Shown here piece by piece: positions 1-64,000 of a stretch of 64,000 bases of DNA. The position numbers and the translations under genes are program-made. The notes under the pieces were generated by a model that saw only the letters and a program-made list of their open reading frames with translations, did not search any database and had not been told where the DNA came from. Source of the DNA: Astropecten irregularis. Lineage: Eukaryota; Echinodermata; Asteroidea; Paxillosida; Astropectinidae. Position 1 is the first letter of the stretch; each line of letters opens with the position of its first letter. The stretch covers positions 17,938,931 to 18,002,930 of the forward strand of contig OZ020255.1 in assembly GCA_963971285.1 (NCBI GenBank), read 5' to 3'.

Positions 1-2455
1 GGGAAAGCTCATCAAACTTGACATCTGTTTCACAAATGCAGGAGAACAGCATACTTTATAATAGGTCCTGGGGTCGATTTCACTGAACTCATCGTAACTT
101 AATATCAATCGTAGGACGTTTGATGCATTGAAGCCCTACGTGGGATAAGTCCCCTACGATGGGTTATCCTTCGTAACTCCAGTTACGATCGATCGCAGGG
201 CTTCGTGAAATCGACCCCAGGTGTGTATTTTTTACATATTTTATTATTTCACAATTAGATTACAACGGCCAAAGTACACAGGCCAGGACATCGAGATTAA
301 ACTTCTCACCGATTCTTTCCAGAACCACACTCCTAGAAAATAGTTTAGAGGCCTTACATAGTGTCTCCGCAAACCTTACTTTCTTGCGTTACTTCCACCA
401 TGCAAAGCTTCAAATCTTACTTAAAATACTATTACAGTTAACGTTATATTGGGTCCATCATGCCACTTAAATACTTGTAGCGTTAAAACATGACAGTACA
501 ATAGTTTATGTTGAACATACCTTTATGTAGATGACAAGTTCAGACCATGTGGATTTGATGCGGGATTTATTCCTGGCGAGAATACTGGATGCTTTTTTGG
601 ATTCTCTGATACACCTCACGGTCCAGGCAAAGCACATGATATTCATCAGGATGCACAGTACAATCGGCGGTATGAACAGCACCAGCTTGGACCAGCTGCG
701 AAGCAAACAGGTAGCGTCGTTACCGTAGCCGAAATCGAGACTTGTGCAGGCACAGTAGTGAAGGATCAGATTCGGTAGCACCGCAGGAATTGGGGAGCAC
801 CAGCCGAACAGGCACAGGCGGAGGAACCTGCGTTTGTTCGCCGTTTGAGGCGCGCTGGTCCTATGGAATGTCCACATTAAGTCCCATGAGATGGCCATCA
901 TCCACGCGAACGAGGACAACCAGGTGTAGTGGTTGATAACTGCCACGGCGGTGCAAGGTCCTGGGTGACAGGGTCTGACTGCAACTGTGGCGAGGACTGA
1001 TGATAGCTGGGCAACAAAGATTGCAACACAGAGATGCACGATGGACAACCCAGGCCCGTTTCTCAGAGAAGGGAAGATGTAGTACGTGATCACAGTGGCC
1101 AAGAGTCCAGTCAGGGAGACGCCGTTAGCTATCACGTTCAGTACCACCACAGGGTCAGACAGGGAAAGTAGCATCATGGGCCTGAGCTTGTCGGTGACAC
1201 ACACCAGGGTTTCTCCATTGGGCAGTATGAGACTGGACTCCAACTTGGGCTCTCTGATCACGGTACAAGCACCATCGGTGCTTCTGTGACGTTCACAAGT
1301 TATGTTATTGACTATGTTTCCACAAAAGCGGAATTGCTTTGACTTATGCGGTCGTCCCTCTAGGATGTTGTACACCATCTTCATCGTGGTATTTACGGGA
1401 GATAAGAGAGTGTCCTGATTACTGAGAATGAAGATGTAGGAGTCATTTCTGATAGCAAGGGCTGCCCAGCTCTTCTCATCGACATCGAAACATTTTGGGG
1501 TTTCATTCCAGATGTTTCCACTGCCCTCTACAATGTCCTGCTTTTTCAGAGTCACTTGCAACAGTCCGCAACGGTCAGCCCAGTCGGTTCTTCCCAAATC
1601 GCCGTCCAGGCGCAGGATGTCATCTAGCGCGGCTTCCAGCTGACTCACGTTTTGCGAAGACGAGATTTGGACCTCCGACGTCCCGTTGGGGGAATGTTGT
1701 GAGGGCGGGTGCTGCTTCCTGAGCGATGTGGCAAAGGGTAAGGCCAGGTCTAGGTTGGAAAAGGCCACTGCGTGCACGACGCATCTCACGGCTTCCAGAT
1801 CCAGCCCTTCGCTCCCGGAATGCCCTGTCCATGCCGGCTCGCTTGTGACGGTTATCCAAGCACTGCTAAATTCAGACTCCACTAAGTCCATCGGTCTGAT
1901 TTCAACGTATGATTGAACACCATCATTCAGCCGTACCGATAACACAGCTCCAACAATGCTTATGCCGTCGCGAATGTTAGGGACTTCCGATCTCATTGTG
2001 AGGTAATCACACATCTTACAATGTGGGTTTTTGTAAAATCTACTTGGTGCCATGTAGCTCTCACATATTTCTTGTATAGCCGGCCTACCAGGCATGTTGG
2101 GCAAACAGGTGGCTATCAGCCTGGACCTGCATGGGCGCATCCTGCTCATGTAAATCCTGATGTAAATCAACGCGTTCTGTTGTCCACTACTCGTCACGGA
2201 ATCACCAGTCGATTGAAAAGTCTTGTTGTTGCATTTGGCGCACTGGATTTTCTTAAAAGGGACGTCTATGGACAAGTATCGACAAGCTGGTACCTGGGGA
2301 GATTTGGTCCCACTTTCAGGCAGCTGTAAGCGTGGCGACTCAACAGGCTCGCCGGATCTACCTCGGTCATATTGGTGTCGATGCCGACGTGGGATGCACA
2401 CGATGTAGAGAAGTCATAGCAACAGTCTTTAAACATCTTACAATGGAAGTCAGTA
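1..2455 (-). pseudogene. Truncated duplicate of the SMB seven-helix receptor gene (copy 1)
   Basis: Bases 1-24 are the start of the last coding exon (TM6-TM7, running off the window), 25-520 an intron, and 521-2455 the large exon carrying the ectodomain and TM1-TM5. Sequence and intron match 37833-40375 closely, so this is a DNA-level duplication and not a retrocopy. Three things indicate a dead gene. Similarity stops near 2455 inside the somatomedin B domain, where HARBI1-like sequence begins. A 79-bp deletion near 2273, with GAC at both edges in the intact copy, shifts the frame, so the part upstream no longer matches the other copy. No SRCR exons are present upstream. The seven-helix part remains open and highly conserved, so the event is recent, or a shorter product could still be made. 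Confidence 0.8.
70..218. repeat. Palindromic-ended short element, copy in receptor intron
   Basis: Begins GGGGTCGATTTCAC and ends GTGAAATCGACCCC, so it has inverted ends. A related copy lies at the same place in the paralogous intron (37903-38049). It was therefore present before the gene duplication. Confidence 0.6.
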
Positions 2456-2840
2456 CCTCCTCTGTTGTTCGGTCATGTTCCCATAGTCCTTGAATGGAGT
2501 CATCAGGTATCTTGTCAGGGGGTATGCCGTATCTCCCACTAAGAATCCATCTCCTGGGAATTTCTGTCCTGAAGATCTGTATATGCTAGAGTTACGGAAT
2601 ACAAGGGAATCATGGCAACTGCCAGGCCAGCCACACATTACATTGGTGAAAATTAGATGATGATCACATACCCCTTGAAGGACGACAGAATAGTGATGTT
2701 TTCGGTTGAAATATGCCTCGGGGTGAGATTCTGGTGCTTTAATACGAATGTGACATCCATCAATAGCTCCGATGATAGCAGAGAGATGTGCAAAGCCATT
2801 AGAAATTTCTCGTTGTGCTGCACCATCGTAGGGCCACTTC

Positions 2841-3044
2841 CAGTGGCGTCGCCAAGGGGGGGGGGGGGGGGGCAGGGGGGGGGGGGGGCATTCCCCCCTG
2901 GAATACCTCGTGCCCCCCCCCCCCCCCCGCGTGCCCCCCATTTGAGATTTGGGTTGGTGAACAAAAAAATAATATATAAAAAGTTTGCCCCCAACAATTG
3001 CTAGTGCCCCCCCCCCCAGACTCAAAACTCTGGTGACGCCACTG
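2841..3044. mobile_element. Non-autonomous hAT-like element with 8-bp target duplication
   Basis: Ends are CAGTGGCGTCGCC and GGTGACGCCACTG (12 of 13 positions complementary), flanked on both sides by the direct repeat GCCACTTC (2833-2840 and 3045-3052). An 8-bp duplication and CAGTGGCG-type ends are typical of hAT elements. The interior is mainly long G and C runs. Removing the element and one GCCACTTC restores the HARBI1-like reading frame, so it inserted after that gene was in place. Confidence 0.8.
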
Positions 3045-3979
3045 GCCACTTCACAATGCTCGGCATGAGATGGGTTTTTACCGCATATGCTACCTTCTTG
3101 CAGCAGGTGTGTGTCGTTGACTTGGACAATCCAAAACGGTCAGACATAGACCGAAATGATTCCAAGTTGCCTGTGTAGATGACAACATGTACACCTGTTT
3201 GTAATTGCCCAATGCCCATTTATTGAATTTTCTTTCATCGTTCTGATAGAATAAAATGCTTTTCAATTGACACCGATTGAGATTAGAATCCTTAGCAGTT
3301 ATATGAAATATTCAATTTATGGTGTGCCTGAGTGGGACCTTAATAATTCCATATCATTTCATAATATTGTTACATTTGAGCATGATATTTTCCATGTGTT
3401 ACAACATATCATCGTCACGGTACTACTTACTACAGTGTGGATGCAGAAATGTGAGACTGAAAGTGAACCCAATATTGCTTTGTTTGCAGTATTTACACTG
3501 AAATATTTATAAAAAATGAAGTAAATATATTTATCATTGCATTTTGTATATACCTGCTGAACATTTCTGGAAAGCATGCATGTCCAAGTATTGTTTGTAT
3601 TTATGCATTTTTATTTATTTGTAAATACCAGAGGTACTCATATGAGTCTGCTTATTCAGTTATTTATAAAACTCAGCCGGACAGAGCAAACAATAAAATT
3701 TGTTAAGGAACTTTGAGGTGCACAACTTCACATCCCATTTAAGAAATTGTGGCTTTCTTATAAATGTTTGTTATCAGAATTTTAATATTTTTATGTTAAT
3801 ATTGTTTGTTACATGAATATTGAGAGTCAACTACAAATCATAAAGGTATTAAATGGATTGGAAACTTATATTGGTTTTGCTGTTTGTTTTTATTTTTGCC
3901 TGAAACCGCTGTCTCCAGTTTTAGGCCTATTCATGAAACTAATTTATAAGTTTTAAGGCTTTGCATGGTGACAATTGGT

Positions 3980-4219
3980 ATGTGGATCGGTTTGCGGAAA
4001 CACCATGTATGATGTAAGAATTGTTTGTACTTTTGCACTTCTAAATTTCTATTTCGTTCGCACTTCTCATAAGGTCTCAATGTTTTAACTAGCCTGCTCT
4101 ATAGTCCTCATCAGGAGGCTAGAGCAGGCTTGTCGAAACTTTGAGACCTTATGAGAAGTGCGAACGAAATAGAAGTGCAAAAGTACGATCGATGGTGTTT
4201 CCACAAACCGATCCACATA
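3980..4219. repeat. Large inverted repeat in the HARBI1-like intron
   Basis: Arms of about 110 bp pair around a centre near 4107. For example, TGTGGATCGGTTTG on the left pairs with CAAACCGATCCACA on the right, and TTCGTTCGCACTTCTCATAA pairs with the right arm. No coding potential is seen. This looks like a snap-back type non-autonomous element. Confidence 0.7.
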
Positions 4220-4820
4220 ATGTCATAAGTTATTAAAGATTTTGTAGTAAAATATTCTTTTAGTTTAAGTTGTCTGTGTTGTGATTGTAATTCATAATTT
4301 TTAGACCAACAAATGTAGAGAACCACGACCCACAAAACAAGAAACAAAACATAGGCCCTAGGCCTAATTCTATTGCACAATATATTTAACTTCAATCTCT
4401 CTTTTCTGTGACTAAAAATGCTTTAGGCCTACTTACTAGTACTAATACTAATAACTATCTTACCTAAATACCAAAGAAAAACCAAGGCTGACTTTTCTAG
4501 ATCAATTTTAGGATTTTCTGGAATCTCTTTTGGCTGTAGTTCAGGGCATAAGGACAGCTTTTGCAGAAATATTTCAAATGTGCCTTTTTCCAGACGAAAA
4601 TGTTGCTCAAAGTCACTCAACTCGTAAAGCTGCACAGTATACTCGACGTATAGTTGTTTATCTTTGGGACATGTTCCCTTCTACCGATGGCTGAATTTAA
4701 GACCAGAGCGTCGTTTTTTGGAACTTCAGACAAATATCTCTGTGTAATGTTACTAATTTCTAAATTTATACCTCGAGCTGCGAGCACAACTGATGTTATT
4801 TTAGCTCTCCGACGTTCCAT

Positions 4821-5917
4821 TTCTAGGCCTAATGATACCTAACAACAGTAGGCTACATGTAGGCCTACATGTCACTTCACTGACTGAAGTCATAAAAGCA
4901 GACGACAACAAACCTCTCTCAAAGTTCACTGAAGTTAAATTCCCGCGCGCGACCTTCCGACCTTACCTGACGAGAGAGGGCGTTGTTGCGTTCGATTAGC
5001 CCAGCTTCGGTGGCTGATCTGGGTGACGTGACCCGCATTGACCCAGGGAAGCTACTCCTACGCACCTATAGACTGAGAGGCAGAAAGACTAAGAAAAAGA
5101 AGGGGGAGACAAAATTAGCTAGCTTTGATCGCCCGAAAGGCATCTGACGCTATTAAATTGTAAACAGTATTTCTGAATTTTTCTTACTATTTTCAAAATT
5201 ATTTTTTATCTTTAAACTCAAAAATTATTTTGGTAGTTGGTTTTACTCTTTTCTGTTTAGCATTTCAGGCAGAAAATTGTTTAAGTAACGGTATATGTTT
5301 CTACCCGTACACTATCTTTATACCCTGTAAGTTATAGGTAAATCTGAGGAGTTTCTGTTTCGGTATGCTACCAAAGTGGGTTTGATTTCATCCAAATATA
5401 GTGGCACATTTTATTTTTCACTCCTCCCCCGACCCCCGATTCCTATTAAAACTGAAGCTAGGCAACTTGCACCAAGTTCATGGCTGCACGTATCTGCATG
5501 TATGAGGTCAGATTCGTTCAGGCGTGAAATTAACAATGCACTGCATTACACTCGGAATTTCCCCAAACTTTACCAATTGCTATGAGGTCAATGGTAATCT
5601 GAAAAAATTGTTCGCACCTCCAGTTTGGTTTCATGAAACCACAATGTGCTTTTACAATACAATCGGCTTACTGTGCTAAATATACATCCCATCATCCATT
5701 GCCCAACCGTATACAGTCAGCCATTTTTATGACGCACACTCCACAAGCGAGTGTGGTGCGATTTTTAGACTAATTTCCTTGTTTGGCTCTTTATACCCAA
5801 AGTTATCGGTACAACTACAAGCACAGGTATCTAAAGTTTGAATGAACTTGAAACCCAACGCCATAAAGTGAAAACGACTGAGTGCTGCATACGCGTGACG
5901 CTTTATATTTGCCCATC
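4821..5917. other. Spacer between HARBI1-like gene and HYR receptor
   Basis: No gene is seen. Bases about 5160-5375 are a decayed right half of the dispersed element family that ends in ACCAAAGTATGATACTACC. The spacer must hold promoters for both divergent neighbours, but no clear core motif is visible. Confidence 0.5.
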
Positions 5918-6131
5918 ATGATGGGGCAAATTGGGACCATCCGATCCGTGAGCCCAAAGGGAATGTTCCTGATGCTACTTTTGGCAAGTGCCGCCCACCG
6001 TACTATTTCTCAGAGCCTGCCTAGCGCTCAACAGGCATGTCAAATCAGCACGGAGTTTAGATCTGTTGATCAACCGAGTTTTATCCCTATCACGACTCAG
6101 GATGCTATAGTGGGAAACGGCAGAGTTGAAG
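5918..6131 (+). CDS. Exon 1: signal peptide and start of Reeler-like region
   Basis: Two adjacent ATGs (5918 and 5921) precede a hydrophobic stretch, MFLMLLLASAAHRTIS, typical of a signal peptide. A Cys follows shortly after (QQACQIS), as in Reeler domains. The donor is GAAG/GTCAGT, phase 1. Start chosen: first ATG after upstream codons lacking one. An upstream non-coding exon cannot be excluded. Confidence 0.75.
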
Positions 6132-9100
6132 GTCAGTAAAGAGTCTACCTGTATTTATACATCGGAGTGAGAACATTTAATTTCATGAGATATTCCATAC
6201 AAATCGTCGGGAAGTATAGGCCTATGATATAATAGTATTAGGGATCAGATAATCCAAAGTCGAATTTCGTTTTAGGGGTATTTAGCTCAGGGCGCCCCTT
6301 TTTAATACTGATGGTTCTCATTTCCGACCGACCCATTATTTTGGGCTCCGACCGAAGAAAAAGCAACCTTTTTTTGCCGCCGACCCTGTCAGAATGGCAT
6401 AATATAAAAAAAAAAGAAAAAAAAAAAAGAATCCCAGAATTTCTGGAGACAAAATTTTTCTCTAAAAATCCTGGGAAGTACAGATTCATGGGCACAAATA
6501 TCAAGGAAGATACAGCAACAGTCATCTGTGCAAAGTTCAGTCCCATACGCGTCGGTGGCGACTTTTTGAGAAAATCGTGAAAAACGGCCACAGTATTTCT
6601 GAAGTCTTTTCTCTTTTATTTTTGATCTATTAAAAGATCGTTGTTTTACTACCGGTGATTTCTGGAAAAATACACCATTTCAGGCGGAACAATTTTAACG
6701 GTGGGTTTCTATCACCACCATCTTCATACCCTGAAAGTCAACGTAAATCTGTGAACATTTCTGTTTTGGTTTCTTACCAAAGTATGATACTACCTTTAAA
6801 TATACTGTGCACTGGTTCTGATCTTTATACTCAGCTCTCGTGAACTTCGGGCAGTCGGGTCCCTTAACTCAGTTTGTCCTGCAAGCCTGGGAAGTCGCCG
6901 AAGGTACGGGTGATCCTTTCATGTCGATTGGTCAGTGGTTACAACCGTTATATCCGAACTTCAACCTAGCGAACTGCAGCATGGACCACGACGCCGTGTT
7001 TTTGAATTCCTTCAGCACTGAACCTGGCGTCTTAATGTTTACATGGGTTCCAAGCAGTGGGCAGTACTTATTCGATTTCCGGTAGGTACACATGTATATA
7101 TATGTGGGAATTATTGATAAAATAATGAAGTTGTATATAATGGAACACCATTATTTATGTTTCTTTTGGGCAGGAGTACTCTTCTCACAATCATGTTAAT
7201 CTATAATCTCCAAAATGCATTCGTAAAACAAGGCCGTGATGCACTCAAACAGAACAGCACTCAAACTTTGTCTGATCCAACATGTACATGAATGAAATAA
7301 AAAATCTGTGAAAATTTGAGCTCAATCGGACATCTGGATCAGTCACGAGAAAATAGCGAAAACCCGACTCAATTGTTCTTATAAAACATAAAGAATGGTT
7401 TTGATCTTACCCCGAGATCAAAACTGTTTTCGGTCTTTGTTTTTTTTCTGGTGGAAATATCTTGAAGGAATGTGTCTTCCAGCACCATCTTCATAACCTG
7501 AAAGTTATACGTAAATCTGTGAACATTTCTGTTCGGGCATGTTACCAACCATGAACCATGTACCGTAACCGAGTCATACACCTTTTTGATACACGACGAG
7601 TTGTTTGTCTTTAAAGGACATGTGGAAAACTCCAATGCATGACAACGCCTCTTTTACATGGTTCGTGATTTCACCCACTTCCACAGCTGCATGTTTCAGT
7701 GTATTATGATCACAATGTTGGATTTCATATGGTGATTCGATTAGCATATTCATGAGCAAAACCATGACGTCATCAATGTCGCTACATTCAATAATTGAAT
7801 GATCACAGGTTTTCTGAATTGTTATTTCCTCTTCAGCTTCTTTGTGTTGAATAACTTATGTTTCTTTCAAAACCATACAGCGGCATTTCATTTGTCCAAT
7901 ATCACAAAATGGGGCAAGTACGAACTTTCAATATCATTGTTGTGTGGGTTTTATTTTGTTATTGTGGGCTCCTCAACATGGGCAAAGGCATGAAAAATGC
8001 ACAATATTGCAAAGTCATTCAATGAGCTATCACAATATAATGCTGGTTGGAAACCTTAAATAAGACTTGCAATTTGCTTTCTCCATATAAAGGCCCCAAA
8101 GGCTTGAATAAAAGTTTCAACCCAATTTCATGCAGAGATTACTCGGCAAACCATAAACACCCTGACAAAATGTTGGCATATCAGAGGAAACATTACTGTT
8201 TCAGTTTTGATATCATTGATCTTTTTTTCACACATTATTATTTTTTTTTCATTTTAGCGCCGTGGGAGTAACATTTGATCAGCAGAATGTATACTTCAGA
8301 TCAGAAATCCGTGAGTATTGGTGTTAACTTCGCAGATAATGACGATAATGGAGATGACGTCATTTCTGCCACTCAATTGAAATTGAATGTTCATATTCTA
8401 AAAGTGGTGTAACATTTTGGGAATGAACCGTATAGATGATGAGATTAGAACTTGACTTCTCGTCTGTTAAGAACTTACATTGCTATTGAAGCCAATTATG
8501 GTATCATCACGTCTTGGAACTGATAGTGTAACGCACATTTTTTCATATAGTACGACGTCATTAGGACGCGTCTCAATTAGAGATGTTGCTTTTCTGTTAT
8601 TTACGTTATTTATTATTATTTATTTAAGTTGCATAACTTTAAAAACCTGCCATCGATCATTGCTCTATGGTCTGATAGGGCTCCAATGAGCTGGCCTTAA
8701 TTTTAATGAAAGTAATGTGGTAATATAGAGGCAGAATGAATCAAATTGGACTGAACTGAGGTTTGACTCTGCGATGTCTGGAATGACAGTTGTACTTCAA
8801 CATATGTTTCTCATTTGTGAAACAGTTGAAACTGAAATGTTTGAATTGATGTCTTTGTTGTGTTTGCAAGATTGAACTAATTATTATGTATTTTCTGTTG
8901 CATTTTCACACTGTTTATTTCTGGATTACATGATATTTCTTGAGTTGTTGACTTGGGGTGGTAAACTTTATCTTGTTCCATTATGTGCTGACTTCATATC
9001 TTATGAATTTTGTTTTCAGGCGATGGTGTGCCACCAACAATTGCCTGCCCGGACAACGTATTTCAGCAAGTCACAACTGGCAATCAAAATGGAGCAACAG

Positions 9101-12100
9101 TGTTTTGGAATTTACCAACAGCTACTGGCAACACCGGAATTACTCTAACTGTTGTCCTGACCTCCAATGCACAGCAAGGACCTGGTTCCTTCTTCACCTT
9201 TGGATCTTATAGTATTAGTTACAGAGCTACTGATCAATCTGGCAATTCAAATTTCTGTACATTCACTGTGACAGTTGGTACGTTTTCTTTGAGTGACATA
9301 GTCTCAATCTCCCCTACTTTCCAATTTTAATTTTTTACAGTTTCAAAAACAGAAAAAAAATTATTTCTTCTTTGTTAAATAATTATTAATCCCAATTGCC
9401 CTAATATTAATGAAAGGAATACAGTAATAAACACCAATTTGACAGCATAACATCCCATCCGTCATTACTGCAGTGTCCCTTCCCGCCTTTTGTGTGGCAA
9501 CAATAGAATTTACGCTCTATCACATTATTACTGTGGGGATACACTGCAAGGATTGGATGATTTGAAGTGATTTTTCTCAACATACAGGATTAGTCTTTTG
9601 GCATTTCTCCCACCCTTCAAAAAGAACTCTCTGATGTGTGACAAACATAAAACCATAATTCTGTCTTTTAAAATGAACCCTTAGCTCTTTTCACTGAAGA
9701 ATTAAGATGAATTTCTAAATCTTTCACTTTTTTTACCTTAAATTTGATGAATATTTTTAAAGTTATGAATTTTCTTTTTCCTCCTTCTTTCATTAGTTGA
9801 TGGAGTGCCACCCGTGGTTGTATGCCCAGCCAATTTTGCTTTCACAATTGATTTTGGGAGTGGTGGAAGGGAGGTGACTTGGGCTGATCCTACCGTAGGT
9901 GATAATTCTGGCAGTGTGACTCTGGTGTCCAACACCCACAACTCGAATGATATGTTCCAAGTTGGTCAGACTACAGTAACCTACGTCTACCGGGATGCTG
10001 CTGGCAACAGGAATCAGTGCTCTTTCACGGTTTCAATAACTGAACGTAAATATTGTTTTTCGTAGTTCAGTGATGGTTAATCCCAATTTCCCTGATATTA
10101 ATGAAAGTAATGTGGTAATATAGAGACATAATTAATACATTGGACTGAACTTAGGTTTGACTCTGCGATGTCTAGAATGACAGTTGTACTATAGCATATG
10201 TTTCTCATTTGTGAAACAGTTGAAACCGAAATGTCTTTGTTGTGTTTGCAAGATTGAACTAATTATTATGTATTTTCTGTTGCATTTTCAAACTGTTAAC
10301 TTCTGGATTACATGATATTTCTTGAGTTGTTGACTTGGGGTGGTAACTTTGTCTTGTTCCATTATGTGCTGACTTCATATCTTATGAATTTTGTTTTCAG
10401 GCGATGGTGTGCCACCAGCAATTACCTGCCCGGACAACGTTTTTCAGCAAATCACAACTGGCAATCAAAATGGAGCAACAGTGTTTTGGAATTCACCACT
10501 AGCTACTGACAACACCGGAATTCCTCCAACTGTTGCCCTGACCTCCAATGCACAACAAGGACCTGGTTCCTTCTTCACCTTTGGATCTTATAGTATTAGT
10601 TACAGAGCTACTGATCAATCTGGCAATTCAAATTTCTGTACATTCACTGTGACAGTTGGTACGTTTTCTTTGAGTGACATAGTCTCAAACTCCCCTACTT
10701 TCCAATTTTAATTTTTTACAGTTTCAAAAACAGAAAAAAAATTATTTCTTCTTTGTTAAATAATGATTAATCCCAATTGCCCTAATATTAATGAAAGAAA
10801 TACAGTAATAAACACCAATTTGACATCCCATCCGTCATTACTGCAGTGTCCCTTCCCGCCTTTTGTGTGGCAACAATAGAATTTACGCTCTATCACATTA
10901 TTACTGTGGGGATCGGATACACTGCAAGGATTGGTTGATTTGAAGTGATTTTTCTCAACAAACAGGATTAGTCTTTTGGCATTTCTCCCACCCTTCAAAA
11001 AGAACTCTCTGATGTGTGACAAACATAAAACCATAATTCTGTCTTTTAAAATTAACCCTTTGCTCTTTTCACTGAAGAAGTAAGATGAATTTCTGAATCT
11101 TTCACTTTTTTTACCTTAAATTTGATGAATATTTTTGAAGTTATGAATTTTCTTTTCCCTCCTTCTTTCATTAGTTGATGGAGTGCCACCCGTGGTTGTA
11201 TGCCCAGTCAATTTAGCTTTCACAATTGATTTTGGGAGTGGTGGAAGGGAGGTGACTTGGGCTGATCCTACCGTAGGTGATAATTCTGGCAGTGTGACTC
11301 TGGTGTCCAACACCCACAACTCGAATGATATGTTCCAAGTTGGTCAGACTACAGTAACCTACGTCTACCGGGATGCTGCTGGCAACAGGAATCAGTGCTC
11401 TTTCACGGTTTCAATAACTGAACGTAAATATTGTTTTTCGTGGTTCAGTGATGGTTAATCCCAATTTCCCTGATATTAATGAAAGTAATGTGGTAATATA
11501 GAGACATAATTAATACATTGGACTGAACTTAGGTTTGACTCTGCGATGTCTAGAATGACAGTTGTACTATAGCATATGTTTCTCATTTGTGAAACAGTTG
11601 AAACCGAAATGTCTTTGTTGTGTTTGCAAGATTGAACTAATTATTATGTATTTTCTGTTGCATTTTCAAACTGTTAACTTCTGGATTACATGATATTTCT
11701 TGAGTTGTTGACTTGGGGTGGTAACTTTGTCTTGTTCCATTATGTGCTGACTTCATATCTAATGAATTTTGTTTTTCAGGCGATGGTGTGCCACCAGCAA
11801 TTACCTGCCCGGACAACGTTTTTCAGCAAATCACAACTGGCAATCAAAATGGAGCAACAGTGTTTTGGAATTCACCACTAGCTACTGACAACACCGGAAT
11901 TCCTCCAACTGTTGCCCTGACCTCCAATGCACAACAAGGACCTGGTTCCTTCTTCACCTTTGGATCTTATAGTATTAGTTACAGAGCTACTGATCAATCT
12001 GGCAATTCAAATTTCTGTATATTCACTGTGACAGTTGGTACGTTTTCTTTGAGTGACATAGTCTCAAACTCCCCTACTTTCCAATTTTAATTTTTTACAG

Positions 12101-15100
12101 TTTCAAAAACAGACAAAAAATTTATTTCTTCTTTGTTAAATAATGATTAATCCCAATTGCCCTAATATTAATGAAAGAAATACAGTAATAAACACCAATT
12201 TGACATCCCATCCGTCATTACTGCAGTGTCCCTTCCCGCCTTTTGTGTGGCAACAATAGAATTTACGCTCTATCACATTATTACTGTGGGGATCGGATAC
12301 ACTGCAAGGATTGGTTGATTTGAAGTGATTTTTCTCAACATACAGGATAAGTCTTTTGGCATTTCTCCCACCCTTCAAAAAGAACTCTCTGATGTGTGAC
12401 AAACATAAAACCATAATTCTGTCTTTTAAAATGATCCCTTTGCTCTTTTCACTGAAGAAGTAAGATGAATTTCTGAATCTTTCACTTTTTTTACCTTAAA
12501 TTTGATGAATATTTTTGAAGTTATGAATTTTCTTTTCCCTCCTTCTTTCATAAGTTGATGGAGTGCCACCCGTGGTTGTATGCCCAGTCAATTTAGCTTT
12601 CACAATTGATTTTGGGAGTGGTGGAAGGGAGGTGACTTGGGCTGATCCTACCGTATCTGATAATTCTGGCAGTGTGACTCTGGTGTCCAACACCCACAAC
12701 TCGAATGATATGTTCCAAGTTGGTCAGACTACAGTAACCTACGTCTACCGGGATGCTGCTGGCAACAGGAATCAGTGCTCTTTCACGGTTTCAATAACTG
12801 AACGTAAATATTGTTTTTCGTGGTTCAGTGATGGTTAATCCCAATTTCCCTGATATTAATGAAAGTAATGTGGTAATATAGAGACATAATTAATACATTG
12901 GACTGAACTTAGGTTTGACTCTGCGATGTCTAGAATGACAGTTGTACTATAGCATATGTTTCTCATTTGTGAAACAGTTGAAACCGAAATGTCTTTGTTG
13001 TGTTTTCAAGATTGAACTAATTATTATGTATTTTCTGTTGCATTTTCAAACTGTTAACTTCTGGATTACATGATATTTCTTGAGTTGTTGACTTGGGGTG
13101 GTAACTTTGTCTTGTTCCATTATGTGCTGATTTCATATCTTATGAATTTTGTTTTCAGGCGATGGTGTGCCACCAGCAATTACCTGCCCGGACAACGTTT
13201 TTCAGCAAATCACAACTGGCAATCAAAATGGAGCAACAGTGTTTTGGAATTCACCACTAGCTACTGACAACACCGGAATTCCTCCAACTGTTGCCCTGAC
13301 CTCCAATGCACAACAAGGACCTGGTTCCTTCTTCACCTTTGGATCTTATAGTATTAGTTACAGAGCTACTGATCAATCTGGCAATTCAAATTTCTGTACA
13401 TTCACTGTGACAGTTGGTACGTTTTCTTTGAGTGACATAGTCTCAAACTCCCCTTCTTTCCAATTTTAATTTTTTACAGTTTCAAAAACAGAAAAAAAAT
13501 TATTTCTTCTTAGTTAAATAATGATTAATCCCAATTGCCCTAATATTAATGAAAGAAATACAGTAATAAACACCAATTTGGCATCCCATCCGTCATTACT
13601 GCAGTGTCCCTTCCCGCCTTTTGTGTGGCAACAATAGAATTTACGCTCTATCACATTATTACTGTGGGGATCGGATACACTGCAAGGATTGGTTGATTTG
13701 AAGTGATTTTTCTCAACATACAGGATTAGTCTTTTGGCATTTCTCCCACCCTTCAAAAAGAACTCTCTGATGTGTGACAAACATAAAACCATAATTCTGT
13801 CTTTTAAAATTAACCCTTTGCTCTTTTCACTGAAGAAGTAAGATGAATTTCTGAATCTTTCACTTTTTTTACCTTAAATTTGATGAATATTTTTGAAGTT
13901 ATGAATTTTCTTTTCCCTCCTTCTTTCATTAGTTGATGGAGTGCCACCCGTGGTTGTATGCCCAGTCAATTTAGCTTTCACAATTGATTTTGGGAGTGGT
14001 GGAAGGGAGGTGACTTGGGCTGATCCTACCGTATCTGATAATTCTGGCAGTGTGACTCTGGTGTCCAACACCCACAACTCGAATGATATGTTCCAAGTTG
14101 GTCAGACTACAGTAAGCTACGTCTACCGGGATGCTGCTGGCAACAGGAATCAGTGCTCTTTCACGGTTTCAATAACTGAACGTAAATATTGTTTTATATG
14201 GTTCAGTGATGGTTAATCCCAATTTCCCTGATATTAATGAAAGTAATGTGGTAATATAGAGACAGAATTAATACATTGGACTTAGGTTTGACTCTGCGAT
14301 GTCTAGAATGACAGTTGTACTATAGCATATGTTTCTCATTTGTGAAACAGTTGAAACCGAAATGTCTTTGTTGTGTTTGCAAGATTGAACTAATTATTAT
14401 GTATTTTCTGTTGCATTTTCAAACTGTTAACTTCTGGATTACATGATATTTCTTGAGTTGTTGACTTGGGGTGGTAAACTTTGTCTTGTTCCATTATGTG
14501 CTGACTTCATATCTTATGAATTTCGTTTTCAGGCGATGTTGTGTCACCAACAATTGCCTGCCCGGACAACGTATTTCAGCAAGTCACAACTGGCAATCAA
14601 AATGGAGCAACAGTGACTTGGAATTCACCAACAGCTACTGGCAACACCGGAATTCCTCTAACTGTTGTCCTGACCTCCAATGCACAGCAAGGACCTGGTT
14701 CCTTCTTCACCTTTGGATCTTATAGTATTAGTTACAGAGCTACTGATCAATCTGGCAATTCAAATTCCTGTACATTCATTGTGACAGTTGGTACGTTTTC
14801 TTTGAGTGACATAGTCTCAAACTCCCCTACTTTCCAATTTTAATTTTTTACAGTTTCAAAAACAGAAAAAACATTATTTCTTCTTTGTGAAATAATGATT
14901 AATCCCAATTGCCCTAATATTAATGAAAGGAATACAGTAATAAACACCAATTTGACATCCCATCCGTCATTACTGCAGTGTCCCTTCCCGCCTTTTGTGT
15001 GGCAACAATAGAATTTACGCTCTATCACATTATTACTGTGGGGATACACTGCAAGGATTGGATGATTTGAAGTGATTTTTCTCAACATACAGGATTAGTC

Positions 15101-18100
15101 TTTTGGCATTTCTCCCACCCTTCAAAAAGAACTCTCTGATGTGTGACAAACATAAAACCATAATTCTGTCTTTTAAAATTAACCCTTTGCTCTTTTCACT
15201 GAAGAAGTAAGATGAATTTCTGAATCTTTCACTTTTTTTACCTTAAATTTGATGAATATTTTTGAAGTTATGAATTTTCTTTTCCCTCCTTCTTTCATTA
15301 GTTGATGGAGTGCCACCCGTGGTTGTATGCCCAGTCAATTTAGCTTTCACAATTGATTTTGGGAGTGGTGGAAGGGAGGTGACTTGGGCTGATCCTACCG
15401 TATCTGATAATTCTGGCAGTGTGACTCTGGTGTCCAACACCCACAACTCGAATGATATGTTCCAAGTTGGTCAGACTACAGTAAGCTACGTCTACCGGGA
15501 TGCTGCTGGCAACAGGAATCAGTGCTCTTTCACGGTTTCAATAACTGAACGTAAATATTGTTTTATATGGTTCAGTGATGGTTAATCCCAATTTCCCTGA
15601 TATTAATGAAAGTAATGTGGTAATATAGAGACAGAATTAATACATTGGACTGAACTTAGGTTTGACTCTGCGATGTCTAGAATGACAGTTGTACTATAGC
15701 ATATGTTTCTCATTTGTGAAACAGTTGAAACCGAAATGTCTTTGTTGTGTTTGCAAGATTGAACTAATTATTATGTATTTTCTGTTGCATTTTCAAACTG
15801 TAACTTCTGGATTACATGATATTTCTTGAGTTGTTGACTTGGGGTTGTAAACATTGTCTTGTTCCATTATGTGCTGACTTCATATCTTATGAATTTCGTT
15901 TTCAGGCGATGTTGTGTCACCAACAATTGCCTGCCCGGACAACGTATTTCAGCAAGTCACAACTGGCAATCAAAATGGAGCAACAGTGACTTGGAATTCA
16001 CCAACAGCTACTGGCAACACCGGAATTCCTCTAACTGTTGTCCTGACCTCCAATGCACAGCAAGGACCTGGTTCCTTCTTCACCTTTGGATCTTATAGTA
16101 TTAGTTACAGAGCTACTGATCAATCTGGCAATTCAAATTCCTGTACATTCATTGTGACAGTTGGTACGTTTTCTTTGAGTGACATAGTCTCAAACTCCCC
16201 TACTTTCCAATTTTAATTTTTTACAGTTTCAAAAACAGAAAAAACATTATTTCTTCTTTGTGAAATAATGATTAATCCCAATTGCCCTAATATTAATGAA
16301 AGGAATACAGTAATAAACACCAATTTGACATCCCATCCGTCATTACTGCAGTGTCCCTTCCCGCCTTTTGTGTGGCAACAATAGAATTTACGCTCTATCA
16401 CATTATTACTGTGGGGATACACTGCAAGGATTGGATGATTTGAAGTGATTTTTCTCAACATACAGGATTAGTCTTTTGGCATTTCTCCCACCCTTCAAAA
16501 AGAACTCTCTGATGTGTGACAAACATAAAACCATAATTCTGTCTTTTAAAATTAACCCTTTGCTCTTTTCACTGAAGAAGTAAGATGAATTTCTGAATCT
16601 TTCACTTTTTTTACCTTAAATTTGATGAATATTTTTGAAGTTATGAATTTTCTTTTCCCTCCTTCTTTCATTAGTTGATGGAGTGCCACCCGTGGTTGTA
16701 TGCCCAGTCAATTTAGCTTTCACAATTGATTTTGGGAGTGGTGGAAGGGAGGTGACTTGGGCTGATCCTACCGTATCTGATAATTCTGGCAGTGTGACTC
16801 TGGTGTCCAACACCCACAACTCGAATGATATGTTCCAAGTTGGTCAGACTACAGTAAGCTACGTCTACCGGGATGCTGCTGGCAACAGGAATCAGTGCTC
16901 TTTCACGGTTTCAATAACTGAACGTAAATATTGTTTTATATGGTTCAGTGAAGGTTAATCCCAATTTCCCTGATATTAATGAAAGTAATGTGGTAATATA
17001 GAGACAGAATTAATACATTGGACTGAACTTAGGTTTGACTCTGCGATGTCTAGAATGACAGTTGTACTATGGCATATGTTTCTCATTTGTGAAACAGTTG
17101 AAACCGAAATGTCTTTGTTGTGTTTGCAAGATTGAACTAATTATTATGTATTTTCTGTTGCATTTTCAAACTGTTAACTTCTGGATTACATGATATTTCT
17201 TGAGTTGTTGACTTGGGGTGGTAAACTTTGTCTTGTTCCATTATGTGCTGACTTCATATCTTATGAATTTCGTTTTCAGGCGATGTTGTGTCACCAACAA
17301 TTGCCTGCCCGGACAACGTATTTCAGCAAGTCACAACTGGCAATCAAAATGGAGCAACAGTGACTTGGAATTCACCAACAGCTACTGGCAACACCGGAAT
17401 TCCTCTAACTGTTGTCCTGACCTCCAATGCACAGCAAGGACCTGGTTCCTTCTTCACCTTTGGATCTTATAGTATTAGTTACAGAGCTACTGATCAATCT
17501 GGCAATTCAAATTCCTGTACATTCATTGTGACAGTTGGTACGTTTTCTTTGAGTGACATAGTCTCAAACTCCCCTACTTTCCAATTTTAATTTTTTACAG
17601 TTTCAAAAACAGAAAAAACATTATTTCTTCTTTGTGAAATAATGATTAATCCCAATTGCCCTAATATTAATGAAAGGAATACAGTAATAAACACCAATTT
17701 GACATCCCATCCGTCATTACTGCAGTGTCCCTTCCCGCCTTTTGTGTGGCAACAATAGAATTTACGCTCTATCACATTATTACTGTGGGGATACACTGCA
17801 AGGATTGGATGATTTGAAGTGATTTTTCTCAACATACAGGATTAGTCTTTTGGCATTTCTCCCACCCTTCAAAAAGAACTCTCTGATGTGTGACAAACAT
17901 AAAACCATAATTCTGTCTTTTAAAATTAACCCTTTGCTCTTTTCACTGAAGAAGTAAGATGAATTTCTGAATCTTTCACTTTTTTTACCTTAAATTTGAT
18001 GAATATTTTTGAAGTTATGAATTTTCTTTTCCCTCCTTCTTTCATTAGTTGATGGAGTGCCACCCGTGGTTGTATGCCCAGTCAATTTAGCTTTCACAAT

Positions 18101-21100
18101 TGATTTTGGGAGTGGTGGAAGGGAGGTGACTTGGGCTGATCCTACCGTATCTGATAATTCTGGCAGTGTGACTCTGGTGTCCAACACCCACAACTCGAAT
18201 GATATGTTCCAAGTTGGTCAGACTACAGTAAGCTACGTCTACCGGGATGCTGCTGGCAACAGGAATCAGTGCTCTTTCACGGTTTCAATAACTGAACGTA
18301 AATATTGTTTTATATGGTTCAGTGAAGGTTAATCCCAATTTCCCTGATATTAATGAAAGTAATGTGGTAATATAGAGACAGAATTAATACATTGGACTGA
18401 ACTTAGGTTTGACTCTGCGATGTCTAGAATGACAGTTGTACTATGGCATATGTTTCTCATTTGTGAAACAGTTGAAACCGAAATGTCTTTGTTGTGTTTG
18501 CAAGATTGAACTAATTATTATGTATTTTCTGTTGCATTTTCAAACTGTTAACTTCTGGATTACATGATATTTCTTGAGTTGTTGACTTGGGGTGGTAAAC
18601 TTTGTCTTGTTCCATTATGTGCTGACTTCATATCTTATGAATTTCGTTTTCAGGCGATGTTGTGTCACCAACAATTGCCTGCCCGGACAACGTATTTCAG
18701 CAAGTCACAACTGGCAATCAAAATGGAGCAACAGTGACTTGGAATTCACCAACAGCTACTGGCAACACCGGAATTCCTCTAACTGTTGTCCTGACCTCCA
18801 ATGCACAGCAAGGACCTGGTTCCTTCTTCACCTTTGGATCTTATAGTATTAGTTACAGAGCTACTGATCAATCTGGCAATTCAAATTCCTGTACATTCAT
18901 TGTGACAGTTGGTACGTTTTCTTTGAGTGACATAGTCTCAAACTCCCCTACTTTCCAATTTTAATTTTTTACAGTTTCAAAAACAGAAAAAACATTATTT
19001 CTTCTTTGTGAAATAATGATTAATCCCAATTGCCCTAATATTAATGAAAGGAATACAGTAATAAACACCAATTTGACATCCCATCCGTCATTACTGCAGT
19101 GTCCCTTCCCGCCTTTTGTGTGGCAACAATAGAATTTACGCTCTATCACATTATTACTGTGGGGATACACTGCAAGGATTGGATGATTTGAAGTGATTTT
19201 TCTCAACATACAGGATTAGTCTTTTGGCATTTCTCCCAACCTTCAAAAAGAACTCTCTGATGTGTGACAAACATAAAACCATAATTCTGTCTTTTAAAAT
19301 TAACCCTTTGCTCTTTTCACTGAAGAAGTAAGATGAATTTCTGAATCTTTCACTTTTTTTACCTTAAATTTGATGAATATTTTTGAAGTTATGAATTTTC
19401 TTTTCCCTCCTTCTTTCATTAGTTGATGGAGTGCCACCCGTGGTTGTATGCCCAGTCAATTTAGCTTTCACAATTGATTTTGGGAGTGGTGGAAGGGAGG
19501 TGACTTGGGCTGATCCTACCGTATCTGATAATTCTGGCAGTGTGACTCTGGTGTCCAACACCCACAACTCGAATGATATCTTCCAAGTTGGTCAGACTAC
19601 AGTAAGCTACGTCTACCGGGATGCTGCTGGCAACAGGAATCAGTGCTCTTTCACGGTTTCAATAACTGAACGTAAATATTGTTTTATATGGTTCAGTGAT
19701 GGTTAATCCCAATTTCCCTGATATTAATGAAAGTAATGTGGTAATATAGAGACAGAATTAATACATTGGACTGAACTTAGGTTTGACTCTGCGATGTCTA
19801 GAATGAAAGTTGTACTATAGCATATGTTTCTCATTTGTGAAACAGTTGAAACCGAAATGTCTTTGTTGTGTTTGCAAGATTGAACTAATTATTATGTATT
19901 TTCTGTTGCATTTTCAAACTGTTAACTTCTGGATTACATGATATTTCTTGAGTTGTTGACTTGGGGTGGTAAACTTTGTCTTGTTCCATTATGTGCTGAC
20001 TTCATATCTTATGAATTTCGTTTTCAGGCGATGTTGTGTCACCAACAATTGCCTGCCCGGACAACGTATTTCAGCAAGTCACAACTGGCAATCAAAATGG
20101 AGCAACAGTGACTTGGAATTCACCAACAGCTACTGGCAACACCGGAATTACTCTAACTGTTGTCCTGACCTCCAATGCACAGCAAGGACCTGGTTCCTTC
20201 TTCACCTTTGGATCTTATAGTATTAGTTACAGAGCTACTGATCAATCTGGCAATTCAAATTCCTGTACATTCATTGTGACAGTTGGTACGTTTTCTTTGA
20301 GTGACATAGTCTCAAACTCCCCTACTTTCCAATTTTAATTTTTTACAGTTTCAAAAACAGAAAAAAAATTATTTCTTCTTTGTGAAATAATGATTAATCC
20401 CAATTGCCCTAATATTAATGAAAGGAATACAGTAATAAACACCAATTTGACATCCCATCCGTCATTACTGCAGTGTCCCTTCCCGCCTTTTGTGTGGCAA
20501 CAATAGAATTTACGCTCTATCACATTATTACTGTGGGGATACACTGCAAGGATTGGATGATTTGAAGTGATTTTTCTCAACATACAGGATTAGTCTTTTG
20601 GCATTTCTCCCACCCTTCAAAAGAACTCTCTGATGTGTGACAAACATAAAACCATAATTCTGTCTTTTAAAATTAACCCTTTGCTCTTTTCACTGAAGAA
20701 GTAAGATGAATTTCTGAATCTTTCACTTTTTTTACCTTAAATTTGATGAATATTTTTGAAGTTATGAATTTTCTTTTCCCTCCTTCTTTCATTAGTTGAT
20801 GGAGTGCCACCCGTGGTTGTATGCCCAGTCAATTTAGCTTTCACAATTGATTTTGGGAGTGGTGGAAGGGAGGTGACTTGGGCTGATCCTACCGTATCTG
20901 ATAATTCTGGCAGTGTGACTCTGGTGTCCAACACCCACAACTCGAATGATATGTTCCAAGTTGGTCAGACTACAGTAAGCTACGTCTACCGGGATGCTGC
21001 TGGCAACAGGAATCAGTGCTCTTTCACGGTTTCAATAACTGAACGTAAATATTGTTTTATATGGTTCAGTGATGGTTAATCCCAATTTCCCTGATATTAA

Positions 21101-24100
21101 TGAAAGTAATGTGGTAATATAGAGACAGAATTAATACATTGGACTGAACTTAGGTTTGACTCTGCGATGTCTAGAATGACAGTTGTACTATAGCATATGT
21201 TTCTCATTTGTGAAACAGTTGAAACCGAAATGTCTTTGTTGTGTTTGCAAGATTGAACTAATTATTATGTATTTTCTGTTGCATTTTCAAACTGTTAACT
21301 TCTGGATTACATGATATTTCTTGAGTTGTTGACTTGGGGTGGTAAACTTTGTCTTGTTCCATTATGTGCTGACTTCATATCTTATGAATTTCGTTTTCAG
21401 GCGATGTTGTGTCACCAACAATTGCCTGCCCGGACAACGTATTTCAGCAAGTCACAACTGGCAATCAAAATGGAGCAACAGTGACTTGGAATTCACCAAC
21501 AGCTACTGGCAACACCGGAATTCCTCTAACTGTTGTCCTGACCTCCAATGCACAGCAAGGACCTGGTTCCTTCTTCACCTTTGGATCTTATAGTATTAGT
21601 TACAGAGCTACTGATCAATCTGGCAATTCAAATTCCTGTACATTCATTGTGACAGTTGGTACGTTTTCTTTGAGTGACATAGTCTCAAACTCCCCTACTT
21701 TCCAATTTTAATTTTTTACAGTTTCAAAAACAGAAAAAAAATTATTTCTTCTTTGTGAAATAATGATTAATCCCAATTGCCCTAATATTAATGAAAGGAA
21801 TACAGTAATAAACACCAATTTGACATCCCATCCGTCATTACTGCAGTGTCCCTTCCCGCCTTTTGTGTGGCAACAATAGAATTTACGCTCTATCACATTA
21901 TTACTGTGGGGATACACTGCAAGGATTGGATGATTTGAAGTGATTTTTCTCAACATACAGGATTAGTCTTTTGGCATTTCTCCCACCCTTCAAAAAGAAC
22001 TCTCTGATGTGTGACAAACATAAAACCATAATTCTGTCTTTTAAAATTAACCCTTTGCTCTTTTCACTGAAGAAGTAAGATGAATTTCTGAATCTTTCAC
22101 TTTTTTTACCTTAAATTTGATGAATATTTTTGAAGTTATGAATTTTCTTTTCCCTCCTTCTTTCATTAGTTGATGGAGTGCCACCCGTGGTTGTATGCCC
22201 AGTCAATTTAGCTTTCACAATTGATTTTGGGAGTGGTGGAAGGGAGGTGACTTGGGCTGATCCTACCGTATCTGATAATTCTGGCAGTGTGACTCTGGTG
22301 TCCAACACCCACAACTCGAATGATATGTTCCAAGTTGGTCAGACTACAGTAAGCTACGTCTACCGGGATGCTGCTGGCAACAGGAATCAGTGCTCTTTCA
22401 CGGTTTCAATAACTGAACGTAAATATTGTTTTATATGGTTCAGTGATGGTTAATCCCAATTTCCCTGATATTAATGAAAGTAATGTGGTAATATAGAGAC
22501 AGAATTAATACATTGGACTGAACTTAGGTTTGACTCTGCGATGTCTAGAATGACAGTTGTACTATAGCATATGTTTCTCATTTGTGAAACAGTTGAAACC
22601 GAAATGTCTTTGTTGTGTTTGCAAGATTGAACTAATTATTATGTATTTTCTGTTGCATTTTCAAACTGTTAACTTCTGGATTACATGATATTTCTTGAGT
22701 TGTTGACTTGGGGTGGTAAACTTTGTCTTGTTCCATTATGTGCTGACTTCATATCTTATGAATTTCGTTTTCAGGCGATGTTGTGTCACCAACAATTGCC
22801 TGCCCGGACAACGTATTTCAGCAAGTCACAACTGGCAATCAAAATGGAGCAACAGTGACTTGGAATTCACCAACAGCTACTGGAAACACCGGAATTACTC
22901 TAACTGTTGTCCTGACCTCCAATGCACAGCAAGGACCTGGTTCCTTCTTCACCTTTGGATCTTATAGTATTAGTTACAGAGCTACTGATCAATCTGGCAA
23001 TTCAAATTCCTGTACATTCATTGTGACAGTTGGTACGTTTTCTTTGAGTGACATAGTCTCAAACTCCCCTACTTTCCAATTTTAATTTTTTACAGTTTCA
23101 AAAACAGAAAACAAATTATTTCTTCTTTGTGAAATAATGATTAATCCCAATTGCCCTAATATTAATGAAAGGAATACAGTAATAAACACCAATTTGACAT
23201 CCCATCCGTCATTACTGCAGTGTCCCTTCCCGCCTTTTGTGTGGCAACAATAGAATTTACGCTCTATCACATTATTACTGTGGGGATACACTGCAAGGAT
23301 TGGATGATTTGAAGTGATTTTTCTCAACATACAGGATTAGTCTTTTGGCATTTCTCCCACCCTTCAAAAAGAACTCTCTGATGTGTGACAAACATAAAAC
23401 CATAATTCTGTCTTTTAAAATTAACCCTTTGCTCTTTTCACTGAAGAAGTAAGATGAATTTCTGAATCTTTCACTTTTTTTACCTTAAATTTGATGAATA
23501 TTTTTGAAGTTATGAATTTTCTTTTCCCTCCTTCTTTCATTAGTTGATGGAGTGCCACCCGTGGTTGTATGCCCAGTCAATTTAGCTTTCACAATTGATT
23601 TTGGGAGTGGTGGAAGGGAGGTGACTTGGGCTGATCCTACCGTATCTGATAATTCTGGCAGTGTGACTCTGGTGTCCAACACCCACAACTCGAATGATAT
23701 GTTCCAAGTTGGTCAGACTACAGTAAGCTACGTCTACCGGGATGCTGCTGGCAACAGGAATCAGTGCTCTTTCACGGTTTTAATAACTGAACGTAAATAT
23801 TGTTTTATATGGTTCAGTGATGGTTAATCCCAATTTCCCTGATATTAATGAAAGTAATGTGGTAATATAGAGACAGAATTAATACATTGGACTGAACTTA
23901 GGTTTGACTCTGCGATGTCTAGAATGACAGTTGTACTATAGCATATGTTTCTCATTTGTGAAACAGTTGAAACCGAAATGTCTTTGTTGTGTTTGCAAGA
24001 TTGAACTAATTATTATGTATTTTCTGTTGCATTTTCAAACTGTTAACTTCTGGATTACATGATATTTCTTGAGTTGTTGACTTGGGGTGGTAAACTTTGT

Positions 24101-27100
24101 CTTGTTCCATTATGTGCTGACTTCATATCTTATGAATTTCGTTTTCAGGCGATGTTGTGTCACCAACAATTGCCTGCCCGGACAACGTATTTCAGCAAGT
24201 CACAACTGGCAATCAAAATGGAGCAACAGTGACTTGGAATTCACCAACAGCTACTGGCAACACCGGAATTACTCTAACTGTTGTCCTGACCTCCAATGCA
24301 CAGCAAGGACCTGGTTCCTTCTTCACCTTTGGATCTTATAGTATTAGTTACAGAGCTACTGATCAATCTGGCAATTCAAATTCCTGTACATTCATTGTGA
24401 CAGTTGGTACGTTTTCTTTGAGTGACATAGTCTCAAACTCCCCTACTTTCCAATTTTAATTTTTTACAGTTTCAAAAACAGAAAAAAAATTATTTCTTCT
24501 TTGTGAAATAATGATTAATCCCAATTGCCCTAATATTAATGAAAGGAATACAGTAATAAACACCAATTTGACATCCCATCCGTCATTACTGCAGTGTCCC
24601 TTCCCGCCTTTTGTGTGGCAACAATAGAATTTACGCTCTATCACATTATTACTGTGGGGATACACTGCAAGGATTGGATGATTTGAAGTGATTTTTCTCA
24701 ACATACAGGATTAGTCTTTTGGCATTTCTCCCACCCTTCAAAAAGAACTCTCTGATGTGTGACAAACATAAAACCATAATTCTGTCTTTTAAAATTAACC
24801 CTTTGCTCTTTTCACTGAAGAAGTAAGATGAAATTCTGAATCTCTCACTTTTTTTACCTTAAATTTGATGAATATTTTTGAAGTTATGAATTTTCTTTTC
24901 CCTCCTTCTTTCATTAGTTGATGGAGTGCCACCCGTGGTTGTATGCCCAGTCAATTTAGCTTTCACAATTGATTTTGGGAGTGGTGGAAGGGAGGTGACT
25001 TGGGCTGATCCTACCGTATCTGATAATTCTGGCAGTGTGACTCTGGTGTCCAACACCCACAACTCGAATGATATCTTCCAAGTTGGTCAGACTACAGTAA
25101 GCTACGTCTACCGGGATGCTGCTGGCAACAGGAATCAGTGCTCTTTCACGGTTTCAATAACTGAACGTAAATATTGTTTTATATGGTTCAGTGATGGTTA
25201 ATCCCAATTTCCCTGATATTAATGAAAGTAATGTAATAATAATAATAATAATAATAAAGATTTATAAAGCGCAACAATTATTTCAATATATTCTATTGCG
25301 CTTTAAGAGCTCATAGAAGCTAGTTAATGCTATTGAACAAATGAGATTTCAGTTTAGATTTGAAACTTGCGAGAGAAGGGGCTTTCCTTATATCAAGTGG
25401 TAATACATTCCATAACCTGGGGGCTGCACACAAAAATGACCTATCTCCAAGAGTAACTTTTGTTCTATATGAGGGAATTTGTAGTGTAAATTTGTCATGT
25501 CTGCTACGTAAGTTATGACCATGTGATTCAGATTTTAGATTCAGTAGTTCAATTATGTAATTTGGGGCTTGACCATTCAGTGCTTTGTAAATTATCATTA
25601 GTATTTTGAAAGTGATTCTTTGTCGAACGGGTAACCAATGTAGTTCCTTAAGGAGAGGGGTGACTGAAGAGAACTTGGGGAGATTATAGATAAGTCGTGC
25701 ACATGTATTTTGGACCCTTTGAAGCTTGGAAATTTGTGCATCTGGCAGCCCATACAGTAGGCTGTTACAGTAGTCTAATTTGCTAGTGACACACGCATGA
25801 ATGACTGTTTTCATTGTATCTTTATCAAAGTATTTACGAATACGTCTCAAGTTATATATCATGAAATAGGCTGATTTGCAAGTACTAGTTATATGGGCTT
25901 CCATATTTAGGTTGGTATCAAATAAAACACCTAGGTTCCTAACAGTATCAGATGGAGTTATAACACAGTCGCCTACTGAAATATCCCGTGCCCTGAATTT
26001 TGAAACCTGACGTGGAGTACCAATGGCCAAGAGTTCAGTTTTCCTATCATTTAACTTCAGTTTGTTTTGTAACATCCAGGTCCTAATATAACTAATACAT
26101 GTTTCCAGAAGTGAAATACAATCATTTTCATTTGGTGAACCAGGACAGAACGAAAGATACAATTGTGTGTCGTCTGCATAGCAGTGACAGTTGATACCCG
26201 GAAACTTATTTTGGATATTTGTCAGGAGACGACTCGTGTATAATGTAAACAACAAAGGGCCGAGACGTGACCCTTGAGGAACACCGAAGGGCACCCTGAA
26301 TTCCTCCGAGACAATGTCATCGATTTCAATTATCTGCTTTCTGTCAGACAAGTAGGATTCAATCCAATCTAGAATATTGCCACTAATCCAGAAATGGCTT
26401 TTCAAGGTTTTTAACAAATTCAAATGATCTATCGTATCGAAAGCACTGCTCATATCAAGTAAAAGGAGCAGGGTAATCTTCTGATTGTCCATTGACATAA
26501 GAAGATCATTTTTGATTCTGAGCAATGTTGTTTCCGTACTATGAAATTTTCGGTATGCAGATTGATTGAATGGTAACAATGAGTTTGATTCAAGGTGCTC
26601 TATGATTTGTTGGGTAGCAATGTTGGTGGTAATATAGAGACATAATTAATACATTGGACTGAACTAAGGTTTGACTCTGCCATGTCTAGAATGACAGTTG
26701 TACTATAGCATATGTTTCTCATTTGTGAAACAGTTGAAACCGAAATGTCTTTGTTGTGTTTGCAAGATTGAACTAATTATTATGTATTTTCTGTTGCATT
26801 TTCAAACTGTTAACTTCTGGATTACATGATATTTCTTGAGTTGTTGACTTGGGGTGGTAAACTTTGTCTTGTTCCATTATGTGCTGACTTCATATCTTAT
26901 GAATTTTGTTTTCAGGCGATGTTGTGTCACCAACAATTGCCTGCCCGGACAACGTATTTCAGCAAGTCACAACTGGCAATCAAAATGGAGCAACAGTGAC
27001 TTGGAATTCACCAACAGCTACTGGCAACACCGGAATTACTCTAACTGTTGTCCTGACCTCCAATGCACAGCAAGGACCTGGTTCCTTCTTCACCTTTGGA

Positions 27101-30100
27101 TCTTATAGTATTAGTTACAGAGCTACTGATCAATCTGGCAATTCAAATTCCTGTACATTCACTGTGACAGTTGGTACGTTTTCTTTGAGTGACATAGTCT
27201 CAAACTCCCCTACTTTCCAATTTTAATTTTTTACAGTGTCAAAAACAGAAACCATTTTTTTTTTCTTCTTTGTTAAATAATGATTAATCCCAATTGCCCT
27301 AATATTAATGAAAGGAATACAGTAAAAACACCAATTTGACATCCCATCCGTCATTACTGCAGTGTCCCTTCCCGTCTTTTGTGTGGCAACAATATAATTT
27401 ACGCTCTATCACATTATTACTGTGGGGATACACTGCAAGGATTGGTTGATTTGAAGTGATTTTTCTCAACATACAGGATTAGTCTTTTGGCATTTCTCCC
27501 ACCCTTCAAAAAGAACTCTCTGATGTGTGACAAACATAAAACCATAATTCTGTCTTTTAAAATGAACCCTTTGCTCTTTTCACTGAAGAAGTAAGATGAA
27601 TTTCTGAATCTTTCACCTTTTTTTTACCTTAAATTTGATGAATATTTTTGAAGTTATGAATTTTCTTTTTCCTCCTTCTTTCATTAGTTGATGGAGTGCC
27701 ACCTGTGGTTGTATGCCCAGTCAATTTAGCTTTCACAATTGATTTTGGGAGTGGTGGAAGGGAGGTGACTTGGGCTGATCCTACCGTATCTGATAATTCT
27801 GGCAGTGTGACTCTGGTGTCCAACACCCACAACTCGAATGATATCTTCCAAGTTGGTCAGACTACAGTAACCTACGTCTACCGGGATGCTGCTAGCAACA
27901 GGAATCAGTGCTCTTTCACGGTTTCAATAACTGAACGTAAATATTGTTTTTCTTGTTTCAGTGATGGTTAATCCCAATTTCCCTGATATTAATGAAAGTA
28001 ATGTGGTAATATAGAGACAGAATTAATACATTGGACTGAACTTAGGTTTGACTCTGCGATGTCTAGAATGACAGTTGTACAATAGCATATGTTTCTCATT
28101 TGTGAAACAGTTGAAACCGAAATGTCTTTGTTGTGTTTGCAAGATTGAACTAATTATTATGTATTTTCTGTTGCATTTTCAAACTGTTAACTTCTGGATT
28201 ACATGATATTTCTGGAGTTGTTGACTTGGGGTGGTAAACTTTGTCTTGTTCCATTATGTGCTGACTTCATATCTTATGAATTTTGTTTTCAGGCGATGGT
28301 GTGCCACCAACAATTGCCTGCCCGGACGACGTTTTTCAGCAAATCACAACTGGCAATCCATATGGAGCAACAGTGACTTGGCATTCACCAACAGCTACTG
28401 ACAACACCGGAATTCCTCCAACTGTTGTCCTGACCTCCAATGCACAGCAAGGACCTGGTTCCTTCTTCACCTTTGGATCTTATAGTATTAGTTACAGAGC
28501 TACTGATCAATCTGGCAATTCAAATTCCTGTACATTCATTGTGACAGTTGGTACGTTTTCTTTGAGTGACATAGTCTCAAATTCCCTTATTTTTATATTT
28601 TTGTTTGCACATTTACATCCCATCTGTCATTACTGCGGTGTCCCTGCGCGTCTTTTGTGTGGTAACAAAAGAATTTACGCTCCTTCACACTATTACTGTG
28701 GGGATACACTGCATGGATTGGTTGATTTGACATAATTTTTTTCAGCATACAATATTAGTCTTTGGGCATTTATCCCACTTTTCAAAAAGGACTCTCTTAT
28801 GTGTGACAAACATAAAACAGTAATTCTGTCTTTTAAAATAAACCCTTTGCTCTTTTCACTGAAGAAGTAAGATGAATTTGTCAATCTTTCACCATTTATT
28901 GGCTTTTCCGTGTTCAACGGAAAAGGTATTGTTTTTGTTCGGATTTTGTTGGCTTTTCCGATTTTAATCGGAAAAGGTATTGCTTTTGTTCTTTTTTTTG
29001 GCTTTTCCGTGTTCAATGGAAAAGGTATTGTTTTTGTTCTGTTTTGGGCTTTTCCGATTTCAATTGGAAAAGGTATTGTTTTTGTTCTGTTTTTTGGGCT
29101 TTTCCGTGTTCAACGGAAAAGGTATTGTTTTTGTTCTGTTTTTTTTTTCTTCAACTCCTCAATTTGTACTGACTTTGTACACAAATTTTGTCTGCGGCAC
29201 TTCGGTCATTTTTTTATAGCCGATTTTAACCAAACTTGGTCTGAAGGAAGTCCATATAGGGTGGTTGTCTCCCGAAGCTTTTCGTCATCATGACGTCATA
29301 AGTTGCATGTGACAAGCAATTCAAATTTAATAATCAAAATCTTCAAAAATCAACAAAAAATCAACGGTTTGAGATATTAAGTTCATTCCTTCACCAATAG
29401 TGATTGTTAGGCAGGGTCTTTCTTTGTGACACATTGCTTGACCTCTGTGACCTCTACTTTCGGTCAAACAGGAAGTAGCTCATCATTTAAAAGTGGTAAG
29501 AGCTGAGATCATGGTTCTTTCACCAAAGGTCAAAGTTAGGCAAGGTCTTTCATTTGTGACACATTGCTTGACCTCTGTGACCTCTACTTCCGGTCAAACA
29601 GGAAGTATCTCCTCATTTAAAAGTGGTAAGAGCTATATGATCTGTTGTTTGCTGACCATGAATATCCAATGGAATTTTCAATAGTGGTTTGTTTTATTGG
29701 CAAACTATTTTTACGCTAAGCATTTTTTGTGCAAGCAGCTCTATGAAATTGGCCCCTGATCGATTCATTAAAAAGGCCACGCCCCATTGGAAGACCAATC
29801 ACAGTTTTGATCGATGCACGCGCGCGTGCCGACGCGCGTGTAATGCGCGCGTCTGCAAGGAACGTGGGGTGTGGTGTGGTATTGGAGAGGAACACGTGTT
29901 CGTTGCCCACGTGGTGGCGTTGGGCGGGGCTTACTATCGGTTGAATAACGTAATTATGCGTAGCAGTAATCATTACAATTGTTGATATGTACAGATTGCC
30001 TGTGTTTCACGGACATCGGTGACGGTGTTATGGAAGGCTGTATCATACCAGACTTCTGTGATATCAACGAGCTGTTGAAAAGTCTGGCCGAGGTAAACTT

Positions 30101-33100
30101 AGTTCTCGAAGGGATAATAACTTTTACATATTTATCTGTTACGATTCCTAAGTCCAGTATAATGAATAGGCAACCAGTCTACTCTATTTTGGTCTAATGA
30201 TGTAATGCCTATTTATAGCAATGTCGTGTCACCGTCATACATGACTCAGCAATGTTAACTCAGAACGTATCCACGCTATCATTATATTAATATTACTCCT
30301 ATATTGCTCCTATTATCACGACGTAAAACACAACAAAATACGACTGAGAAAGCGACGTATGAACAAATTTCACGCCAAACTACTTGCAAAAGTGTAGAAA
30401 GTATTTTAAATTCTTCACCAGTATAATGTTATCGAAATTCAAACCTCATTAATCTCGCAAAATGAACAGCAATTAGTGCAAGACCTAGGTATAAACATGA
30501 AACGTGCATGGTATACAAACAGCGGACGCTCAAAACATGCTTGCGCAATTGTGAGCATGCGCGCGTTGTATTGCGCGTGCGTGCGCGTGCGCTGTTGATT
30601 TAAGACCGACTCTCCAAAAGTCTTCCATTAGCCGTGTGACAAATCTCTTGCTGCGGCAAAATACACACGCACCTATAGCAGCCACTAGCCAGTGACTGCA
30701 GCCGTTTCCATAGACTTGTGTGTTATTTGCGATCGCAGACAGTGATTTGGTACACGGGCTTAATCTAACTCACGAAAACGATGACATGCAGACGTTAGAA
30801 TTGCAAACAATTTGGAATGTGCCTGACTTTTTATAAGAGCGTAAAATTCGCATCGCAAAAAGTTAGAACCGATCGAACTCTTCAGGTATTTAATGGGTTT
30901 TCTTTCTCTGATTTGATTGGAAGATCACGGTAAAGGGATATAACGTGGAGCGAGTGGCCATAGCCCTGGCTAATGCGACTAGCAACTATACTGAGATTGA
31001 TCGTAATGGGCTTAGGGCCGTCTCAACGGTGCTAGAAAATATCGTTGCTGTGAATACTTCATCAACTCAGGTATGTCCATAATTATAATCACACGCTTTA
31101 GGCAACGTTTTTTAGTCAATGAATGGGGCATTTCATTTTATGTATAGTTGTTTTGTACGTTTGGCAACTTTATCCACATCAAGCAAGCATTCATGCCACT
31201 GACTGCAAAACGTATTCATTGAAAACGGTATTACCTTGGAAAGACATATTAATCTAGATACCAAATTATGCAGCCATTTGAATCTTAACTGATTCAACTT
31301 TTTCCCTGAAGGTTACTGGAAACGTCATAACGACCGTTGACAGCATTCTGAACGTTCCAAACGAGGAGTTTGAAAGAAGCTTGTCCTCGGCAAACATCCT
31401 CAGCAACTTTGAAACCCAGCTGACGTTAGTCCAGCAGAATCTGACGAGAACGGAGAGGAACGTTGCAGTTGAAGTCCTGTTGCCAACCACCAGAGACGAC
31501 TCTATCGACGTCGCTTACGCCACCATCCCTCGGAGTGGAACAGTGGACGACTCGCTGCAAGACAACGAGGAAAATGTGTACTTCGATCGGCAAGATGTGC
31601 CACGTGCCATCGCAGAGGCATCTGTCAGCCTGCCTGGTGAAGCGTTTGAAAACATCGTTGAAAAAGGTACGCTAACGCCGCCAGTTGTCAGTCCTGTCTT
31701 CATACCTGTCTTCATAGTGCCTATATGGTCCCATAATATTTGCCTTTACATTAATCACTAAAATGCATACAAGCAGAACATCACATCGGTTGCTTTTATC
31801 TCTGTAGTGTCCCAGGATGTCACATACATCAAACGTAGAGGTACTATTTGGAGCACATGGGATTCATCCCTTCGAACCTAAAACTGACATGGCACAAGTA
31901 GTTGGCCTTTATCTGATCATAAATGTCTTCTACAATTAATGCAAGGTGTAATATATTACTTGCTTCTCTCCCAGATCCACCTGTTGTATTCACAGTGTAC
32001 CTGACACCCAAACTGTTCCAGTCATTTGGAGCAAACGTTCTGCCAAATGGGAGTCAACTATTGGTCAACAGTCGCATCATATCAGCAAATATTGGCCGTG
32101 TTGGAGAAATAGTACAAAACCTGATGAGTAGAGTTATCACGTCCTTCTTACCCACAAATGTGAGTACATTGTCTTTGAAAGCTAAGCATATAGATACAAA
32201 AAAGGAACCATGAAAAATGTAAAACTAGACTTTCGTCTCTGATCATTCTGAAATGGCCAGATAAGAGCCATAGGCCTATGTTCAGTGTTGACTGGTCCTG
32301 TGTTGTGTAGGTCAAAACAGAATGATCATGTCATGTTGTGGTCACTCACGGGGCGGTTTGGTACCCAACATACAATCTCGCTGTTCATTTTTAGCATGGT
32401 ACAATTTTGACCCATAATGGTTCTTGGTTTGTCATCAGGACACGCTTACCAACGAGCCGACCTGTGTCTTTTGGGATGAACTGGCAAGTAACTGGTCAAC
32501 CGCCGGATGCACTCGATCAGTGATGAACACCGGAACTGGACCCGCCGTCATCTGCAACTGTGACCACCTCACCAGCTTTGCTATTCTCGTGGTAAGAAGT
32601 TTAGAATGTCTCTTGTAAATTGGGACTTTAGAAGTCTGGTCTTTTGCGGTGGTCTCGCAGATAAAGGCAAAATGCAAGTCCCATGATTTAAAGTTGGAAT
32701 GTTTATCAATATTCAATCAATCAATCAGTGGGAGCATGCGCCACGGCAGCGCGTTGCCGCATCTATCTTCGAGCGGTACTCCTTCGGTCTTCTGATGGCC
32801 ATCCCCAGCTAGGCAGCCACGCGACCCATACCAATCTCAGCAAAACAACGATTCATCTGACGCAACCACGTGTCACGTGGACGCCCTTCCGGGCGAGTCC
32901 TACCAGGATAGGTTCTCTCAGAGAGAGAATTCTCCTGGCTGGATCACTTGCAGGGAATCTAGCCATCAATTTTGTCTGTCGTGCATGAACTGCCATATGA
33001 CTCGCCAATATCAGTTGCAATGATTCTGGCACCAAGTGTCATGTAATGCTCGAATGCGTATGAACCAACCGTCTCCATCGAAATACTTGTCTGTCATTTA

Positions 33101-34563
33101 TTTCAGAGTTACCACGGTGACATCAAAGACTTTGCCTTAGACGTCATCAGCACCGTTGGCTGCGCCCTTTCTATCGGAGCTCTCACTTTGACCATAATGT
33201 CACGATTTATGGTCCGGTAAGGTTACGTTCTCCAAACTGCAAATTCCAAGCTGTTGAAGAGTGTTTTGACAATGTAGTCCACCTCTCCATGAGTTTGAAT
33301 CGCCTTGTTGAACTCTTTTTGGGTGGGATTAAGGTTAAAGTTAAGGTTAAGGGAGCCCGAAGTGCTGGTCTCCAAGAAACTTGTATCATCGTGGTTCTCT
33401 CTAGTACCACGAGGGGTTTCCAAGGGGGAGAACAAGGGGAAGGCAAACACTTTCGATCTTAAACATATTTTCTACCTCTGATCTTCGAGGAAGATTGCCA
33501 AGTTGAAATAATAATCTTTGTTTATTTTCTATGTCAGCGAGCTATACAGCACTCCAGCCAACAAGTCCCTGATCAGCTTGTGCGTGTCTCTTGTGGCGTT
33601 GTACGTCTTCTTCCTGGCCGGCATTGGACAAACCCAGTCACCGGTTCTGTGCGTGGTCATGGCCGCCCTGATTCACTACTTCTTCCTGACGTCCGTCTGT
33701 TGGTCCTCCGCTGAGGCCATGAATCTCTTCTATCTCCTGGTGGTCACTAGGAGGCACCTTCTGACCGGCTACCTGGTCAAGGTGATGCTGTTCTGCTGGG
33801 GTATGATGGTTCAATTCCTTCATTCAAAACATTCACATCATTTTCCCCAACTTGTCTAATGTCGAAGACCACTAAGTCTTCTTTGTGGGCTAGAGAATAA
33901 ATGTGTTTAAAATCAGCATATAAGAGGTTATACCATTTTTCGTATGTTTCTTTCTCTTTGCACAGGCGTTCCGGTGATAATAGTGGTATCCACCTTCCTG
34001 GTACCATACTTAGTACAAGGAACTTCCACGTTCGACCACGAATAGTAAGTGCCCCAATAAAGGAAAGTTATCATGCATGAGGTGTTGAGCAAGGGTTTGG
34101 TTGGTGCAGTCAACGTTCACGAGAACCGTTCATTTTGTCTTTGTTTGGTTATAGTTGCTTCTTGGCTCCAGGCTGGGCCCTCTACATGGGAGTCCTGCTG
34201 CCTGTCGGTACTCTCATCCTGATCAACTCTTTTATCTTTGTTCTGGTTGCACGACGTCTCATCTGCAAGCGCGTGGAGTCCTCGGTGACGCGTCGAGAAA
34301 CCCACGTGGATGCAGCACTGCTCCACGCTAAGATCATGCTACCGGTGAGTATGCTACTGGGAGCCACGTGGGTCGTTGGCTTCCTAGCGGTCGACCAGGC
34401 TACCAGGGCCTTCCAGTGGATCTTCACCATCCTCAACACCCTCCTGGGCTTCCTGATATTCCTGCTCTTCACCGTGATCAAGAAGAAAGGCAGGGAAGGC
34501 TTGAAGAAGTTGTTCTGCATTCAACAAATCAGAGCCCTCACAAGCAGTCATTCGACCTTCTAA
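5918..34563 (+). CDS. Giant adhesion GPCR: Reeler-like, 27 HYR domains, GAIN/GPS, seven helices
   Basis: Thirty-nine exons: 5918-6131, 6835-7081, 8258-8310; the HYR exons 9020-28550 listed under units 1-14; then 29995-30092, 30924-31070, 31312-31666, 31975-32159, 32439-32591, 33107-33216, 33538-33800, 33966-34044, 34155-34563. All have AG acceptors and GT donors. The joined length is 9162 nt with every phase matching, giving 3053 residues and no internal stop. Residues 1-171 hold the signal peptide and Reeler-like region, 172-2454 the HYR stalk, 2455-2716 the GAIN region, 2717-2767 the GPS, and 2768-3053 the 7tm_2 bundle. It should be a plasma-membrane receptor that cleaves itself at the GPS. 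HYR domains are immunoglobulin-like adhesion folds. Ligand and G protein are unknown. Alternative: the Reeler exons belong to another transcript, though phase and spacing argue against it. Confidence 0.87.
6455..6799. repeat. Dispersed TTAAAGGTA-ended element, copy in intron 1
   Basis: The right end reads ACCAAAGTATGATACTACC followed by TTTAA. The interior shares long stretches with copies at 41930, 43769, 46324 and 47356. The left end is decayed. Confidence 0.6.
6835..7081 (+). CDS. Exon 2: core of Reeler-like domain
   Basis: Acceptor ATACTCAG at 6834, donor CG/GTAGGT at 7081, phases 1 to 2. Residues FVLQAWEV, then a Cys (LANCSMDHD), then FTWVPSSGQYLFDF follow the Reeler pattern (F-L-Q-A, mid-domain Cys, F-x-W-x-P-x-x-G). 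The assignment is by motif; a profile search would settle it. Confidence 0.75.
7225..7572. repeat. Dispersed element related to 52761-53144, in intron 2
   Basis: Shares TGTCTGATCCAACATGTACA and GAAAACCCGACTC with the element at 52761-53144, in the same orientation. No coding content is seen. Confidence 0.55.
8258..8310 (+). CDS. Exon 3: last strand of Reeler-like domain
   Basis: Short exon after the T-rich acceptor TTTTTTCATTTTAG. It encodes RAVGVTFDQQNVYFRSEI and ends C/GTGAGT in phase 1, which joins in frame to any A-type HYR exon. The F-R-A-V stretch continues the Reeler pattern of exon 2. Confidence 0.7.
9020..10045 (+). CDS. HYR unit 1: exon A 9020-9277, exon B 9797-10045
   Basis: A begins GDGVPPTIACPDN and has FWNLPTATGNTGITL. 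B is the most divergent B copy (PANFAF, TVGDNS). Each HYR has the usual two Cys, one near the start (C-P-x-N) and one in the last strand (x-C-x-F-x-V). Confidence 0.92.
10401..11423 (+). CDS. HYR unit 2: exon A 10401-10658, exon B 11175-11423
   Basis: A belongs to the subtype PPAITCPDN with SPLATDNTGIPPTVA, shared with units 3 and 4. B has PVNLAF but keeps TVGDNS and VTYVYR, as in unit 1. Confidence 0.93.
11780..12803 (+). CDS. HYR unit 3: exon A 11780-12037, exon B 12555-12803
   Basis: A is as in unit 2 but reads CIFTVTV in the last strand. B changes to TVSDNS. The B acceptor is CATAAG rather than CATTAG, still an AG, so splicing is probably intact but possibly weaker. Confidence 0.92.
13159..14181 (+). 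CDS. HYR unit 4: exon A 13159-13416, exon B 13933-14181
   Basis: A is as in unit 2. B is the first with VSYVYR and TVSDNS, the form shared by units 5-12. Confidence 0.93.
14533..15550 (+). CDS. HYR unit 5: exon A 14533-14790, exon B 15302-15550
   Basis: First unit of the homogeneous core: A reads GDVVSPTIACPDN, SPTATGNTGIPLTVV and TFIVTV. Its acceptor region is ATTTCGTTTTCAG instead of ATTTTGTTTTCAG as in units 1, 2, 4, 13 and 14. Confidence 0.93.
15906..16923 (+). CDS. HYR unit 6: exon A 15906-16163, exon B 16675-16923
   Basis: The protein sequence of both exons matches unit 5. The intron before A carries small differences (one base fewer in the stretch before CTTCTGG). Confidence 0.93.
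17280..18297 (+). CDS. HYR unit 7: exon A 17280-17537, exon B 18049-18297
   Basis: Exons encode the same protein as units 5 and 6. After B the intron reads AGTGAAGG, shared with unit 6 only. Confidence 0.93.
18654..19671 (+). CDS. HYR unit 8: exon A 18654-18911, exon B 19423-19671
   Basis: A is identical in protein to units 5-7. B carries NDIFQVGQ in place of NDMFQVGQ, a marker otherwise seen only in units 12 and 13. Confidence 0.93.
20028..21044 (+). CDS. HYR unit 9: exon A 20028-20285, exon B 20796-21044
   Basis: A has NTGITLTVV instead of NTGIPLTVV. B has the MFQ form. Confidence 0.93.
21401..22418 (+). CDS. HYR unit 10: exon A 21401-21658, exon B 22170-22418
   Basis: A returns to NTGIPLTVV; B is the MFQ form. 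The alternation with units 9 and 11 suggests block duplication or conversion. Confidence 0.93.
22775..23792 (+). CDS. HYR unit 11: exon A 22775-23032, exon B 23544-23792
   Basis: A has NTGITLTVV. B ends TVLITE, a private Ser to Leu change relative to TVSITE in the other copies. Confidence 0.93.
24149..25166 (+). CDS. HYR unit 12: exon A 24149-24406, exon B 24918-25166
   Basis: A has NTGITLTVV; B has the NDIFQVGQ marker. The following intron carries the LINE insertion. Confidence 0.93.
25235..26627 (-). mobile_element. CR1/L2-type LINE, 5'-truncated, in HYR receptor intron
   Basis: Antisense to the host gene. An open frame (25320-26579, continuing upstream without ATG to the truncation point) encodes the C-terminal half of a reverse transcriptase: LLLLDMSSAFDTIDH, FGVPQGSRLGPLLF and the catalytic YADDTQLY, then the usual LDYCNSLLYGLP and LKELHWLPV tail motifs. 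The 3' end finishes in a (TTA)n tail at 25235, as in CR1/L2 elements. The insertion length of 1393 bp follows from the spacing of the flanking array units. No convincing target duplication is seen. The open frame implies a young insertion, and only one of the array introns carries it. Confidence 0.92.
26916..27936 (+). CDS. HYR unit 13: exon A 26916-27173, exon B 27688-27936
   Basis: A mixes core residues (VVSPT, ITLT) with TFTVTV from the edge units. B has IFQ, VTYVYR and a private AASNR. It is a mosaic between core and edge types. This is the last B exon present. Confidence 0.92.
28293..28550 (+). CDS. HYR unit 14: exon A only
   Basis: Edge-type A exon (GDGVPPTIACPDDV, NPYGATVTWHSP), the most diverged A copy. 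It is spliced by phase 1 to the GAIN exon at 29995, since no B exon follows: the downstream intron loses similarity to the array near 28895, just short of where B would start. Confidence 0.9.
28905..29145. repeat. Five tandem ~50-bp units, each with a small palindrome
   Basis: Each unit reads CTTTTCCG, a short loop, a complement such as CGGAAAAG, then GGTATTGTTTTTGTTC. Loops alternate between TGTTCAA-type and ATTTTAAT-type, the second giving a near-perfect 24-bp palindrome. It lies in the intron after the last HYR exon. Confidence 0.8.
29391..29636. repeat. Two tandem ~125-bp copies
   Basis: Both copies contain GACACATTGCTTGACCTCTG and CGGTCAAACAGGAAGTA followed by CATTTAAAAGTGGTAAGAGC. Non-coding, within the intron upstream of the GAIN exons. 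Confidence 0.75.
29641..29756. repeat. Half copy of the GGGGCCAATTTCAT-ended element
   Basis: Right half only, ending CTCTATGAAATTGGCCCC. Fuller copies lie at 37321, 45379 and 48376. Confidence 0.65.
29760..29945. repeat. CACGTG-containing dispersed element, copy 1
   Basis: Shares GGAGAGGAACACGTGTTC and CCCACGTG, flanking GC-rich alternating purine-pyrimidine runs and a shared ACCAATCAC motif, with 51855-52040. No open frame or RNA polymerase III box was recognised. Confidence 0.6.
29995..30092 (+). CDS. Exon: linker into GAIN domain
   Basis: Acceptor ATATGTACAG; encodes DCLCFTDIGDGVMEGC then CIIPDFCDINELLKSLAE, a Cys-rich linker leading into a helix. Donor GAG/GTAAAC, phase 0. Phase 1 at the start fits HYR unit 14. 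Confidence 0.75.
30093..30923. other. GAIN intron with GC alternating tract
   Basis: No gene is seen. Bases 30540-30600 are rich in GCGCGTGC-type alternating purine-pyrimidine sequence, a candidate Z-DNA-prone stretch. Confidence 0.5.
30924..31070 (+). CDS. Exon: GAIN subdomain A
   Basis: Phase 0 to 0, 49 codons: ITVKGYNVERVAIALANATS and onward to STVLENIVAVNTSSTQ. Helical pattern and position fit GAIN subdomain A. The acceptor TTGGAAG has a weak pyrimidine tract. Confidence 0.78.
31312..31666 (+). CDS. Exon: GAIN subdomain A/B
   Basis: Phase 0 to 1, 118 codons, from VTGNVITTVDSILNVPNEEF to GEAFENIVEK. Contains the S/T-D-S-I-L-N and L-E-x-Q-L-type helices common in GAIN domains, then beta-rich sequence. 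Confidence 0.82.
31975..32159 (+). CDS. Exon: GAIN subdomain B
   Basis: Acceptor CTCTCCCAG, phase 1 to 0, 62 codons: DPPVVFTVYLTPKLFQSFGA through SLL-type strands (LLVNSRIISANIG) to FLPTN. Beta-strand pattern precedes the GPS exon. Confidence 0.82.
32439..32591 (+). CDS. Exon: GPS proteolysis motif
   Basis: Encodes PTCVFWDELASNWSTAGC followed by CNCDHLTSFAILV. The Cys/Trp spacing and HLT tripeptide match the GPS consensus, so cleavage between Leu and Thr is expected, leaving TSFAILV as the tethered agonist. Phase 0 to 0. Confidence 0.95.
32706..33050 (-). mobile_element. LINE 3'-end fragment in receptor intron
   Basis: The minus strand encodes GRPRDTWLRQMNR, a common C-terminal motif of non-LTR retrotransposon proteins, interrupted by stops and frameshifts. 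It ends in (TGAT)n at 32706. A shorter relative is at 55491-55680. Confidence 0.55.
33107..33216 (+). CDS. Exon: TM1
   Basis: Phase 0 to 2. The hydrophobic stretch DVISTVGCALSIGALTLTIM follows the GPS by a short linker, as in adhesion GPCRs. Confidence 0.9.
33538..33800 (+). CDS. Exon: TM2, TM3 and start of TM4
   Basis: Phase 2 to 1. Encodes LISLCVSLVALYVFFLAGIG (TM2), AALIHYFFLTSVCWSSAEAM (TM3, typical H-Y-F-x-L-x-x-x-x-W of adhesion GPCRs) and the beginning of TM4. Confidence 0.93.
33966..34044 (+). CDS. Exon: TM4 end and extracellular loop 2
   Basis: Acceptor TTTCTCTTTGCACAG; encodes GVPVIIVVSTFLVPYLVQG and the loop before TM5. Phase 1 to 2. Confidence 0.88.
34155..34563 (+). CDS. Last exon: TM5-TM7 and C-terminal tail
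   Basis: Encodes CFLAPGWALYMGVLLPVGTL (TM5), MLLGATWVVGFLAV (TM6 with the G-x-x-W-x-x-G motif), FTILNTLLGFLIFLLFTVI (TM7), then a short basic tail ending SSHSTF. The stop is at 34561-34563. The cytoplasmic tail is short. Confidence 0.95.
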
Positions 34564-34639
34564 TGATTTCTAACCAAAAACTTCAGTCACTTTTCAGTGA
34601 TGAGGAAGCACCTATACGTCCCGTTCACACATAATCTAC

Positions 34640-34790
34640 CACTGTCTTGGGGGATCTGATTCACCACTTGGGGGATCTGATCCACCACTTGGGGATCTGA
34701 TTCACCACTTGGGGGATCTGATCCAACAATTATTGGGGGATCTGATCCACCTTGTAAGTTCTGATACCCCAACTAGTGGATCTGATTCGG
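34640..34790. repeat. Short minisatellite downstream of the receptor stop
   Basis: About six units of roughly 22 bp built on GGGGGATCTGATCCACCACT with small changes. It probably lies in the 3' untranslated region. Confidence 0.75.
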
Positions 34791-34952
34791 CAATTATGAC
34801 CGTGTGAACGCAAATCGTATAAGTTGATCTTATCCACCTTTATAACTAAAATGATTGTATGAAATGCCATCCAAGTAAAATCCGACCCTTATAATTGGTG
34901 GAGGAATTGTTTTATCAACTTAAAGGGAATCGTGGTGTACTGGGGTAGATTC

Positions 34953-34958
34953 AATAAA
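34953..34958 (+). terminator. Candidate polyadenylation signal
   Basis: AATAAA, 390 bp past the receptor stop codon. It is the first canonical hexamer seen on this strand. The actual cleavage site is not determined. Confidence 0.4.
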
Positions 34959-35452
34959 AGTATTTTTACCAGCTTATTTAGAATACGAATTAGTTGTTAA
35001 AAACGCAAAGTGGCTTGCTTCATTAAGAGTTGTAGTGCTTATATGTATAATTGAAATGCTTGTATACCACCCAATTTAAAATCCGACCTTTATAATGGTG
35101 AAGGAATTGTTTGATCAACTTTGTACTTTATGTATCTAATTATCTAAAATGTATTTTACCAGCTTATTTAGTATACGAATTAGTCGTTGAAAAACCGCCC
35201 ATACGCCGTTTTATGTGATCAATTTTTGATATTGCGCTATGTAATCAATATTCAATAATGTCAAATTGTACAATTATTGTGACTCTTGTTTTTTTGTATT
35301 TCATACGGATCGTAATGCCACATTGCTTTATAAATAACGAAACAGCATAATGAAATAAATATCAATCCCTTAACACGGCCACACAAGGGTATTAAACAAA
35401 CAGATACTGAACGGTACGGGAAGGTCGGAAGGTATTTACCACCGAGTTATTA

Positions 35453-35830
35453 TAAGGTAATAGACAATTCGGAAAGGTAAGGGCCAATTAAGTTCCCTTA
35501 AGGTTCTATCATAAATGTAACAGTTAGGTAATAAAACGTTTTCAAACGGTAACAGGTAACAGGAATGTGACAGAAAAGATAGACATAAGATGTAAAAGAA
35601 ACGTGACAGAAATGTCGGAAAGGTCAGAATAAATTTACAAAAAGGTAAATTCACAGAAAGGTAACTGCCAATTAAGTTACCATCAGGTTCTATCAATGTA
35701 CAGTAAAGGCAACAAATAGGTATACTTGGTAATAAGACATCACCAAAGGGTAACAGGTAACAGGAATGTGACAGAAAAGATAGACAAACAATGTAAAAGA
35801 GACGTGACAGAAATGTCGGAAAGGTCAGAC
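35453..35830. repeat. Two tandem ~190-bp copies
   Basis: Both copies share CCAATTAAGTT, GGTTCTATCA and a long stretch from GGTAACAGGTAACAGGAATG to GAAATGTCGGAAAGGTCAG. Confidence 0.75.
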
Positions 35831-37014
35831 TTTAAAGACCTTTCTTTTGCAACGTCACAGACCGAGTTTTTGCCAACCAGTATGGCGGAAACTATATGGC
35901 GAGCCACCAAAGCCAGGCATAAAAATTACCACAATTTGCACACAACATTTCATAAACATTGAAAGATAATGTTGAATGTAATGGAAACACCACAAGTAAT
36001 GCTGGTATGTATTTTGCACATAGTATGGAAAGTTTGCGAAAACGTTGAAGTTGGTCACGCCGTCTGTCAAGAAGACGAAAATGATTTGTAACATTTGTAA
36101 CAAAGGTCTATAGCAGCCGATAACAAATATCCATGTTAATACAATCAAAGGATAAGAGGTTAAATAAGAGGTTAATGCAGCAGAAATGTAACGCAAAGAA
36201 ACTGATATGAATTGGACAAAACAAATCAAATTTGTTTTTAATAAAAACGGAGTGGAGATAGATGGAGGGAAAACATGTAATCATGATAGTTGTAAATGGA
36301 TTTCAGATTTGTTGTTTCGTATATAAACTGTTGCTTAAATTACCGCTTATAATACGCCTGCCAAACGTTTTGATGATATTTGATTTTAAAGCAATATAGT
36401 GCTTAATATGATATTATGCTTAGCAGGAATAATAGTGACGAAAAGATTGGTCATAGATGTACCATTTACAAACTTGTTGACAATCTAACACTTGATTGTT
36501 GAGTATCTTATAATCCAAAACTCGATTGTAAACTGTAATGTCAAAATTACCAATGAATGTAAAAATAAAACGACATAAACGTATTGTTGAATTGGCAAAA
36601 TGAGACTAGTCTATGCAATTGTTTTCGATTACAGCTTGGCTCAGCAATGGTTATAATTAATCTACTGATTTGTTTCTTCCCGCCTAAATAAAGTAACCGT
36701 CACTCACTTTACTACAGTTACTTGAACATAAAAATCCAAGATATTGGCCGTCATAATTATAAGTAAATACTAAATTTAATTGTTACAATACTGATTAAAG
36801 GTTATTATTTCAGATTAAACCTATGTATTTACATTAAAATCCTCTTAACATTGAAATTTAATACTGGGCATGCACATATTTAATCAAGTGGACATATATT
36901 AAGTTTAAGACCTCCGACATGCATTAAAATAATATTATATTATTAATAAAATAAAATAATTAAATATTATATGTCATATGCAGCAAATTTGATGTTTTAT
37001 CATAACACTGACCA
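35831..37014. other. AT-rich spacer between convergent receptor genes
   Basis: No coding region is seen. A short stretch at 35835-35905 (CTTTCTTTTGCAACGTCACA) recurs at 43685, so it belongs to a dispersed repeat. Confidence 0.5.
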
Positions 37015-37312
37015 GGTCCCAATTTCATGGAATCCGCTACCGTTAGCAAAAATTATTCGCTTACGGTAGCAGATTTGTTTTGCTTAGTACGGTTAGTGTA
37101 TTTCACGGGAGAGTTTTCTTTTTAATACCTGTAAGCAAGGACCTTGTGCAAAATGCATATGGCAGCTCGTTAGCAGAAGATAATCACGGTTACCCTAGAA
37201 GTTCTTCGCCAAACGAAAGTCTTGCTTCCGGTTTTCATGAAATAAATTCCATGCGTAGCAGTGCCCGTAAGCACAAAAATAGGCCGCAACAGATTCCATG
37301 AAATTGTGCCCA
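37015..37312. repeat. GGGCCCAATTTCATGG-ended palindromic element, copy 1
   Basis: Begins GGTCCCAATTTCATGGAATC and ends with its near complement. A second copy is at 59617-59876. Not coding. Confidence 0.7.
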
Positions 37313-37320
37313 GGTGCACT

Positions 37321-37561
37321 GGACTCAATGTTATAAAACTGTTTAGCACAAAAATTTGCTTAGCACATAAATGTCTCGCCCAATAAAACAAACCACCATT
37401 GAAAATTCCATTTGATATTCCTGGTCAGCGAACAACAGCCAAAGAACAATCACAAGTGATACACAACACGTGGAAATTTGGTTGTTAACCCTGTTTTTAT
37501 TAAGACAGAAATGTCATGCTTAGCAAATTTTTGTGCTTAACAGTTTTATGAAATTGGCCCC
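37321..37561. repeat. GGGGCCAATTTCAT-ended element
   Basis: Ends TTTTATGAAATTGGCCCC and contains GCTTAGCACA repeats in both orientations, as do the copies at 45379-45609 and 48376-48609. Confidence 0.65.
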
Positions 37562-37606
37562 TGGACTCAGTTATTCCCTCAGGCCGAGTTGTTTGCGTTC
37601 ACGGCA

Positions 37607-37855
37607 TCACACCGGTGTGGTAGTTGATGTAGTGACATTCTGTGGCCCACTGTGGGTCTGGGATCCAGTCGCAGACCGTTGCTGGCTCACCTTCTTCCTC
37701 CACAGGCCCCTGACTTGAGCATTCATTGCGAACGAAAAGAAGACGAACACGCCTTGCAGTGACGTCAAGAACGTGAACAAGTGCCAGAAAACATCGATTC
37801 CCGTTGCCATGCCGACGAATCCAAAAATCCAGGGAAAGCTCATCAAACTTGACAT
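37607..37855 (-). CDS. Last exon: TM6, TM7 and tail
   Basis: Acceptor TTGTGAAACAG at 37856. Encodes LMSFPWIFGFVGMATG (TM6), VFWHLFTFLTSLQGVFVFFS (TM7) and a 40-residue tail rich in Ser/Thr/Gln. The stop TGA is at 37607-37609. The same exon begins at base 24 of the window in the pseudogene copy. Confidence 0.88.
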   Translation of the reverse strand: MSSLMSFPWIFGFVGMATGIDVFWHLFTFLTSLQGVFVFFSFAMNAQVRGLWRKKVSQQRSATGSQTHSGPQNVTTSTTTPV

Positions 37856-40800
37856 CTGTTTCACAATAATGCAGGAGAACAGCATACTTAATAAAAGGCC
37901 CAGTGGTCGACTTCACCTTACTCTTCGTAACTTACAACCAATCGTAGGACTTTTGATACATTGAAGCCCTACGTGGGATAGTTTCCAGCGATGGTATATC
38001 CTTCGTAACTCGAGTTACGATCGATCGCAGGGCTTCGTGAAATCGACCCTATGTGTGTTTATTTTACGTATTTCACAATAAAAATACAACGGCCAGAGTA
38101 CACTGGCCGGAACGTCAAAATTAAACTTTTCACCGGTTCTTTTCAGAACCACACTATTAGAAAAGAGCTTATACATGGTGTCTCCGCAAACCTTACTTTC
38201 TTACGTTACTTAATTTCACCATGCAAAGCTTAAAATCCTACTTAAAATACAATTACAGTTAACATTATATTGAATCAACATCTAAACATGCCATTAACAT
38301 CTTGTAGTGTTTAAAACAAGACAGTGAAATAGTAATTGGACATACCTTTATGTAGATGACAAGTTCAGACCATGTAGACTTGATGCGGGATTTATTCCTG
38401 GCGAGAATGCTGGACGCCTTTTTGGATTCTCTGATACACCGCACGGTCCAGGCAAAGCACATGATATTCATAAGGATGCACACTACAATCGGCGGTATGA
38501 ACAGCACCAACTTGGACCAGCTGCGAAGCAAACAGGTAGCGTCGTTACCGTAGCCGAAATCGAGACTTGTGCAGGCGCAGTAGTGAAGGATCAGATTCGG
38601 TAGCACCGCAAGAAGTGGCGAGCACCAGCCGAACAGGCACAGGCGGAGGAACCTGCGTTTGTTCGCCGTTTGAGGCGCGCTGGTCCTATGGAATGTCCAC
38701 ATTAAGTCCCATGAGATGGCCACCATCCACGCGAACGAGGACAACCAGGTGTAGTGGTTGATAACTGCCACGGCGGTGCAAGGTCCTGGGTGACAGGGTC
38801 TGACTGCAACTGTGGCGAGGACTGATGATAGCTGGGCAACAAAGATTGCAACACAGAGATGCACGATGGACAACCCAGGCCCGTTTCTCAGAGAAGGGAA
38901 GATGTAGTACGTGATCACAGTGGCCAAGAGTCCAGTCAGGGAGACGCCGTAAGCTATCACGTTCAGTACCACCACAGGGTCAGACAGGGAAAGTAGCATC
39001 ATGGGCCTGAGCTTGTCGGTGACACACACCAGGGTTTCTCCATTGGGCAGTATGAGACTGGACTCCAACTTGGGCTCTCTGATCACGGTACAAGCACCAT
39101 CGGTGCTTCTGTGACGTTCACAAGTTATGTTATTGACTATGTTTCCACAAAAGCGGAATTGCTTCGACTTATACGGTCGTCCCTCTAGGATGTCGTACAC
39201 CATCTTCATCGTGGTATTTACGGGAGATAAGAGTGTGTCCTGATTACTGAGAATGAAGATGTAGGAGTCATTTCTGATAGCAAGGGCTGCCCAGCTCTTC
39301 TCATCGACATCGAAACATTTTGGGGTTTCATTCCAGATGTTTCCACTGCCCTCTACAATGTCCTGCTTTTTCAGAGTCACTTGCAACAGGCCGCAACGGT
39401 CAGCCCAGTCGGTTCTTCCCAAATCGCCGTCCAGGCGCAGGATGTCATCTAGCGCGGCTTCCAGCTGACTCACGTTTTGCGAAGCCGAGATGTGGACCTC
39501 CGAAGTCCCATTAGCGGAATGTTTTGAGGGCGGGTGCTGCTTCCTGAGCGATGTGGCAAAGGGTAAGGCCAGGTCTAGGTTGGAAAAGGCCACTGCATGC
39601 ACCGCGCATCTCATAGCGTCCAGGTCCAGCCCTTCGCTTCCGGAATGCCCTGTCCATGCCGGCTCGCTTGTGACGGTTATCCAAGCACTGCTAAATTCAG
39701 ACTCCACTAAGTCCATCGGTCTGATATCAACGTATGATTGAACACCATCATTAAGCCGTACCGATAACACAGCTCCAACAATGCTTATTTCGTCGCGAAA
39801 GTTAGGGACTTCCGATCTCATTGTGAGGAAATCACACATCTTACAATGTGGGTTTTTGTAAAATCTACTTGGTGCCATGTAGCTCTCACATATTTCTTGT
39901 ATAGCCGACCTACCACGCAGGTTGGGCAAACAGGTTGCTATCAGCCTGGACCTGCATGGGCGCATCCTGCTCATGAAATCCGACTCGTCGATGTAAATCA
40001 ACGCGTTCTGTTGTCCACTACTCGTCACGGAATCACCAGTCGATTGAAAAGTCCTGTTGTTGCAATTGGCGCACTGGATGTTCTTAAAGGGGACGTCTAT
40101 GGACGGTCCAAGCAGCGTTGGCGTCACAATGGGAGATGCCTCGCAGTCTTGCCTGATGTCATCATCCGGCCAGGATTCCTGACAAGTATCAACAAGCTGG
40201 TACCTGGGGAGATTTGGTCCCACCTTCAGGCAGCTGTAAGCGTGGCGACTCATAAACAGGCTCGCCGGATCTACCTCGGTCATATTGGTGTCGATGCCGA
40301 CGTGGGATGCACACGATGTAGAGAAGTCATAGCAACAGTCTTGAAACGTCTGACAATGGAAGTCACAACCACATACTGTGTGAGTCGGTTTCTCTCCACA
40401 GCGCCCAATACACGTCTGCATTGGAGAAATGCTGGCAGATATACCGCCCAATGTTATATCTGTAGGTAGACAAAAAATACCTTGACATTTCTTCATTGAA
40501 GTCACCATTTAGCATGAATACTCTATTCCACTGATAGTGTTACATGCATATTTTGCCACATTTTTGTTGCGTGCTCAATGTGGAAAACATATTTGGGGTT
40601 CAAATGGTTATTGAGCTGTACTGGTATGATCAAGACTAGTGTATGGTTCTAACCACAATTGCAAAGTCTGTACATACAACTGCATGTAAACCGAATGTGA
40701 GGTAGGGCAAATGATTAATAAGATTTAATATCGGCTGGAATGAAATGGATAGCACTGCATAATCCATTGTCGTGTGAGATTAGTCTGGCCGTTCCTTAGT

Positions 40801-43800
40801 CTTTATGTGAATACAAACGTGAGTCTAATAGTAGGAATACTAACCTAAGCTGCAGGTAATCTCTAAGTAAAGACCACCTTGTCTCCCACAATGATTATCG
40901 ACCTTTATCCAGCCCAATCCCGTCCGTAAAATGTACTCCAGTCTCGGGCCAGAATTTAGCTCCACGTCGCTCGGAGCAGTCAAATTATCCTCGATCGCCT
41001 CAAACGAACCGAGGCGGTTGCAGACTTGTCGGGCTATCGCCTTGATGTCAGCATCGTCGCGGTAGACGCAGGCTGGACCCCAGCTGAAGTTCCCGTGCTG
41101 AACTTCCAGGGTGCCGGATTTGGGGTATCTGCCGCCCACTAATCGGACATTGGAGAAGCCGAGATTTGTGATTTTGATGACGTCTTCGTCTGTGATGCAA
41201 TAGAGAGGGAACCTTTGTTAACTAACAAACTTTGGGTCACTAAAAGTTGGCCTTATATCGGTTGACCAGGGGTACTGCCCCCTAGGAGTACGTCCTGTCC
41301 AGGGTGCAGGCTAGGCCAGGGTAGTATGGGGGACCAGTTGTTGCCAACTTGGACCGTCCATCTCAACGGCTCTGATTGACCCAAAGGAACGGCAGTGCAG
41401 GTACATTTTTGGTCACCATGCCTGACTTGTGTTAACCTGAATCACACCAGTAGCATGAAAAAAGGAGAGACGAGAAAAAAAAACACATTCTCCCCCGTTG
41501 ATGTCAAGATTTGGGGATAGTCAACATAGTTTACGTTTCCTGTAAAATGGGCTTCCAGAGCTACGGCTAGGTCTATTGTCTTGGTGTTTCCACGTCAGGA
41601 GTGAAGACCGTTTTTAGATGCAGCCTTTAATATGGCGTATATGAAACGGAGGATTAGGCTCAGGCTCAGGCTCAAGCTCAGGCTCCAGCTCTGACATCCA
41701 TATGCTGAAAATAGGTTGTGGTTTTTCATTGAAGCTGAAGCTCTGATTTCCTTTTCAAAGCGAGAATCTACTTCAGAACCGCAGCCAAAAGACTCTTTTT
41801 TTTCAGAATGGATTCCTGAAAATGGAGCCGGAGTCTGAAACGGAGCCGGAGCCTCCGTTTCATAAACGCCCTTAGAAGATAAATTTAACGAATAAGAAAA
41901 ACAAAATATTGAAATAGGTCAAGAGTATGTTAAAGGTAGTATCATACTTTGGTAAGAAGCCAAAATAGACGTTTTCACAGATTTACCTATAACTTTAATA
42001 CAGGGTATGAAGATGGTGGTGGTAGAAAATTACCGTTTATATTCTTCTGCCTGAAATGCAGTTGCATTTATCCAGAAAAGAGTAAAAAAAAAAGACCGAA
42101 TATCATTTTGATCTTTTAAAAGATCCAAAATAAAAGAGAAAAGAAATACTGTGGCCGTTTTTCACTATTTTCTCAAAAAGTGGGCACCGTATGGAACTGA
42201 ACTTTTCACAGATGAATGTTACTGTATTTGCCCATGAATCTGTATTTCTTTGACAAAAACCAAAGTATGATACTACCTTTAACGCTAAATGAATGATTTA
42301 CAAACGTACCGCTTGCACAGACCACATTCCAGTCCCTTCCCTTGCAATCCGTGAAACCACGCATACAGTCTGGTTCCAACGTTGATTCCAGACACTCGTG
42401 CAGCGATTTGAATTCTTCACGGAGGCAAGGCCCAGCCTCAACGGCATGAGCTGATGAATCGGGGTTGCTGGTGGTACAAGCTTCGCCGGGCCCGACGGCC
42501 ATTCTATAACCCATGTGCTGGCATACCAAATCGGCCGCTTGCAGGTCTTCCTCGGCATAGTGCCGTGATGATTGACATCGTATGAGCCTGTACCACGTAT
42601 TCAAACCTATCTCTATTTCCACCCATCCCTCGTGTGGAGAACAGCCGCCGGATAGTCGAAGATTACCTAATAATGATAATAATAATAATAGTAGTTTTTT
42701 CTTAAATTACCGGGAATGGGTCATTAGGGAGACTTTCTAAGTGGGTCGTAAAAACAAATGCACTGTCACTTACCGGTGTCGTGTGAGATTAGTCTGGCCG
42801 TTCCTTAGTCTTTATGTGAATACAAACGTGAGTCTAATAGTAGGAATACTAACCTAAGCTGCAGGTAATCACTAAGTAATTACCACCTTGTCTCCCACAA
42901 TGATTATCGACCTTCATCCACCCCAATCCCGTCCGTACACCGTCAAAATAGCACCAGACTGTCATCACTAATTAATCAGGTAAAAACAAATGCACTGTCA
43001 CTTACCGGTGGCGCAGGCCATTGCAAGGTCCGAACTGTGGTCACAGCTGGCCGGATCCAAACTCCAGCGGACCAACGAACAGGAGTACGGGGAGCCAGAG
43101 CACGCCGTGCCTCGGAACCATATCGGACCGTCCGGGACTCTGCCGAACCTGCTACCGGCCCAGCTGAGTCTGTACACGGGCAGGTAACCGAGACTGCGAC
43201 ATCCCTTCCGTAGTAGCGGCAGTCGGCAAGCCTGCCACGTCTCGTTTATGTCAGCGGTGCATATCGTTCCCCAGCCCCCCTCCTGACGTATTTCAAGACG
43301 CCCCTCGTTCTGTTGTGCCCCGCCCACTAAGGTGACGTTCAAATCGTCGCGCAACCAGGGCGTAGCTAAGGAAAAGGAAATAAAATTAATTATCAAACAG
43401 CAATCTCTCAACACTTGGTTAAAATATTGGTCGGCTTGTCATACATTTAATCCATTTTTTAAACTGTGGAAATCATGGGCCGATCTTCAACTGTAAAACC
43501 AAACTGAAAGCTATTCGGGGCAGACATTCTCGTCGTTTGAAGGTAATTCTCGTTTTTCATTCTTTATGTGCAAGCTAATTTTGCTGAATAGTTTGATTCT
43601 ACATATCATCATGTAGAGAGATTATGCACAATATGTTAGAATCAGTATCATTTAATATGGAGGCAAGACCAGACGATAATGGACCTTTCTTTTGCAACGT
43701 CACAGCCCGAGGTTTTACCAACCAAGATGGTGGAAACTAATTGGGACCCGGAATTGTGATAGCAATGCTTAAAGGTAATTATCATACTTTTTTTTAAAGA

Positions 43801-46066
43801 AATACAGATTCATGGAACAAATATCAAGGACGATACAGTAACAGTCGTCTGTGAAAATTTCAGTCCCATACGGTGCTCACTTTTTGAGAAAACCGTGAAA
43901 AACGGCCACAGTATTGTTTAAGTCTTTTCTCTTTTATTTTTGATCTTTTAAAAGATAAATAATACTGAAATCTTGTATAGCGCCAACTCCAACGAAAGGT
44001 TGCCCAAGGCGCAGAATCTGCACATAGCTCTTAACAATAATTGAACAATGATTAAGAAAGCCTTATAACAAAGGAGACCAGGAGCCGATTTCACAAAGCA
44101 CCGAGACTGATCTTAAGTGTTGAAGAATCCAACTGCAAGCAGCATGTAACACCACAGTACAAATCGCCTCGGCGATACCGACAACTCATCTTACATGTAA
44201 GATCAATCCTAGTGCACGGTGAAATCCAGCACAGCAACACATTATACAAAACATAAATTAAACAAAAATGATTTCAAATGACATTTAAAACTTTCCAGAG
44301 AATGAATACAGCGGATTTCCTGTGGTAACTGATTCCACGAGGTAGGTGCTGCATGTGAGAATGACCTATCCCCCCATGTCTTCTTGCACAAAGGAACAGA
44401 AAACAATCCAGTGTCTGAAGATCTCAACGACCGAGCTGGAGTGTATAAACAAGATTTTTGGTTGTTGTTTTACTAATTTCTGGATAAATACACCATTTCG
44501 GGCGGGAAAAAAAATTAACGGTAGGTTTCTACCAGCATCATCTTCATACCCTGAAAGTAATACGTACATCTGTGAACATTTCTGTTTTGGGTCTCCTACC
44601 AAAGTATGATACTGCCTTTATAAGGGGTGAGGCTATTTTGGCTCTGACTTAATTTTCATAGAACAGATGGTTTAAACGAGCACCTGCAATATCTGAGATA
44701 GCACATGTTTGGTCTTGTACCATTGCACTTTGTTCATGCCCCATGCGAAGACTTCTCCTTAAAAGTGAAAGATCTGTTTAATCACTTACCTTGGATAACG
44801 GCCAACGATAAAGCTACTAAGATCAGACTCAACATCTTGGTCTACGTCCGCCAGATCAAGAATGGTATCACGACTCCCAAACGTCGAATTTGAACACGAG
44901 CACTAAAATGTTCGGTATAGGCCTACCGCTATGCCTCGAAAACCGCCGGCGTATGTGAGTTGATTGAATTGCAATTTCAAGCCTTGTTCAGTTGCAATTA
45001 TATCACCTTCCTCTACCTCAGTCACGCATGGCTAGGGCTCATTCATTAATTCTAGTGGGAAATTACAGCTCAAGCAGCCGAGCAGAAACCTATAATCTCA
45101 AATTCACCAATCATCATCCGCCTTCGACTATAATGATTAAAGGACTTCAGTTTTACGCGCCAATTCAGAATGAAATAATTATGCAGGAACACAATTTTTA
45201 CATGAGTAATTGCTAAACATAATTCTCAGGTGTACATGACACAGACGGAAATATTTTTAGAAACAAAATGAGATTTTTAGGAGAAAGACAAAACTGCAAG
45301 AGATAAATTCATGCCAAATGATTTATTGATACACTTTTTACGCATGAGCTCGTAACTGCGAAATGACTTGAACAGGCTGGGGCCAATTTCATAGACCTGC
45401 TTAGCACAAGCATGAAATTTCTGTCTAAGTAAAAACAGGATTAACAAACAAATTTCCGTGTGTTGTGTATCACTTGCAATTGTTCTTTGCCTGTTGTTCG
45501 CTGACCATGAATATCAAATGGAATTTGCAATGGTGTTTTGTTTCATTGGGAAAGCTATTTTTGTGCTAAGCAATTTTTTTGTGCTAAGCAGCTCTATGAA
45601 ATTGTCCCCAGATCGACTGATCTGTCTCATTCTGGCGGTAATTAATGTCTGCTATTTGATACATACAAGGAAATTGTATCCGTATGGAACGTCTGCTGTG
45701 GTGTGAAATGTCACAATTTTGACAGAATGATCGGTTTAATATAAAACTGGAATGGGTATGATTACAAAACACTGGTATAGTAAAACGGTGACAAAATAGA
45801 TGAATGGTCTTTCGTGTAATGACCAGACACGTTTTGACAGAGTAGAAAAACATAAGGGATTGAAGTAAAGGCAAACAGCTAGCGCGATAATACTAGAAGT
45901 GTATATGGGAAGTAATGGATACCGTATGGGACTGCACGGACTGCAGCAGCCCATATCTCACTATTGAGATATGTTCCATGGAGAACCATTGAAAAGAACT
46001 TATCTGTTTAACACACTCACCTCGGAAGAAGGACAAGCACAAAACGGCCAAGCCTAGGCGAAACAT
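37607..46066 (-). CDS. SRCR(x3)-somatomedin B-seven-helix receptor
   Basis: Exons in coding order: signal exon 46021-46066 or 44790-44835, SRCR1 43006-43365, SRCR2 42310-42666, SRCR3 40845-41189, large exon 38346-40459, last exon 37607-37855. All have AG/GT borders. Junctions are phase 1 down to the large exon and phase 0 before the last. With either first exon the sum is 3471 nt, 1156 residues, no stop. SRCR domains span about residues 16-369, somatomedin B 386-419, helices 1-5 about 860-1043 and helices 6-7 in the last exon. TM3 reads SFAWMVAISWDLMWTF, resembling Methuselah-type class B receptors. No GPS HL-T/S motif is seen. Expected at the plasma membrane. Alternative: separate SRCR and receptor genes, but the phase match and the acceptor at 40460 favour one gene. 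Confidence 0.75.
37903..38049. repeat. Palindromic-ended short element in intron, paralogue of 70-218
   Basis: Ends GTGAAATCGACCC and contains GTTACGATCGATCGCAGGGC, like the copy at 70-218. It occupies the same site in the duplicated intron. Confidence 0.6.
38346..40459 (-). CDS. Large exon: somatomedin B, juxtamembrane ectodomain, TM1-TM5
   Basis: Acceptor TTTGTCTACCTACAG at 40460, donor ATAAAG/GTATG at 38345. The domain reads CIGRCGEKPTHTVCGCDFHC then QTFQDCCYDF, the eight-Cys somatomedin B pattern. About 440 ectodomain residues follow with several N-x-S/T sites, then TM1 (VVVLNVIAYGVSLTGLLATV), TM2 (LSIVHLCVAIFVAQLSSVL), TM3, TM4 (LFGWCSPLLAVLPNLILHY) and TM5 (LVLFIPPIVVCILMNIMC). The open frame continues to a Met at 40508, but that stretch is better read as intron, since the acceptor phase fits SRCR3. 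Confidence 0.88.
40845..41189 (-). CDS. Exon: SRCR domain 3
   Basis: Acceptor TTGCATCACAG; encodes VRLVGGRYPKSGTLEVQHG, the usual SRCR opening, then C-V-Y-R-D-D... with R-Q-V-C-N-R-L-G and a final LEITCSL. Donor CTTAG/GTTAGT, phase 1 on both sides. Divergent for SRCR: the W-G-T-V-C-D motif reads WGPACVY. Confidence 0.75.
41644..41871. repeat. GGCTC-hexamer element, copy 1
   Basis: Inverted ends (GAAACGGAGG and CCTCCGTTTC) surround runs of GGCTCA/GGCTCC hexamers and the shared core GGTTGTGGTTTTTCATTGAA. Other copies are at 48025-48279 and 49183-49417. Confidence 0.7.
41930..42282. mobile_element. TTAAAGGTAGTATC-ended MITE, intact copy
   Basis: Ends TTAAAGGTAGTATCATACTT and its complement, 353 bp, no coding content. 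The termini may include a TTAA target site. Related copies: 6455, 43769, 46324, 47356 and, more distantly, 7225 and 52761. It stops 27 bp from the SRCR2 exon. Confidence 0.75.
42310..42666 (-). CDS. Exon: SRCR domain 2
   Basis: Encodes NLRLSGGCSPHEGWVEIEIG, then DLQAADLVCQHMGY (SRCR V-C-R-Q-L-G equivalent), HECLESTLEPDC and DWNVVCAS. Acceptor TCATTATTAG, donor AGCG/GTACG, phase 1 on both sides. Confidence 0.8.
42777..42940 (-). pseudogene. Partial duplicate of the SRCR3 exon end
   Basis: About 165 bp matching 40768-40931, including the 3' part of SRCR3 and its donor CTTAG/GTTAGT, but lacking the rest of the exon and its acceptor. It is flanked by a duplicated AAACAAATGCACTGTCACTT (42751 and 42983). 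Lies in the intron between SRCR1 and SRCR2. Confidence 0.75.
43006..43365 (-). CDS. Exon: SRCR domain 1
   Basis: Acceptor TTTCCTTTTCCTTAG; encodes LNVTLVGGAQQNEGRLEIRQ, GGWGTICTADINETWQAC, KGCRSLGY, IWFRGTACSGSPYSCSLVRW and LAMACAT, a good group A/B-like SRCR. Donor CACCG/GTAAGTG. Phase 1 on both sides, so it fits either signal exon. Confidence 0.85.
43769..44621. mobile_element. TTAAAGGTA-ended MITE split by a LINE fragment
   Basis: Both halves match intact family members. Bases 43956-44450 interrupt it within the GATCTTTTAAAAGAT region. Confidence 0.65.
43956..44450 (-). mobile_element. CR1/L2-type LINE 3' fragment nested in MITE
   Basis: The minus strand encodes WGDRSFSHAAPTSWNQLPQE and ESFKCHLKSFLF, the extreme C-terminus of a CR1/L2-type reverse transcriptase protein (compare GDRSFLCAAPRLWN in the element at 25235). 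The 3' untranslated part contains a GATTTCAC-ended stretch at 44093-44227. Confidence 0.65.
44790..44835 (-). CDS. Candidate signal-peptide exon, proximal
   Basis: MLSLILVALSLAVIQ followed by donor CAAG/GTAAGTG in phase 1, 46 nt. Joined to SRCR1 it gives ...AVIQATPWLRDD, a plausible cleavage region. Too short for simple ORF calling; supported by donor, phase and hydrophobicity. Confidence 0.65.
45379..45609. repeat. GGGGCCAATTTCAT-ended element, full copy
   Basis: Begins GGGGCCAATTTCATAGACCT and ends AGCTCTATGAAATTGTCCCC. It lies between the two candidate signal exons. Confidence 0.7.
46021..46066 (-). CDS. Candidate signal-peptide exon, distal
   Basis: MFRLGLAVLCLSFFR with donor CGAG/GTGAGTG, also 46 nt and phase 1. 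The intron just after the donor shares TTAAACAGAT with the proximal exon, so the two are probably duplicates. A TATA-like TTTTATATGA lies about 105 bp upstream of the ATG (46171-46180). Confidence 0.62.
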
Positions 46067-46323
46067 TCCGACCCGATTCCGTCAAATTAACCCCAGAATG
46101 AAATTATCGTTCAAGGATTTCAGAAAACCCAAGACTACATTTTCTCCGATACATGAGCTTCGATATCAGATCATATAAAATGTTGGCGCCTTTTTTCCCC
46201 TTCCACGAACTCACGCATCGTTACGTGCAGATCATTAAATGTTGATGGAAAATAATGATGATGGGAGCTGATGTTGAAAACCCGAAGCCAGCAATTCATC
46301 GGTCATGCGACACCGACTCCATT

Positions 46324-46700
46324 AGAGGTACTTTAATACTTAGCTTTCTGTCAAAGAAATGCAGATTCATGAGAACAATATCAAGGCATATACGTACAGT
46401 AACACTTATCTTTGAAATTCCCAGTCCCATACGGTGCCCACTTTTCGAGAAAACAGTGAAAAACGCAAACAGTATTGTTTAAATCTTTGGTTATCTTTCA
46501 CAGTTTTGTGCATCTTTCGAAGTTCAAAATTGTTTTTGGTCATTGGTTTTTACTCTTTTCTGGATAAATGCATCATTTCAGGCAGAAACATGTTGACGAT
46601 ATGTTTCTACCATCACCATCTTTATACCCTGTAAGTTAAAGGTAAATCTGTGGAGATTTCTGTTTCGGTTTGCTACCAAAGTATATGACAGTACCTTTAA
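46324..46700. mobile_element. TTAAAGGTA-ended MITE copy
   Basis: Right end CCAAAGTATATGACAGTACC followed by TTTAA. The interior matches the family core. Confidence 0.6.
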
Positions 46701-46865
46701 AGGTGTACCTATTCAACTTGCCAATTCCAAACGATGGATCAAAATCAAGGCATGACTAGATTTAGATCTTTCAAAAGATTCAATCTAAAAGCAAGTAAAT
46801 GTATTGCAAAACGTACTTCCAGCATACGATAAAGACCTCTCTACGGAGCCCCTAAAGGGATTTTC

Positions 46866-47000
46866 GATGAAAACAAACTCTCAAACAAAATACAAAATTA
46901 AGAAAATTGATTCGTGCCCACGAAATCATTTCATGCGCTCAAAAAAATGTATTAAAATTATTTCTTTATATTTTATTTTGTTTGAAAGTTTGTTTTCATC
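46866..47000. repeat. Imperfect stem-loop
   Basis: GATGAAAACAAACT...CAAACAAAATA on the left pairs with TATTTTGTTTGAAAGTTTG and TTTTCATC on the right. Confidence 0.6.
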
Positions 47001-47355
47001 AAAGGTCCATTCACGGCCTCAGTACCAATCTATGATGACAAAATGAATAGGCCTAAATATAACGCGTTCGTGTAAGATTATTTTATCACCACAGGTGGCT
47101 TATCAATCTAGAAATGTATATTATTTCCGTTACTTGACAGTGCGGAGACTGACATGGTCACGGGTAGTGTGTTGCGAAATGTTACAGCAAAACAAACCTG
47201 CTTTCACCATTCAGCTCATAGTATGTAACGCTTAATTCAGGCTAAAAAAACAAAGGTGCTAAAAAAGGACAAAATGGCGTTTTCGATAATAATAATAAGT
47301 TCTTAAATAACGCGTATAAAAAGTACACAAAAAGTACCTATAAGTCTCTGTGCGA

Positions 47356-47711
47356 TTAAAGGTAATATCATACTTTGGTTTTTGTCAAAAAAAATAAAGA
47401 TTCGTGGAAGATACAGTAAAAGTAATCTGTGAAAATTTCAGTCCCATACGGTGCCCACTTTTTGCTAAAACAGTGGAAAACGGCCACATTATTTCTTAAG
47501 TCTTTTCTCTTTTATTTTTGATCTTTTAAAAGATCAACAAGATTTTCGGTCGTTGTTTTACTAATTTCTGGATAAATACACCATTTCAGGCGGAAACATT
47601 TAAACGGTATGTTTTTACCACCACCATCTTCATACCCTGTAAGTTATAAGTAAATCTGTGAACATTTCTGTTTTGGTTTCTTAATACCAAAGTATATGAT
47701 ACTCCCTTTAA
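47356..47711. mobile_element. TTAAAGGTA-ended MITE copy
   Basis: Begins TTAAAGGTAATATCATACTT and ends GATACTCCCTTTAA. About 356 bp, close in length to the copy at 41930. Confidence 0.65.
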
Positions 47712-48024
47712 GAGTGTGACTTCCTGTTGTTTTCACGAAAGCAAATGACCCATGGATGGATACGCGTTTCAAGAAGGCAGAATTATCGGGCAATAAAATG
47801 AATACAAAAGCAATATGCCTCTATAATTATTATCTCCCGCTATCCAATATTGGGGCCATTTTTAAGAACTGGAGATAAGTGCTTTAACACACAAGCACTG
47901 CTTTTGTGGTGCTGTGTCATGACGCAATGACTTTGTGTGGTGTGCAGAAGCGTGTTTGCTGCCACCAAGAGGGAAAAAGAGACTACCTTTATCAATCGAA
48001 GTCTCTCTAGTCTGCGCAGAGACC

Positions 48025-48279
48025 AGGGCCCTTTTCCAAACCTCGGCTCCGGCTCCGGCTCCGGCTCCGGCTCAGGCTCCGGCGCTGTCATCCATATGCT
48101 GAAAATGTAGGTTGTGGCTTTTCATTGAAGCTGAATCTCTGTTTTCCTGTTCAAAATAGAGTATCTACTTCCAATCCGTAACCAAAAGCCTCTATTTTGA
48201 TACCTGTTGTTCAAAATGGAGTCACGAAATGGTGCTGAAGCCGGAGCCTGAGCCGGAGCTGAGGTTTGGAAAAGGCCCC
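48025..48279. repeat. GGCTC-hexamer element, copy 2
   Basis: Ends GGGCCCTTTTCCAAACCTC and GAGGTTTGGAAAAGGCCCC. Contains five consecutive GGCTCC hexamers. Confidence 0.7.
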
Positions 48280-48375
48280 AGTGTTCTCCCTTGTCTCTGC
48301 ACAGCCATGGGCGCGCCGAACCGTAAGCCAAATCCCAAGGCGGTCTAGCGATGAAGATGCCCAGCGTTCAGTCCT

Positions 48376-48609
48376 GGGGTCAATTTCATAGAGCTGCTTA
48401 GCACAAAAACGTGCTAAGCATGACATTTATGTCTTAATAAAAACAGGATTAACAATCACATTTGTGTTGTGTATCACATGTGATTGTTCTTTGGCTGTTG
48501 TTCGCTGACCATGAATATCAAATGAAATTTTTAACGGTGGTTTGTTTTATTGAGCAAGACAAATTTGTGCTAAGCATTTTTTTGTGCTTAACAGCTTCAT
48601 GAAATGGCT
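48376..48609. repeat. GGGGCCAATTTCAT-ended element
   Basis: Begins GGGGTCAATTTCATAGAGCT. Same internal sequence as 45379-45609. Confidence 0.65.
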
Positions 48610-49182
48610 GCAAGCATGTTTGTCTCCGTCTCCTTAATATCTTCGAGAAAGGTAAATTTGCGGACAAATATGGCCACACAGGGCCAAATTGGCTGCCGTG
48701 CCGAACTTACGGGCAAAACGAACCACTGAAAAAAAATTGATCGGCCATCAAAATGTATTATGTCACCATAGCAACCGAAGGAGCGAAACAATGTCCAGAT
48801 TTGTTTCATCATTGAGACCAGTGGTTCAAGATAAAACCAGTTATTGATCGAGATGGTTAATCACTTCTCTGAATTGCGAGTGATCATTAACGATAAAGAT
48901 ATTGAACGGTCGATAGTGTCTGGTGATTTTCAAGAAGCAGAATTTCTACGAAGAGGCTTAGTATAATATGAAGAATACAAGTAGATATAAAAATCAATAG
49001 GCCTGAAGAAAATAATTACCTTATATTAATTAACTTGTCTTCACATGCACAACGTCTGCCAATAAGAAACAAAATGGCGCCACACTGGCTGAGGATTTTG
49101 CTTTCCACAGTGACGTCACTCAGCGCCATCCAATGAAACAAAAGGGATTAAAGACTGCATGCAAACTGTGTGCATGTACACA
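48610..49182. other. Spacer, no gene seen
   Basis: Neither an open frame with protein-like composition nor an RNA gene was recognised here. Confidence 0.4.
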
Positions 49183-49417
49183 GGGGCCTTTCGAAACGGA
49201 GGCTCAGGCTCTCAGCGGCTTCGGCTCCATTTCGTGAATCCATTCTGAAATAACCGGTATCAAAATAGAGGCTTTTGGCTGCGGTTCAGAAGTAGATTCT
49301 CTGGTTTGAAAAGGAAAATAGAGCTTCAGCTTCAATGAAAAACCACAACCTATCTTTTCAGCATTATGGATGACAGAGCTGTAGCCTGAGCCTGAGCCTC
49401 CGTTTCGTAAACGCCCC
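49183..49417. repeat. GGCTC-hexamer element, copy 3
   Basis: Begins GGGGCCTTTCGAAACGGAGG and ends CCTCCGTTTCGTAAACGCCCC shortened by a few mismatches. Orientation is opposite to copy 1 in its core. Confidence 0.7.
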
Positions 49418-49573
49418 AAGACTCGTTCGTTGATAGCTGGCCAATGGGATTGAGTCTTACAAATTTGAGCATAAACTGCATGATCCACAATGCATTTCTC
49501 ATATGTCTATATCATTCACTGCATGCACACGTAATTCGCTCCTATCTGCCAAAGGTTCAATGATGGGCCAATG

Positions 49574-49675
49574 TAGTTGCGATGATCGTAACCATTGGTC
49601 TGACATAATGGGGATTGAGACCTACCCTTTGTCCCAGATCCCATGTCAGACCAACGGTTACGATCATCGCAACTA
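49574..49675. repeat. Inverted repeat, ~40-bp arms
   Basis: TAGTTGCGATGATCGTAACC on the left is complementary to GGTTACGATCATCGCAACTA on the right. The arms continue through GGTCTGACAT/ATGTCAGACC. Confidence 0.8.
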
Positions 49676-50812
49676 GGGCCGATTAATGGTTCTTTTAACC
49701 TGAGACCGACGGCTTCTGGGTCGCGACCTCAGGCACGAAATTCCTGGCTTATAATTATGGCCACACCCAAAACCGCCGATTTTCATAGTTTGAAGCAATT
49801 TTAATAAACATTTCTGGCAAAAATTGACACTGACGGGGGCGAAAGAACAAGAATTTAATAGGGGAAAGCGAAATAGTTTAAAACAGAATTTCGTGACAAT
49901 AAACATGCATGAGGGCAGAGCCAACGTTTTTTTTTTTTTTCAATTCTGAGTTTATGATCTTTTATTTCTGAATAACACTTCTATCTTCTCACTTCAACAA
50001 TCCTCCATGATTATACTTGAAACCAATTGTGCAATCGCTATTACAAAGAAACAATTTTCATGAAAATGACAACGCGCTGTATTTTCCTCTTCTTAGTATA
50101 CTTGTAAGAAAGCGTTTCTTCAGTCTTTTCTCCAAACAAAAAACGATTAAAATTGCCGCGCATAAACGACTACGTAGGGCTATGCTATGCACATCTGTTG
50201 AAAGTAAGTTACGAAAAGTTTGGTTTCAAAAATCGACCCCTGAGCTGATATCGATGATTTCGCAGGGTTCTCCCAAAAAAGAAATGCAATGTTTAACAAA
50301 TTGAAGAGGACAGCTTTTAGCCCGATCCTAACGCCAAAAAAATGTACAATTTCGAACCAAAATTACCCAAGACTTCTACTTGCAATGACTTAATCACCAA
50401 TATTCAATCGATTGATTATTTAGATAATTTTTTTTTCAACACACACGATGTGTTACTGCATGATTGATACAGAAGGGGCGTGGCCCACATGCAAAATCGG
50501 AATGTCGCTATACAACCATTATAGGCCCACGACGAAGTTGCTAGACAGAGAAAACAAATCTGAGACGAATAAAAATAAATCCTAAAGTCCACCACATAAA
50601 TTACCGTTTGTAAATAGTTCTAGTCCTTGGCATAGAGGCCTACATCAAGAAAGTAACTGTCAATTTCCTTCGCACAATGATCTAAAGTCCAAGCGCACGG
50701 AGTGTCTATTGTTAAAATGCTTAACTTGAAATTGAGTAAATAATATTTACAAATGACTAAAGATTTGGAACTGTTGTAAAAGTTCGTCAATGATGCATCG
50801 CCCGCAAATGTT
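49676..50812. other. Spacer downstream of the lectin gene
   Basis: No supported gene. An open frame at 50017-50304 lacks recognisable motifs. The lectin 3' end must fall here. Confidence 0.4.
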
Positions 50813-51385
50813 TCAACGCGAATTTTTATCTTGAAAGCAAGACTTGTCCAGCCTGCCCTCAGCGTTGGCAGTGAAGCAGTACATCGGGGATGGCTTAGGG
50901 GCCCGGATGCAAATACCAGGTACGATCTTCCGGTCACAGCCTGCATCAAGCCACTCTCCATTGTAGTATCTTGAAAAGATGGCACAATCTTCGTTGTTAT
51001 TGTCGTTGGGTTCGCCACCAGCCCAGTTGATGAAGGCTTCCCCCACGCCGTTGCAAAGCCACTCTCCCTCGGTAGCGTGATCATCGCAGGCAAGCCAGAT
51101 GTCATTCCAGCTGGGGACTTCCCTGACGGACCCCAAGAGGAAGTCGTTCTCTTCCACTGACCGAGGCGCGGCCAGCTTTCCTCCCATCGTCTTGCAAGAC
51201 TTCTTGGCTTCGTACCAGTTCAGCTCTGGGGTAAAACGATAGCAGGAGCCCCGCCAGAGTCTCCACCCGGTCGGGCATTCAGGGGGGCACCTTTCGGCGC
51301 AGGGGTTGTTCTTAAACTGATCGAGGGTGGCGCTAATCAGAACGAGAGCTGATGAGGAGAAAATGAAGAGCTGAACTGAGAGCAT
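50813..51385 (-). CDS. Secreted C-type lectin
   Basis: A single open exon of 190 residues. The start chosen is the ATG at 51385, giving MLSVQLFIFSSSALVLISA, a signal peptide. The C-type lectin-like domain follows: CPTGWRLWRGSCYRF, NWYEAKKSCKTMGGKLA, DIWLACDDHATEGEWLCNG, then the calcium/sugar loop GGEPNDNNNEDCAIF and WLDAGCDRKIVPGICI. The EPN tripeptide predicts mannose-type binding in this family. The WND motif that supplies further calcium ligands reads WLD, so Ca2+ binding may be weakened. An N-terminal Cys pair (CAERCPPEC) marks the long-form subtype. The product should be a small extracellular lectin of the kind echinoderms use in humoral immunity or biomineral matrix; which of these cannot be told. 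Confidence 0.85.
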   Translation of the reverse strand: MLSVQLFIFSSSALVLISATLDQFKNNPCAERCPPECPTGWRLWRGSCYRFTPELNWYEAKKSCKTMGGKLAAPRSVEENDFLLGSVREVPSWNDIWLACDDHATEGEWLCNGVGEAFINWAGGEPNDNNNEDCAIFSRYYNGEWLDAGCDRKIVPGICIRAPKPSPMYCFTANAEGRLDKSCFQDKNSR

Positions 51386-51487
51386 CTTGACCGTTGTGTC
51401 TGGTTGTTCCGCCAAAGTGAGTTTCTAGTTCGTCACCACGAATACGACAACTTATTCAATTCAGCAATGGATTGTTGATGTTGAGGC

Positions 51488-51550
51488 AATGAATTTGGAT
51501 GCCTGCACACTTCGAGTTTAACTCGAAGTGTGCAGGCATCCAAATTCATT
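51488..51550. repeat. Perfect 63-nt palindrome upstream of the lectin gene
   Basis: Arms of 31 nt (beginning AATGAATTTGGATGCC) with a single central base at 51519 and no mismatches. It starts 103 bp upstream of the lectin ATG, so it is in the promoter or 5' untranslated region. Confidence 0.92.
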
Positions 51551-51854
51551 TATTTAAGTGTCAGTTTTTATTCGTCTTTTCTAGAGCTTCAAGTGATCAA
51601 TTGGAGACTTTTCTACGACGAAATGATGTTGAAACCTCACTGGAATGTTCAACTAACCCGATGTCGAATCAAATCGAGATGGATAGTTGGTCTGCAGATC
51701 GAGTGCTCCTTGAAAACTTAATTGGCGTCAGAAGCTCCGGCTGAAAATGACATCCAGGCCCTCTTCCCGGTCTCACTTATAAGGACCACAGCTTGCCCCT
51801 TGCGCCTCGGCTGATCTGAAAACGTTTGCTGATTGGACGCGTGCAACAGTGGAC

Positions 51855-52040
51855 CGATCCATTAAGCCACACCCCGTTTGTTTCTGACCAATCACTTGGG
51901 TGGTTCAACCTCTAACATAAGCCCAACGTGCGTGCGCGTGCGTATGAAGCGCGCGAATATGGATGTAACGTTTGCGGTTGGTGGAGAGGAACACGTGTTC
52001 ATTACCCACGTGTGCAGTGGGAGGGGCTTAAGGGATCGGT
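51855..52040. repeat. CACGTG-containing dispersed element, copy 2
   Basis: GGAGAGGAACACGTGTTC followed by ACCCACGTG matches 29880-29912; flanks share ACCAATCAC and GGGGCTTA. Confidence 0.6.
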
Positions 52041-52760
52041 CTATTCCTGCGAGAAAAACGTGACGCCGTAACCGATCGAGTTCAAGGCCTGGGGAGTATG
52101 GATCAACTTTATCCCAATTTAGGCTTACCCGGTAAAGACACGGCACACGAGTGTCTATTTGATAACCGTGATTAGGCTTCATACTTTCGAACGTAACAAC
52201 GAAGCGAAGCTTATAGTTGAGGGCCTACACCAATAGATAACAAACGAATAAAATTGAAGAGGAAAAGATACAGATTCTTTGATAATGAAAAGATTACAAG
52301 CCCAAGGCCAGCGACCAAGTTTCAAACGGCAGGGCCTAATCACATCTCGTTCCAGAGAGAAATGAATACGCGCAATTTTTCCCATTCAAATAATAAACCT
52401 CTTATCTGAAGTCATTGTAATTTCTTCTGGAAAATTGAAATTGGACTTGAAGTCAATGCATGAATACAGTGTATTACACACAGCCAATGGATTTGTTTTC
52501 AAATTACTTTTGGTGGCGTTTCTCTAGTGGTTGCCGTGGCTTCTAGAATTGTTGGATTGCAGTTATTTGATTTATATTGGCGATCTTAGTATTCTGTTTG
52601 CAAGGTCATGGTGATGTACCCGTAGTAAGTACATAATGATTATATAGTTACAGGGACCAAGGACGACGTGTTGTCGAGGGAACAATGGCACGTCTTAACC
52701 GTCGCCGACCTTGCTTCAGGGCGGTCCAGTGATCTTCTTAGGAACGTGCGTGGCCTTGTC

Positions 52761-53144
52761 TTAAAGGTATACGGTAATACATGATTGGTAAATATCACAG
52801 AACAGCACTCGCGCTTTGTCTGATCCAACATGTACATGTACATGAAATGATAAACCTGTGACAATTTGAGCTCGATCGGACATCTGAGTCGCGAGAAAAT
52901 AGTGAAAACCCGACTCGATTTTTCTCATAAAACATAAAGAATGGTTTTGATGTTACCCCGACGGAGATCAAAACTGTTTTTGGTCTTTGTTTTACAAATT
53001 TCTGGATAAATAGTTTTACACAATTTCAGGCGGAAATATTTTAACGGTATGTTTCCACGCACCATCTTCATACCCTGAAAGTTATACGTAAATCTGTGAA
53101 CATTTCTGTTTGGGTATGTTACCAATCCCGTACTGTACCTTTAA
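52761..53144. mobile_element. TTAAAGGTATAC-ended MITE
   Basis: Begins TTAAAGGTATACGGTAATAC and ends GTACTGTACCTTTAA. It is the longer subfamily that also includes 7225-7572. Confidence 0.65.
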
Positions 53145-53845
53145 CTACTGTACTGTACCATGCTTGCGCTGGCTGCTAAAGTTTCCGCACAACAAACAGC
53201 AAATCGACCAAGTCTCAAATCCCACAGTGGGATTTCAAGTTGTAGGACTGGTGATTCACGAGTCGAAGCACTTCACCAAGTAAAAGGTCTTCTTTTACAA
53301 GCCACCAACCTGGGCTGGTTTCAGAGGATTGAATGAACTTTAAAAAAATTTATTTGAGGGTCTCTTGAATAGGTCTTCAAGGGACAGCAGCATCGCGCAG
53401 CGACAAGACATACGTGGTCCAGGAATAAATGTCACCGAAGTGTGCCGACATACCTAAAAGCGATGTAGTCGAGGTCCACTACCCAAACATCAATTCCACA
53501 CATTGTCAAAAATTGGAAACTGAATTGAACTCCAAAACACGTAAACAGAAAACTTCACATACAAACAATTACATTTACAAACAACAGCTCCAGTCCACAC
53601 GGCCTGTTTTACTTCAGTATGGCATAATTGAGAGTACGTGTATCAGCATCAGGTTTTAACCTTTATTTTTTTTTTTACTTTAAAAAGCAAAAGCTCTTCA
53701 ACAAAGAACGTCAATTCGGTGATCTTTTTGTTTCTTCTGCGCCTGTTAGTGGATAATAATTATGTACAGTTTCTGTAGACAGGTAAACTTTTCAGGTGAA
53801 ATGCACCTAAATTAAGCTGTTCAATTATACACATATAGTAGCGCA
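53145..53845. other. Spacer, no gene seen
   Basis: Low-complexity patches only (for example a T run near 53668). No exon with plausible borders was found. Confidence 0.4.
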
Positions 53846-54715
53846 CTTTGGAGCTCTGTAACCATATGGAGAAAGGCCTACACCTTTGGAGCTCTGTAAC
53901 TTTGTAAAGAAAGTTTTCTACACCTTCAGAGCTCTTTAACCTTACATCAATAGGTCTACACCTTTGGAGCTCATGTAACCATATGGAGAAACCTTGTAAC
54001 CTTGTAAAGAACGTTTTCTACACCTTCGGAGCTCTGTAACCTTACGTCAATAGGTCTACACTTTTGGAGCTCTGTAACCTTACGTCAATAGGTCTACACC
54101 TTTGGAGCTCTGTAACCTATCGGCAATAGGTCTACACCTTTGGAGCTCTGTAACCTTACGTCAATAGGTCTACACTTTTGGAGCTCTGTAACCTTACGTC
54201 AATAGGTCTACACCTTTGGAGCTCTGTAACCTATCGGCAATAGGTCTACACCTTTGGAGCTCTGTAACCTTACGTCAACAGGTCTACACTTTTGGAGCTC
54301 TGTAACCTATCGGCAATAGGTCTACACCTTTGGAGCTCTGTAACCTTACGTCAATAGGTCTACACCTTTGCAGCTCTGTAACCTTACGTCAATAGGTCTA
54401 CACCTTTGCAGCTCTGTAACCTTACGTCAATAGGTCTACACCTTTGGAGCTCTGTAACCTTACGGTAATAGGTCTACACCTTTGGAGCTCTGTAACCTTA
54501 CGTCAATAGGTCTACACCTTTGCAGCTCTGTAACCTTATGCCAACTTATGTCTACACCGTCAGAGCTCTGTAACCTTATGGAGACAGGTCTACACCTTGA
54601 GAGTTCTGTAACCCTATGGAGACGGCTTTCAATACCTTTGGAGCTATGTAACCTTTGAAGAAAGGCCTACACCTCGGAGCTCTGTAACTTAATATGAAGA
54701 CAGCTTTCTACACCT
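53846..54715. repeat. Minisatellite, about 23 units of ~38 bp
   Basis: Unit: TTTGGAGCTCTGTAACCTTA then CGTCAATAGGTCTACACC. Central copies are nearly identical; edge copies are degraded with ATATGGAGAAAGG-type variants. Two subtypes (CTTACGTCAATA and CTATCGGCAATA) interleave. Sits just past the 3' end of KAT2. Confidence 0.93.
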
Positions 54716-54901
54716 GTCCCGGCAGATGAAGTCCTGTCTATCCAACAAACCTTTGGAGTGGATGCCGAATGAAATAAATAATCGTTCACTTGTAAAGTGT
54801 ACAAAACTTGTATGCTGGACGTCGTCCTAACATGGCATCTGCAAAACAAAGCACCATCAATTAAAGACGACCAGTTCTCAATTTTAAGATTATCGATGGC
54901 T

Positions 54902-63627
<8,726 letters not shown>

Positions 63628-63631
63628 CTTG

Positions 63632-64000
63632 TTTTCTTTGTTAACAAGCTTGGAAAAAAGAAAGGCACGCAGAATCCATCCGGTGAAGGGTGAAGCCACG
63701 ATAAATCCCCGTGCAATTTAAATAATTTATACATAAACCACAGGGTGCTAAAAGGGATTTTGGTCTGGTTCCTAGCATTACCTTACGGCTAAATGCATGA
63801 TTTTATCATAGAGTGTGCATGCTAAGACTACTACATGTGTACATGCAAAACATTAAAAACAAAGCTGTTTGCTTGCAGTTGCAACTTACAACTTACAGTT
63901 ACAGTTGTTTACTATCCAGTAAATATCTGGCTAATGAAAAAGGTCTGAACCGTAGAGTGAAATCCTTCAATTTTTCTTCATTTCTTGTAGATGTTAAGCC
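63632..64000. other. Region upstream of KAT2
   Basis: No TATA box or other gene was recognised. It should contain the KAT2 5' untranslated region and promoter. Confidence 0.4.

Follow-up and report, generated by a model that had tools for sequence, protein, structure and literature searches.

A starfish adhesion GPCR with a Reeler-like head and a stalk of HYR domains that looks captured from a matrix-type gene

The window, meaning here the whole stretch of 64,000 nucleotides that was analysed (contig C19, 17938931-18002930, within the 475.7-Mb genome of Astropecten irregularis), contains a gene that we consider likely to encode an adhesion GPCR, one of three tandem sisters with a common Reeler-like head and a common GAIN/GPS/7TM body. 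In this gene an ancestral EGF stalk was probably replaced by HYR DNA of contig C9, and the stalk would serve as a spacer or lever. The parts of this receptor are known; the new element is the replacement of the stalk between sisters, and the order of head, HYR array and 7TM domain was unmatched in the searches made. Judged from the sequences, the stalk of one receptor seems to have been swapped in evolution, with the tip and the signalling end kept.

Gene model and HYR array of the window receptor

Rebuilding of the window receptor, designated copy C, from the raw DNA yielded a model of 39 exons (5918-34563) with 9162 nt including the stop codon and 3053 aa, in which 38/38 introns have a GT donor and an AG acceptor, the phases are compatible and the sole stop is terminal; the same exon number and length, with matching phases and no internal stop, had been given by an earlier sequence-only reading. 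The acceptor context of the HYR exon at 12555 is slightly unusual, with the AG retained. A Pfam scan of the whole protein identified 27 HYR (PF02494) stretches together with a GPS and a 7tm_2 domain, and the 27 HYR domains previously proposed for the stalk are hence found both as exons and as Pfam stretches. The adhesion-GPCR body with an intact GPS and seven helices, also part of that reading, is borne out by matches to PF01825 (E=2.3e-13), whose sequence CNCDHLTSFAILV contains the HL/T cleavage triad and the Stachel, and to PF00002 (E=1.8e-30), which extends over profile positions 3-250 of 250. With respect to the GAIN region, PF16489 had no match in the window protein by Pfam scan and a weak one (0.0097) in the Acanthaster relative P0001 described below, GPR128_GAIN_subdomA matched the window protein weakly (0.077), and a sequence alignment to ADGRG6 21du covers query 60-588, across the GAIN region and the 7TM domain. 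Membership in CELSR/ADGRC was rejected, as the full-length window protein gave no cadherin match at E<=0.001 (0.067 on one HYR pair, short of the cut-off), and the protein contains 0 EGF modules by Pfam, unlike EGF-TM7 receptors (ADGRE). Copy C is probably a self-cleaving adhesion GPCR.

Table 1. Features of the window receptor (window positions) and locations of the three sister genes (contig C19)
Feature	Position	Strand	Evidence or remark
Exon 1: signal peptide and start of Reeler-like head, phase-1 end	5918..6131	+	gene model; 97.7% / 99.1% nt identity to paralogs A / B
Exon 2: core of Reeler-like head, phase 1 to 2	6835..7081	+	gene model, profile comparison, intron phases
Exon 3: end of head, phase 2 to 1	8258..8310	+	gene model; 100% / 98.1% to paralogs A / B
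Left cassette boundary, intron 3 (after head exon 3): paralog A identity ends, C9 HYR-array identity begins	8700	.	DNA comparison
Stalk: exons 4-30, 27 HYR exons, phase 1-1, ~1374-nt repeat units	9020..28550	+	gene model, repeats, Pfam
Intronic LINE-type insertion between exons 27 and 28 (unit C12), ~9 nt target duplication; reverse-transcriptase frame 25323-26645	25242..26625	-	sequence
Right cassette boundary: C9 identity ends ~28900-28906, paralog A identity resumes 29642, satellite-like sequence between	28906..29642	.	DNA comparison
Exon 31: short Cys-rich linker (DCLCFTDIGDGVMEGCIIPDFCD...)	29995..30092	+	gene model
Exons 32-34: GAIN region	30924-31070, 31312-31666, 31975-32159	+	gene model, alignment to ADGRG6
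Exon 35: GPS, HL/T and Stachel-like TSFAILV	32439..32591	+	gene model, Pfam
Exons 36-39: seven-helix domain and short tail	33107-33216, 33538-33800, 33966-34044, 34155-34563	+	gene model, Pfam
Copy A	C19, about 17804.6-17838.1 kb		37 exons, 5301 nt, open ATG to stop; hand-spliced
Copy B	C19, 17860.6-17909.8 kb		27 exons, 6120 nt, open ATG to stop; hand-spliced
Copy C (window)	C19, 17944.8-17973.5 kb		rebuilt model

In the stalk of copy C, HYR exons of two lengths alternate, 14 with 258 nt and 13 with 249 nt, and since every one of them is phase 1-1, stalk exons could be added or replaced in any number without a break of the frame. A pseudogene array was ruled out, the frames being open in 27/27 HYR exons. 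A PDB search with HYR returned four matches at E 0.026-0.093, with no single stretch passing. Pairwise comparison of the repeat units, from which unit C12 and three copy B units lengthened by insertions were excluded, revealed 0-8 mismatches and at most two gap columns over ~1374 nt among units C05-C11, with C06 and C07 identical across 1374 nt. Because these two units are identical, the count of 27 hinges on the assembly, and we attach a lesser but appreciable probability to a real array whose number is an assembly outcome, varies between alleles or is lowered by the skipping of many HYR exons in splicing. The near identity of C05-C11 favours such a reading, as does the phase, by which exon skipping would be frame-neutral; however, the outer units are distinguishable, one of them carrying a LINE insertion, and no N lies inside the window.

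Around the receptor gene, several further features were observed, all of the coding ones on the minus strand. Two long open frame copies (509-2413 and 38268-40508, 93-96% DNA identity) flank the receptor, the second encoding somatomedin B and 7tm_2 domains, and a frame at 2453-3139, as judged by eye, presumably represents a piece of a PIF/Harbinger-type transposase. Three SRCR-type exons (40843-43438), one clear (8.8e-12) and two under the Pfam cut-off, are followed by a C-type lectin exon (50816-51424, 2.1e-13) and a GNAT acetyltransferase exon (56795-57226, 6.5e-13), and minisatellites occupy 54017-54613 (38-nt units) and 60208-60710 (21-nt units).

Three tandem sister genes and their common head

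Genome searches were run separately for the head, the 7TM and the GAIN regions, and each returned three close places, all on C19. The head gave nine exon matches at E<=10 genome-wide, three per gene and nowhere else, and each head lies upstream of one GAIN/7TM body, the trio being arranged in tandem on one contig (Table 1). Copies A and B, like the C9 array described below, lie outside the window and were thus beyond the view of the sequence-only reading. In their aligned parts, the head and body exons of copies A and B have a DNA identity of 92-100% with their window counterparts. The stalk is built of 21 EGF exons, one divergent HYR exon and 3 further EGF exons in copy A, of 15 HYR exons in copy B and of 27 in copy C, and all stalk exons of the three genes are phase 1-1. 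Stalk exons of copy A were picked by EGF pattern and splice context, several having more than one possible acceptor, and their number is less certain; Pfam confirmed its HYR exon and the 8 of 24 EGF exons that were scanned. An Ig-like domain is about 4 nm long and an EGF domain about 3 nm, and a straight stalk would span, very roughly and from these lengths, ~110 nm in copy C, ~60 nm in copy B and ~75 nm in copy A. The intron of copy A that follows its single HYR exon contains a long tandem repeat (L049-L050, ~19.8-26.4 kb of the joined locus), which is open in minus-strand frames.

The head had been described in the sequence-only reading as a Reeler-like region of residues 1-171, a description that profile comparison and intron phases support and that Pfam does not. 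No family was matched at E<=10 by Pfam scans of residues 1-171 of copy C and of the heads of both sisters, the Pfam Reeler family had no match in Acanthaster P0001 or Asterias P0005, and a search of the genome with the PF02014 profile found 14 places, 0 of them on C19. A PDB sequence search of the head was likewise negative for Reeler, and head region 30-171 of a 933-aa query yielded 59 candidates in the protein database, 0 at E<=1, the Acanthaster head surfacing only via the body search. However, when a profile built from the three sister copies of head exon 2 was compared by hhalign with the Reeler exons of 6 of the 14 PF02014 genome places, a probability of 81.6% was obtained (E=1.1e-5, score 31.5). 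This score was reached by 0/200 column shuffles (maximum 19.1), and the other controls gave 13.3 for the reversed Reeler profile and 9.1, 9.7 and 7.0 for pieces of HYR, GAIN and EGF, respectively; the six Reeler exons themselves, each left out in turn, scored 73-112. With the Acanthaster head added to the head profile the probability was 96.3%, and with the Asterias N-terminus added as well it was 93.9% (score 44.2, reached by 0/100 shuffles, maximum 15.6), the Asterias N-terminus alone giving 4.2%. By eye, the Reeler core exon has a phase-1 start in 7/7 loci (L001-L007) and a phase-2 end in the 6/6 readable ones (L001-L006), head exon 2 being alike, and the first Reeler exon of an additional locus (L008) has a phase-1 end, like head exon 1. 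Single-sequence structure prediction of head exon 2 was uninformative (mean pLDDT 45.7). We describe the head as a divergent domain, Reeler-like and under the Pfam threshold.

The stalk cassette, the contig C9 array and selection

Copies A and C are ~90-96% identical in DNA up to a left break, and this identity resumes in the intron before exon 31, with breakpoints at C:8700 / A:4015 / B:4444 on the left and at C:29642 / A:28543 / B:44484 on the right. Between these breaks, copies B and C resemble a minus-strand array of HYR exons at 26117-26151 kb of contig C9. Identity to this array, introns included, begins exactly at C:8700 and B:4444 and ends in both copies ~607-613 nt past the start of the last HYR exon. 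The best C9 units are 92-95% identical to copy C and 90-93% to copy B, with 79-93% for other C9 units. Since both edges are common to B and C, the two probably go back to one capture event. Satellite-like sequence present at the right cassette edge (window 29385-29636) recurs dozens of times in the long introns of copy B (L053-L056), and such sequence may have aided recombination.

The C9 array contains at least 45 HYR exons at 81-94% protein identity (22 of one type and 23 of the other) among the matches listed, with 150 of 716 candidates scored. As read by eye, it is flanked on both sides by older HYR exons (35-64%) and on one side, the readable one, by EGF exons. The C9 gene thus shares its HYR units with copies B and C in DNA, introns included, and differs from them in that genome searches found neither a head nor a 7TM match on C9; a weak GPS-region match (26.999 Mb, E=0.32) lies about 0.85 Mb from the array. 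In the surrounding 26.10-26.81 Mb of C9 (genome G000), HYR exons form a large cluster that extends over both strands and presumably belongs to matrix genes of the hyalin type.

Selection differs along the receptor. In the 7TM exons, dN/dS is 0.07 for A-B (6 nonsynonymous versus 26 synonymous changes, binomial p=4e-11), 0.21 for A-C and 0.10 for B-C, and in the GAIN/GPS part it is 0.34-0.41. Two sister genes, both with open frames, repeat the order of head, stalk and body, and purifying selection acts on the 7TM exons, so that this three-part order stands above chance. In the head, the ratios of 1.05 (A-B), 2.0 (A-C) and 0.99 (B-C), on 21, 16 and 9 changes, indicate no detectable constraint among the sisters, a result hard to reconcile with a conserved ligand-binding tip. 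With each HYR variant counted once, synonymous and nonsynonymous variants number 4/29 in the window, 12/36 in copy B and 13/25 in a C9 sample from which three divergent A-type exons were dropped. Positive selection in the HYR array was rejected, as pairwise ratios above 1 were not significant in the window under this counting (p=0.11 versus neutral); the higher share of nonsynonymous variants in the window than in the C9 sample is borderline, at an uncorrected Fisher p=0.049. The body is conserved. The copies in the stalk seem to evolve neutrally, and the window array shows no more than a slight sign of accelerated change. Among body introns, the closest pair is A-C after exon 31, A-B after exon 34 and B-C in most others, and since it varies by intron, gene conversion between the sisters has probably blurred their history.

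HYR domains are adhesion modules, and the main rival explanation, which we regard as doubtful although well short of negligible, holds that the HYR stalk is the binding part and not a spacer, that the uptake of matrix HYR domains let the receptor adhere to a hyalin-like coat by homophilic or matrix binding and that the head is secondary. The known role of HYR, the combination of HYR and EGF exons without a head or 7TM match in the C9 gene, the lack of detectable constraint on the head among the three copies and the excess of nonsynonymous variants over the C9 sample (4/29 vs 13/25) are in line with such binding; however, copy A and Acanthaster have EGF-type stalks, so that HYR binding is not family-wide, and neither array alone departs significantly from neutral.

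Relatives, direction of transfer and meaning of the proposed stalk exchange

Of 7996 candidates scored in a protein-database search with the body, 37 reached E<=1e-10, the best being from sea stars: body identity is 58% for Acanthaster planci P0001 (1021 aa), 54-59% for Patiria miniata P0002-P0004 (ADGRG7-like) and 43% for Asterias amurensis P0005 (ADGRG6-like). P0001 resembles the window receptor in its Reeler-like head (40/130 aligned residues identical), Cys linker and GPS/7TM part, and differs in having an EGF stalk and no HYR. Its name, 'cadherin EGF LAG seven-pass G-type receptor 1-like', is misleading because no cadherin family is reported in it (none at E<=10). In P0005 an N-terminal domain is followed by one EGF, and P0002 has three EGF; precomputed lists give a VWA match for P0003 and no domain in the stalk of P0004, on models that may be partial. 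HYR is absent from the domain lists of P0001-P0005, and 0 of the 13 relatives of ~1680-5340 aa found among 7976 scored candidates have it in their precomputed lists. Since the sea-star relatives are without HYR and P0001 has EGF, the ancestral stalk was most likely of EGF type and the HYR stalk most likely derived; with head, EGF stalk and body united in Acanthaster, the HYR stalk looks captured.

A phylogeny built from 22 A-type exons of C19, 12 of the 23 in the C9 array and one divergent C9 exon as root, 35 in total, places the C19 copies within the C9 diversity, with ultrafast bootstrap values of 92 and 97% at two outer nodes and 32-100%, many below 70, at inner nodes. The AU test did not reject a single clade for C9 (p=0.27) or for C19 (p=0.43), and because of this indecision the direction of capture rests mainly on context and outgroups. 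A transfer from the receptor to C9, or an ancestral HYR stalk with a gain of EGF by copy A, is compatible with those topologies and with the one divergent HYR exon kept in copy A; however, the Acanthaster and Asterias relatives have EGF and lack HYR, and the nearest outgroup HYR exon sits in C9, and we consider either course rather improbable. It is far less probable still that head, HYR array and 7TM part are separate genes wrongly joined in the model, an idea to which the ~0.5-1.4 kb introns between the parts and the fact that copy C is known from its gene model alone lend something, since order, phases and open frames are alike in three copies and the annotated Acanthaster protein unites head and body. 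Separate mRNAs for the three parts are accordingly unlikely on sequence grounds, and the claim of a single gene has gained two more complete models in the genome and one Acanthaster protein with head, EGF stalk and body.

Adhesion GPCRs bearing HYR occur elsewhere too, and that feature alone is not novel. A receptor of Amphiura filiformis, P0030 (SRCR, HYR, GPS and 7tm_2), also has HYR on an adhesion-GPCR body, and differs in its low similarity (26% identity over 56% of the query) and in having SRCR in place of a Reeler-like head, and a distant receptor of the same genome as the window, on contig C11 (L070, G000:C11:10157001-10166500), contains at least four divergent HYR exons and TTTPIP mucin-like repeats, as seen by eye, followed by a 7TM domain and a weak GPS match. 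No text on an HYR-stalk adhesion GPCR was found among the papers listed, a thin negative, and the readable text of PMC12716839 contains no HYR, though the paper is listed under 'hyr', 'HYR domain' and 'hyalin repeat'. The earlier statement that no named receptor has this order is in agreement with the literature searched and with the 13 long relatives. The mammalian EGF-TM7 receptors (ADGRE1-5, CD97/EMR2) offer the closest parallel in design, with EGF modules on a GAIN/7TM body whose number is varied by exons; their genes lie in tandem and have exchanged EGF exons. There, one module type is varied in number, whereas in the starfish sisters the module type itself is replaced. CD97 isoforms with 3-5 EGF differ in CD55 binding (PMC8191316).

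In the reading that we prefer, namely that of a captured HYR stalk, the ancestor would have had an EGF stalk, as in Acanthaster, and genomic DNA of a hyalin-like HYR gene of C9 would have displaced the stretch between two phase-1 introns before B and C diverged, the array then being lengthened by tandem duplication independently in B and C. In the resulting receptor the head would bind a partner, the stalk would act as a spacer or lever of exchangeable length, and a pull on the stalk would free the Stachel at the GPS and thereby switch on the 7TM domain. In the family at large (PMC13197933, a review; PMC8191316, on CD97 and CD55), the GAIN domain undergoes self-cleavage at the GPS, the resulting pieces remain associated and force or ligand can expose the Stachel. 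Since GPS and Stachel are intact here, self-cleavage and the Stachel step are fairly to be expected, and force sensing by the stalk is suggested by analogy only; the sequence-only reading had proposed that the stalk would place the tip far from the membrane and might serve mechanosensing.

More tentatively, and with less than even confidence, the three genes may be viewed as a natural stalk-exchange system, in which the signalling core is selectively fixed while the stalk segment between two phase-1 introns is a replaceable cassette, acquired in one piece from a matrix gene of a different contig and extended by tandem duplication, so that one animal has three receptors nearly alike in tip and switch and different in reach and stiffness. 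At the level of sequence, an array of matrix-type modules apparently moved into a signalling receptor, introns included. If the stalk-exchange reading is true, the stalk would be a mechanical part in which the type of domain is free. Whether the long ectodomain of adhesion GPCRs is a lever, a spacer or a ligand binder is the wider question to which the locus speaks, and three neighbours with a near-equal tip and switch and wholly different stalks provide a ready control set for the roles of stalk length and module type in activation.
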